The notes below the pieces were generated by a model. The model ran no database searches. It had not been told where the DNA came from and saw nothing but the letters and a program-made list of their open reading frames with translations. A program made the position numbers and the translations under genes. This document shows positions 1-45,675 of a DNA stretch of 45,675 nt, piece after piece; position 1 is the first letter of the stretch, and every line of letters starts with the position of its first letter. This DNA is from Alphaproteobacteria bacterium. GTDB lineage: Bacteria > Pseudomonadota > Alphaproteobacteria > JAJFIK01. Where the stretch lies: the NCBI GenBank assembly GCA_021774965.1, contig JAJFIL010000172.1, forward strand, positions 1 through 45,675, written 5' to 3'.

Positions 1-474
1 AACAAAGACCTCCTCAATCGCATCCGTGACCTCTCTAAGGAGAAGCGCGAGGTCAGCACCCAGCTTGATAACCTTTATGGGCAGCTCAGCAATGGGCTGA
101 CCCTTGAGGGGAGCTTGAAATCTCATATCAACAAGCTTCAGAAACAAAGAGATCAGCTCATCAAACTTATAGCGGGTTTGGAGCGCGAACGGGACCGCCC
201 TACTAAGATGCTCTCTCAAGTCCAGCGTGAAGCTTTTGCAGTGTCTGCAAAGAAAAGGTTGCTCCATCCAGATGATCCAGGGTTCCGACGCGCCTATTTG
301 CGGCAGATGGTCTCTCGGGTGGATGTCAGCGATAAAGAGATCAGGATTACCGGACCAGAAGCGGCCTTAGCGAGCGCGGCGCTGGCCGATCAAGACCCCG
401 AAGAAAAAGTTCTTACTTTTGCACGGGAATGGCGCACCCGGAGCGATTCGAACGCCCGACCCCCAGATTCGTAG
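1..474 (+). CDS. Serine recombinase, C-terminal part only (5' end outside window)
   Basis: The reading frame is open from base 1 to the TAG at 472-474, so the gene begins upstream of the window. The visible part is a Lys/Glu/Leu-rich coiled coil (LSKEKREV, LQKQRDQLIKLIAGLERER) followed by YLRQMVSRVDVSDKEIRI. This is the coiled-coil and C-terminal region seen in large serine recombinases of the resolvase/invertase superfamily; the catalytic Ser domain is not visible. The last 15 or so residues (WRTRSDSNARPPDS) are encoded by the att copy of tRNA-Arg, and the stop falls in the former anticodon-loop region. I infer a site-specific recombinase of a third element integrated at the same tRNA. Whether the full-length gene is intact cannot be judged here. 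Confidence 0.7.
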   Translation, partial: NKDLLNRIRDLSKEKREVSTQLDNLYGQLSNGLTLEGSLKSHINKLQKQRDQLIKLIAGLERERDRPTKMLSQVQREAFAVSAKKRLLHPDDPGFRRAYLRQMVSRVDVSDKEIRITGPEAALASAALADQDPEEKVLTFAREWRTRSDSNARPPDS

Positions 475-475
475 T
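429..475. repeat. att copy 1: duplicated 3' half of tRNA-Arg
   Basis: These 47 bp are identical to 11083-11129 and 19647-19693. They correspond to the complement of the tRNA-Arg CCA end, T arm, variable loop and 3' anticodon stem. The sequence diverges from the tRNA after the anticodon loop, so this is not a functional tRNA. It is the tRNA-distal att site of island 1 and encodes the tail of the serine recombinase. Confidence 0.9.
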
Positions 476-550
476 TATTCGCGGCCGTTGGGGGCGTGAG
501 GGGTAATCAGGGTACATAAGAGGGCACGTCCCCCAGATTTGTTTGATCAA

Positions 551-601
551 TGACCTCAAATGGTGAAGCGGGCGGCTAATGTGAGGGGGCATTCGAGGTC
601 A
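551..601. repeat. Inverted repeat TGACCTC(A)AATG / CATTCGAGGTCA upstream of integrase 1
   Basis: Arms of 12 bp at 551-562 and 590-601 match at 11 of 12 positions. The GAGGTCA core recurs twice more just after the integrase gene (1951-1957, 1961-1967). The repeat lies between att copy 1 and the integrase, where an integrase or excisionase would bind. The function is inferred. Confidence 0.5.
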
Positions 602-616
602 CGAAAGGGCACTCTC

Positions 617-635
617 GTGGTACCCCAGTGGTACC
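617..635. repeat. Left-arm direct repeats GTGGTACC-CCA-GTGGTACC of island 1
   Basis: Two GTGGTACC copies start at 617 and 628, an 11-bp period. The same 19 bp recurs exactly at 11016-11034, near the other end of the island. Placement inside both att copies and helical-turn spacing fit integrase arm-type binding sites. Each copy also contains the palindrome GGTACC. The seen part is the repeat; the binding role is inference. Confidence 0.65.
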
Positions 636-747
636 AAGCCTAGCAGAACCCAACATATGCGATCCACCTTTCACGGGGCCTGTCGCCGCCTTAAGGGAAT
701 CAGTCCGGATTAATCCGAGCCAAGGGTGAGGTTTTTGGATAATTCGT

Positions 748-1926
748 GTGGAGATGAAAAAGGCTCCGCGAAAAATTCGAATTACTCAGGCGCATGTGGA
801 ACGTGTCCAAACCAAGGACGCGACCTTCATCGTGTGGGATACAGAAATCAAGGGGTTTGGCCTTCGGGTAACGCCAACTGGCCGCAAGAGCTATGTCCTC
901 AAGTATCGCTTGGGCACGGGCCGATCAGCCCAAGTCCGCAAGCCGACCCTCGGCCCTCACCCTGAAATGCTGTGCGGGGCCGCCAGAGAAATGGCTGCCA
1001 AATGGAAGCTGGACGCCTATGCTGGCAATGACCCATCCAAGGAACGACAAGACACCCGATCTGGGATGACCATGGGGGAGCTTTGGGATCGGCACCGGAC
1101 CATGCATGTGGACGTTAAGCTCAAACCACGGTCCGCCAAAGAGGCGGTTGATCAATGGGAACGCCTCATCAAACCACGCCTAGGTCGTGACCGTGTTCAG
1201 GACATCGGTGCTGTGGAGGTTCAGAGGCTGCACGCCGCCCTATCGGCCACCCCATATCAGGCCAACCGTGTCCTGGCCCTCCTGTCCATTCTCTTCAACA
1301 ATGCCGAGCGGTGGGGCTTGCGAATTCAGGGTTCCAACCCCTGTCGTTACATAGAGCGTTACCCTGAACGCCCCCGTGAAAGAGCCCTCAATTCGGATGA
1401 GGTTCGCCGCCTGATGGACGCGGTCGACCACTATGCGGTTGTCCATGAGAAGCTGGCCGATGTGGTGCGGCTCGCGCTGCTGACCGGCATGCGTCAATCA
1501 GAGATATTGAGCCTTGCCTACAGTGACGTTGATTTCATCAATTCTACGATCCGGCTGAAGGACAGCAAGACCGGTCCGCGTTCTGTCTTCGTGGGCCAGC
1601 AAGCCCTGTCATTGATTTCCCACCGGATGGATGATGCCTCTTCACAGTGGGTGTTTCCCGGCAAGACCAACGATGCGGCCATGAGCTGCCTGCCCAAGAT
1701 GTGGCGGAAGATAAGGAAACGGGCCGGTCTTGATGATGTGCGCTTTCATGACCTGCGGCACACCTTCGCCACTGTCGGTGCCCGCAGCGGCATTAGCGGG
1801 CCAATGCTCCAAAAGTTATTGGGTCACGCTCAGATTGCGACCACCGAAAGATATCTTCATCTCAACGGGGCGGAGCTGACCAAGGCCGCAGACGAGACGG
1901 CACGGGCGTTGTTTGAAATGCATTGA
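748..1926 (+). CDS. Tyrosine integrase of island 1 (DUF4102 / P4-type)
   Basis: This site-specific tyrosine recombinase should catalyse integration and excision of island 1 at tRNA-Arg. Residues about 13-95 form the N-terminal arm-binding DUF4102-like domain (GFGLRVTPTGRKSYVLKYR). Residues about 105-210 look like the core-binding SAM-like domain. The catalytic domain follows, with R249 (TGMRQSEI), K274, H334-x-x-R337 (HDLRH), H360 (LLGH) and Y369 all present, so it appears active. At 392 aa it is typical of the family. The start is uncertain: GTG at 748 or ATG at 754, the GGAG at 750-753 being too close to the ATG. It lies 272 bp inside att copy 1, downstream of the paired GTGGTACC sites. It shares NPCR-x2-ERYPER and other stretches with the integrase at 11287, so the two are homologous. 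Confidence 0.93.
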   Translation: MEMKKAPRKIRITQAHVERVQTKDATFIVWDTEIKGFGLRVTPTGRKSYVLKYRLGTGRSAQVRKPTLGPHPEMLCGAAREMAAKWKLDAYAGNDPSKERQDTRSGMTMGELWDRHRTMHVDVKLKPRSAKEAVDQWERLIKPRLGRDRVQDIGAVEVQRLHAALSATPYQANRVLALLSILFNNAERWGLRIQGSNPCRYIERYPERPRERALNSDEVRRLMDAVDHYAVVHEKLADVVRLALLTGMRQSEILSLAYSDVDFINSTIRLKDSKTGPRSVFVGQQALSLISHRMDDASSQWVFPGKTNDAAMSCLPKMWRKIRKRAGLDDVRFHDLRHTFATVGARSGISGPMLQKLLGHAQIATTERYLHLNGAELTKAADETARALFEMH

Positions 1927-1950
1927 AAGATCGGGAGTACTCTCGAAGTT

Positions 1951-1967
1951 GAGGTCATGAGAGGTCA
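1951..1967. repeat. Direct repeat GAGGTCA, 10-bp period
   Basis: GAGGTCA occurs at 1951-1957 and 1961-1967, directly downstream of the integrase stop. It matches the core of the inverted repeat at 551-601 on the other side of the gene. Possible binding sites for an island-encoded regulator; function inferred only. Confidence 0.4.
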
Positions 1968-2087
1968 TTGGGGGGCGCGAACACAGGATACAAATTTGGG
2001 GGGTTTACAAAAAAAATTACCTGTCATATCTCCGCCGCCCCGGGTGCGATTTTGCTATTGGAGTTTGCATCGGAATAGGAGAGAGCC

Positions 2088-2699
2088 GTGAGCGTGCCCG
2101 CTGATTTTGAAACTGACATCGACGATCTTGCCGAAAAAATGAACATGGCTAAGCAGGTTCTGACCGCCAAGCACATGATTCAGAGGTTTGAATATTGTAT
2201 AGAGGAAATTGGTGGCCCGGGTTTCTGTGCCTACGATGAAGGCATGTCTATTTTTGAATTCAGGAATCGGACAAAAAGGAAGTTCGATTACTGTAAGAGC
2301 CTTCCGCCCGAGCTCTTGAGGGCGGTGTTGAGTGCCCCTCGTTCGATCATTGATCGTGACGTGGAAACAGGATTCAAGCACTTGGTCGCGAGTGAGCTTG
2401 GCGAGCTGGTCATTCCGAAGGGTAGAAAGAAAACCACTCGTGGCCAGAAACCTGTCATAAACGAAAATCTAATCAGGCAACTCTTGGAAGAACTTTTCGG
2501 GAACGACCGCGACAATGAGTTAACTTCCCGTCTCAACGTTCATCTTGCTTTGGAAGAGCTCGTCGAGCACGAAAAGATCTATAGTGGCAAGGTGAGGGTG
2601 CCCAAGCTAAGCTGGCTCGAGAAGAAGTTCGGTAAGAAATGGCAGGACCTGGATCTTGAAATCAAAAAGAACAAGGCCGCTAACAAGGCGCAACAATAG
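2088..2699 (+). CDS. Unknown 203-aa protein downstream of integrase 1
   Basis: I do not recognise this protein. It starts at GTG 2088 behind a good AGGAGAG ribosome site and runs 203 residues. It is soluble and highly charged, with a Lys-rich tail (residues about 175-203, ending KNKAANKAQQ). The middle (GRKKTTRGQKPVINENLI) is basic and could touch nucleic acid. No transmembrane segment or known catalytic motif is visible. Its position between integrase and AlpA-like HTH matches that of the unknown 305-aa gene in island 2, although I see no clear sequence similarity between them. A role in island maintenance or in controlling integration is a guess from position only. Confidence 0.7.
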   Translation: MSVPADFETDIDDLAEKMNMAKQVLTAKHMIQRFEYCIEEIGGPGFCAYDEGMSIFEFRNRTKRKFDYCKSLPPELLRAVLSAPRSIIDRDVETGFKHLVASELGELVIPKGRKKTTRGQKPVINENLIRQLLEELFGNDRDNELTSRLNVHLALEELVEHEKIYSGKVRVPKLSWLEKKFGKKWQDLDLEIKKNKAANKAQQ

Positions 2700-2776
2700 G
2701 CCTCCAATACCCCCGATCTGATAATTCGTACGCGAGAATACGGGAGCATCTTTGAGACCCGTTCCATACTCCTTTA

Positions 2777-2801
2777 CGCCACTTGAATTCTTCAGGTGGC
2801 G
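2777..2801. repeat. Stem-loop between unknown gene and AlpA-like gene
   Basis: Arms of 11 bp (CGCCACTTGAA / TTCAGGTGGCG) with a 3-nt loop pair fully apart from one G-U position. The stem ends 3 nt before the AGGAG (2805-2809) of the next gene, so as RNA it could affect its translation. It is the first of five hairpins in this 1.2-kb cassette. Confidence 0.6.
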
Positions 2802-2815
2802 AACAGGAGAAGCAA

Positions 2816-3022
2816 GTGCCTCGTAAAGACGAACGCGCAAACGACCAAACGCCAATGCTCACGACGAAAGAAGTGGCTGACGACCTTCAGGTCGATCAAC
2901 GCACGGTCCGCCGCTGGCGCGAGAAGAACATGGGGCCAAGTTGGCACCAGTTAGACCGGCTCGTTCGTTACTCACGAGAAGACTACGACTCCTGGAAAGC
3001 CGGGCTGCGTCGCAGCTCATAG
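2816..3022 (+). CDS. AlpA/excisionase-like helix-turn-helix protein
   Basis: This 68-aa protein contains a MerR/AlpA-type winged HTH: LTTKEVADDLQVDQRTVRRW followed by a wing and the LVRYSREDYDSW tail typical of the HTH_17 excisionase family. Such proteins bind DNA and in P4-like elements act as excisionase and/or as activator of the integrase gene. I chose GTG 2816 because AGGAG lies at 2805-2809; an in-frame upstream TTG at 2783 lies inside the hairpin. Hairpins lie on both sides (2777-2801, 3055-3076). Island 2 has an equivalent at 13680, so the two islands share this layout. Confidence 0.8.
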   Translation: MPRKDERANDQTPMLTTKEVADDLQVDQRTVRRWREKNMGPSWHQLDRLVRYSREDYDSWKAGLRRSS

Positions 3023-3054
3023 AAAGTCAGCAAGAAGTTGTTGACCGGAAATCG

Positions 3055-3076
3055 CACGGCCAAAGTTTTGGCCGTG
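3055..3076. repeat. Perfect 10-bp inverted repeat in the gap after the AlpA-like gene
   Basis: CACGGCCAAA and TTTGGCCGTG are exact reverse complements separated by GT. In RNA this would fold as a GC-rich stem with an A/U-rich loop. No T-run follows, so it is a weak candidate for an intrinsic terminator; an operator or RNA-processing element is equally possible. Confidence 0.55.
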
Positions 3077-3114
3077 TGGGAAAGATTGAAACCCGACGAG
3101 AATAGGAGTCCCTA

Positions 3115-3474
3115 ATGTCGGAAATTTATGAGCAGAGCGCCCTAATGCAGGCGCAGAATTGTCGTCAGGCCCACCAAGAAGATCGGGCGGATTCTGATTT
3201 TACGATGATGAAGGTCAAAGGCGTGCTTTCAGTTGACCTCAATGGAAAGGCCATTGTCAGCATTCCCTCGATTGACCTCGAAGTGATGAACATCTCAATG
3301 GCTGTGGCTGGTCCTTTCACGGACGAACCAACAGACCTGATTGGCTATCGCTTGCATGATCGTACGGGGGCTGAAGAGAACGATCCTGCGGAAGCGAGTG
3401 ACATATCCACGATTGATATAGAACTCGATCTGTTGGTCGAACATCTCACACCTTTGGCGGGCTCGGCTGAATAG
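3115..3474 (+). CDS. Unknown 119-aa acidic protein
   Basis: I do not recognise the family. ATG 3115 follows AGGAG with normal spacing. The N-terminal 30 residues are polar (Gln/Asp/Glu rich). Residues about 31-65 alternate hydrophobic and polar (VKGVLSVDLNGKAIVSIPSI), which suggests beta strands. The protein is acidic and has no membrane segment or visible active-site motif. It sits in the hairpin-separated cassette before the HUH endonuclease and is probably transcribed with it. A structural or ssDNA-binding role would fit such a cassette but is not shown by the sequence. Confidence 0.65.
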   Translation: MSEIYEQSALMQAQNCRQAHQEDRADSDFTMMKVKGVLSVDLNGKAIVSIPSIDLEVMNISMAVAGPFTDEPTDLIGYRLHDRTGAEENDPAEASDISTIDIELDLLVEHLTPLAGSAE

Positions 3475-3489
3475 GCCCGTAAGTAGGAA

Positions 3490-3557
3490 CCTACAGGCTG
3501 GTGCTTGGTCATCAGCCTGTAGGCGACAAGTGGCCGGGATGAATGGAAATCCGGCCA
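3490..3557. repeat. Two tandem stem-loops between small cassette genes
   Basis: The first hairpin has perfect 11-bp arms, CCTACAGGCTG (3490-3500) and CAGCCTGTAGG (3513-3523). The second has arms TGGCCGGGAT (3531-3540) and ATCCGGCCA (3549-3557) with one bulged G. They fill most of the gap between the 3115 and 3594 genes. No T-run follows either. Confidence 0.6.
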
Positions 3558-3593
3558 AGCAACGCACCAACTTACAAAGAGAGGAGATTGGCA

Positions 3594-3944
3594 ATGACGA
3601 ATCAAACGCACCCCAAAGATCTGTCTGAAATGGTCCAACATGCGAAAGTCGCAATCGACCGGAGGAATTTTAGCATCAAAGGGCCGAAGGTTCGTGTAAA
3701 GACCAAATTGGTTGAAAGCATGGACCGGGTGTTCGAAGTGAGGCTCCCGGAGCTTTACTTTGACGTCATGGCTACGCGGGCGGTGGCTGCACCGGTCTTT
3801 GAAGGCGATACGCTCGCTGATAACCGGGGCCTCCGCTTCAAACCCATGAAGAGGAAGTGGGGGATGGACCCTCCCGCCTATACCAACTCGCACGACTTTG
3901 AAATCGCGTTTGCGTTGTCCATCTATGACCTGAAGGTCCTCTAG
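3594..3944 (+). CDS. Unknown 116-aa basic protein
   Basis: I do not recognise the family. ATG 3594 is chosen because GAGAGGAG lies just upstream; the frame is open back to 3543 but without a better site. The protein is rich in Lys/Arg in the first half (AKVAIDRRNFSIKGPKVRVKTKL) and ends in a hydrophobic strand (FEIAFALSIYDLKVL). There is no signal peptide or transmembrane segment. It lies between tandem hairpins and a terminator-like hairpin, directly upstream of the HUH endonuclease gene, in the same cassette. Confidence 0.65.
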   Translation: MTNQTHPKDLSEMVQHAKVAIDRRNFSIKGPKVRVKTKLVESMDRVFEVRLPELYFDVMATRAVAAPVFEGDTLADNRGLRFKPMKRKWGMDPPAYTNSHDFEIAFALSIYDLKVL

Positions 3945-3960
3945 CCGCCTGTGAACAACT

Positions 3961-3998
3961 GGCCCGCCATGACGGTTATTGTTCGGGCGGGCCCTTTT
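3961..3998 (+). terminator. Terminator-like hairpin after the 3594 gene
   Basis: GGCCCGCC (3961-3968) pairs exactly with GGCGGGCC (3986-3993), followed by TTTT at 3995-3998. The GC-rich stem and short T-run fit a factor-independent terminator, although the loop is long (17 nt). It would partly separate the small genes from the endonuclease gene. Confidence 0.6.
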
Positions 3999-4026
3999 CA
4001 CTTCTTCAAAACTAAGGGCATGAAAA

Positions 4027-4539
4027 ATGTCGAACCTTCCACCCCCGTCGCCTTGCCTGCAGATACCTAGCCGAAGCGATTATGCCGAAATGATAGAAAG
4101 TCATCCAGGCACGAAATTTGTCACGCTGACGACGAACGCGACGAATCCCAATTCTCCGGCCTCGCGCTGGACTCTTTCAGACCAACCAGCGATACGGAAG
4201 ATTATGCGAACCTATCTTCGAAGGTGGGACGCATTGATGAACGGTTACCTGCTGGGTGATAACTGGCGGACGTCCGCTTCCCGCCTTCAGGCGATTGGCG
4301 TGATTGAAAAGCCGGGGTCAAATCCGCACTGGCATCTCAAAGTCACACCCCCGCCTCCGCCCATACCCATGTTGTTCGGGGCTGCCGCAAGAAAAGCTTG
4401 GGGACAAATCATACTTGCTGGGACGGCCCACGTGCAGCCGATCCGTCGGCAGGGCGTAATTTCCAGTTACATGGCCAAAGAGCTGTCGCCCAAAAATTTC
4501 AACGACAGAATTATCTTTGTCCCTTTTGACGTGAAGTGA
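4027..4539 (+). CDS. Small HUH-type endonuclease (Rep-like)
   Basis: This 170-aa protein has the three motifs of HUH/rolling-circle Rep nucleases in order. Motif 1 is FVTLTT (31-36), matching the FLTLT-type strand. Motif 2 is the metal-binding HWH at 101-103, preceded by E94. Motif 3 is a Tyr with Lys three residues later, Y148-x-x-K151 (SYMAKE). Proteins of this class nick one DNA strand and stay joined to it through the Tyr, starting rolling-circle replication or ssDNA transposition. ATG 4027 follows AAGGG at good spacing. No helicase domain is attached, so it is a minimal nuclease. The surrounding hairpins could be substrates, though their sequences differ. The assignment is by motif; the exact family (plasmid, inovirus or satellite Rep) is unclear. 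Confidence 0.7.
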   Translation: MSNLPPPSPCLQIPSRSDYAEMIESHPGTKFVTLTTNATNPNSPASRWTLSDQPAIRKIMRTYLRRWDALMNGYLLGDNWRTSASRLQAIGVIEKPGSNPHWHLKVTPPPPPIPMLFGAAARKAWGQIILAGTAHVQPIRRQGVISSYMAKELSPKNFNDRIIFVPFDVK

Positions 4540-4823
4540 CCTATATATGTAGTGGAAGACCAAGGACGTGCCCCGGATGAACCCGTTTTCCAGCTACAGC
4601 ACTCGCGTCGCCAGACGGCTCCCTCGTGGAACCGTAATTTATGGTCATGCCCAAACACCATCTCCGAGTCTTCGCAATCTACATTCAGACCAACGTTGAA
4701 CAGTTTTGATCAACAGTCCAGCAAACCATGGCAACGAAGTGGCAACAACCCAAGATTTCCATTTACATTATCACAACCTTAGATTATACTACCGTCTGTG
4801 TACGGAATTGTCCAAGGTGGCTC
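4540..4823. other. Gap between HUH endonuclease and small recombinase
   Basis: These 284 bases hold no convincing gene. A frame from 4552 to 4782 lacks a ribosome site and family signal, and the recombinase frame is open back to ATG 4728 without a ribosome site. The stretch is AT-richer towards its right end and could hold the recombinase promoter or a replication origin, but no clear iterons or long stems are visible. Confidence 0.4.
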
Positions 4824-5387
4824 ATGACAAAGGCTCGACCCATAACAGATGTTGAATTTCGCCGCGTGATGGATATCGCGTCATCGACGCGGTATCCGAC
4901 CCGTAATCGGCTCTGCCTGCTGCTTTCGGCTCGTGCGGGGATGCGAGTGGGCGAAATCATGGGGTTGGATCTTGGCGACGTCTTCGACAATGACCGAGCT
5001 GAAGTCCGCGACAGGATCTATCTGGAAAGCTCCCGTGTTAAATGGGGCCATGCCCGCGAAATCCACCTGAACCGATCCGTTCAACGCGCGATCAGCGGCT
5101 ATCTCGCCCATAGGGGCGTCGCCAGTGGCCCGCTCATTCTGACACAGTCGGAAACCCGCTACGGGCGAACTGGCCTTGTTGGCCTCTTTAAAGGGCTCTA
5201 CGCCCGCGCCGGGATCGATACCTCGTCTCACGCGGGCCGTGCTTTGTTCATCACCTCGCTTGCCGACAAGGGAATTTCCATCCGCATTATTCAAAAAGCG
5301 GTCGGCCACAGATCACTTGCGGCCACCAACGCCTATCTGGATGCCCGCCCACAGGAGGTCGCCGCCGCCGTGGGGCTCCTTTCATAG
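4824..5387 (+). CDS. Single-domain tyrosine recombinase
   Basis: The 187-aa protein is essentially only the catalytic domain of the tyrosine recombinase/integrase family. All signature residues are visible: R41 (AGMRVGEI), K73, H136-x-x-R139 (HAGR), H162 (VGHRS) and Y171 (NAYLD). It lacks both arm-binding and core-binding domains found in the two large integrases here. Such short recombinases (about 190 aa) occur as free-standing genes on proteobacterial plasmids and islands, where they may resolve multimers or move short segments. ATG 4824 follows AAGGTGG at a short distance; an in-frame ATG at 4728 is possible. It follows the HUH endonuclease gene in the same direction, so the two may form one replication/resolution unit. 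Confidence 0.85.
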   Translation: MTKARPITDVEFRRVMDIASSTRYPTRNRLCLLLSARAGMRVGEIMGLDLGDVFDNDRAEVRDRIYLESSRVKWGHAREIHLNRSVQRAISGYLAHRGVASGPLILTQSETRYGRTGLVGLFKGLYARAGIDTSSHAGRALFITSLADKGISIRIIQKAVGHRSLAATNAYLDARPQEVAAAVGLLS

Positions 5388-5519
5388 GAGCGAATTGATC
5401 AGTGGAGCCCGCAGCCACAATATTGCCTCAATCCCGACACCCGTGCACCACAGTTCCTCACTTGATTAAAGTTGCCTTCGGTTTTTGGCGGCGCGAATAA
5501 TTGAAAGGACAATCCCATA

Positions 5520-6320
5520 TTGGCGAATGACGAAACAACACCATCATTACAAATGGAAGAGCCCATCATTTACGCGGTGGGCGATATCCACGGCTACCTG
5601 AGCGCCTTCTATGATGTCATCGACCGCGCTCATGCCAGCCACCAACGGAACTATCCTGACCGGCCTGCATGGCTGGTCACGATGGGTGATCACATCGACC
5701 GGGGACCCCAATCCGCCGACCTGATTGATCTGCTCATCAACGGGGGTGGGCCGCTGGCTTGGTTCGAGAAAAAGATTCACCTGCGCGGCAATCACGAACA
5801 GATGATGCTGGACGCCCTCAACGACACGGATGGGGATGCCTTCCGCTACTGGTCACAGAACGGGGCGAAAGAGACACTGGCCTCATATGAGATTGAAATG
5901 CCGGATCGGGCTGACGCGGATTTTGATATGGCTGATCCGCTGGGAGAGGTGAGAGGGGACATTCCGACCGAACACGTATATTGGCTCAACTCCCTGCCAC
6001 TCACATTCGCCCATGACCCTTTCCTGTTCGTTCATGCGGGCATTGTCCCTGGCGTGCCGCTGGACGAACAGGCCGACAAGGACCTCATGTGGATCAGGAA
6101 GGAATTCCTGGCCTCGGAGCTGGATCACGGTTATCGCGTCGTTCACGGTCACACGCCGGAAGACGACAAGCCCGTCTTTCTGCCGAACCGCATCAATGTG
6201 GATACCGGCATCTATACCGATGAGGGGATGTTGACTTGTGCGGCCCTTGATGTGGCAGTGGGCGATGAGCTTGTGTTCCCATTCTTTCAGGTAACACCCG
6301 GAGCGCCTTCTTGGGATTGA
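5520..6320 (+). CDS. PPP-family metallophosphatase (Ser/Thr phosphatase-like)
   Basis: This 266-aa protein carries the two-metal calcineurin-type phosphatase signature: GDIHG (21-25), GDHIDRG (56-62), RGNHE (89-93) and a later HGH (VVHGHTPED). These residues bind Mn/Fe-type metals and hydrolyse phosphoester bonds. The family includes bacterial protein phosphatases and ApaH; the target cannot be told from sequence. GDHIDRG replaces the commoner GDYIDRG. The TTG start at 5520 follows AAAGGAC; ATG 5553 (MEEPIIYAVGDIHG) is an alternative that still keeps all motifs. It has no signal peptide. It is cargo of island 1 between the small recombinase and merB, and no link to mercury resistance is evident. 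Confidence 0.88.
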   Translation: MANDETTPSLQMEEPIIYAVGDIHGYLSAFYDVIDRAHASHQRNYPDRPAWLVTMGDHIDRGPQSADLIDLLINGGGPLAWFEKKIHLRGNHEQMMLDALNDTDGDAFRYWSQNGAKETLASYEIEMPDRADADFDMADPLGEVRGDIPTEHVYWLNSLPLTFAHDPFLFVHAGIVPGVPLDEQADKDLMWIRKEFLASELDHGYRVVHGHTPEDDKPVFLPNRINVDTGIYTDEGMLTCAALDVAVGDELVFPFFQVTPGAPSWD

Positions 6321-6378
6321 GCGTCCTCGCTATCTCTCATACCTCAACATAATCGCCGCAGAATACAATTTTTGTTGC

Positions 6379-7062
6379 TCAGCCATAGTGGGTAGGACAA
6401 CCGTTTTCATTTGGTTCCAAATGGACGTCAGGGAACCGCTCAAAGTTTCGTCGTTTTGCCATTATGGCGGCATCACCCATATCAATTGCTAGTTCGCCTC
6501 CATTCACCTTGGACCAAAGGGCAAACGCATCGTAGCTCTCAAAAAGGTTTACGTGATTGCAGAATGCGCCGCGGATATTGGTTCGGCAGGTTTCTGCATC
6601 AGGTGATACGAGAGACAAAACTGCTGAACTCGGATCAGACTGTTCGATGCCACCAGGCGAAACGTTGATCGTGATTGCATTACCGGTTTGGCGACATGAA
6701 GACTTTAACACCGCAGGAAGGCCGATGAGCTCCGGTAGAAATATTCCGTCGAAGGCACACCATGTAAAAAGGTGATTGCCATTGACGATGAATCGATGAT
6801 TGCCTTCTGTAAGGCTTAATCCGATCAAGGCGACAATATCGCCGTCGCCATTTCTTTCAAGGGTGTTATCAGGAAGGCTGCAAATTTGCTCTTCCACTAT
6901 TTTGGGGTCCAGTCCGGTCGCAAGTCCGATCTCGGCTATTGAGCATGGTTTTCCTTTGGCAAGAAGGCGGTATGCCGAAATTGTCAATCTCTGAAGTTCA
7001 ATCGAGTTTGTTTCCAAGTACCCCTTGTCGATGAACTGCACAAAATTATCTGCTTTTGACAT
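6379..7062 (-). CDS. merB: Organomercurial lyase MerB
   Basis: MerB breaks the carbon-mercury bond of organomercurials by protonolysis, releasing Hg(II) for MerA. The catalytic triad known from MerB (Cys96, Asp99, Cys159 in the R831b enzyme) is matched by C102 and D105 in TWCAFD and C168 in FCNHV. The N-terminal third is a winged-helix-like region (residues about 20-70), as in the family, and the 227-aa length is normal. It runs leftward, away from merR, with its own MerR-type promoter at 7107-7137. Divergent placement means organomercurial cleavage is transcribed separately from merTPA. The assignment rests on motifs and on the mer context; sequence elsewhere looks fairly divergent from the well-known plasmid MerBs. 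Confidence 0.9.
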   Translation of the reverse strand: MSKADNFVQFIDKGYLETNSIELQRLTISAYRLLAKGKPCSIAEIGLATGLDPKIVEEQICSLPDNTLERNGDGDIVALIGLSLTEGNHRFIVNGNHLFTWCAFDGIFLPELIGLPAVLKSSCRQTGNAITINVSPGGIEQSDPSSAVLSLVSPDAETCRTNIRGAFCNHVNLFESYDAFALWSKVNGGELAIDMGDAAIMAKRRNFERFPDVHLEPNENGCPTHYG

Positions 7063-7106
7063 CGCTCGATTTCTCTTTTGTCATTCAAACAAATCCAATA
7101 AGCATG

Positions 7107-7137
7107 ATACTAACTCCTGTAGTTGATACAGGTGCAA
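7107..7137 (-). promoter_or_regulatory. MerR-type promoter/operator for merB
   Basis: On the minus strand, TTGCAC (-35, 7137-7132) and TAGTAT (-10, 7112-7107) are separated by 19 bp. That is the over-long spacer typical of MerR-activated promoters. Inside the spacer lies the dyad CCTGTA-N5-TACAGG (7116-7132). The merR ribosome site AGGAG follows at once on the plus strand, so MerR bound here could also repress its own gene. Confidence 0.75.
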
Positions 7138-7147
7138 GGAGAAAGAA

Positions 7148-7564
7148 ATGGCTTCAAGAGCAATTGAAGGATCGGAATTTACACGCGGCCAGTTAGCTAC
7201 GGCGACCGGATGCAATCCTGAAACAATTCGATACTACGAAAACATGAATCTCATGCCAGCACCGCGCCGAGCAGAGAACGGTTATCGGATCTACAACGAT
7301 GAAAGTCGCAAACGGCTATCATTCATTCTCCGACTTAAGGCTCTTGGATTTTCGATTGAAGAGACTCAGAATGTCTTCGCGCGCCTTGATAATGACTCGT
7401 ATGAATGTGGAGATATTCATAGAGTTACTCTAGAGCATCTCGCAGTAGTTCAAGGCAAACTCAAAGACCTTCGCAAAATGGAAAAACGTCTGAAAGAGCT
7501 CTCTAATATGTGCGGGCAGGGCCAATTGCCCGACTGCCCTATCATTGATGTACTGTACGCCTGA
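7148..7564 (+). CDS. merR: Mercury-responsive regulator MerR
   Basis: This MerR-family regulator senses Hg(II) and distorts 19-bp-spacer promoters to activate them. The N-terminal winged HTH is clear (FTRGQLATATGCNPETIRYYE). The three Hg-binding Cys are conserved: C87 (YECGDI), C122 (NMCGQG) and C130 (PDCPII), with the C-x7-C loop of Hg sensors. The 138-aa length is normal. ATG 7148 follows AGGAG. It lies between merB (divergent) and merT (same strand), and each has a matching CCTGTA-N5-TACAGG dyad, so one MerR probably controls both arms. Confidence 0.95.
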   Translation: MASRAIEGSEFTRGQLATATGCNPETIRYYENMNLMPAPRRAENGYRIYNDESRKRLSFILRLKALGFSIEETQNVFARLDNDSYECGDIHRVTLEHLAVVQGKLKDLRKMEKRLKELSNMCGQGQLPDCPIIDVLYA

Positions 7565-7616
7565 TGTCACGAATGCGTGAAACGAGGGAGTTATTGATTT
7601 CAACGCAAATATGTTC

Positions 7617-7647
7617 TTGACCCTGTACAAGCTACAGGATGCACACT
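7617..7647 (+). promoter_or_regulatory. MerR-type promoter/operator for merTPA
   Basis: TTGACC (7617-7622) and CACACT (7642-7647) are spaced by 19 bp, and the dyad CCTGTA-N5-TACAGG occupies 7622-7638. The half-sites are identical to those in front of merB. The -10 hexamer is a poor match, consistent with a promoter that depends on the activator. Confidence 0.75.
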
Positions 7648-7703
7648 CCTGTCAGGTTGGCTCTTGAGCTGACGCTCCGCAATCAAAAGGTCCAAGGGTC
7701 ATT

Positions 7704-8099
7704 ATGAGTGAAACGGAAACAATTGAGCTAGAAGTTCCGGCTTCCAATGACCAAAAGGACCGAAGCCAATGGATGGCTGCCGGTGGCATCCTCGGTGCAT
7801 TCATTGCATCGACTTGCTGCATTCTGCCCCTGGCTTTTGTCCTCCTGGGTGTTAGCGGTGCTTGGATAGGCAACCTGACTGCCCTGGAACCCTACAAGCC
7901 CTATTTCATTGCCGTCACCGTGGTTTTTCTCGGCCTGGGCTTTTGGCAGGTTTATTTTCGACCCAAGCCCGAATGTGAAGAAGGTTCGTACTGCGCAAAA
8001 CCGCAGTCAACGATGATAACTCAAATTGCCCTTTGGATAGGAACAGTCATGGTTCTACTGGCTGCGACAATCGACTATTGGGCCCCACTGTTTTACTAA
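7704..8099 (+). CDS. merT: Mercuric ion transporter MerT
   Basis: MerT is the inner-membrane protein that receives Hg(II) from MerP and passes it to MerA. Three hydrophobic segments are visible (about 24-54, 66-86 and 105-125). The vicinal pair C38-C39 in the first (ASTCCILPLAFVLLGVSGAW) and the cytosolic pair C91/C97 are as in MerT. The 131-aa length is slightly longer than usual because of a polar N-terminal extension of about 20 residues. ATG 7704 follows AAGGG. It is the first gene of the rightward merT-merP-merA operon; its stop overlaps the merP ribosome site. Confidence 0.95.
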   Translation: MSETETIELEVPASNDQKDRSQWMAAGGILGAFIASTCCILPLAFVLLGVSGAWIGNLTALEPYKPYFIAVTVVFLGLGFWQVYFRPKPECEEGSYCAKPQSTMITQIALWIGTVMVLLAATIDYWAPLFY

Positions 8100-8110
8100 G
8101 GAGTATGAAA

Positions 8111-8443
8111 ATGAAACGTCTACTGATTATATCTGCTGTTGCTGTGATGGCTGGCTTTGGTGGGTTTGCTATATTGGGTCAGAGCAACGCTGTCACCGCC
8201 GCCGAAACGAGTGCGGCTGTCGAAGAAATGACATTGACTTTTGCTGTTGAGAATATGACCTGTGCCACATGCCCCATTACGGTGCGCACTGCTATGCGCG
8301 GCGTTGATGGTGTTCAGTCTGTTGACATTGATTTTGATGCAAAGACAGCCGTGGTCACTTTTGACCCGACGATTACAACCGCGGACGAAATCGGTAATGC
8401 CTCAAGAGATGCAGGTTACCCAGCCGCGCCAGTTGACGCCTAA
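8111..8443 (+). CDS. merP: Periplasmic mercury-binding protein MerP
   Basis: MerP binds Hg(II) in the periplasm and hands it to MerT. A signal peptide is visible at residues 1-31 (MKRLLIISAVAVMAGFGG...). One heavy-metal-associated (HMA) domain follows, with the motif NMTCATC giving C51 and C54. The length, 110 aa, is normal with a slightly long linker before the domain. ATG 8111 is preferred over ATG 8105 because TAAGGAG (8097-8103) is 7 nt away from it. It lies between merT and merA. Confidence 0.95.
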   Translation: MKRLLIISAVAVMAGFGGFAILGQSNAVTAAETSAAVEEMTLTFAVENMTCATCPITVRTAMRGVDGVQSVDIDFDAKTAVVTFDPTITTADEIGNASRDAGYPAAPVDA

Positions 8444-8511
8444 GCAGATCGGCCAGATCGACCAACTCGGCTGTCCGAAGAAGTTTAAAGATACAATACT
8501 GGAGAATTGAG

Positions 8512-9942
8512 ATGTCAGATTACAGCGCAACTGACGCTGCTAACGGGGTGTATGATCTTGCGGTCATTGGTGCAGGTTCGGCAGGATTTTCTGCTGCTAT
8601 CACCGCTGCCAATGAAGGTGCTCAGGTTGCCCTTATTGGCCACGGGACCATTGGTGGTACGTGCGTGAATGTTGGCTGCGTTCCTTCCAAAGCTATGATC
8701 CGCATGGCTGAAGCTCTGTACGGCGCGCAACATGCAGCCAGCCGGTTTGCAGGCATCTCCGGCCAAGCGAAAGTCGAAAACTGGCAACAGATCATTGCTG
8801 CCAAAGACGAATTGGTGACAACGCTTCGACAGAAGAAATACATCGATCTGCTTCCCGAGTATAACGGCGTCGCCTATATGGAGGGTAAAGCATCACTCAC
8901 GCCTGATGGTGTTCTGGTGGGCGATCGGCTACTCACCCCGAAGAATACAATCATTGCGACAGGTTCTTATTCAATGCTTCCCCCTATTCCAGGGATTGAG
9001 AGCGTTGAGCACATGGATAGCACTGCTATTCTTGAGCTAGAGACACTTCCTGAATCGCTTATGGTCATCGGGGGGGGCGTCATTGGTTGCGAGCTGGGCC
9101 AGATGTTTGCTCGGGCTGGCGTGAAAGTTACCATTTGCTGCCGCAGTAGATTGTTGCCAGAGGCAGAGCCTGAGGTTAGCGAAGCGCTGCAGTCTTACCT
9201 CGAAGACGAAGGAATTACTGTCTGCTCTGGCATTGGATATCAAAAGATCGAGCAAGACGGGGGCCGGATCAAGCTCCATTGCGAAAGCAAAAATGGGCCG
9301 CACACTGTAGAAGCCGAAAAAATTCTGGTCGCGGCAGGAAGAAGAGCCAATACAGACGGGCTAAATCTAGAAGGCGTCGGAATCGAGACGCTTCGTAATG
9401 GCGGCATTCAGGTTGATGATCGCTTACGCACGACGAAACCTGGCGTTTATGCCGTCGGGGATGTCACCGGACGAGATCAATTTGTCTATATGGCTGCATA
9501 CGGTGCCAAACTTGCATCTCTCAATGCGATGAACGGCGACAGTATGGTCTATGACAACAGCGCAATGCCGTGGGTAGTCTTTACAGACCCGCAAGTTGCC
9601 GGGGTTGGGCTAACCGAAGCCGATGCTAAATCCGCTGGATTTGAAACCAAAACCTCTATTCTTCCTCTTGACCAACTCCCTCGAGCGTTGGCTGCGCGGG
9701 ACACACGCGGGCTCATCAAACTTGTCGCGGACGATAAAACTGATGTCTTGCTAGGTGCCCAAATTATAGCCCCAGAAGGTGCAGACAGCATTCAAACCGC
9801 TGTGCTCGCCATCAAGCATGGCATGACAGCCAAGGACCTGGGTGAGACAATCTTCCCTTACTTGACAACAGCCGAAGGTCTGAAACTCGCAGCGCAAAGT
9901 TTTGGAAAGGACGTGACCAAGCTTTCTTGTTGCGCAGGTTAG
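8512..9942 (+). CDS. merA: Mercuric reductase MerA
   Basis: MerA reduces Hg(II) to volatile Hg(0) with NADPH in the cytoplasm. It is a flavoprotein of the pyridine nucleotide-disulfide oxidoreductase family: FAD motif GAGSAGFSAA, redox pair C51/C56 (GGTCVNVGCVPSK), NAD(P) motif GGGVIGCELG, second FAD motif YAVGDVTG, and the C-terminal Hg-binding pair C473-C474 (LSCCAG). At 476 aa it lacks the N-terminal HMA domain found in many MerAs, so Hg(II) must arrive directly from MerT or thiols. It follows merP by 68 bp, with GGAG before ATG 8512. Confidence 0.97.
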   Translation: MSDYSATDAANGVYDLAVIGAGSAGFSAAITAANEGAQVALIGHGTIGGTCVNVGCVPSKAMIRMAEALYGAQHAASRFAGISGQAKVENWQQIIAAKDELVTTLRQKKYIDLLPEYNGVAYMEGKASLTPDGVLVGDRLLTPKNTIIATGSYSMLPPIPGIESVEHMDSTAILELETLPESLMVIGGGVIGCELGQMFARAGVKVTICCRSRLLPEAEPEVSEALQSYLEDEGITVCSGIGYQKIEQDGGRIKLHCESKNGPHTVEAEKILVAAGRRANTDGLNLEGVGIETLRNGGIQVDDRLRTTKPGVYAVGDVTGRDQFVYMAAYGAKLASLNAMNGDSMVYDNSAMPWVVFTDPQVAGVGLTEADAKSAGFETKTSILPLDQLPRALAARDTRGLIKLVADDKTDVLLGAQIIAPEGADSIQTAVLAIKHGMTAKDLGETIFPYLTTAEGLKLAAQSFGKDVTKLSCCAG

Positions 9943-9952
9943 GAGACTAAGA

Positions 9953-10180
9953 ATGTCGGACAAGCTAACTGCAGGACTAGTGGCTGCCGTGGCCGTTGTT
10001 CCTTGTGTTCTCCTCTGCGGGTTGGGCCCGGCGGCAACTCTTGTAGCAGCCGGTTCGCTATTGGCGTGGATTGGTGGACCTTTAGTACTAACACTGATCT
10101 TTCTAGTTGCGGCTTTGGGATGGCTAATTTGGCGAAATGTTCGACGCGACAATAATGACAGAAACCAACTTGGAAAGTAG
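9953..10180 (+). CDS. Small two-helix membrane protein of the mer operon (MerF-like?)
   Basis: This 75-aa protein starts 10 bp after merA, behind AGGAG, so it belongs to the operon. It has two hydrophobic helices (about 6-34 and 38-61) and a basic, cytosolic tail (RNVRRDNNDRNQ). Two Cys lie in the first helix (VPCVLLCGLGP). MerF-type Hg(II) transporters are likewise short, two-helix proteins with Cys in or near the first helix, but the Cys here are spaced C-x3-C and the sequence is not clearly MerF. It may be an additional mercury carrier; this rests on topology and position. Confidence 0.75.
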   Translation: MSDKLTAGLVAAVAVVPCVLLCGLGPAATLVAAGSLLAWIGGPLVLTLIFLVAALGWLIWRNVRRDNNDRNQLGK

Positions 10181-10258
10181 CCGGGCTTTGGCTTTGAAGT
10201 AGACACGGACATTGTTTCCATCTGACCGAACTTCGTCGATATAGAAGGGCTTCATCAA

Positions 10259-10648
10259 TTGACCGACCGAAAAGATCTTGTCGTCCTTGGCGTGGGAATG
10301 TCTGGCAATGTCGCAGCCAATAAATGCGCGGCTGCGGGATGGTCGGTTGCGGTCGTGGATGAACTTCTCTACGGCGGCACATGCGCGCTAAGGGGATGCG
10401 ACCCGAAAAAGATACTCCGCCGTGCCGCTGAAATTGTCGATGCAGCAAGGCTGATGCGCGGGAAAGGGATTGATGAAAACGATCTCGCGATTAATTGGTC
10501 TGAGCTTATGGCACACAAACGAGCTTTTACCGACAAAATGCCATCGCAGATTGAAAGCGGTTTGGAGAAGAACGGGGTTGAGACGCTGCAAGGAAGCGCT
10601 CAGTTCGTGAATGAAAATACAATCTGGCGACGCCTGGTTGCGAGATGA
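10259..10648 (+). pseudogene. Truncated pyridine nucleotide-disulfide oxidoreductase, N-terminal piece
   Basis: The 129-codon frame encodes only the start of an FAD/NAD(P) disulfide oxidoreductase: an FAD-binding strand and loop (LVVLGVGMSGNVAANKCAAAG) and the redox-Cys segment GGTCALRGCDPKKIL. A full enzyme needs about 450 residues. The frame ends within the FAD domain, and no continuation is visible in other frames. The FAD loop G-x-G-x-S-G also departs from the usual G-x-G-x-x-G/A. The apparent start is TTG without a good ribosome site. It resembles glutathione-reductase-like enzymes more than the adjacent MerA. I call it a remnant. Confidence 0.75.
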
Positions 10649-11015
10649 GAGCTATCCCTGATCTAATTGGGCGACGCTCGGGAAAGACGGCTCAAGAACA
10701 CTACCGTCCCGGTTTCCTTGATCCAATTAACAAGTGGGAAAGAAAAATTCTTGGGACGAAGTAAGCGTCTTTTCAGGTTGACTTGATCAATTGTGATTCA
10801 TTGTGGCGCTGCCTCATAGGTTTCCTGGCCCTCAACGATGAAAGTGGGTGCGGATTGAACCAAGATCGAGGCCCTAGGAAATACAGTCAAGCTGACCCAT
10901 AGTGAATTTGAACCACTGGCCTACACATTAGGGATAGGCAGATCTCATTTCGGTTTGCTTTGAATTTGCCGAGTGACCGTGTTCGGCCGTTTCAGCTAAT
11001 CTTGATGAGCCAAAA
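10645..11015. other. Degenerate right end of island 1
   Basis: No intact gene is supported here. A 39-codon plus-strand frame (10645-10764, starting MRAIPDLIGRRSGK) could be the end of a lost gene. A minus-strand stretch near 10795-10880 reads as LVQSAPTFIVEGQETYEAAP before a stop, faintly like the end of a thioredoxin-fold protein. Both are weak readings. The region looks like accumulated gene debris next to the arm repeats and att copy 2. Confidence 0.4.
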
Positions 11016-11034
11016 GTGGTACCCCAGTGGTACC
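11016..11034. repeat. Right-arm direct repeats GTGGTACC-CCA-GTGGTACC of island 1
   Basis: These 19 bases are an exact copy of 617-635, in the same orientation, 48 bp inside att copy 2. A matching pair at each end of the same island supports a role as integrase arm-type sites. Confidence 0.65.
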
Positions 11035-11082
11035 TAAAGCCGATTTCAGATTTTGCGGAATTGACCTAAGCCATTGAAATAA

Positions 11083-11132
11083 ATGGCGCACCCGGAGCGA
11101 TTCGAACGCCCGACCCCCAGATTCGTAGTCTG
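11083..11132. repeat. att copy 2: junction of islands 1 and 2
   Basis: The first 47 bp match att copy 1 and the tRNA; 50 bp (to 11132) match the tRNA-Arg 3' half at 19647-19696. After that the sequence departs from the tRNA, so no complete tRNA exists here. It is the right boundary of island 1 and the left boundary of island 2. Confidence 0.9.
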
Positions 11133-11250
11133 TGTCCAAACCTTATTCCCAATTGCTCGCAATGATGATCATTTGTGATTTATTATATAAAACAGGTGCT
11201 TATAGCGTATCTGGTTGACCCCAGAGTCACCCTCTAATACTCTCCTTGCT

Positions 11251-11268
11251 GCTTACCCGTTGCTTACC
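11251..11268. repeat. Left-arm direct repeats GCTTACC of island 2
   Basis: GCTTACC occurs at 11251-11257 and 11262-11268, an 11-bp period, between att copy 2 and the integrase. The same pair occurs at 19566-19583 near the other island end with a different 4-nt spacer, so the 7-mer and spacing rather than the whole block are kept. Confidence 0.65.
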
Positions 11269-11286
11269 CCAGCATAGGAGCCGACC

Positions 11287-12651
11287 ATGGCGAAAATCAC
11301 CAAGCGATATATTGAACAGCTAAAGCCGACCGGATCGGACCTTGTTGTGTGGGATGACGGCCTGCCCGGATTTGGCCTGCGCATGAAACCGTCGGGCTAT
11401 GCCTCTTTCATCGTTCAGTACAGAAATCGCTTGGGCCGGTCCCGGCGTATCACTCTTGGCTCAGTCCAGGTGGTGACCCCCAAGGCAGCGCGAGGAAAGG
11501 CCAAGGAGCTTCTTGAGAAGGCGAGGCTTGGTTGTGACCCGAAAGACGAAAGAGACCTTGAGAAGGGCAGCCTCACGGTTTCAGAGCTATCTGACATCTA
11601 CCTCAAGCGTCACGCCAACACCAAAAAGAAGGCGTCGAGTGCGGCTGAAGACAAGCGGAACCTGAAAAATCATGTTCGGAGCAGGTTGGGCAGTCGCAAG
11701 GTGCTGGAAATATCCCGCTCCGACATTGTGAAGCTGCACCATGACATGCGCAAAACCCCCGGCGCGGCAAACAGGGTGTTGTCCCTTCTCAGCAAGATAT
11801 TCAATTTGGCCGAACGCTGGGGATACAGGACCGATGGAACGAACCCTTGTCGCCATGTGGAACGCTATCCAGAGAGAAAAATGGAGCGGTTTCTGTCTCA
11901 GCATGAATTGGCAAGCCTTGGTGCGGTGATGGCGCGGGCAGAGAAGAATAAAACCGAAAATGAATTTGTAATTGCCGCCATTCGCCTCTTGATCCTGACC
12001 GGGGCAAGGGTCTCGGAAATCCTTGGCCTAAAGTGGAGCGATGTCGATTTTGAAAAATCCGTTCTTCGTCTGCCAGATTCCAAGACCGGCGCAAAAGTGA
12101 TCTATCTTTCTGCACCTGCTTTGGAGGTTTTGAGCAATCTAGAAAGCGACCCTGAGTCTAAATGGGTGATACAGGGAAGGGACGAGGGGAAACACCTGGT
12201 CAACCTCAGAAAGCCTTGGTATCGACTGCGAAAGGAAGCCACGGTTGAGCTTTGGCGCACATCGGAACAGCAAGCCGTTGCTGGTCTGGTTGTTACTCTG
12301 GCCGACAAGCTGGGAACAATCCCTACCTTTGACCAGTGCATCGAGTTTGCGACCTCAAATGACGCGTCCAAAATGGAGCTACCTACAGGCCTATCGGATG
12401 TGCGGCTGCATGACCTTCGACACTCCTACGCTTCCATGGGGGCTGCTAGCGGCCTTTCCTTGCCGATGATTGGGGCATTGCTGGGGCATACCCAGGCTTC
12501 GACAACAAGCCGATATGCGCATCTGGCAGCCGATCCATTGCATCAAGCAACCAACTCCATTGGTGAGCGGATCGGGGCAGCTATGAATGCTGAGTCTGAG
12601 CTGGATGGTTCAATTGTCGAATTGAAGCGGAGTAAGCCAAATGGCAAATGA
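11287..12651 (+). CDS. Tyrosine integrase of island 2 (DUF4102 / P4-type)
   Basis: This 454-aa integrase should recombine island 2 at tRNA-Arg. The N-terminal arm-binding domain (GFGLRMKPSGYASFIVQYR) and core-binding region are followed by a catalytic domain with R241 (TGARVSEI), K266, H375-x-x-R378 (HDLRH), H401 (LLGH) and Y410. It is homologous to the island 1 integrase but has an insertion of about 55 residues (about 315-370) between the K-containing strand and the HDLRH box, so the two were not copied from each other recently. ATG 11287 follows AGGAG. Its end overlaps the next gene by 11 bp. Confidence 0.93.
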   Translation: MAKITKRYIEQLKPTGSDLVVWDDGLPGFGLRMKPSGYASFIVQYRNRLGRSRRITLGSVQVVTPKAARGKAKELLEKARLGCDPKDERDLEKGSLTVSELSDIYLKRHANTKKKASSAAEDKRNLKNHVRSRLGSRKVLEISRSDIVKLHHDMRKTPGAANRVLSLLSKIFNLAERWGYRTDGTNPCRHVERYPERKMERFLSQHELASLGAVMARAEKNKTENEFVIAAIRLLILTGARVSEILGLKWSDVDFEKSVLRLPDSKTGAKVIYLSAPALEVLSNLESDPESKWVIQGRDEGKHLVNLRKPWYRLRKEATVELWRTSEQQAVAGLVVTLADKLGTIPTFDQCIEFATSNDASKMELPTGLSDVRLHDLRHSYASMGAASGLSLPMIGALLGHTQASTTSRYAHLAADPLHQATNSIGERIGAAMNAESELDGSIVELKRSKPNGK

Positions 12652-13558
12652 CTGGGATAGAGAAATGGAGGAAATGTTCCAAGAAGCTGAAAAACTATTC
12701 GGGTTTCTCGGGCTAGCGTATCCGACTTCCCCTTTCGGAACAGAACTGGATAGGGGAGAAGACAATGAGAGTGACCACGATGAAATGGAAAGACTGACCC
12801 AACTAACCGACGGCTTCGAGCAGAAAGCCGATCTTTGTTGGAAATATCGTGGTATTGCGGGTCGCTTTCTCAATGAAATGTGCATGAGCTACATCTGGAA
12901 ATCTGGTGACCCCCAGCATGCAGGAATCGTTGCAAAGAAAAAGGTGGAATATGGTAAGCTGGCAAGCAAGATCGATGATTGCCACAGATTGATCTCTTCT
13001 TTGTCCGTTGATGAGAAAGAAATTCTATTTGATGAGATTGGGGCCGAAAGCAGCTTAGACTTTCCACAATCCCTTATGGCCTTGGAGCACTTATCCACCG
13101 CTTTGAAAGGCGCTGCAATTCACAAGATTCTTGATCTTTATGTTGGGCGAAAACCACTTCCAATTATTCCCTACGCTGATGACGAAACCGATGACGAAAG
13201 GTTCAATACTGATAGCATCTACGATTCTCTATACCGCAAGATTGTTGCGGAGTTGGATTCCGAGCTACATGAGCAAAAGAAGCGTGGTCGTCCCAAGAAC
13301 CGCGCCGATCGACTCGTCTTGGAGTTGGCGGAATTCTATCAAAACTGGACAAAAAAGAAGTTCAAGTATGATCGCCTTAAAGACGAAGGCGGGCAGCATG
13401 TTCCACTAACCGATGGGCACAGTTTTGTTTGGTGTGTCATTCGGTATATGAATCTCTGGCTTTCCGATGCTTACAAAGTCTCTTCCTCCAAGGTTGCGAC
13501 CGGCTGCGAAAGAGCCGTAAAGCAATTGGGCACACGCACAAATCTCTCAACTCCATGA
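12641..13558 (+). CDS. Unknown 305-aa protein coupled to integrase 2
   Basis: I do not recognise this protein. It begins inside the last codons of the integrase gene (11-bp overlap), which suggests translational coupling. The first 50 residues are strongly acidic (EEMFQEAEKL, DRGEDNESDHDEMERL). Residues about 210-225 contain an AT-hook-like patch, KKRGRPKNRADR. The C-terminal region has aromatic residues (HSFVWCVIRYMNLWLSDAYK). No membrane segment or catalytic motif is visible. The AT-hook-like patch and the coupling hint at a DNA-associated role in island control; this is inference. Confidence 0.75.
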   Translation: MANDWDREMEEMFQEAEKLFGFLGLAYPTSPFGTELDRGEDNESDHDEMERLTQLTDGFEQKADLCWKYRGIAGRFLNEMCMSYIWKSGDPQHAGIVAKKKVEYGKLASKIDDCHRLISSLSVDEKEILFDEIGAESSLDFPQSLMALEHLSTALKGAAIHKILDLYVGRKPLPIIPYADDETDDERFNTDSIYDSLYRKIVAELDSELHEQKKRGRPKNRADRLVLELAEFYQNWTKKKFKYDRLKDEGGQHVPLTDGHSFVWCVIRYMNLWLSDAYKVSSSKVATGCERAVKQLGTRTNLSTP

Positions 13559-13679
13559 CAGCTATCAACTCCGAAGAATTCAATTTCGAATTTGCCTTTT
13601 TTCGGAGCAGGTTTAGGTGACAAGTCAATCCATGTGCCCATAGTAGGAAGCCAACGCAACTCGGATAAGAGAATCGCAG

Positions 13680-13931
13680 ATGGCTTCACTAGATACTATC
13701 CCAGAAACAATTGACCCGGCAGAGCTTGGGCTTCTCAATGAGCATGAGACGGCTTTCAGGCTAGGCCTGAGCGTTAAGACGCTTCGCCGGTGGCGTTGGG
13801 AAGGCAGCGGTGTTCCATACGTCAAGGTCGGTCGAGCGGTCCGCTATGACCCGCAAGACATTGGCGAATACATCCAGCAGAACCGGGTGGATAAGCGAAT
13901 GGAATCCGATCCCGACAACCCAGAAACCTAA
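13680..13931 (+). CDS. AlpA/excisionase-like helix-turn-helix protein
   Basis: The 83-aa protein has an HTH_17/AlpA-type domain: LLNEHETAFRLGLSVKTLRRW, a wing, then VGRAVRYDPQDIGEYI, the usual end of this family. It should bind DNA and may act as excisionase or as integrase regulator for island 2. ATG 13680 follows a weak AGAGAA site. It is the counterpart of the gene at 2816 in island 1, with a different sequence but the same place in the layout. Confidence 0.85.
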   Translation: MASLDTIPETIDPAELGLLNEHETAFRLGLSVKTLRRWRWEGSGVPYVKVGRAVRYDPQDIGEYIQQNRVDKRMESDPDNPET

Positions 13932-14167
13932 ACCAACCAAAAGCATTCAATGCCGCTTGTGTGAAGGGCTCGATACCTTGGCGCACAAGCGGAAACCTCC
14001 GGTACCAAGGGGGAGCTGGCATACACCGGAAGGGCACCGCGATGGAGACGCCCAGGGCCAGCCGGCAACCGTTCATATTGCCGTTAAGGAACTCCAATCC
14101 GAAGGTCAAGGCGGTATGCCTTCGGGCCCATTAACGAGGCACGCTCCATACGAGCTGTGAATATCGT
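13932..14167. other. Gap after the AlpA-like gene, possible relic
   Basis: A frame running through 13933-14160 reads IQCRLCEGLDTLAHKRKPP onward but has no ribosome site, begins inside the AlpA-like gene in another frame, and matches nothing I know. The composition is more GC-rich than the next genes. I see no promoter or RNA gene. It may be a gene relic. Confidence 0.35.
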
Positions 14168-14632
14168 TTGGGTGCGGAATCATCTTCTGTCTTGTACAGG
14201 GGATGGTTCCGCTTGCCCAAAAACTTCGGCTTCTCCACCAAGCTATGCTTAGGAAGGAATGAGAAATTGGCAAAATCTGGTGACGTAAGAATATTCAAAA
14301 TGAGGTTGTTCGGTGGCAGCAATTTGGAGGCCTATCGAAAGCAATATGCTGATCGGACAAATTTCCTCGAACTAAGGCATAAAAAGGTAATTCCCTCGAA
14401 CCCTTCAATCGGTCGCCCAAATCCCACGGTGATTCATGAGACCTTCTCAATTCCTGCCTGCGACGTGCTGAACTTCACAGAAAAGCTTTTAAGAGCGGAG
14501 GAAATTCTTCGGATTGAAGGTTACGACGAGAAATTTCACTCAAGCAAAATCAATCGAAAAAAAAATGATCAGGGTCGCAGATTAGGAGAGAAAGTAGCAG
14601 AGAAACAAAGGGCAAAAGAGAAGGCTAATTAG
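14168..14632 (+). CDS. Unknown basic protein
   Basis: I do not recognise this protein. The frame gives 154 residues from TTG 14168, but the start is doubtful: TTG 14267 has AAGGA at good spacing and ATG 14300 (MRLFGG) is also in frame. The sequence is basic, with a central segment NFLELRHKKVIPSNPSIGRPNP and a very Lys/Arg/Glu-rich tail (EKVAEKQRAKEKAN). No membrane segment or enzymatic motif is visible. The C-terminal two thirds is the better-supported part. It stands alone between the AlpA-like gene and the divergent membrane pair. Confidence 0.5.
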   Translation: MGAESSSVLYRGWFRLPKNFGFSTKLCLGRNEKLAKSGDVRIFKMRLFGGSNLEAYRKQYADRTNFLELRHKKVIPSNPSIGRPNPTVIHETFSIPACDVLNFTEKLLRAEEILRIEGYDEKFHSSKINRKKNDQGRRLGEKVAEKQRAKEKAN

Positions 14633-14835
14633 GGCGAAGTTGGGCGACTTGAGCGTTGGCAGAATGATAACAAATGATAATTTCCTCAAACCGCTCGATG
14701 GTAAGAATTGTTAAGGATTTGAAGCCGGAAGAGATACCGGGGGCACCCCCTGAGCCGGTCCAGCCGTTATACGCAATTGCCGGTCTCTATTCCGGGCTGT
14801 TTCAAATTGATGCTTCTCCACACTTTGAGGCGTTC

Positions 14836-15045
14836 CTAGAAAAGCCAGCCAAAGATTATGAGGGCGGCAATCAGGACGATGCCAATGGCAATCAAATAGA
14901 GAAATATGGATCCCAGCGCCAAAATAAAACCAACAACGCTTTCAACAGCAACAATGAAGAGGATGGCTGCAATAGAAATGATAGCAACAAAAACGCTGAC
15001 TACGGCTCTGACAACAGCGGCAATGATTTCCAACAGGTTTCTCAT
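14836..15045 (-). CDS. Small membrane protein (69 aa)
   Basis: The protein consists almost entirely of two hydrophobic helices (about 6-32 and 36-65; VRAVVSVFVAIISIAAILF, LYLIAIGIVLIAALIIFGWL). ATG 15045 is preceded by AAAGGA at good spacing. It lies 47 bp downstream of another membrane gene on the same strand, so the two are probably cotranscribed. I do not recognise the family. The opposite strand has a long open frame over both genes, but its Asn/Asp/Lys/Ser-rich translation is what antisense of hydrophobic helices produces. Confidence 0.55.
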   Translation of the reverse strand: MRNLLEIIAAVVRAVVSVFVAIISIAAILFIVAVESVVGFILALGSIFLYLIAIGIVLIAALIIFGWLF

Positions 15046-15092
15046 GGGAAAGGTCCTTTGTGGAATTTCAATCATCCAAGCGACGATGCCAC

Positions 15093-15455
15093 TCACAGCC
15101 AAACGAAGCTCATCAAAATCACGGTGAAAAGAACGGCAAAGAGCAAGACAGCACCACTGATGCCCCTCCAATACAATTTTGCCATCGCAAAGGCATGCGA
15201 AAAACTTATCACGGGTGTTCCCGTAACAATCCCTACGAAGAAGACGGTCGGAAAGAGCATGAGTGCAAAAAGTGGAGCAAAGAAGGGCAGTAGCAAGAGA
15301 AGGACGATAGCAGAAGTCGCGTTCTCCGGACTGAGATTCAATCCGACGATTGCCGCCAAAAGCGCGAGAGAATAGGCAGCGATGCCTGCATGTAGAACAA
15401 TTCTGCCTGGCTTATTTGCGACTTTCCTAAATGGTTTCACTTGCACACCATCCAA
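15093..15455 (-). CDS. Small membrane protein (120 aa)
   Basis: Three hydrophobic segments are visible (about 20-40, 46-76 and 95-118), including LLLLLPFFAPLFALMLFPTVFF. A basic N-terminal stretch (VKPFRKVANKPGR) would stay in the cytosol. The start is uncertain: TTG 15455 with a weak GAAAG site is used, and no in-frame ATG is available before the first helix. It lies upstream of the 69-aa membrane gene. The family is unknown to me. Confidence 0.5.
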   Translation of the reverse strand: MDGVQVKPFRKVANKPGRIVLHAGIAAYSLALLAAIVGLNLSPENATSAIVLLLLLPFFAPLFALMLFPTVFFVGIVTGTPVISFSHAFAMAKLYWRGISGAVLLFAVLFTVILMSFVWL

Positions 15456-15561
15456 TCACTTTCTTTCGTCGGATCACTTTTGTTAGAGCCCACACCTTAT
15501 GGTATACAGGGTACTCGATAGCCGCATAATTTGAAAACGGTTGGCGAATATGGAGGGTGAT

Positions 15562-15984
15562 ATGAGGCACGTTATTGTGATCGCTATACTCATTGGAGTA
15601 TTTGCAAGCACTGCATTGGCTCAGCACGGTTCCAATCGATCTTCTATTTCCGAACAGCGACTTTCTGAACTTGCGTTGGGCGATATGAATTTGAGTTTTT
15701 GCTATGAGATTTTGGATATGCTCGATGCGGGGGAGGCCAGAGAACGCGCAGTTTACATATACTCACGCGGATACATTTGGGGTAGGTGGCGGGAATCCGA
15801 CATGGAAGGAGGGGATTTCCGAGACGGGGGGCGGGCGGAAGCTTCCATATTCAGCGCATTTGGAACTGAGGAAATACTCCTCGCCAGCCTTCGTCTGTAC
15901 TGCTTACAGAATCCTGAGGACCCGTTCTACAGGGCTATGGATGACTTCTATGAGAACAATGAACCGGACGTTTCCAATGAATAG
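15562..15984 (+). CDS. Exported protein of unknown function (140 aa)
   Basis: ATG 15562 follows GGAGG (15551-15555) and opens a clear signal peptide, MRHVIVIAILIGVFASTALAQ, with an A-x-A cleavage site before QHG. The mature part is acidic, about 120 residues, with two Cys (SFCYEILDML and RLYCLQNP) that could form a disulfide in the periplasm. It contains a Tyr/Trp-rich segment (YIYSRGYIWGRWRE). I do not recognise the family. It stands between the leftward membrane pair and the MGG-GSGR family gene. Confidence 0.7.
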   Translation: MRHVIVIAILIGVFASTALAQHGSNRSSISEQRLSELALGDMNLSFCYEILDMLDAGEARERAVYIYSRGYIWGRWRESDMEGGDFRDGGRAEASIFSAFGTEEILLASLRLYCLQNPEDPFYRAMDDFYENNEPDVSNE

Positions 15985-16039
15985 GTGCCCATTACAATAC
16001 GAATTTCCCTATTGATTTCGTTTAAAACAGGAGGGGCGA

Positions 16040-16669
16040 ATGGGTGGGTTTGGTAGCGGGCGTTATGGCGCCTTTGGTGGAAAAAACCTCACCAACGAGT
16101 ATCGCTCTATAGATATTCGCCGTTGGAAACGGGACGGGTTGCTTTCTCCGAGTCAAAACTTCGGCTGGCAATGGTCTCGCGATGGGGAAGTTGTCGCTTC
16201 AATCAATGTAAAGAGCTGCCTTGGAAGTGTTGTGCTCAGTTATCGGCAACGATGCGGCGGTGAAGACTGGAAAGACGAAAAATACACCGTCGAGCTTGAT
16301 TGGTCGCCCTGCAATTATGGCGGTGAACGCCCTTGGTTTACTTGTCCTGTAAAAGGATGTTACGAGCGTGTTGCCATCCTCTATGGCGGCACAATTTTCG
16401 CCTGTCGTCATTGCTATCGGTTGGCATATCCAAGTCAGAACGAAGCACCCGATGATCGCGCTGCAAGGCGAGCGGACAAGATACGAAATCGATTAGGCTG
16501 GGAACCCGGAATCCTAAATCCGAAAGGGTGGAAAAAGCCCAAAGGCATGCACTGGAACACATTCGAGCGGTTGGATAGAGAGCATGATGCCCTGGTCGCG
16601 GTCTCCATGGCAGGGATGGTTTCGCGGCTTAGTAAGATTGATCTTTCCCCCAAATCTACCCAGCAATGA
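16040..16669 (+). CDS. MGG-GSGR family zinc-ribbon protein
   Basis: The protein starts MGGFGSGRYG and has the core DIRRWKRDGLLSPSQNFGWQWSRDGE, then four Cys in a putative zinc ribbon, TCPVKGC at about 103-109 and FACRHCYRLAYPSQ at about 122-135, and an Arg-rich helix (RAARRADKIRNRLG). I recall this family as a common uncharacterised protein in proteobacterial accessory regions. The Cys pairs suggest metal-stabilised nucleic acid binding. ATG 16040 follows GGAGGGG, a strong site. It is 209 aa, a full-length member. It has no evident partner next to it. Confidence 0.8.
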   Translation: MGGFGSGRYGAFGGKNLTNEYRSIDIRRWKRDGLLSPSQNFGWQWSRDGEVVASINVKSCLGSVVLSYRQRCGGEDWKDEKYTVELDWSPCNYGGERPWFTCPVKGCYERVAILYGGTIFACRHCYRLAYPSQNEAPDDRAARRADKIRNRLGWEPGILNPKGWKKPKGMHWNTFERLDREHDALVAVSMAGMVSRLSKIDLSPKSTQQ

Positions 16670-16870
16670 GAAAAAAATTCCTCGAATTGTATTTGTCTTG
16701 GTATTTCTGAATCCTTCCATCGGGCTCATCGGTTTGGCTCGCGTGGGTTGAGAAACTCATATTCCTAGCCATTTATGGGGTTGATTGACCAGTTAGACTC
16801 GCCAAATCGTTGCTTTCCTGCAATTGTTATCTGCATATTCACCACTTCTAAACTGCGAGTGTTGACTTAT

Positions 16871-17422
16871 ATGTCAATTGAGGATGATGTTAAGAAAGCC
16901 GTAGCTCGTGGTGATCTTCATTACCTTCCGATGATGGACCCAAGTGATCCTATTGAGAGATGCATTGTCGTTCATAGTGATATTATGAGCCAATTTGTGG
17001 GCCCTTGGGATGGTGTGAAACACGAGGAACGAGTTTTTGAATTACGAGCGGATCTAGAAGACTTTGTGAAGGGTGAAAGGTTGTCCCTCTCATTTACGCC
17101 CAGAAAACACAAGGATGCATACATGGGCCTCCTAGAACCCAAAGATCAAGGCACTTGGGAAATCCGAGCAAGAGATCCAAGTCCAGGAATTAGGGTTTTC
17201 GGCAAGTTTGCAAAGGAGGATCTTTTCGTCGCTTTTGGGTGGCGGCCCCGACATGTGATCCTCGAATGGTCCGAGAAGTTGCCAATGGCATTGAGCCCGC
17301 GAGGATGGAGATTGGAAATAAATCGGTGCACTACTCTTTGGGAAGAGATACTTGGCGGGCACGAGCCTATAACTGGAGACAAACTCAGTGACTACATCAA
17401 AGAAAACGCCGTTGTTGTCTGA
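16871..17422 (+). CDS. Unknown 183-aa protein, possible RelE/HigB-like fold
   Basis: I chose ATG 16871 (MSIEDDVKKAV); the frame is open to 16775 but the extension is unlike the rest. Neither start has a strong ribosome site. The central part, TWEIRARDPSPGIRVFGKFA followed by DLFVAFGWRPR, has the strand pattern of RelE/HigB-type proteins (W-x-hR...Rhh..f), and a C-terminal helix follows. The next gene encodes an Xre-type HTH protein and overlaps by 35 bp, the usual arrangement of toxin then Xre antitoxin in higBA-like pairs. The protein is longer than typical HigB (about 100 aa). The toxin reading is an inference; no catalytic residues can be assigned. Confidence 0.5.
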   Translation: MSIEDDVKKAVARGDLHYLPMMDPSDPIERCIVVHSDIMSQFVGPWDGVKHEERVFELRADLEDFVKGERLSLSFTPRKHKDAYMGLLEPKDQGTWEIRARDPSPGIRVFGKFAKEDLFVAFGWRPRHVILEWSEKLPMALSPRGWRLEINRCTTLWEEILGGHEPITGDKLSDYIKENAVVV

Positions 17423-17873
17423 ACTTGAGTCGAGTGATCCATTGTCACCCGGCGTGCTGGCTTATTTGGCTCGGCGCGTTAGGAACAGCCACTTTCAATA
17501 TTTGTTGAAAAAATTTGATGAGGCTGAAAGGGGGCAGGGGCTTACGAAGAGCAAACTTGCAGAGCGGATTGGGCAGCGTAGAGATCGAATCTCTCGCTTG
17601 CTTTCGTCGCCAGGGAACCTCACTTTGGATACATACACGCATTTGTTGGTCGGAATTGCTGGCGAAGAGCCAATCCCGTGTTCTGAACCAATTCTCGAGC
17701 GAGGGACTAGAAATATGCAACAGGCTGACTTAATCGGGACAGCCACATCCACTACTTCCAGCTCAACTACCATTGTTGATGTTTGCATTGGTGATAGTAG
17801 ATTAAGGGCTGTGCCAGGCCCTACTGAAACGACATCTAGCCCAATTAAGACTATTTTCATTGAGGCCCAATGA
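17388..17873 (+). CDS. Xre-type helix-turn-helix protein
   Basis: The 161-aa protein contains an HTH at about 48-75 (GLTKSKLAERIGQRRDRISR) followed by LLSSPGNLTLDTYTHLL, the end of an Xre/Cro domain. The C-terminal 70 residues are Ser/Thr-rich and of low complexity (TATSTTSSSTTIV). GTG 17388 lies within the preceding gene (35-bp overlap), and the stop overlaps the next gene's ATG, so the three genes should be translated together. It probably regulates the module and may serve as antitoxin to the first gene. Confidence 0.75.
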   Translation: MTTSKKTPLLSELESSDPLSPGVLAYLARRVRNSHFQYLLKKFDEAERGQGLTKSKLAERIGQRRDRISRLLSSPGNLTLDTYTHLLVGIAGEEPIPCSEPILERGTRNMQQADLIGTATSTTSSSTTIVDVCIGDSRLRAVPGPTETTSSPIKTIFIEAQ

Positions 17874-18334
17874 GTCCATCGACCGATATACTTGAGCTAC
17901 AGAATCTCATTTTCTGCGACGATGCCCGTAAGGAAGTCAGCGGGAAAGAGATACTCATTGGCATATATTCTGGAGACATAGTTCTCCCCAAATTACCGGA
18001 TACTATGGGTTTGGTTCTTTGGACCACCATGGTCGTGCGCGAGCCAGGCGATCACAAAGTAGAGTTTCGAATTGATCTTCCGGGGGGAGGCAATTCAATT
18101 GAAATTGAAGGATTCATACAGGCGGCAGCCAAGGACGGGATAGCTGCCATGCCGACCCCCAAGCTGCCGATCACGCTTATCGATGAAGGAGAACTGGTCG
18201 TGTCTTGGAGAATTGATGATCAAGAATGGGTGGAACTAAGAAGGAAGCCAATCAAGTTAGCTGAGGGTGGCACTCGGCTCGCGCCGGAAACCCAGGGAGA
18301 AGTCAGTGAAGATGGGCAGCCCGCAATAGCGTAA
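17870..18334 (+). CDS. DUF6941-like protein
   Basis: The N-terminal motif ENLIFCDDARKEVSGKEILIGIYSGDI-like arrangement (here LQNLIFCDDARKEVSGKE, then LIGIYSGDIVLPKLP) matches the pattern I know from the DUF6941 family. The rest alternates beta-type strands (HKVEFRIDLPGG, ELVVSWRIDDQEW), suggesting a beta sandwich. The function of the family is not known to me. The 154-aa length is normal. Its ATG overlaps the stop of the Xre gene as ATGA, so it is the last gene of a tightly coupled three-gene unit. Pairing with an Xre regulator on a mobile island is suggestive of a TA-like or defence-like module but does not prove it. Confidence 0.65.
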   Translation: MSPSTDILELQNLIFCDDARKEVSGKEILIGIYSGDIVLPKLPDTMGLVLWTTMVVREPGDHKVEFRIDLPGGGNSIEIEGFIQAAAKDGIAAMPTPKLPITLIDEGELVVSWRIDDQEWVELRRKPIKLAEGGTRLAPETQGEVSEDGQPAIA

Positions 18335-18340
18335 GCGCCC

Positions 18341-18676
18341 CTACCCGCACCAATCCGCCTGCCGCCCCGTCCATTCCACTGCCAGGCCTTCCTCAACAAG
18401 CATTTCCCCCACGTCTTGGCCCTCATGGGTAAGCAGCACTAAAGGCCTGCCATAGCCGCCAGTTCGTCCCGTGAATTGGACCTCAACCCCGTCAGCAACA
18501 ATCTCCTCAAGTCGCGCTGTTGCCAGCTCGCCCAGCATTCTCTCAGCCAGACATTCAGGGCGGTAGGTTTCAGGTGTGTCTATGTTTTCAATGCGAAGGC
18601 GCTCCCCGTCTTGGCGCACTGTGTCGCCATCAATAACTGTTATGAGTGACGCAGCCAGGAAAAACTCGAGGATCAT
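18341..18676 (-). CDS. SNase-fold (thermonuclease-like) protein
   Basis: This 111-aa protein is a single staphylococcal-nuclease domain. It shows VIDGDTV (Ca-binding Asp and following DT), RLRIENIDTPET (Arg35-, Asp40- and Glu43-type residues of SNase) and GGYGRPLV (the second catalytic Arg region). The residues needed for Ca-dependent phosphodiester hydrolysis therefore look present. ATG 18676 is preferred because the upstream frame overlaps the repeat region of the neighbouring lipoprotein gene and reads as low-quality sequence. There is no convincing signal peptide, though the first residues are hydrophobic. It lies 37 bp after the lipoprotein gene and is likely cotranscribed. Confidence 0.8.
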   Translation of the reverse strand: MILEFFLAASLITVIDGDTVRQDGERLRIENIDTPETYRPECLAERMLGELATARLEEIVADGVEVQFTGRTGGYGRPLVLLTHEGQDVGEMLVEEGLAVEWTGRQADWCG

Positions 18677-18713
18677 TGGCTTGGCCTTTGCGAAGGAAAG
18701 AATTGGATTTGGA

Positions 18714-19400
18714 TTAGTTGCAAAAAAGCGTTTCTCCAATGTAGCGACAGACGGTCCCATCGCTGAAAAATGTCGCATCGCCAATCCGCCGCGCCACGGT
18801 TCCATCCGATGAGAAAGTTGCGCCGCCAATATCCCGCGTGATAACTCCATCTGAGTAAAATGTGGCCCCACCAATATCCCTTGCGACTGTTCCATCAGAG
18901 AAGAATGTTGCGTCGCCAATCTGCATTGCGGTGCTGCCGTCGGAGCAAAATACAGCTTCCCCAATTAAATTGCATGCCCCGGAGCTGGGGGCAGGCCAGA
19001 TAGGGTTGTTACTAGACGTCGCTGAGTTTAGCGGGGTGGCGGCAGAAGGATCATAGGTGGCTGTGGGTATGAAGGTAACCGGGTGGGGATTGGGTGCATA
19101 ACCAGGAGGAGCAATATCCCCATTGTTCTCTCTGGCAATACGGAGCGTGGTTTGTGCTATTTGGCGTTGGACCCGGATTGTTTCCTCAATATATCTTGCT
19201 TCATGCTCTGGAGACTCCCAATCTAATGCACGTATAGTCTCCACTATGGCAGCGATGCTTTCTTCTGATCGTGATAGAATGTCGGCGTATTGTTGTTCAT
19301 TCTTTGCCCGACGCGCGGCGTCGCGTTCTGTATCGGAGAGGCCGGTTGAGGAACAGCCGGTCAAAAGCAAGACGACAATGATCCCAATAAGTCGGAGCAT
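18714..19400 (-). CDS. Lipoprotein with 15-residue IG-SDG repeats
   Basis: ATG 19400 follows GGAGGTGG. A lipoprotein signal (MLRLIGIIVVLLLTGC) puts the lipidated Cys at residue 16. A charged helical region follows (about 23-92), then a Pro-rich linker. The C-terminal third is built of exact 15-residue repeats starting at 146, 161, 176, 191, 206 and 221, with consensus IG-x-A-T-F-x-S-D-G-T-x-x-R-x and the last unit ending IGETLFCN. Cys at the first and last units (C152, C218, C227) may close the array. Short proteins ending in such IG-x-T-x-FCN repeats occur in many proteobacteria without known function. I infer an outer-membrane or periplasmic anchored repeat protein. Confidence 0.8.
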   Translation of the reverse strand: MLRLIGIIVVLLLTGCSSTGLSDTERDAARRAKNEQQYADILSRSEESIAAIVETIRALDWESPEHEARYIEETIRVQRQIAQTTLRIARENNGDIAPPGYAPNPHPVTFIPTATYDPSAATPLNSATSSNNPIWPAPSSGACNLIGEAVFCSDGSTAMQIGDATFFSDGTVARDIGGATFYSDGVITRDIGGATFSSDGTVARRIGDATFFSDGTVCRYIGETLFCN

Positions 19401-19565
19401 TTTCCACCTCCATGCGATGTGTGTCGCACAATGCACCTAGAACGGGTTTCTGGCAATGGCATCCAGTTTTGAAATCGGCTGGAAGGAACCAAGTCTATAC
19501 GCTCTCGTGCAACAATTGCTGCGGGGTGCGTTCCTGGTTCTTCGGATGACCTAATAGCCAATCCT

Positions 19566-19583
19566 GCTTACCTATGGCTTACC
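19566..19583. repeat. Right-arm direct repeats GCTTACC of island 2
   Basis: GCTTACC at 19566-19572 and 19577-19583 repeats with an 11-bp period, 64 bp from the att copy in tRNA-Arg. It matches the pair at 11251-11268 near the left end. These are probably integrase arm-type sites of island 2. Otherwise 19401-19647 holds no gene. Confidence 0.65.
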
Positions 19584-19647
19584 CCAATCCGCTTCACAAA
19601 CGCAGGGGCAAGTAAGGTGGAAATTATTGTTTAAAATCAAACGATTA

Positions 19648-19724
19648 TGGCGCACCCGGAGCGATTCGAACGCCCGACCCCCAGATTCGTAGTCTGGTGC
19701 TCTATCCAGCTGAGCTACGGGTGC
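19648..19724 (-). tRNA. tRNA-Arg (anticodon ACG)
   Basis: The 77-nt cloverleaf is complete on the minus strand: acceptor GCACCCG/CGGGTGC, D stem GCTC/GAGC, anticodon stem CCAGA/TCTGG with loop CTACGAA (anticodon ACG, reads CGN Arg codons after A34 modification), T arm GGGCG-TTCGAAT-CGCTC, discriminator G and encoded CCA. Its 3' half is repeated at 11083 and 429, which makes it the integration site of both islands. Because islands enter at the 3' end, the duplicated segment restores the tRNA each time. Confidence 0.97.
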
Positions 19725-19847
19725 GTGCCTTGCTGTGGAACAAGGAGCGCGGAATAAAGCCGAAAGCGCTGAGAAAAGCAAGGGGCGCATTCTGGCGCAT
19801 TTGTACTGGTGCGGCAGCATGCGGCAATAGCTCAAAAGACCCGGATT

Positions 19848-20894
19848 TTAAGGCTTTTGCGCGCCGAAATGATCCCGGTAGGAGCGCATCTCGCCCAGAG
19901 TGGCTGCCTCATAGACCCCGCGGGCGATGGCCCGGGCCACACAGTCTGCGGCCAACTGCCCGATGCGGGAGACCATGAAGGCCCGCGGCGCGGCGATTTC
20001 CCTCGCGCCATTCTCAGTATTGGGCCATGTGCCCGTGGCCAGGGCAAAGACGGTGTCTCCGTCAAACGAGGTGTGTATGGGCCGGAGGGCGCGGGCATAG
20101 CCGTCCTGCGCCATCATGGCCACGCGCTTTGCCTCCGCCGGAGTGAGCTTTGCGTTTGTGGCAACGCAGCCGATGGTGGTGTTGGTGCCCGGAAGAGCGC
20201 CAGCCTTGGTATCGGATGGAAAACCCATATCGATTTGGCCAAAATCTGACGGCGGGCGTCTGCCGCCAAATTCGCCGTTCTGCTCAAAGGGCCAGGCCCA
20301 GAACACATCCGTACCCGGAATAAGGGGGGAACCGAACGGGTTCACAGCGATCACCGCGCCCACTTGAAGGCCATCTTCGGTAACGGCGGAGGCAGAGCCC
20401 AGGCCGCCTTTATAGGCGCCTGCTTGCGCGCCGTAGCCTGCGCCTTGATTGCCCAAATCAAAATCCTGGGCAGCGGTAAATGCGGCTGTGCGCCCCAATT
20501 TGCGGTAAGGAGGCATTTCCCCCCAGATTTTGGTGCCGCCATTGGTCAGGTCAAAAAGTACCGCTGAAGGCACGATGGGAGAGACGAGCTCGCCTGCCAT
20601 TGAAAAGCCCTTGCCCTGCGCCCCCAGCCAGGCAGCAACTCCGGAGGGCGCTTCGAGGCCATAGACCGAGCCGCCGGTGAGGCAGATGGCGTCTACCGCC
20701 TCCACCAGGTTTTCGGCATCCAGTGCATCGGTTTCTCGTGTACCCGGACCGCCGCCCCGGACATCTACAGCTGCAATGGCGCGGGTCTCTGGCAGGATGA
20801 CGGTAACACCCGAGCGTACATTTTCGTCGTGAGCATTGCCCAGGAGGATGCCGTCAACGTCGGTGATAAGGTTTTTGGGTCCGGGCTTTGCCAT
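19848..20894 (-). CDS. P1-family peptidase (DmpA/NylC-like)
   Basis: The 348-aa protein belongs to the P1/S58 N-terminal-nucleophile peptidases (DmpA, 6-aminohexanoate-oligomer hydrolase type). The N-terminal part has GILLGNAHDENVRSGVTVIL and the glycine-rich LTGGSVYGLEAPSGV typical of the family. The autocleavage/nucleophile site is visible as PGTNTTIGCVATNA, where cleavage before a Thr would expose the nucleophile. Such enzymes hydrolyse N-terminal D/L residues, beta-peptides or nylon oligomers; the substrate here is unknown. No signal peptide is seen. It is the first chromosomal gene to the right of tRNA-Arg and is divergent from ggt. Confidence 0.9.
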   Translation of the reverse strand: MAKPGPKNLITDVDGILLGNAHDENVRSGVTVILPETRAIAAVDVRGGGPGTRETDALDAENLVEAVDAICLTGGSVYGLEAPSGVAAWLGAQGKGFSMAGELVSPIVPSAVLFDLTNGGTKIWGEMPPYRKLGRTAAFTAAQDFDLGNQGAGYGAQAGAYKGGLGSASAVTEDGLQVGAVIAVNPFGSPLIPGTDVFWAWPFEQNGEFGGRRPPSDFGQIDMGFPSDTKAGALPGTNTTIGCVATNAKLTPAEAKRVAMMAQDGYARALRPIHTSFDGDTVFALATGTWPNTENGAREIAAPRAFMVSRIGQLAADCVARAIARGVYEAATLGEMRSYRDHFGAQKP

Positions 20895-20997
20895 GGACAG
20901 ACATTAGACATGACAATGTTGCATGCCAAGCAAAGCTTGGGGCTGCCTTTGGCTTTGGGCGTTGGGAATGCATGAATAATTGGGGTAGGCTTTCTGG

Positions 20998-22713
20998 ATG
21001 ACAAAACTCAAAACACTTTTCCTCCTGCTTCTTTCGCTCGGTCTCGCCGCTTGCGGCAACGACCAGTCTGAGGAAGCCTCCGAAACAACGCCTGCTTCTT
21101 CCATTATGGTGGCGGTGGCCAATCCCCTCGCCGCTGAAGCGGCCATGGATATCTTGCGCGAAGGGGGCACTGCCATTGATGCTGCCATCGGAGCACTGGC
21201 AGTTTTAGGCCTAGTTGAGCCACAATCCTCCGGTATCGGCGGCGGCGGATTTCTTCTGTACTATGATGCAGAAACAGGTGAAATCTCAGCCTATGACGGG
21301 CGAGAGACGGCACCTGCCGCCATCCGCCCAGAACATTTTCAAAACCCGGATGGAACGCCGCGATCCTTTGTCGATATCGTTCGTGGCGGGGCATCCGTGG
21401 GGGTGCCAGGAAACCTGGCCGCGCTGGATTTGGTCCATCAGGAACATGGAGCCCTGCCATGGAGTGAATTGTTTGAGGCGGGGGTGGAGATTGCCGAGAC
21501 AGGATTTGCCATAAGCCCTCGGCTGAGATGGTCCATGACGCGCGCGCCCTGGACGGCGCAAATGCCCGACACCTTGGCTTATTTCTATGACGATGCCGGG
21601 AATGTTCTGGAGGAAGGGACGATCCTTCAAAACCCCCACTATGCGGAGACGTTACGGTCAATTGCTTCCGAGGGAGCATCCGTATTCTACGAAGGAGCAA
21701 TTGCTTCTGCGATTGTGGAGAAAGTCAGAGGCTCAGAGGTCAACCCAGGCACCTTGAGCCTGAGAGATATGGCCGACTATCAAGCTGTGGAGCGGGAGGT
21801 CATCTGTTCGCCTTATCGGACATATCAGATTTGCGGCATGCCGCCGCCAACTTCTGGCAGCCTAGTCATTCAAATGGTCCTGGGGCTATTGGAGGGGTTC
21901 GATCTGGCGGCGTTGGAGCCCGGTTCCGTTGAAGCGGTTCATTTGATCTCCGAGGCAAGTCGCCTTGCCTATGCGGATAGAGATATGTTTATCGCGGACC
22001 CGGATTTCGTGGCGGTGCCGGTGCAGGGATTGGTGAGCGATGATTACCTTGGCCAGCGGGCGGCGCAGATCAACCCCATAATCTCCATGGGGGTGGCGGA
22101 GCCGGGCAATCCGTGGCCGGATGATATGGAAGAGCGTTCGCCGGATATCACGCCCGACGTGCCGGGCACAAATCATATGTCCATCGTTGATCAGTATGGA
22201 AATGCTGTTTCCTTCAACTCCAGCGTTGAAAGCGTGTTTGGCAGTCACCTGATCGTTGGAGGGTTCTTTCTCAACAATCAACTGACTGATTTTTCTCGCG
22301 AGCTTCAGCGGGATGGGCGGCCCATTGCCAATGGGGCGGCACCGGGAAAGCGCCCCCGCAGTTCTATGGCCCCCATTATAATACTCAACGCCGATGGCGG
22401 CTTGTTCGCGGTCATGGGGTCTTCGGGGGGCTCGCGCATTCCAACCTATGTGGTGCAGGATATTGTTGCCCTCATTGATTGGGATATGACCATGCAAGAA
22501 GCCATAGACATGCCGCGCCATGCAAATCGCAATGGGGCGACCGATCTGGAAATCGGGACCACTCTTGCGGCAATTGCTCCGGCGCTTGAGGCATTGGGCC
22601 ACAACGTTCGACTGACCCCGTTTGATAGCGGTACCCACAGCATACGCATTGTCGACGGTGTGATGGACGGCGGGGCGGACCCACGCCGGGAGGGGGTCGT
22701 GCTAAGCCAATAG
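20998..22713 (+). CDS. ggt: Gamma-glutamyltransferase lipoprotein
   Basis: This enzyme cleaves or transfers gamma-glutamyl groups from glutathione in the periplasm. The N terminus is a lipoprotein signal (LLLLSLGLAAC, Cys at about 19). Family motifs include GGTAIDAAIGALAVLGLVEP, SSGIGGGGFLLYY, DGRETAP and, near the C terminus, GSSGGSRIP. The autoprocessing site is before T391 (PGTNHMSIVD), giving the small subunit with the catalytic Thr; the usual second Thr (TTH) is Asn here. At 571 aa it has normal length. It converges on glk with a 12-bp overlap. Start ATG 20998 has only a weak ribosome site. Confidence 0.93.
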   Translation: MTKLKTLFLLLLSLGLAACGNDQSEEASETTPASSIMVAVANPLAAEAAMDILREGGTAIDAAIGALAVLGLVEPQSSGIGGGGFLLYYDAETGEISAYDGRETAPAAIRPEHFQNPDGTPRSFVDIVRGGASVGVPGNLAALDLVHQEHGALPWSELFEAGVEIAETGFAISPRLRWSMTRAPWTAQMPDTLAYFYDDAGNVLEEGTILQNPHYAETLRSIASEGASVFYEGAIASAIVEKVRGSEVNPGTLSLRDMADYQAVEREVICSPYRTYQICGMPPPTSGSLVIQMVLGLLEGFDLAALEPGSVEAVHLISEASRLAYADRDMFIADPDFVAVPVQGLVSDDYLGQRAAQINPIISMGVAEPGNPWPDDMEERSPDITPDVPGTNHMSIVDQYGNAVSFNSSVESVFGSHLIVGGFFLNNQLTDFSRELQRDGRPIANGAAPGKRPRSSMAPIIILNADGGLFAVMGSSGGSRIPTYVVQDIVALIDWDMTMQEAIDMPRHANRNGATDLEIGTTLAAIAPALEALGHNVRLTPFDSGTHSIRIVDGVMDGGADPRREGVVLSQ

Positions 22714-23685
22714 GCGCGATGCCTGCTCAAGACAGCCGAGCAAGGCAAGGTCAGGCTGTTTGACCAGATAGGTCGGGACCGGGGCGAGGTAATCGCTAAA
22801 TCGCCCCTTGGCCATAAAGCGTCTGCGGAAGAGGTCTTCATCGAACAAATCGCCCCATTGCTCACCCCATTGGGGAACGATCCCACCGCCCACATACAGC
22901 CCGCCTTTTGCCCCAAGGGTCAGCACGAGATCGCCGGCGACAGACCCCAGCCAGCCGCAGAACAGCCGCACGGTTTCCTGAGCCAGTGTTTCACCCCGGC
23001 GCGCGGCGTTGGCGATGTCTACTGCGGCAGGGCGGCCTTTCAGGTCGACCCCGTCTAATGCTGCGAGAGTTATGTGAAGCGTCTCCAGCCCGGGCCCGGA
23101 AAGAAGACGCTCCGCTGAAGCATGGCCATGCTGGCGCAGTAGATGAAACACCACGGCGATTTCCCGCTCGGTGCTGGGGGCGAGATCCACATGGCCTCCC
23201 TCGCCGGACAAGGGCGCCCATGATCCGCTCGCGGAGGGTATGAGGCCTGAAACACCCAAGCCTGTGCCCGGCGCAATGATTGCCTTGGGCGCGGCTGTAT
23301 CGGGGGTGCCCTCACCGATTTGCTGCGTGTCGCTCCCCTTGAAACGTAGAAGGCCTAGCGCCGCTGCGCTCATATCATTCATGATATGGATTTTGGGAAA
23401 AGCCTGGGCCGAGGAAATGATCTTTGGATCCACCACCCAAGGGCAGTTGGTCATTTGGATAGAGCCATCGCCCCTTACCGGCCCCGCGGCACAGAAGACA
23501 GCGCCGGCAAGCTCAGCAGCAGACGTGTCCTTGGTTTCCAGATACTGGCTTAGCGCTTCTTCCAGCGTGGCAACCCCAGCCACCATCATCACATCGGGTT
23601 TGATGGCTTCTGCGCTGGGCGCATCAGGATCAGCAATGGCAAAGCGCGCATGGGTGCCGCCGATGTCTGCCACCAACACCGTCAT
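22702..23685 (-). CDS. glk: Glucokinase
   Basis: Glk phosphorylates glucose to glucose-6-phosphate with ATP in the cytosol. The ATPase-fold phosphate motif VADIGGTHARFA is at the N terminus. CPWVVDP and MNDMSAAALG are the sugar-site segments of the bacterial Glk family, and APGTGLGVSGL and SGEGGHVDLAP (with the EGGH signature) follow. GGLYVGGGIVPQ is the adenosine motif. The length, 327 aa, is normal. Its ATG overlaps the stop of tam by 4 bp, so histidine kinase-tam-glk form an operon. The 3' end overlaps the convergent ggt by 12 bp. Confidence 0.95.
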   Translation of the reverse strand: MTVLVADIGGTHARFAIADPDAPSAEAIKPDVMMVAGVATLEEALSQYLETKDTSAAELAGAVFCAAGPVRGDGSIQMTNCPWVVDPKIISSAQAFPKIHIMNDMSAAALGLLRFKGSDTQQIGEGTPDTAAPKAIIAPGTGLGVSGLIPSASGSWAPLSGEGGHVDLAPSTEREIAVVFHLLRQHGHASAERLLSGPGLETLHITLAALDGVDLKGRPAAVDIANAARRGETLAQETVRLFCGWLGSVAGDLVLTLGAKGGLYVGGGIVPQWGEQWGDLFDEDLFRRRFMAKGRFSDYLAPVPTYLVKQPDLALLGCLEQASRLLA

Positions 23686-24449
23686 TTAACAGCCACCATG
23701 AAGAGCCGGGTGAAAGGAAACAAAGTCTTGCCGTCAGCTGCTTGAGGATAAGCCTTGCGTAGGCGCGCCTTGTAAGCCTCACAAAAGGCATCTCGTTCTT
23801 CACCTTCCGCAAGATGAGGTAAATACCCCGTCAGTGCGCTGCCTGATACCCATTTAAAGACCGCATCATCGCCCTCGAGAATTTGATAATAGGTTGTCTC
23901 CCACATATCGAAATGACGCACATGGGGGGCGATGCGATCATAATAGATGCTTGCAGCGTCCATGGGGGCAAAGGGGGAAAGGTCGCGCGTTTTATCTGCC
24001 CACGGACCACTTTTGGCGGTCTCGAAAAGAAGCCGGTGCGAAGGAGCGACAAAATTTCGGGGCATTTGCACGGCAAGGCCGCCGCCTTCGTTGAGCGCCC
24101 CTAAAAGCCGCTCAAAAAGCGCATCATGATCCGGTATCCAATGAAGTGCTGCGTTGGAGAGGATCAGATCGAACTTCTCTCGCGGCTCCCATGTGCCAAG
24201 ATCAGCTTCCATCCATGTTGCGGAGGGTAGATCGTCGCGGGCCTTGGCCAGCATCTCTGGGGAATTATCAACGCCCGTTAAGGCCGCATCAGGAAAGCGG
24301 GCGCCGACAGCGGCAGTAGAGTTTCCGGTGCCGCACCCCAAGTCCACGGCGTGTGTCACATCAATTGGCGGAATACGGTCAATAAGTTCAGCAATGGGAC
24401 GTTCACGATAGTTGGCAAAGGCAAGATAGGCTTCCGGGTTCCAACTCAT
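23682..24449 (-). CDS. tam: Trans-aconitate 2-methyltransferase-like SAM methyltransferase
   Basis: Tam methylates trans-aconitate, an inhibitor of aconitase, using SAM. The sequence begins with the family signature MSWNPEAYLAF-NYRERPIAEL. The SAM-binding motif is VDLGCGTGNSTAAV, then TGVDNSPEMLAKAR and NAALHWIPDH, as in Tam. The length of 255 aa is usual. It sits between the histidine kinase and glk, overlapping both by 4 bp (ATGA type), so expression is coupled. The assignment to Tam rather than a related methyltransferase is based on the whole N terminus and is fairly safe. Confidence 0.92.
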   Translation of the reverse strand: MSWNPEAYLAFANYRERPIAELIDRIPPIDVTHAVDLGCGTGNSTAAVGARFPDAALTGVDNSPEMLAKARDDLPSATWMEADLGTWEPREKFDLILSNAALHWIPDHDALFERLLGALNEGGGLAVQMPRNFVAPSHRLLFETAKSGPWADKTRDLSPFAPMDAASIYYDRIAPHVRHFDMWETTYYQILEGDDAVFKWVSGSALTGYLPHLAEGEERDAFCEAYKARLRKAYPQAADGKTLFPFTRLFMVAVK

Positions 24450-25945
24450 GCATGGGTCTCCTGGTCATTGGGGTTTGGGATAAAGATGCGGAACTCTGTT
24501 CCTGAAATGCCGGTGCGCAAGAGCTCCAGTGTTCCGCCGTGGCTCTGGACAAGTTCGGCGGCGATGGCAAGCCCGAGGCCCGTGCCTTCTGAGCGCGTGC
24601 TGACAAAGGCTTGGAAAATGGTTTCTCGAACATGGGCCGGAATGCCGGGGCCGGTATCTTCTACGCAAATCTCCCAACCACCCTCAGTCTCGTTGGCTGC
24701 GATGGTGATGAGCTTGACCTTTGTGTCCTCGCTCTCGCGTAAGGCATTGGCTGCGTTGCGGACGAGGTTCATCAGAACACGGAACAGCTGATCAGGATCG
24801 GCATTGATCACAAGCCCTGTCGGCACACTACTGACAAGGGCAATTTCTGTGTCCGGGCCAAGTTCCTGACTTGCGGCCACATCTCCCACCAGAGCAGAGA
24901 AATCAAAATCAATCCGCTCGGGGGTGGCGACCTCCGCCTTGCCGAATTTAAGAACATTGGTGGAAAGGTCCACGGCCCTGTCGATGGCGGCAACCAGCCG
25001 CGGCGCGGCGCTTTGCACCGAAGGGTCCTCGCTCATGGCGATGCGATCCGTCAGTAGTTGCGCCGTGGTGAGGATATTGCGCAGGTCGTGGTTGATTTTG
25101 GAGACCGCTTCGCCAAGGGCCGCCAGCCGGGCGCGCTGACGCAAGGAGGCCCGCACATCATGTTGCAAATCCGCAAGGGCCTTTTCCGCATCCCCCAGCT
25201 CACCCATATAATGGGTCTGAGACAGGATGCGGCTGGCATCCTCCGGTGATTTACGAAACGCGATCATGTTCCCGGTGATGCGGTGCATGGGCTGGACCAG
25301 CAATCGGTAGAGCGTGGCAAACAACAAGAGCCCGGTCACCAGAGAGATGATGGCCGCCACGAACCAGATGGTGCTGGAATAGTTCAACATGGCGATGCGC
25401 AAGGAATTCTCCCGCGCGGCATATTCCACTGCCACACCGTTTTCGTCGGGTACGGAAATGATGTTGAGGATGCGGCTACCATCTCCGGTCATGGTGTTCC
25501 AGGCCCCGGCGACCTGGGATAGGAAATCCTGCTCGGCCAGATTGAGAGACGCATCAATGCGAAACGGCACAGAGCTCTGCAGTACCAATTGGCGGATGGA
25601 ATTGCGTCGGATGGCGACGGCCAGAATGCCGGCGGTCTCCAGGATCTCGCCTTTGGTGGCTTCCGAGACCTCGCCTTCGATCTGGGTCAACTCGAGGATG
25701 TCGCCGATATCCCGGGCCACCAGGCGGTCGGCAAATTCCAGGGTGGTCTCGCGGGCATGGGCCGCGAGCAAGGCGCTTTCAGCGCGCTGCACCAGCCAGT
25801 CATGACGGTAAAGGGCAATGGTTGGCACATAAATGATCAGCTGGGCGGCCATCACATAGATAATGGCGGCCAGCACAAGGCGACCGGACAGGGATTGAAG
25901 CCCTGCCATGACCGAATGCCATAGCTTGTCGAGACCTGCCAGCAC
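24446..25945 (-). CDS. Membrane sensor histidine kinase
   Basis: A 499-aa sensor kinase. Two transmembrane segments (about 21-46 and 190-213) flank a periplasmic sensor region of about 145 residues. A HAMP-like linker follows (RLLVQPMHRITGNMIAFRKSPEDASRIL). The phosphoacceptor is H286 in SKINHDLRNIL. The ATP-binding domain has N box NLVRNAANAL, G1 DTGPGIP, F region IFQAF and G2 STRSEGTGLGLAIA. GTG 25945 follows AAGGTGGG. No response regulator gene is adjacent, so the kinase is an orphan in this window; tam and glk lie downstream and are probably cotranscribed. The signal is unknown. Confidence 0.93.
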   Translation of the reverse strand: MLAGLDKLWHSVMAGLQSLSGRLVLAAIIYVMAAQLIIYVPTIALYRHDWLVQRAESALLAAHARETTLEFADRLVARDIGDILELTQIEGEVSEATKGEILETAGILAVAIRRNSIRQLVLQSSVPFRIDASLNLAEQDFLSQVAGAWNTMTGDGSRILNIISVPDENGVAVEYAARENSLRIAMLNYSSTIWFVAAIISLVTGLLLFATLYRLLVQPMHRITGNMIAFRKSPEDASRILSQTHYMGELGDAEKALADLQHDVRASLRQRARLAALGEAVSKINHDLRNILTTAQLLTDRIAMSEDPSVQSAAPRLVAAIDRAVDLSTNVLKFGKAEVATPERIDFDFSALVGDVAASQELGPDTEIALVSSVPTGLVINADPDQLFRVLMNLVRNAANALRESEDTKVKLITIAANETEGGWEICVEDTGPGIPAHVRETIFQAFVSTRSEGTGLGLAIAAELVQSHGGTLELLRTGISGTEFRIFIPNPNDQETHA

Positions 25946-26083
25946 CTCTACCCACCTTGCCGCTTGCGCGTGTTCCTCACGGGTTCGTGATCATGCGAAC
26001 TATGACATGTTCAAGGCCAAATTAGGCCCCCCGAACGCTGGCAAACCGATATCTGATTTTTGCTGCCTTAACCGTGAAATAGA

Positions 26084-27523
26084 TCAAGGAAGTTTGAGTA
26101 GACTGCGTACGATGAACCGGTTGCGGGCACCAAACAAAAACGGCGTATAGAGCGCTCCGGCGGCACGTTTGGATATCTCACCCAATGTCGGATAAGGCGC
26201 GATATAACCCGTAAAGGCAGAGATTTTCAGCCCTGCACTCATGGCCAGCACCCAAGTCTGGATCAACTCCCCCGCATGAGCCCCGACGATGGAAGCGCCC
26301 AGAATTTTGCCGTTCTTGTGCACCTGTACCTTGATCATGCCGGCGATCTCCCGCTCAGCCATGGCCCGGTCATTTTCTGCAAAAGGCCAGCGCAGCACGT
26401 TGACTTTACCCTTGCCGAACTGAGCAACGGCTTGCGCCTCGCTAAGACCCACATGGGCCAGTTCCGGGTCCGTATAGGTCACCCACGGCACAATGGAATG
26501 ATCTGCCTTTGCGGGCAGGCGATAAAGCATATTCCGAACCGCGATCCCGGCATGATAGCCCGCCACATGAGTAAACTGCAGGCCGCCGGCAACATCCCCT
26601 AGAGCAAAGACGCGCTTGTTCGTCGTGCGCAGTCGGGCATCGGTCTTAACCCCCCGCGCTGTATATTCAATACCAGCTGCCTCCAGCCCCAGGCCTTCCA
26701 CCGTCGGCGCGCGACCTGTGGCGATCAGCAAGTGCGAGCCTTCTAGGGTCTGTGATGCGCCTTCATGCATGACGGTAGCGGCAGTGCCGCCCCCGTTGGG
26801 GGCAAGGCTGGTCACGGTAGCTCCTTCAAGCAGGTTGATGCCATCGGCAATCAAACTGTCTCGAACCACTTGCACCAGTTCCGGGTCATCATTGCCAAGA
26901 ATGGTCTTGCCTTCGATGATGGTAACCTCAGCGCCAAGTCGCCGGTGAGCTTGGGCCATCTCAATCCCGATGGGGCCACCGCCGATGATGATCAGATGGC
27001 TGGGCGGGGTTTTGTTCTCAAAGATGGTCTCATTGGTAAGATGAGAAACTTCATTGATGCCTGGGATGGGCGGCACAGCTGCCGAAGAACCTGTAGCCAG
27101 AGCAAAGAACTTGGCGTGGATACGCTTGCCATCCACCTCTACCTCGCGAGGGCCGGCAAATTGTGCGGCGCCTTGGATAACCTTGACGCCTAACTCTTCA
27201 AACCGCTTCACCGAATCCACGGGCGCAATGGTGCCGATCACCTCATGGACATGAGCGTGAACCGCGCTGAAATCTACATTGGCGGCTTGCGGGGCAATGC
27301 CAAAGGGCGCGCCACTGCCCATGCGTTTTGCCTGTTTGGCGGCAGCCAGAAGAGCCTTTGAAGGAACGCAGCCGGTGTGCAGGCAGTCCCCGCCCATAAC
27401 GCCGTCGCGAATGTTCTTTTCAATCAGCACCACCCGCGCGCCCATTTGAACCGCGCCCGCAGCCACTGATAGTCCCGCCGAGCCTGCGCCGATCACGCAG
27501 ATATCGCATTTGATCCGTTCCAT
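26084..27523 (-). CDS. FAD-dependent pyridine nucleotide-disulfide oxidoreductase (not mercuric reductase)
   Basis: A 479-aa flavoenzyme with FAD motif GAGSAGLSVAAGA, redox pair C47/C52 (GGDCLHTGCVPSKAL), NAD(P) motif GGGPIGIEMAQ, FAD motif FALGDVAGG and the dimerisation domain with YTDPELAHVGLSE. It lacks the C-terminal CC of MerA and ends SLLKLP, so it is a chromosomal lipoamide-dehydrogenase-like enzyme of unknown substrate. It lies 12 bp after a TVP38/TMEM64 gene, with its AGGAG inside that gene's end, and after a DUF547 gene. This DUF547-TVP38-flavoprotein group recurs in other bacteria, which points to a shared membrane redox role. Confidence 0.92.
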   Translation of the reverse strand: MERIKCDICVIGAGSAGLSVAAGAVQMGARVVLIEKNIRDGVMGGDCLHTGCVPSKALLAAAKQAKRMGSGAPFGIAPQAANVDFSAVHAHVHEVIGTIAPVDSVKRFEELGVKVIQGAAQFAGPREVEVDGKRIHAKFFALATGSSAAVPPIPGINEVSHLTNETIFENKTPPSHLIIIGGGPIGIEMAQAHRRLGAEVTIIEGKTILGNDDPELVQVVRDSLIADGINLLEGATVTSLAPNGGGTAATVMHEGASQTLEGSHLLIATGRAPTVEGLGLEAAGIEYTARGVKTDARLRTTNKRVFALGDVAGGLQFTHVAGYHAGIAVRNMLYRLPAKADHSIVPWVTYTDPELAHVGLSEAQAVAQFGKGKVNVLRWPFAENDRAMAEREIAGMIKVQVHKNGKILGASIVGAHAGELIQTWVLAMSAGLKISAFTGYIAPYPTLGEISKRAAGALYTPFLFGARNRFIVRSLLKLP

Positions 27524-27535
27524 GATGATGAACTC

Positions 27536-28336
27536 CTAGCTTGCCTTGCGCCCGCGCAAATGGCGCAGGACGACGGGGATCAGGGCAACAAGGCCCAGGG
27601 CGACAAAGGCGATAAAAATTTCGGTTGTGAGCAGGTCGCCAAAATTGATGGGCAGATCGCAGCTCCCTGCCGCTACGGTGCCAGATGTTTCATCGGCGAG
27701 ACAGGCTTGGAACCCTTCGTTTGCTTGGGCTGAGGTAAAGATGCTGTCGAGACTGCCACCCAAGTATGCAAATGCAAGAGTGCCGGGAATGATCCCAAAA
27801 AATGTCGTAACAACATAGGTCCGCAAACGAACACCAAGAAATGCGGGGGCGATGTTGACCAGCCAAAATGGAAACAAAGGTACAAGCCGAAGGAACATAA
27901 GATAGTGAAAGGCGTCTTCCTCAAACCCTTTTGCAAGCCGATCCAATGCTGGGCCCGCGCGCGCCCTTAAGTAATCGCCGATGGCAGACTTGGCGACGAG
28001 AAAGGCAATTGTTGCGCCGATGGTGGCCGCGAATATGACGCTGAGCCAGGCCAAAAGCCAGCCGCACAAGAACCCGCCAAGGATTGTCAAGATGCCGGCT
28101 CCTGGAACAAACATCAGTGCGACCACGACAATGTAAATAGCCATGAAAACAAGAATGGCGAGGACGTAATTTTCGCGCACAAACATCTGGAGGGCATCAG
28201 TGCTATCTGCAATCACCCGTGGGCGAAGATATTCATGCCAGCCCATGGCGAACACCAGCCCGAGCAAGGCGGCAATAATAATAAGTGGCATGAGGCGCGT
28301 GAAACTGATCCGCGGCTTCTTTTCAGAAGCTGTCAT
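27536..28336 (-). CDS. TVP38/TMEM64 (DedA-like) membrane protein
   Basis: The 266-aa protein has about six hydrophobic segments. Its centre shows the SNARE-assoc/VTT-domain signature: VPGAGILTILGGFLCGWL, then GATIAFLVAKSAIGDYL, then FLRLVPLFPFWLVNIAPAFLGV and FGIIPGTLAFAYLGGSL. DedA-superfamily proteins act in membrane lipid or proton-linked transport; the substrate here is unknown. Start ATG 28336 follows AAAGGAG. It is placed between a DUF547 gene and a flavoenzyme gene on the same strand, 12 bp from the latter. Confidence 0.92.
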   Translation of the reverse strand: MTASEKKPRISFTRLMPLIIIAALLGLVFAMGWHEYLRPRVIADSTDALQMFVRENYVLAILVFMAIYIVVVALMFVPGAGILTILGGFLCGWLLAWLSVIFAATIGATIAFLVAKSAIGDYLRARAGPALDRLAKGFEEDAFHYLMFLRLVPLFPFWLVNIAPAFLGVRLRTYVVTTFFGIIPGTLAFAYLGGSLDSIFTSAQANEGFQACLADETSGTVAAGSCDLPINFGDLLTTEIFIAFVALGLVALIPVVLRHLRGRKAS

Positions 28337-28413
28337 CTACTCTTCTCCTTTGGGGGTGACTTATCTATGTGGGCCCATTTATGTGGACACTACGGCCCAT
28401 CAAGGTCCGTTGA

Positions 28414-29268
28414 CTAGTGGCCATCGACCGGTTCGTCAGGCTCGTTGAGACCCCAATCATATCCATACCCTGAAATGCGGCTGATGCCCTCCATCTCACG
28501 GAGGAGGTCTGCATCTGCATAGCGCCGAATATGACCAAGGACTTCTCCATCACTTCCGCCAAAATCTCGCTTGTACCAATTATAGATCGAAGAAAGCCGT
28601 ATGCGTCCGTCCTCGACGTGTACAGCCCGGGGGTGGTTTACAAATGCATGGGCGGCTTCGTCGAGTTGGCTTTCCAAATTTTCGCCTCCAAAAGGCTCAG
28701 TGGGTAAATTGGGACAGCCCATTGAGGCGCAGTTGATGGCGTAATGAATGCGGGGGGCTTCGAAAATCGGTCGCAGGATGTGGTTCTCAATATCCCCAAG
28801 GCTCAGATCAAATCCCTCAACCGTAATAAGGTCATGTCCCCAGGGGCCGATGGCGATTAGTCGCCCATATTTGATCCGGCGGATAGATCGCACCGGATAA
28901 TGATCCAGGATGACTTTGACGGTCAGGGCATTATAAAGATTGGCCCAATAGGCCAGTTGCTTGGTGCGGGACAATTGCGTTGGGACAAGGGCTGTCAGCC
29001 CCTCAATATAGCCCTCTAGTGCTGCGCGATCTGTCGCAGAGACGGCTTGATAATCAAAGCGGTTGACCCCCTCGGGCCCCTCGCTCAGATAACTATCGAG
29101 GATATTGCCCCAGATACTGTGGTCCAGAGGGCTTGTTTCTGTCTCGCTATGGGCTGAAAAATGGCGGGTTACTGCGTTTCCTGCGGCAAGGGCGGCGATG
29201 GGTGCAAGAACTCCCGCGGCCAGAGTGAGGGCCAAGCCTAATGTCAAGAATCTGGTTCTCGCCTGCAT
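28414..29268 (-). CDS. DUF547 exported protein
   Basis: The protein (284 aa from ATG 29268, behind AGGTGAT) begins with a signal peptide (FLTLGLALTLAAGVLAPIAALA). The DUF547 domain is recognised by QLAYWANLYNALTVKVILDHYP, SLGDIENHILRP and the Cys-containing IHYAINCASMGCPNLP, followed by FVNHPRAVHVE and SIYNWYKRDF. The fold resembles papain/transglutaminase-like proteins, with a conserved Cys-x5-Cys here, but the activity is unproven. It heads the operon with the TVP38/TMEM64 and flavoenzyme genes, 77 bp upstream of the former. Location: periplasm. Confidence 0.9.
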   Translation of the reverse strand: MQARTRFLTLGLALTLAAGVLAPIAALAAGNAVTRHFSAHSETETSPLDHSIWGNILDSYLSEGPEGVNRFDYQAVSATDRAALEGYIEGLTALVPTQLSRTKQLAYWANLYNALTVKVILDHYPVRSIRRIKYGRLIAIGPWGHDLITVEGFDLSLGDIENHILRPIFEAPRIHYAINCASMGCPNLPTEPFGGENLESQLDEAAHAFVNHPRAVHVEDGRIRLSSIYNWYKRDFGGSDGEVLGHIRRYADADLLREMEGISRISGYGYDWGLNEPDEPVDGH

Positions 29269-29384
29269 CAAATATCACCTGGATAGCCTTACAAGTGTCT
29301 AGGATGCAGGACCTCGGGGGCAGTTACCTGCCGGGAAACCTCATTGGGGCCCTTTGAAGGGCAGATGGGAAGGGCAGAGAGCAT

Positions 29385-29413
29385 TTGACTTCCCCGCCTC
29401 AAGCCCCTATAGA
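29385..29413 (+). promoter_or_regulatory. Sigma-70-type promoter of rpmH
   Basis: TTGACT (29385-29390) and TATAGA (29408-29413) are spaced by 17 bp, 79 bp before the rpmH start. This is a near-consensus housekeeping promoter, fitting strong expression of a ribosomal protein and the rnpA genes downstream. Confidence 0.7.
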
Positions 29414-29492
29414 ACGCGGCCTTGCTGGGGTTTTGATGCCCTTTGACTATTTGGCCTTTGGGCCTTTGACCACTTATTTGAGGGTATTCCTC

Positions 29493-29627
29493 GTGAAACG
29501 TACATTTCAGCCGAGCAAACTGGTCCGGAAACGCCGTCATGGCTTCCGCTCCCGTATCGCAACCAAAGCCGGTCGTCAGATCGTCGCTCGCCGTCGGGCG
29601 AAGGGTCGTAAGCGGCTTTCTGCCTAA
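29493..29627 (+). CDS. rpmH: 50S ribosomal protein L34
   Basis: The 44-aa protein is the complete L34 of the large ribosomal subunit: it starts (M)[20 protein letters not shown] and ends GRKRLSA, extremely basic, as in all bacteria. GTG 29493 is used as start; GAGGG lies about 8 nt upstream. A longer open frame upstream is not part of the protein. It is followed by rnpA, the near-universal order. Confidence 0.97.
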
Positions 29628-29731
29628 ATTGACCTTGGCCGCCTAAGTTAGCCTTGGCAGCCTAGTCGGATATTGCGGTCGCCTCGCCAGCAAGGCCATT
29701 CCTTGGGCTTTGCGCCAGGGAGCAATCGGCC

Positions 29732-30127
29732 ATGACAAGCATCGATCTCCAGGTTCTCAGAAAACGCGCTGACTTTCTGCGCCTTAATCGGGGCAGGCGC
29801 TTTGCTGCGCCCGGCCTTGTGCTGCAGGCTGCAAAGACGCCGGATGCCGCCGCCGACAGCCATATTTCCAGGGTTGGCCTGACCGTGACCAAGAAGATCG
29901 GCAATTCAGTGGTCCGCAACAGAACCCGCCGCCGCCTGCGTGAAGCCGCGCGACAGATCTTGGGCGTTGCAGGTCAGCCGGGCTATGACTATGTGCTCAT
30001 TGCGCGGGCAACCACCGGCGCCCGCAGTTTCGAAGATATCAAGACCGACCTCGCAAGGGGTTTGGAAGTGGTGCACAAGCCTCGGAAACCGAAGACTGAG
30101 GCCAAGAAAGAGGGAGCAGCCAGATGA
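29732..30127 (+). CDS. rnpA: Ribonuclease P protein component
   Basis: RnpA binds the RNase P RNA and helps it mature tRNA 5' ends. The signature [23 protein letters not shown], including the RNR motif, is at about residues 50-72. The N terminus has [13 protein letters not shown], and the C-terminal tail is Lys-rich ([15 protein letters not shown]). At 131 aa it is a normal length. It lies between rpmH and yidD and overlaps yidD by 4 bp. Confidence 0.96.
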
Positions 30128-30435
30128 AAATCCGCCAAATTCCCGCCTTTCTGCTGCGTCAGCCCATCCATCTTTATCGCCTGGTGATCTCGCCGCTCCT
30201 GCCGCCCAGCTGCCGCTATCAGCCGACCTGTTCGGCCTATGCCATTGAGGCGCTGCAGAAACATGGGGCGTTGCGCGGGGGCATGTTGGCGGCCCGGCGA
30301 ATTTCGCGCTGCCATCCAGTTAAGTTTCTAGGGGGCGGGTCAGGCTTTGACCCGGTCCCTCCGGCAGAAGGCCGCGACAAATCAACGGCAGATGGCCGCA
30401 GAAAGAATAGTTACGCATCCGATAACGAGTGCTAA
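30124..30435 (+). CDS. yidD: Membrane protein insertion efficiency factor YidD
   Basis: YidD is a small membrane-associated protein that assists YidC-mediated insertion. The family core is intact: [36 protein letters not shown] and [22 protein letters not shown], with the three conserved Cys. The N terminus carries an amphipathic helix ([15 protein letters not shown]). The 103-aa form has a polar tail of about 23 residues beyond the core. It overlaps rnpA by 4 bp and precedes yidC. Confidence 0.96.
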
Positions 30436-30539
30436 AAGGACGCGCGCACCAGACAGCCAGAGCGGCCTGGGATCATTTCCCTATGGCGGCTTGCGCAAAT
30501 ATTCAGTGGTTGCGCCATTAATCTAAGGTCAGGGGACCC

Positions 30540-32561
30540 ATGAAAGACGATCAGCGTAATATGTTCCTGGCCATTGCCCTCTCATTGGGCGTGGTCATGC
30601 TGTGGCAGGCATTCTTTTTGCCGGAACGGCCCACAGAAGAAGAGCTGGCAGCTCAGCAAGCCGTCCAGGAACAAGTCGCCAACGGCGAGGTGGACGGCTC
30701 GAGCCTTCCGTACCCGGAAGATAGCACAAGCGCGCCTACCCTTGGCGGGTCGGGCTCTGTTGTTATCGATCGGGATGCCGCGTTGCGCCTTTCTTCTCGG
30801 GTAGCGATCCAGGCCCCCGGCGTTGACGGGTCTATCTCCTTAACGGGTGCGCGCTTTGATGATCTGCATTTGGGCCGCTTTCGTGAAACCCTTGATCCCA
30901 CAAGCCCCGAGATCACGTTGCTTTCCCCTTCGGGATCTGAAGAATCCTATTACGTGGAATTTGGGTGGCTGGGCGATGCTGCGGCTCTGGGCGGATTGCC
31001 TGGCGCCACAAGCACCTGGTCAGTTGCGGAACCAGATGCCGTCCTGACGCCTGAGACGCCGATCACACTTGTCTGGTCCAATGGCGCGGGCTTAACATTC
31101 AGCCGCCGTATTTCCGTGGACGAAGATTACATGTTCACGGTCACCCAATCGGTGTCCAACTCAACAAACCAGCCCGTCACGCTGCACCCCTATGGCCTGA
31201 TCGCGCGCCGGGGCGAGCCTGAAGGTCGCCGCTTCTGGATTGCCTATGAGGGCTTGTTTGGCTATCTCGGCGGTCAGCGCCGCAATGAAGGCTACAAGGA
31301 CCTGCGCGAGGACGGCGAAGCAAGATACGTCTCCAACGGCGGCTGGGTCGGCATTACAGACAAATACTGGATGACGGCACTGGCCCCTGCAGATGATCGT
31401 GAGTTTGAAGGTCGCTTTACCTATCGCGATACGTCGGGCGGTGAAATTTTCCAGGCGGACTACCGCATGGATGGACAAGTGATCCCAGCTGGCGGCAGCC
31501 TGCAGGTCTCCACCAATCTTTTTGCCGGCGCAAAGGTCGTCAATCTCATTGATCATTACCGGGATGACCTTGGCATTCAGCGCTTTGATCTCGCCATGGA
31601 CTGGGGCTGGTTCTTCTTTTTGACCAAACCATTTTTCTGGGCTCTCAGCTTACTCCATGGGATGGTCGGCAACTTCGGTGTGGCGATCTTGATGTTCACG
31701 GTGCTGGTCAAGCTGGTGTTCTTCCCGCTCGCCAACAAGTCGTATGAGTCCATGGCTAAGATGCGGAAAGTTCAACCGCAGATGGAGAAGATCCGCGAGC
31801 AATATGCGGACGACAAGGTCAAGCAGCAACAAGAGACGATGGAGCTTTACAAACGAGAAAAGCTCAATCCGCTTGCCGGTTGTTTGCCTATGCTGATCCA
31901 GATCCCCGTGTTCTTTGCGCTTTATCAGGTGTTGTTCGTCACCATTGAGATGCGGCACGCGCCATTTTTTGGCTGGATCCAGGATCTCTCGGCCCCTGAC
32001 CCCACCTCAGTCTTTAATCTGTTTGGCCTTATGCCCTGGTCGACGGAAGCCCTGGCTTCCGTTCCCTTGGTTGGAGCCTTTCTGGTCATTGGCGTTTGGC
32101 CATTGATCATGGGCTTTTCCATGTGGTTCCAGATGCAACTGAACCCCCCGCCGCCTGACCCCATGCAGCGCCGCATCTTCGGCCTCATGCCGATCTTCTT
32201 TACATTCCTGTTGGCAAGTTTTTCAGCCGGGCTTGTGATTTATTGGGCGTGGAACAACACCCTTTCGATCATCCAGCAAACCATCATCATGAAACGCCAG
32301 GGCGTTGAAGTGAACCCGTTCGAGAAGATGAAACTTCCAGGCTTTATAAAGGCCGTCCTGAGCCCGCCGACGGTGCCCAAGGTTGAGCATGAAAGTATTG
32401 AGCCTGCTGAAGAGGCCCAAGCCGAGGATACGTCGGCTGCCGATGAAGATGACGCTGCAGATGTTGAAGAAATCGAAGCTGAAGCGGATGATTGGGATGA
32501 TGGGACAGATGATCCTGATGATGATGACGCAGATGATGCGCCAAAGAAGGATGTGGACTAA
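30540..32561 (+). CDS. yidC: Membrane protein insertase YidC
   Basis: YidC inserts and folds inner-membrane proteins, alone or with SecYEG. The 673-aa protein has an N-terminal TM helix (FLAIALSLGVVMLWQAFFL), a large periplasmic beta domain (about 60-345) and the conserved five-helix region starting GWFFFLTKPFFWALSLLHG. The cytosolic hairpin (MRKVQPQMEKIREQYADDK) and GCLPMLIQIPVFFALYQVLF follow, with the conserved Arg expected in the hydrophilic groove region. Unusually, the last 60 or so residues form an acidic tail (EEIEAEADDWDDGTDDPDDD), whereas many YidC tails are basic. It is the main gene of the rpmH-rnpA-yidD-yidC run; engB follows after 5 bp. Confidence 0.97.
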   Translation: MKDDQRNMFLAIALSLGVVMLWQAFFLPERPTEEELAAQQAVQEQVANGEVDGSSLPYPEDSTSAPTLGGSGSVVIDRDAALRLSSRVAIQAPGVDGSISLTGARFDDLHLGRFRETLDPTSPEITLLSPSGSEESYYVEFGWLGDAAALGGLPGATSTWSVAEPDAVLTPETPITLVWSNGAGLTFSRRISVDEDYMFTVTQSVSNSTNQPVTLHPYGLIARRGEPEGRRFWIAYEGLFGYLGGQRRNEGYKDLREDGEARYVSNGGWVGITDKYWMTALAPADDREFEGRFTYRDTSGGEIFQADYRMDGQVIPAGGSLQVSTNLFAGAKVVNLIDHYRDDLGIQRFDLAMDWGWFFFLTKPFFWALSLLHGMVGNFGVAILMFTVLVKLVFFPLANKSYESMAKMRKVQPQMEKIREQYADDKVKQQQETMELYKREKLNPLAGCLPMLIQIPVFFALYQVLFVTIEMRHAPFFGWIQDLSAPDPTSVFNLFGLMPWSTEALASVPLVGAFLVIGVWPLIMGFSMWFQMQLNPPPPDPMQRRIFGLMPIFFTFLLASFSAGLVIYWAWNNTLSIIQQTIIMKRQGVEVNPFEKMKLPGFIKAVLSPPTVPKVEHESIEPAEEAQAEDTSAADEDDAADVEEIEAEADDWDDGTDDPDDDDADDAPKKDVD

Positions 32562-32566
32562 CTTCT

Positions 32567-33232
32567 ATGCCTGCCATTGATGATCCTGATGTACTGGAAG
32601 CTGCCCGGAAATTGTTTGTGGGCGAATGCGACTTTGTGCGTGGGGTGGTGGCGCTGGAAGGTCTTCCGGATGCGGAGTATCCGGAGATTGCCTTTGCCGG
32701 GCGTTCCAATGTGGGTAAATCTTCTTTGCTGAATGCTTTGACCGGGCGCAAGAGCCTGGCGCGGACGTCTAATACGCCGGGCCGCACGCAAGAGATCAAT
32801 TACTTCCTTTTGGCGCAGCAACTCTATCTGGTGGATTTGCCCGGTTATGGCTATGCGCGGGTCTCCAAGACCAAAAGCGCGGATTGGACCGAGCTGGTTT
32901 TCGATTATCTGCGGGGGCGGCCCAATCTGCGCCGTGTGATGTTGCTTATCGATGGTCGCCACGGCATCAAGCCTAATGATAAAGAAGTCATGGAAATGAT
33001 GGATACGGCTGCCGTGTCCTATCAGGTTGTTCTGACCAAGTGCGATAAGCCAAAGGCTGACGAGTTCAAAAAGATTGTCGCTGCAACGCGCGAGACAATC
33101 CGCACCCATGTAGCGGCCCACCCTCGCCTGATGCTAACCTCTTCGGTAAAGAACACTGGCATTGCTGACCTGCGTGCGGAAATGTGGGGCGTTGCTACGG
33201 GCAATGAGCTGATTGACGAGCAGGCATCATGA
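32567..33232 (+). CDS. engB: Ribosome-biogenesis GTPase EngB (YihA/YsxC)
   Basis: EngB is an essential GTPase in 50S subunit assembly. G motifs are clear: G1 [11 protein letters not shown]3 DLPGYGYA, G4 TKCDK and G5-like TSSVKNTG. The N-terminal [26 protein letters not shown] segment is typical. The 221-aa length is normal. It starts 5 bp after yidC and ends overlapping argB by 4 bp, so these genes are cotranscribed, a common alphaproteobacterial order. Confidence 0.96.
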
Positions 33233-34143
33233 CCAAGGATGATCTTAACTCGCGCCGTACCGCGTGGCTGGAAACCGCCGCCACGCTGACCGAAGCGCTG
33301 CCCAATATTCTGCGCTATGACGCGAAGACCGTGGTGATCAAGTTTGGCGGCCATGCCATGGGCGATGAAGAGCTGGCCCGGCAGTTTGCCTCCGATGTGG
33401 TCTTGCTCAAACAGGTTGGCATCAACCCTGTGATTGTCCACGGCGGGGGGCCTCAAATCGGGGCCATGCTCGACCGGCTGAAAATCCAGAGCGATTTCGT
33501 TCAGGGGCTTCGGGTCACGGACCAAGCCACCGTTGAAGTAGTGGAAATGGTTCTTGCAGGCCATATCAACAAGCAGATTGTCACCTCGATTGCCCAGGTT
33601 GGTGGTCGCGCAGTAGGGATTTCCGGCAAGGATGGTGGGCTCATCACCGCAGCCAAGATCCACCGCACAGCCAAAGATCCCGACAGCGAGATCGAGAAAA
33701 TCCTCGATCTTGGCTTTGTGGGAGAGCCTGAGCACGTTGATCCGGCCATTATTGAGACCATCACCGACAGCGATCTCATTCCTGTGATCGCCCCTATCGG
33801 GGTGGGGACAGACGGCAAGACCTACAATATCAATGCCGATACGGCAGCAGGAGCGATTGCAGCGGCCCTGAACGCCAAACGCCTGTTTCTGCTCACCGAC
33901 GTGGCCGGGGTTCTGGACGAAGATGGCTCGTTGATTGAAGAGCTCTCGGCACAAAAAGCCAAGGAATTGAGCGCCTCGGGCACCATCAAGGGGGGTATGA
34001 TCCCCAAGGTGGAGACCTGTTTGGCCGCGATTGAGGCAGGGGTAGAGGCAGCTGTAATTCTGGATGGGCGCACCCCTCATGCAGTATTACTGGAGCTGTT
34101 TACCGAACATGGGGCGGGCACGTTAATTGGCTCGCCAGGCTAG
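33229..34143 (+). CDS. argB: Acetylglutamate kinase
   Basis: ArgB phosphorylates N-acetylglutamate, the second step of arginine synthesis. It has the amino-acid-kinase motifs [19 protein letters not shown], then the NAG-binding GLRVTD, and the ATP-side [15 protein letters not shown]. The [14 protein letters not shown] segment is also diagnostic. The N-terminal extension ([21 protein letters not shown] type) marks the arginine-sensitive hexameric form, so feedback inhibition by arginine is likely. At 304 aa it is usual. It overlaps engB by 4 bp. Confidence 0.96.
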
Positions 34144-34273
34144 AAATTGCCGGGCCTCTAAACCAAATTTTCGTGAAGATGCTGGACGATAGGGCAGGCT
34201 TTTTTTATGATCGTCTTTCGGGCCTCTATTTGGGGTCTGGAGGGTTGGGAACTAGTGTGAGTGAGCGTTGACC

Positions 34274-35350
34274 ATGCGGATTATGGGCGCAGGAATATTC
34301 TTTTTGACCATGTGTCTGGGGTTTGTCGCCGCAGCTCCAAGCCCTGCCCATGCCCAGTTCGAATATTGCAATCAAACCAGCTTTTATCTCTTCACCGCTC
34401 TGGGTCAGGAACGGGACAATGGCACGATCCGCAGCGAAGGCTGGTGGCTGGTGCGTCCCGGTGAATGCCGCACGGTGGTCAGCCGACCTCTGAGAGGCAG
34501 CACCTATTTCACTTATGCTGAATCTCATCCCGCTCACCTTGGCGGAATTCGCACCTGGGGCGGAAGGCATCGCCTCTGCACTGGCGATGGCCTGTTTACG
34601 GTCGACGAGCATGAGGAATGTTTTCAGCAAGGCTTTGAGCCTCGCACCTTTGCCCGCATCAGAATTGGCAGTGAAACCAGCTGGACGTCTAATCTTACTG
34701 AATCTGACAACTACCAACGGGAAGCTGCCCGTCATGCCGGGGCTCAGCGTTTGCTGAATGACATTGGCTATGACGTCGGTGTTGTGGATGGATACCTGGG
34801 GCGTCGGACGCGCCGGTCCATTGAGCGCTTCAAACAGGATTACGGCATCCGCGACAGCACGATTGTTTCCAACGCGCTTTTGGATGAGCTTGTTTCTCAA
34901 GCGGCAGAAGTGCAGCAGGAGACTGGCTACCAGTTTTGCAACAACACAGAGATCGAACTTTGGGCGGCCATGGGATATGCCGAGGGCAATGATTGGCATT
35001 CCTCCGGTTGGTGGTCCCTGGAACCTAATACTTGTGCGAAAACACGAAACGATGATCTGCCTGCGGAACTTATTTACACCTATGCGGTGGGCTATACAGA
35101 AGAAGGGGATACCATCGAGTGGGGTGGGGATTATCCTTTGTGTACGGGAGATCAGGCGTTTGAGATTTCTGGAAACGCTGACTGTGAATCCCGGGGTTAT
35201 CTAACCGTGGGCTTTCAGCAAATCGCAACGGAAGGGCGCAACGGTTGGCGACAGTCGTTTGTGATGGGCTCTGATGGTGTGCCTATAGAGGAAGTACAGG
35301 CAGTGGAAATCCTCAGGCCCCAACTAGACCCCAGGATGCAGCGCCCATAA
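34274..35350 (+). CDS. Exported protein: DUF1036 - peptidoglycan-binding - DUF1036
   Basis: ATG 34274 opens a signal peptide ending PAHA before QFEYC. Three parts follow. Residues about 31-140 form a DUF1036 domain (CNQTSFYLFTALG, GWWLVRPGECRTV, YFTYAES, HRLCTG). Residues about 155-210 form a PG_binding_1 domain (AQRLLNDIGYDVGVVDGYLG, RRSIERFKQDYGI). Residues about 225-330 form a second DUF1036 domain (FCNNTEIELWAAMGY, GWWSLEPNTCAK, YPLCTGDQAF). Each DUF1036 copy has four or so Cys that could form disulfides. I infer a periplasmic, wall-binding envelope protein. It is transcribed alone, facing the DUF2336 gene. Confidence 0.88.
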   Translation: MRIMGAGIFFLTMCLGFVAAAPSPAHAQFEYCNQTSFYLFTALGQERDNGTIRSEGWWLVRPGECRTVVSRPLRGSTYFTYAESHPAHLGGIRTWGGRHRLCTGDGLFTVDEHEECFQQGFEPRTFARIRIGSETSWTSNLTESDNYQREAARHAGAQRLLNDIGYDVGVVDGYLGRRTRRSIERFKQDYGIRDSTIVSNALLDELVSQAAEVQQETGYQFCNNTEIELWAAMGYAEGNDWHSSGWWSLEPNTCAKTRNDDLPAELIYTYAVGYTEEGDTIEWGGDYPLCTGDQAFEISGNADCESRGYLTVGFQQIATEGRNGWRQSFVMGSDGVPIEEVQAVEILRPQLDPRMQRP

Positions 35351-35380
35351 TTCGTGTCACAGTGCATACGTGTGACGGTG

Positions 35381-36670
35381 CTATTTCGCTGGTGGCTCGC
35401 TGGGTAAATTGAAATATTCCAAATGCCAGACCATTTCCTCTTGCGTAAGGGGGTAGTCGACGCCATCCCGCGCCAGCAATAATTTGGGTGCGGGTAGCTT
35501 GAACAGTTCCTGCTGGATCTTGAACGAAATCCGCATGGAAAGTCCGGCCTTCCAGGTTACCGCTGAAATGCCTTTGGTGCTTTTCGCGTCGAAAACCTGA
35601 GCGATGAGATCAGGGCTTACCTGAACCAGATGCGCCAGCGCTTCGATGACAAAGGCTCTATCGCCCGCCTCAACGGCATCGGCCACCATGTCATCGCTTA
35701 ACTTGCCCTTTTTAACTGCCTTGGCGACACGGGCGGCAGCATCACATTGGTGATCTTTCTCATCGGAACCTTCAAGATCACCCTCCTTGATACGCCCGCG
35801 GGAGCGGCGACGCACAATTGCCGTGACCTGGTTGTCCAGATCGCCGGACTTGGCCAATACCTCAAGCAAGGAGACCGCAACAAACTCCGCAAGCCGACGC
35901 ATGGTTCGGATGGAAAGATCCTTGCGCAGAACCACTGGTCCTTCCAGCTCGGCATATTGCTCTGCCTGATCCACGATCTGATCCATGGTTTTTTCACGGA
36001 TTTTGGCAGAGGGATTGGACAGCAAGGCTGCAATGGCGGGGATCTCCAAAGACGCAACTACCGCGTCCGCAATCTCCTCATTCAGCTCACCGCGTTTGGC
36101 GATGGCTTCCATGGCCCCCTCTATTTGGGCGGCTGCAACAAGCTCCAGCAGATCGGCATCGGTAAGCAGGGGCGAGTATTCCAGAATGGGCGCAGCAACC
36201 ACGGCATGGCTGTCCTTGGCCAGCTTCAAGACAATCTCGCGCGGCACTTCATGAGAGGTTTTAATCTCTTCAGCCACGATCTGCCGTACGCGAGGGAGTT
36301 GGTCCACGGCCAGTTTTTCCAGAAGCTGAATGGTCAGCTCCCGCGTGTGGGCAACTTCATCGGGGCTTAGATGCGGCAACAGGCGCTTGATCTTGCCTGC
36401 AAGTTCGCAGCGCACCTCATCGTCCTGATCATCGGCGAGAATAATATTGGCTTGGGGCGGCGTGGAAGGGTTTGCCGCCACATCCCGGCGCACGGTGACA
36501 TCTTTGTCGGTGGTCAGATAGTAGAGCGTCTCTGGGGGGGCGTCTTCGCGATGAGCGAGACTATGGCGTGCCTTGTCGTCCTCACGTTCCAGCACATCAC
36601 GCGCATCTTCGTAAGAGAGGTCCTTTGGAAGCGGGTTCCGCTTCATGCCCCTGAATAGCCCTTTAAACAT
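35381..36670 (-). CDS. DUF2336 protein
   Basis: The 429-aa protein is mostly helical and matches the DUF2336 family, common in Alphaproteobacteria. The N-terminal part resembles HEAT-like repeats ([48 protein letters not shown]). The middle has [18 protein letters not shown], and the end has [24 protein letters not shown]. The function is not known; HEAT-like repeats usually mediate protein-protein contacts. There is no signal peptide. It converges on the DUF1036 gene and is divergent from dapD. Confidence 0.85.
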
Positions 36671-36828
36671 CGGGCCAGCTTAGCGCGGGAGTATTGACGC
36701 AATGTGAGCGTGGGTGCGTTCAACCTTTCCAAAGCCTTAATAGGGCTCTCAGTGTCGCGGGCAGGCTGCTTTTTGTTGACAGAGGCAATGGCTTCTCTCA
36801 ACTTCCACCCCAAACAGGAATGGACGAA

Positions 36829-37665
36829 ATGACAGACAAAGCCACTATCGAAGCCCATATCGAAGCTTTGTGGGACATCCGCGATACCTTGAGCACCAGC
36901 ACTGGCGGCGAAGCACAGGCCGCAGTGGCCGTCGCTCTTGATATGCTGGACAAGGGTGAGGCGCGGGTAGCGGAGCGTGCGCCCGACGGCACCTGGATGG
37001 TGAACGAATGGCTGAAAAAGGCCGTGCTCTTGTTCTTTGCCCTCAACCCCATGGAGATCATTGCCGGCGGACCGGGCAAGGACACCCCCTGGTTTGACAA
37101 GATGCCCTCCAAATTCGAAGGCTGGGACGAGGCTTCGTTCAAGGCCGCAGGGTTTCGTGCCGTGCCCAGCAGCATCGTGCGCCATTCAGCCTATATCGCG
37201 CCGGGCGTGGTGCTCATGCCTTCATTTGTGAACCTGGGCGCCTATGTGGGTGCGGGGACCATGATCGATACCTGGGCCTCCGTCGGCTCCTGCGCTCAAG
37301 TGGGCGCGAACTGTCATATCTCAGCAGGCACCGGCATTGGCGGTGTGCTCGAGCCTCTGCAGGCAGCCCCTACTATCATTGAGGACAATTGCTTTATCGG
37401 TGCCCGGTCCGAAGTGGTCGAAGGGGTAATTGTGCGTGAAGGCTCTGTGCTGTCCATGGGGGTTTACCTTACGGCCTCCACCAAGATCATTGATCGCCAT
37501 ACCGGTGAGGTTCATCAGGGCGAAGTGCCGCCGTTCTCAGTCGTGGTCCCGGGCAACCTTCCGGGCAAGGAAGGTATGCCGAGTACTTATTGCGCAGTGA
37601 TCATGAAAACCGTGGATGAAGGCACTCGTTCCAAGACCTCCATCAACGAGTTGCTGCGGGACTAG
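36829..37665 (+). CDS. dapD: Tetrahydrodipicolinate N-succinyltransferase
   Basis: DapD transfers succinyl from succinyl-CoA to tetrahydrodipicolinate in the succinylase route to diaminopimelate and lysine. The C-terminal half is a left-handed beta-helix with hexapeptide repeats ([50 protein letters not shown]). The N-terminal DapD domain contains [21 protein letters not shown] chose ATG 36829 because AGGA lies 9 nt upstream; ATG 36820 is too close to it. The length, 278 aa, is normal. dapE follows 58 bp downstream. Confidence 0.96.
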
Positions 37666-37723
37666 CGCCTCAATTGGGACGGGGTGTTTGACGAAGACGC
37701 TCACTGTCCCTAAGTGTGAAGCC

Positions 37724-38926
37724 ATGACAGATCCCATTGACCCTATTGATCCTGTGGCGCTGACCCAAGCGCTTGTTAAATGCGCATCCGTAACGCCAGC
37801 CGATGAAGGCGCGCTGGATGTGCTTTCAAATACCCTTGAGCAATTGGGGTTTACTTGCACGCGGTTGCCCTTCAGCCAAGAAGGCACGCCGGACGTTGAT
37901 AATCTCTATGCGCGTCTGGGAACGGCCTCCCCCAATTTCTGTTTTGCCGGGCACACCGATGTGGTGCCCCCCGGGGCTGCAAGCGATTGGAGCGCGGACC
38001 CCTTTCAGGGCGAGATTAAAGATGGCGTTCTAACCGGGCGCGGTGCCGTGGATATGAAAGGGGCCATTGCGGCCTTTTGTGCCGCTGTATCTCAGTTTGT
38101 CAAAGATGATGGTGGATTTGTCCATAGCGCCTCCCCCGCCAGGGGGTCGATCAGCCTACTGATTACTGGGGATGAAGAAGGCCCCAGCATCAATGGTACC
38201 AAGAAGATGCTTGCCTGGCTCGCAGAAAACGGTGAGACCATCGACCACTGCCTGGTAGGCGAGCCCACAAATCGAAGCAGTCTTGGGGACATGATGAAAA
38301 TCGGCAGGCGGGCGTCGCTCTCGGCCTGGGTCACGGTTGAGGGCGTTCAGGGTCATGTGGCCTACCCGGACCGGGCCAAGAATCCTGTCCCCGCGCTGAT
38401 GGAAATCCTGAGCCGCCTTACAGCGCGAACACTGGATGAAGGCACGAACCGGTTTGAGCCCTCAAATCTGGAAGTCACAGATATTGATGTTGGCAACAAG
38501 GCGGTCAACGTGATTCCCGCGCGTGCAGTTGGCCGCATCAACATCCGCTTTAATGATCAGCAATCCTCAACAGATTTGCGCGACTGGATCGAACAGGTTG
38601 CCAAAGACGTTGCTGCGGAAATGGATCGCAAAGCCCATGTGCGCTTTGCAGGGCAGGGAGATGCGTTCTATTTCGAGCCCGGCGATTTTGCAGGCCTTGT
38701 AGCGGATGCGGTGGAAGAGGAAACCGCCCAGCGCCCGGAATATTCCACCGGCGGGGGCACATCTGATGCACGCTTTATCAAGGATGTCTGCCCCGTAGCA
38801 GAATTTGGTCTGGTGGGCGCCAGCATGCACAAGGTGGATGAGCAGGTCAGCCTCAAAGATCTGGAGGCCCTGACCCGGATTTATCATTCCGTACTCAAAC
38901 GATATTTTGCCCCCGGTAGCCCATGA
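37724..38926 (+). CDS. dapE: Succinyl-diaminopimelate desuccinylase
   Basis: DapE hydrolyses N-succinyl-LL-diaminopimelate, two steps after DapD. It is an M20 metallopeptidase with zinc ligands visible in CFAGHTDVVPPG (His), GRGAVDMKGAIA (Asp) and LITGDEEGPSINGTKKM (catalytic Glu and Glu ligand). The dimerisation domain begins after about residue 180 (GVQGHVAYPDRAKNP, with its conserved His). C-terminal GGTSDARF and FGLVGASMHKVDE complete the site. Start ATG 37724 has no strong ribosome site; 400 aa is slightly longer than usual. The next gene overlaps its stop by 4 bp. Confidence 0.96.
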   Translation: MTDPIDPIDPVALTQALVKCASVTPADEGALDVLSNTLEQLGFTCTRLPFSQEGTPDVDNLYARLGTASPNFCFAGHTDVVPPGAASDWSADPFQGEIKDGVLTGRGAVDMKGAIAAFCAAVSQFVKDDGGFVHSASPARGSISLLITGDEEGPSINGTKKMLAWLAENGETIDHCLVGEPTNRSSLGDMMKIGRRASLSAWVTVEGVQGHVAYPDRAKNPVPALMEILSRLTARTLDEGTNRFEPSNLEVTDIDVGNKAVNVIPARAVGRINIRFNDQQSSTDLRDWIEQVAKDVAAEMDRKAHVRFAGQGDAFYFEPGDFAGLVADAVEEETAQRPEYSTGGGTSDARFIKDVCPVAEFGLVGASMHKVDEQVSLKDLEALTRIYHSVLKRYFAPGSP

Positions 38927-39543
38927 ACCTGGGCTATATCCAGCACCATCTGACAGGGGCGTGGCAATTGCTGCGCGGGGATGAAGATGGCCTCGATCAT
39001 TTCGACCTGACAGAAGAAGGCTTTTGGCGATCCTTTGGAGTGATGGTGCTGATCGTGCCGTTCCTCTTTGTATCGGCCTGGGCAGGCCATGGCATCTTGA
39101 GCGAATTTGCGGCAACTGACCCCACTCTTGGTTTAGTCGTGCCTCCCGTTTCGGTCTATATGATCGTGGAATTGGTGACGACCTATGTGGGCTGGGTTGC
39201 TTACTTGATGGTCATGGTGCCTCTAGCCCGGGCCTTTGGTGCGCCCAATCGCTACAGCGTCTTTGTTGTTGCCTATAATTGGGCAAACCTGCTGATCTTG
39301 CTGTTGTTCCTGCCGCTCTATTTGTCCTGGCTGTTTGGGTTTCTATCGACAGATTTTCTACTGTCCTTTGAGGTTTTCCTCGGGCTCGCATTCCTGGTCT
39401 ACGGTTGGTTCGTTGCCGTGGTGTCTCTCAAAGCTTCCCGATTGGATGCCGCCGCCGTTGTTGCCACGGAGTTTGTGATCTTCCTGGGGTTGAATTCCAT
39501 TTCGCGAGGTATCTACGGAGCTTTTCCAATTCAGATTGCCTGA
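38923..39543 (+). CDS. Membrane protein of unknown function (Yip1-like topology)
   Basis: The 206-aa protein has a polar N-terminal part (to about residue 35), then five hydrophobic segments at about 39-58, 74-100, 110-135, 140-168 and 178-200. The arrangement resembles Yip1-domain proteins of proteobacteria, but no decisive motif is visible. It overlaps dapE by 4 bp and may be translated with it, though a role in lysine synthesis is not implied. Location: inner membrane. Confidence 0.75.
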   Translation: MNLGYIQHHLTGAWQLLRGDEDGLDHFDLTEEGFWRSFGVMVLIVPFLFVSAWAGHGILSEFAATDPTLGLVVPPVSVYMIVELVTTYVGWVAYLMVMVPLARAFGAPNRYSVFVVAYNWANLLILLLFLPLYLSWLFGFLSTDFLLSFEVFLGLAFLVYGWFVAVVSLKASRLDAAAVVATEFVIFLGLNSISRGIYGAFPIQIA

Positions 39544-39555
39544 TGTAAAGGACCC

Positions 39556-39599
39556 TTGACATCTCGGTGTGCCTTCCTGTATGTAAAGGGTGCTTTACA
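39556..39599 (+). promoter_or_regulatory. Promoter with TGTAAAG-N4-CTTTACA operator
   Basis: TTGACA (39556-39561) and TATGTA (39580-39585) are spaced by 18 bp. A perfect palindrome TGTAAAG-GGTG-CTTTACA (39582-39599) overlaps the -10 and start region. A further TGTAAAG half-site lies at 39544-39550 just upstream. The Xre-type regulator at 40163, the last gene of the operon, is the natural candidate to bind here and repress it. Confidence 0.7.
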
Positions 39600-39613
39600 C
39601 ACAGGAGAGACGC

Positions 39614-39790
39614 ATGTGCAATAGAAGCCTGAGTTTTTGGATCGCCCTGGGCGCAGGCGTAGGGGCCGCGTTCGGCTCAGCTACGGGCGCCATGGGGCCG
39701 AGTGTGGCCTATGGCGTTGCTGGTGGGTTCATTGTCGGAAGGGTTATCGGACACCTTCGGCAACGAAAGGCGCAGGATCCTAATGGATAA
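39614..39790 (+). CDS. Small glycine-rich membrane protein (58 aa)
   Basis: ATG 39614 follows AGGAGAG. The protein is one or two hydrophobic helices rich in Gly/Ala (WIALGAGVGAAFGSATGAMG, VAGGFIVGRVIGHL) with a basic tail (RQRKAQ). The glycine-zipper pattern suggests tight helix packing. It is the first gene of a three-gene operon ending with an Xre regulator, and overlaps the second gene by 8 bp. The family's function is unknown to me. Confidence 0.75.
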   Translation: MCNRSLSFWIALGAGVGAAFGSATGAMGPSVAYGVAGGFIVGRVIGHLRQRKAQDPNG

Positions 39791-40166
39791 AGGCACGCAG
39801 AAATTTGGGCAGCGGCAATTCATTTATGTCGCGGTCGCATATACAGCGTTGCTGCCCCTGTCCATTTGGCTGTTGCAGGGTTTTGACCTCGGAGCGCTAT
39901 CCTTTCTTGTCGCGTTGGTGCCTATGATACCGGTGGGGGCAGGGGCGGTCATCATCATGCGGATGGTTGATGCAATGGATGAGCTGGAAAGGCGCATCCA
40001 GGTTCAGGCCATGGGATTTGCCGGTCTTGCCACCGGGCTTGGCACCTTTGCCTATAGCCTTTTGGAGCGAACAGGCCTGCCGCCTTTATCGCTGACCTGG
40101 GTTCTGCCCATCATGATCGGGCTCTGGACCGTGGGTAAAATTATTGCACGGCGGCGCTACCGGTGA
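39783..40166 (+). CDS. Membrane protein of the Xre operon (127 aa)
   Basis: ATG 39783 follows AGGA and lies inside the previous gene (8-bp overlap). Four hydrophobic segments at about 14-33, 37-58, 77-94 and 100-120 surround a charged loop (MRMVDAMDELERRIQVQAMG). The MDELERRI loop recurs in small bacterial membrane proteins paired with an Xre regulator of the kind encoded next. The operon likely couples this membrane protein to its own repressor. Specific function unknown. Confidence 0.78.
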   Translation: MDKGTQKFGQRQFIYVAVAYTALLPLSIWLLQGFDLGALSFLVALVPMIPVGAGAVIIMRMVDAMDELERRIQVQAMGFAGLATGLGTFAYSLLERTGLPPLSLTWVLPIMIGLWTVGKIIARRRYR

Positions 40167-40357
40167 ACAATCGCATCAAGGAACTCCGCGCGGGCAAAGG
40201 GTGGAGTCAGGCAGCCTTGGCCGAGGAGCTTGGCGTCTCCCGCCAAACGGTGAATGCCATTGAGACGGGCAAATATGATCCCTCTCTGCCGCTGGCCTTT
40301 ACGCTGGCCCAGGCATTCGGTCTGAAAATCGAAGATATCTTCGAGCCAGATCAGTAA
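40163..40357 (+). CDS. Xre/Cro-type transcriptional regulator (64 aa)
   Basis: The protein is a single HTH_3 domain: [43 protein letters not shown], then [16 protein letters not shown], the usual ending of this compact family. It should bind DNA as a dimer, most likely at the TGTAAAG palindrome upstream of its own operon. GTG 40163 overlaps the stop of the previous gene by 4 bp. Its 3' end overlaps the convergent truA by 7 bp. Confidence 0.92.
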
Positions 40358-41088
40358 TCCACGCTGACAAGATAGAGCCCATGAGCAGGGGCCACGGGCC
40401 CGCAGTGGGATCTGTCTTTGCCTTCAAGGGCAGATTTGAGTTCCGCCGCTGACCATTTGCCTGTCCCCACCATTTTTAGAGACCCTGCAAAGGATCTTAC
40501 CTGATTATGCAGAAATGACCGTGCACTGACGGTCATATGGATTTCATCGCCCACCGGGGCCACAGATATTTTGTCGATAGTCTTCACCGGGCTCTTGGCC
40601 TGGCAGAGGCTGGCGCGGAAGGTGGTAAAATCATGTTTGCCTACCAGGCATTGGGCAGCTTCATGCATGGAAGCTACATCCAGGCTTTGATAGACGTTCC
40701 AGACCCGGTTACGCAGAAGCGTTACAGGCGCGCGGCGCGCAATGATGCGATAAAGGTAATGGCGTTTAAGGGCTGAGAACCGCGCATGAAAGTCTTCCGT
40801 CACTTCCTCCGCGCTCAGCACCGCAATAGGGCTTGGCTTGAGGTGAAAGTTCAGCCCGTCACGCACCGTATCGGCATCATGAGGTGCCTCGATATCCACA
40901 TGAGCAATCTGACCCAGCGCATGCACCCCTGCATCCGTGCGCCCGGCTGCGAAAATACGTACCTTTTCACCGCAGAACTTGCGTACCGCCTCTTCCAGGC
41001 TTGCCTGCACCGAAAGGCCGTTGTTCTGCGCCTGCCAGCCCACATAAGGGGTGCCGTCGTATTCGATGGTGAGCTTGAACCGGGTCAT
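40351..41088 (-). CDS. truA: tRNA pseudouridine synthase A
   Basis: TruA makes pseudouridine at positions 38-40 of the tRNA anticodon arm. The N terminus is [25 protein letters not shown]-like (given here in part), and the catalytic Asp is in [15 protein letters not shown]. Later family segments are [33 protein letters not shown] and [16 protein letters not shown] 41088 gives 245 aa, the usual length; the frame extends upstream only as antisense of nothing useful. It overlaps fmt by 4 bp. Confidence 0.96.
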
Positions 41089-42029
41089 ACCAGCTTGGTT
41101 CCGACAGGCACCTCGCGCCCACGCAGAAAGGCCTCTGCGGACATGGTTGCCTTGCCAGCAGGCTGAACCTCGGTGATGGAAATCGCGCCGGTGCCACAAG
41201 CGATTGTCAGACCGGACCCGATCACCGTGCCTGGTTCGCTAGATGAATCCCCTGATCCGTCTATGGGTAGTGCACGCAATATCTTGACTCGCAGCTGCTT
41301 TTTCCCCGGCAAAACGAAGAACGCCCCGGGCCAGCTTGTCAGGCCACGGATGTTTCGGTCAATCTCTTCTGCAGGCCTGCTCCAGTCCACATGGCTCTCG
41401 GCTTTCTCTACCTTGGCAGCATAAGTCATACCGTCTTCGGACTGAGGTGTTGCTTCCAAGGCCCCACGAGAGAGGGCGGCCAGCGCCCGGCCCATGAGGC
41501 TGGCTCCGGTTTGTGCCAAGCGGTCATGAAGCTCGGATGTGGTCTCATGCTCTCCAATGGGGGTTTGTTCCCCCAGCAAGACAGGCCCCGTATCAAGACC
41601 CGCTTCCATCTGCATGACCATCACGCCGGTCTCAGCATCCCCCGCCATGATGGCGCGATGGATAGGCGCGGCTCCCCGCCACCGAGGCAGCAAGGAGGCG
41701 TGCAGGTTCAGACAGCCAAGCTGCGGGGCATCCAAGATGGCCTGCGGCAGGATCAGCCCATAGGCCACCACCACGGCCACATCCAGATCCAGTGCAGCAA
41801 ACTCGGCCTGCGCTTCTTCGCCTTTCAGGGACGTGGGATGACGGACTTCAATATTATTGGCTTCGGCAAATATCTGCACGGGGGATTTGCGCAACGCCTT
41901 GCCGCGACCAGCGGGCCGAGGGGGTTGGCTGTAAACGCATACCACCTCATGGCCCTGAGCGATAATCTCTGCCAGGGTGGGAACGGCGAAATCCGGGGTG
42001 CCCATGAAAGCAACGCGCAAAGAACTCAA
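41085..42029 (-). CDS. fmt: Methionyl-tRNA formyltransferase
   Basis: Fmt formylates initiator Met-tRNA with 10-formyl-THF. The N-terminal formyltransferase domain has [30 protein letters not shown] and the catalytic Asn-His-Ser-type segment [18 protein letters not shown] followed by [12 protein letters not shown] (catalytic Asp). The C-terminal OB-like domain has [21 protein letters not shown]. The start is TTG 42029, supported by GGAGG 8 nt upstream. At 314 aa it is normal. It lies between def and truA, and Fmt and Def act as a pair on the formyl group. Confidence 0.96.
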
Positions 42030-42044
42030 CGGATGCCCTCCGAC

Positions 42045-42563
42045 TTACGCGCTCTCTTCGAGACGCTTTTGTTTGGTGAGTTTCCGTAGGATCATGGAAC
42101 GTCTGAGACGTGTCAGATGATCTACAAACAAGATCCCTTCCAAGTGGTCCATCTCATGTTGAACGCAGGTGGCCAGCATTTCGTCAGCCTTCATTTCGCG
42201 AATCTCGCCTTGGTAGTCGAGATAGCGCAAGGTTACATGACCGGGGCGTTCCACGGTCTCATAGAAATCCGGTACCGAAAGGCAACCCTCATCATAGGGC
42301 ACCAAATCGCCGGAGGCCTCAATGATCTCAGGGTTTACGAGATAAAGCGGCTGAGGCTCCTCGTCTTCCCGCGCAAGGTCCATCACAATAATGCGCAAGG
42401 GGACGCCGATCTGCACGGCGGCCAGGCCGATGCCGGGGGCATCATACATGGTCTCCAGCATGTCATCCATGAGCGCGCGCATCTCGTCCGTTACCGCGTC
42501 CACGGGCTTGGAGATCACTTTCAGGCGCGGATCCGGCGCAACGATGATATTCCTTATGGTCAT
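42045..42563 (-). CDS. def: Peptide deformylase
   Basis: Def removes the formyl group from nascent proteins. All three motifs are present: [10 protein letters not shown] (motif 1), EGCLSVP (motif 2, Cys metal ligand) and QHEMDHLEG (motif 3, His ligands and catalytic Glu). ATG 42563 ([15 protein letters not shown]) gives 172 aa, the usual length; upstream in-frame starts lack a ribosome site. It is upstream of fmt by 15 bp and downstream of rmuC by 32 bp on the same strand. Confidence 0.96.
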
Positions 42564-42595
42564 GGCCGGGAACATGGGCAGAGATGGTGGCGAGG

Positions 42596-44002
42596 TCAAG
42601 CTTCGGTGGTGGAATTATCCGGATTGTCCTCGACATTGTCGCCATCTTCTTCCAGCTCAATATTCCTCCCTTCCGGTCGTTCTCGCACTTCAATATCCAA
42701 CCGGTTCAACTCTGGCAATTTGTCTCCCGGTTTAGCAATCTCAAGTTCTTCAAATCGTTTTGCCTGAGGCCACACTCGGTTATCAAGGCTACTAACAAAG
42801 CCATTGTAATTCTCGACGCTTTTCCCAAGTGACTTTCCGAGCGAAAGGACATGCCCCCCCATTGTGGAGAGCCTTTTGTAGAGCTCACGTCCTAGCTCCG
42901 CGACATGCCGAGCATTTTCAGCCACTTTTTCTTGACGCCAGCCAAATGCAATGGCCTTTGCAAGGGCAATAAATGTTGCGGGGGTCACGATAACCACATT
43001 GTTATCATAGGCATCTTGGAACAGTTCCTTGTCCCGTTCCGCCGCCGCTGCAAAGAAATTCTCACCGGGAATAAACATGACGACGAAATCCGGCGTGATT
43101 GTCTGCCCACTTTTGAGCTTCAGTTCGTCCCAATAGTCCTTCTTTGCCAGCTGAATCATATGAGTTCTGATTTGCTTTGCATGGCGAGAGAGGTGTTCCT
43201 CACGTATAGACTCGTCAGTTTCCTCTATTGCGTCGAGGTATGCTGTCATAGATGTTTTGGCATCAACGACTAGGGTGCGTTCCCCGGGCAACCTCAGTAT
43301 GACATCAGGTCGCAGAAGGCTTCCAGATCGTTCGAAGCTTTCCTCAGTTACGAAGTCAGCAAATCCGGACATTCCGGCGAGCTCCATCACATTCTTTAGA
43401 GTCTCTTCTCCCCAACGGCCCCTTGTTTTCGGTGCCGCTCGGAGAGCGTTGGTAAGTCGCGCGGCCTCTGTTTGGACTTCCTTTTGGCCAACTTGAACCT
43501 GGGACATGAGACTTTTGAGTTCAATCGAGCTTGCGGTTCGCTCCTTGTCGAATTCTTTCAATCGTTCGTCATAGGATTTGAGTGTGGTTTCGATCGGCTG
43601 CACAAGATCCTTGAAGGCCTGAGCCCTCTTGTCACCATCCGACTCAAGCACTTTCTTTTGTGTCTTGAAGGTCTCCGCAGCTAGATCCAAGAAAGATGTA
43701 TTGTTTTTTCTGAGTGCTTCGCTCGCCAACAATTCAAACTCTTTCTGAAGAGCTTCTCGGATTTCGTTCAACGACTGGATTTGTGCGGAAAGAGCCTTTT
43801 CACGCTCTTCCGCACGGGCAAAACCAATTTCGGCATCCTTGGACGCCGTTTCTGATTTTTCTTTCCAGTCGCGAACTTCTTCCTTCAATATGGCGATCCT
43901 AGATAGTTCCGATGTTAGCTGAGACCGCTTGGCGTGCCATAAGAAGGCGAATATCGCAGCCAAAGCTGAGAGTGCGAAGTACGCAATTGTTGTGATATCC
44001 AT
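42596..44002 (-). CDS. rmuC: DNA recombination protein RmuC
   Basis: RmuC is a membrane-anchored protein with a PD-(D/E)XK-like nuclease-fold core that limits DNA inversions between repeats. It has an N-terminal TM helix (about 3-21), a coiled coil (about 28-160), then the family core [38 protein letters not shown] and [24 protein letters not shown]-type sequence follows ([19 protein letters not shown]). The tail is acidic ([15 protein letters not shown]). ATG 44002 is chosen because GAGGA lies 8 nt upstream. It heads the rmuC-def-fmt-truA run. Confidence 0.93.
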
Positions 44003-44409
44003 CAAAATGATCCTCTTCAAGTGGGCTGATCATTAGCAGAGTCGTGCAGATCAGGGGAGTATTTGCTTGGCTGCACTGGAAAGCCCACACTTTCAATTTG
44101 TGCAGCTGGAAGAAAACGAATCAGTCTCCGCTTTACCGGGCGCAAACTAGCTCGTATCAACCTTAAGGCAGATGTTGCGACAGCCGCGCGATGAGTTTCA
44201 ACTCATTGTGACCTTTTCGCACGGTCGTATTGTTTTCCATTCATTCATGTGCATTAACAGGGCGTTAGGGCGTGTAGTTGTGACAGTGCGCCTGTTGCAT
44301 CAATGCACCGCCTTGGAGAACTCGCGCATCTGTTAATTGATCTCACGGGCCGGCGGCGTAGCCTCGTATCAGACCTCGCGCAAGAGGCGCGATGACAGGA
44401 GTTGGGCCG
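44003..44409. other. Intergenic region between rmuC and the 44410 gene
   Basis: About 400 bases without a convincing gene. It should contain divergent promoters for rmuC and the small membrane gene. An inverted repeat with 7-bp arms, ATGAGTT-TC-AACTCAT (44191-44206), could be an operator. A short GC hairpin (TCGCG...CGCGA) lies just before the 44410 gene. No tRNA or SRP RNA signature is visible. Confidence 0.4.
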
Positions 44410-44658
44410 ATGACATTTTTATCAAACGCACAGGAATTGCCTTTGGGCTGGATCGCTGCAGGTCTGATGCTCATCATACTGATGGGAGTATCTTTCTCCC
44501 TGGGCGAAGATGTGCCCGCGCCCATTCCCACCATGGCCATTGATGAAGAGCTGGCACCTCTGCAATCGGGTGCATTGGAATATCAAGATCAGTATGCGGA
44601 TCTAATCGTGCCGGTTGTTTTTGACGGAACAGATTATGTAAGCGGCACCGCTCCGTAA
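44410..44658 (+). CDS. Small single-pass membrane protein (82 aa)
   Basis: ATG 44410 is preferred over ATG 44392 because AGGAG lies at 44397-44401. One hydrophobic helix (about 12-31, LGWIAAGLMLIILMGVSF) is followed by an acidic, Pro-containing periplasmic or cytosolic part (EDVPAPIPTMAIDEELAPLQ). I do not recognise the family. It stands alone, facing recR. A stem-loop (CACAC-TTC-GTGTG within 44666-44690) follows but lacks a T-run. Confidence 0.6.
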   Translation: MTFLSNAQELPLGWIAAGLMLIILMGVSFSLGEDVPAPIPTMAIDEELAPLQSGALEYQDQYADLIVPVVFDGTDYVSGTAP

Positions 44659-44758
44659 TTTCGCTCACGCCAAACACACTTCGTGTGTGGCTTCGCGGGA
44701 GCGGCACAGGGGTGCCGGGCTGCGGTCGCAGCCTCGATCAATCAGATTAACGTGAGCA

Positions 44759-45358
44759 CTACAATGTTCTCCGCGCCTTCAGGGCTGCGGCCAACGTACC
44801 TTCATCCAGGTAATCAAGCTCACCTCCCACAGGCACACCATGGGCCAGATGGGTGATCTTCACGCCTGCATTTTCTAGCTGGTCCGTGAGGTAATGCGCT
44901 GTGGCTTGTCCATCGACGGTGGCGTCCACCGCCAGAATAACCTCAGTGACAATCCCATCGCTGGCACGAGCCACAAGAGGCGCAATATTGAGATCTGAAG
45001 GGCCAACCCCTTCCAGTGCCGACAAAGTGCCGCCCAAAACGTGATAGCTGCCTTTGAATACGCCCGCGCGCTCCAAGGCCCACAGGTCCCCCACTTCCTC
45101 CACCACGCAAATGGCAGCGGGGTCGCGGCGATTATCGGCGCAAATGGCGCATGGATTATGAGTGTCCAGATTACCGCAGCGAGTACAGGTGCGGATGGCA
45201 CTGGCCGCTTCCTCAAGAGCCTGAGCAAGAGGCAGCATGGCAGCGTCTTTACGTTTAACTAGATGGAGCGCTACCCGCCGCGCCGAACGTGGCCCCAGCC
45301 CTGGCAGTTTGGCCAGAAGATCGATGACACGTTGAAACTCTGAGCTGACGGGGGACAT
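44759..45358 (-). CDS. recR: Recombination protein RecR
   Basis: RecR acts with RecO (and RecF) to load RecA at gapped DNA. The 199-aa protein has the N-terminal HhH ([19 protein letters not shown]), the zinc finger CTRCGN...CAICAD, and the Toprim domain ([48 protein letters not shown]). It lies directly downstream of ybaB, the standard dnaX-ybaB-recR order, so dnaX is expected just beyond the window. Confidence 0.97.
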
Positions 45359-45370
45359 GGCCTTGGCTCT

Positions 45371-45675
45371 CTAGACCGGAAGTTTGAAGCCGGGAGGAAG
45401 CCCCATGCCGCCGGTCATTTTCTGGGCCTCTTCGGCGGCCTTTGCTTCAACCTTGGTCTTGGCATCATTGTGAGCGGCGACCAACAGGTCTTCCAATACT
45501 TCGCGCTCATCCGCCTTCATCATGGAAGGGTCGACGGATACGCTGCGCATCACGCCCTTGCCATTCAGCGTAACACTCACAAGCCCTGCGCCCGATTGGC
45601 CGGTGATTTCCAGCGCCTCAAGCTCGTTCTGATACTCTTCCAGCTTGGATTGCAGCTCTTGAGCCTGCTTGAACA
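45371..45675 (-). CDS. ybaB: YbaB/EbfC nucleoid-associated protein (5' end cut by window edge)
   Basis: The frame is open to the window edge. The visible part starts FKQAQELQSKLEEYQNELEA, then LEITGQSGAGLVSVTLNGKG and VEDLLVAAHNDAKTK-type sequence, ending GGMGLPPGFKLP. That covers all but the first few residues of the roughly 107-aa family. YbaB binds DNA as a dimer with a tweezer shape, and is usually cotranscribed with dnaX and recR. recR begins 12 bp downstream. Confidence 0.94.
   Translation of the reverse strand, partial: FKQAQELQSKLEEYQNELEALEITGQSGAGLVSVTLNGKGVMRSVSVDPSMMKADEREVLEDLLVAAHNDAKTKVEAKAAEEAQKMTGGMGLPPGFKLPV

Follow-up and report, generated by a model that had tools for sequence, protein, structure and literature searches.

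How two mobile DNA islands can lie next to each other in a single tRNA gene, with the same att core at their borders and an integrase in each, is the question raised by the tRNA-Arg(ACG) locus of an alphaproteobacterium (3.87-Mb genome, 97% complete, 319 contigs). In the analysed window, i.e. the whole stretch of 45,675 nucleotides, the left att core of island 1 (428..475, + strand) corresponds to the 3' half of tRNA-Arg(ACG), marks the junction between chromosome and island 1, and is identical over 48 bp to positions 11082-11129. The middle core (11082..11132, + strand) constitutes attR for island 1 as well as attL for island 2; the island-1 arms lie to its left and the island-2 arms to its right. 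The right core (19647-19696) is the 3' half of the intact tRNA-Arg(ACG), the integration target, identified by ARAGORN on the - strand at 19648..19724. Exactly three copies of the core are present genome-wide (432, 11086, and 19650), in agreement with an earlier sequence-only reading of this DNA, according to which both islands share it. In a genome of the same genus (G001), the left flank (positions 316-475 of the window) continues without interruption through an intact tRNA-Arg(ACG) into the right flank. As G001 thus represents the island-free site, region 428-19648 comprises two insertions, each bordered by a tRNA-derived core. The locus has the features of tRNA-targeting P4/SXT-type (DUF4102) genomic islands, namely direct repeats of the tRNA 3' end, an integrase gene at one end, and an unoccupied site. 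The stretch 1-430 was also considered as a third tandem island, which is not supported, as G001 has this stretch directly at the intact tRNA.

Both islands encode a tyrosine integrase on the + strand with an N-terminal arm-binding domain (Arm-DNA-bind_3/DUF4102, PF13356) and a tyrosine-recombinase domain. The arm domain comprises residues 15-102 in Int1 (int1, 748..1926; PF13356 2e-13, PF00589 9e-33) and residues 4-90 in Int2 (int2, 11287..12651), and the two proteins are 39% identical. Each island additionally encodes a small HTH_17 protein (2783..3022 in island 1, Pfam 4e-7; 13680..13931 in island 2, 2e-8; both + strand), which is a candidate recombination directionality factor and likely functions as an excisionase. 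Relatives of the integrases were drawn from whole genomes, 84,980 species genomes, and viral contigs. In the viral contigs, a single-protein search with Int1 yielded no match and one with Int2 only distant phage integrases.

Near both ends of each island, a short repeat occurs twice on the + strand with a period of exactly 11 bp. The proximal pair of island 1 (617..635) contains two copies of TGGTACC (618-624 and 629-635), and the same 19-mer, GTGGTACCCCAGTGGTACC, forms the distal pair (11016..11034), such that GTGGTACC starts at 617, 628, 11016, and 11027. In island 2, GCTTACC starts at 11251, 11262, 19566, and 19577. The full repeat unit of its proximal pair (11250..11269) is two copies of TGCTTACCC, and the distal pair (19565..19584) consists of TGCTTACC and GGCTTACC. 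The four positions and the 11-bp period of the sequence-only reading are therefore exact, and they lie far above chance; at matched composition, a perfect 7-bp period-11 pair is expected in approximately 1.4% of proximal and 0.8% of distal gaps. A genome-wide count, which that reading had proposed as a check, revealed the exact island-1 pair at two sites, both at the island-1 ends (next-best matches with three mismatches, palindromic self-overlaps aside), and the exact island-2 pair also at two sites, both at the island-2 ends (all others with at least two mismatches). Thus, outside the island ends the pairs are not common in this genome, and the proposal of one geometry with a different sequence for each island, present at both ends, is confirmed by coordinates and genome-wide search. 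The suggested common -TACC ending was, in contrast, out of register, because the sites are variants of a family site TGnTnnC, which reads TGGTACC for Int1 and TGCTTAC for Int2 and differs between them at bases 3, 5, and 6. When the TACC register was considered, base 8 proved variable among TGCTTAC members (TGCTTACT, TGCTTACG), while T1, G2, T4, and C7 are constant.

Comparable pairs are widespread among related integrases. As the order of the window comprises just three genomes, the family tests were run at class level. In a first-round set of 112 non-redundant DUF4102 integrase relatives, 75 have a perfect period-11 repeat of at least 7 bp within 200 bp upstream of int, compared to 2.0 in shuffled sequences and 2 in coding controls. 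The same scan with other periods identified 17 cases for period 10, a minor variant, none for period 12, and approximately background numbers for the remaining periods. Near-perfect pairs occur in about 12 further relatives, and no clear pair was found in approximately 20-25 of the 112, mainly one Rhodobacterales/sphingomonad group with a non-tRNA-like core. The proximal pairs are located 19-137 bp ahead of the int start, and all forms fit TGnTnnC (TGCTTCC, TGCTACC, TGGTACC, TGGTAGC, TGGTTGC, TGTTACC, TGATTCC, and TGCTTAC). In 12 of the 75 relatives, a further copy of this pair is found downstream in the same orientation, against an expectation of 1.7 when motifs are swapped. Where enough downstream DNA is present, this recurrence at both ends is seen in about 17 complete islands of approximately 6-19 kb, in which the core, derived from tRNA-Thr, -Lys, -Met, -Ala, and others, reappears 41-96 bp past the distal pair. 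Hence, the two islands of the window and about 17 relatives have repeated sites on both arms around the core and distinct from it. The absence of such pairs in close integrase relatives, which would have spoken against the sequence-only reading, was not observed when the ends of related islands were searched for pairs of the same period; most relatives have them, and the complete islands have them at both ends. A 60%-identical Int1 relative from the same genus (L210, genome G002) targets another tRNA, tRNA-Arg(CCT), and one TGGTACC and an IHF-like site hold the same positions there as in island 1. Among the genomes examined, no other genome with tandem islands of differing arm type at one core was found.

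The distances between these elements are constrained. In complete islands, the proximal pair is located approximately 101-138 bp from the core and the distal pair 41-96 bp, and the corresponding distances in the window (141/47 bp in island 1 and 118/62 bp in island 2) fall within or next to this range. Measured from the T-loop in the core, the distances to the pair cluster at approximately 134, 146, 158, and 169 bp, and hardly any fall between these values. This clustering exceeds that in 2000 jittered controls, also after thinning to <55% identity, and is expected if the helix face matters; helical phase is kept. Sites similar to the IHF consensus are found in 32 of 71 proximal gaps, with 9.8 expected. 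Of 19 distal gaps, 15 have one within one mismatch and at a nearly fixed location (1.8 expected), including seven with a perfect consensus (0.12 expected). The window has such a site between distal pair and core in both islands, namely TTTCAATGGCTTA in island 1 (11067..11079, - strand, one mismatch), which is the one conserved in L210, and AATCAAACGATTA in island 2 (19635..19647, + strand, perfect consensus). The putative IHF bends typical of a lambda-like attP are thus present distally in both islands, and the proximal gaps are unconvincing in this respect, with no good IHF match in either island (2-3 mismatches).

If the pairs are bound by the arm domain, their sequence should follow this domain, and this was found for 92 integrases with a clear pair. 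Differences in arm sequence track differences in the arm domain (partial Mantel r=0.35, 0/2000 permutations) and, once the arm domain is allowed for, show no association with differences in the catalytic domain (r=0.03, p=0.33). The top-ranked column combinations are residue 44 with base 3 and residue 54 with base 6 (Int2 numbering). In this training set, K44 occurs with G3 (21/21) and Y44 with C3 (11/11), and Q44 is found with C, A, or T (51/51) and never with G3 (0/51). At the second position, W/F54 occurs with G6 (16/16) and K54 with C6 (15/15), and R54 is loose (C 52, A 8, G 1). These associations were largely retained in a hold-out set of 51 integrases with arm domains <75% identical, for which motif calling used T1, G2, T4, and C7 as anchors and ignored bases 3 and 6. 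A clear TGnTnnC pair was lacking in 45 of 96 hold-out integrases. For base 3, K44 occurred with G3 in 7/7 cases, Q44 with a base other than G in 26/27, and Y44 agreed in 1/2. For base 6, W54 occurred with G6 in 4/4, K54 with C6 in 9/10, and R54 with C or A in 25/31 cases, and the lone F54 integrase had A6 instead of G6. Base 5 was predicted weakly. In a phylogeny based on the core-binding and catalytic domains, the residue states switched repeatedly (at least 20 times for K44), and independent pairs on this tree support the K44-G3, W/F54-G6, and K54-C6 rules (p=0.004, 0.03, and 0.016, respectively), with weaker cross-controls. Overall, two amino acids predict two arm-site letters across about 150 relatives. 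Both integrases of the window fit this rule, with K52, V63, and K65 (392-aa numbering) in Int1 and TGGTACC, and Q44, S52, and R54 in Int2 and TGCTTAC. A relative with K44 and K54 (L340) has a TGGTATC pair.

In the AlphaFold model of the Int2 arm domain (pLDDT 88), which matches the arm-type domain of the HPI integrase (3jtz; Foldseek, TMt 0.91), residue 44 is placed on strand 39-46 and residues 52 and 54 on strand 52-59 of one hairpin. Residues 44 and 54 would face each other if the turn consists of residues 47-51, and they may contact the bases directly. Arm sequence also varies independently of the tRNA target, as 36 integrases aimed at one tRNA-Met site have approximately nine arm types, and TGGTACC and TGCTTCC are used at four and seven targets, respectively. 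With many arm types per target, two islands with a common core and different arms are normal in this family, and the idea of separate addresses for the two islands is reasonable. We consider it rather probable that the DUF4102 domain uses a code in which cross-strand hairpin residues 44 and 54, modulated by residue 52, choose bases 3 and 6 of TGnTnnC, giving addresses that are predictable from the protein and have often been switched without regard to the tRNA target, allowing islands to stack without cross-excision.

Taken together, same-period pairs at both ends, common core distances, and covariation with the DUF4102 domain support the view that each pair very probably represents arm-type binding sites for the N-terminal domain of the integrase encoded on the same island. 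In an excised circle, attP would then be ordered as distal pair, IHF bend, core (tRNA 3' half), approximately 120-140 bp with a probable further IHF bend, proximal pair, and int. Neighbouring arm sites of lambda are about one turn apart, and, by analogy with lambda and ICEMlSymR7A, two Int protomers per arm could occupy adjacent sites spaced by roughly one helical turn, with lambda-like IHF bends folding the arms back towards the core. Recognition of the shared core would fall to the core-binding and catalytic domains, with strand exchange by the tyrosine domains inside the tRNA-derived sequence, and the beta-hairpin of the arm domain would read the arm sites, residues 44 and 54 selecting bases 3 and 6. 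With core and arms read by different domains, two islands could share one tRNA target with different arm addresses; the middle core would serve as attR for Int1 and attL for Int2, and the arm sites may let each integrase discriminate its own island.

A purely fortuitous origin of the pairs, as chance repeats or functionless remnants of terminal repeats, can be dismissed with near certainty. Within the window, other 7-bp period-11 pairs arise at a rate of approximately one per 7 kb, so a lone pair means little, but none of 20,000 shuffles had a pair in all four gaps, even without demanding the same sequence at both ends, which refutes chance statistically. The family-wide excess (75 vs. 2) and the conserved TGGTACC in L210, at another tRNA, point in the same direction. 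The pairs could also be operators for a repressor or excisionase at the int promoter, with the far-end copy being incidental or serving another promoter. Their position shortly before int and the HTH_17 proteins of both islands would fit this function, and the integrases of P4, KplE1, and ICEMlSym repress their own promoters. It is nevertheless very unlikely, as the two window islands and about 17 others also have the same pair next to the distal core, at a large distance from int, its bases covary with the integrase arm domain, and its spacing from the core keeps helical phase. As the proximal pairs sit just ahead of int, repression of int by its product is probable and has been demonstrated for IntS of ICEMlSymR7A (PMC11963761), but such autorepression is compatible with arm sites and no substitute for them.

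A different doubt concerns the separation of the two systems, as Int1 and Int2 might each bind the arms of the other sufficiently for either integrase to act on the other island as well. The two sites are members of a single TGnTnnC family and the integrases share 39% identity, but the sites have different bases at three of their seven positions, of which two are tied to differing residues (K/K vs. Q/R), and Q44 integrases with G3 are absent from the training set and occur once among 27 in the hold-out. We therefore regard such cross-recognition as improbable, albeit less so than the operator function. Arm-type sites are usually found element by element, and a two-residue rule would predict them across a very large integrase family, help to delimit islands and to assign islands to the integrases that can move them, and help to explain several islands sharing one tRNA target.

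Arm-type sites are a known kind of signal; that they occur in pairs and that arms can differ between related integrases has already been published (PMC11963761, PMC3203893, PMC8074189, PMC8138268). The novel part is the residue-base code, which appears undescribed: no description for DUF4102 arm domains was found in the open-access literature searched. In silico analyses of Cluster K mycobacteriophages and O. oeni prophages identified related integrases with divergent N-termini and arm repeats, some of them using an identical core (PMC3203893, PMC8074189). In these cases, DUF4102 membership was not established, and they comprise few sequences and no tested residue-base rule. The arm-type domains from HPI and HAI7 (PDB 3jtz, 3ju0, and 3rmp) share the fold predicted for the Int2 arm domain (TMt 0.91 and 0.78), but belong to other, enterobacterial islands and have 28% and 23% identity to Int2 in structural alignment. 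In lambda attP, arm sites lie on two arms either side of the core, with IHF bends between them and a heterobivalent integrase (PMC4880445). The window has the same two-armed layout as lambda (arm-type sites P1, P2, and P'1-P'3; IHF sites H1, H2, and H') with putative IHF bends between arms and core. Its integrases differ from that of lambda in their P4/SXT-type DUF4102 arm fold and in the arm site, integration is directed to a tRNA 3' half, and int lies beyond the long arm. Similar to the window, ICEMlSymR7A has an alphaproteobacterial P4-type integrase at a tRNA, with int just downstream of attL, and IntS has five arm sites, all required for efficient integration (PMC11963761, PMC4334631). 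Their consensus TGKTGGTATC includes TGGTATC, a TGnTnnC site like those of the window family. ICEMlSymR7A is, however, a single conjugative element with five sites, whereas the window contains two tandem islands with two clear pairs each.

Besides its integrase, island 1 encodes a second tyrosine recombinase lacking an arm-binding domain (4728-5387). The same island carries a mercury-resistance set (6379-9942), comprising merB (6379-7062, minus strand), merR (7148-7564), merT (7704-8099), a merP-like gene for an HMA-domain protein (8033-8443), and a gene for a merA-like reductase (8512-9942), which is followed by a truncated second oxidoreductase gene (10259-10648). In island 2, two overlapping ORFs (18341-19436) occupy the distal end; the product of one carries a nuclease-like (SNase) domain at its C-terminus, and that of the other is lipoprotein-like and contains repeated 'IGDATFFSDG' motifs.

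An ORF that is open at the contig start (1-474) runs into the tRNA-derived core, where it meets its stop codon. Judged by eye from the sequence, its product appears serine-recombinase-like; a Pfam search with the final 119 aa gave no match. The same arrangement adjoins the intact tRNA gene in G001, a same-genus genome with an unoccupied site.

Among the relatives of the two integrases, several loci (L351, L352, L370, L371, L375, and L150) contain two DUF4102 integrase genes in direct tandem and show no clear TGnTnnC arm pair, and they possibly represent a different two-integrase system. Arm pairs are also absent in a close-knit, mostly Rhodobacterales integrase group (L088, L090, L091, L095, L096, L098, L099, L104, L105, L106, L110, and L118). 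Members of this group share a conserved core-like stretch, GTTCGTTGACT, shortly upstream of the integrase gene, and may have a different target and arm layout.
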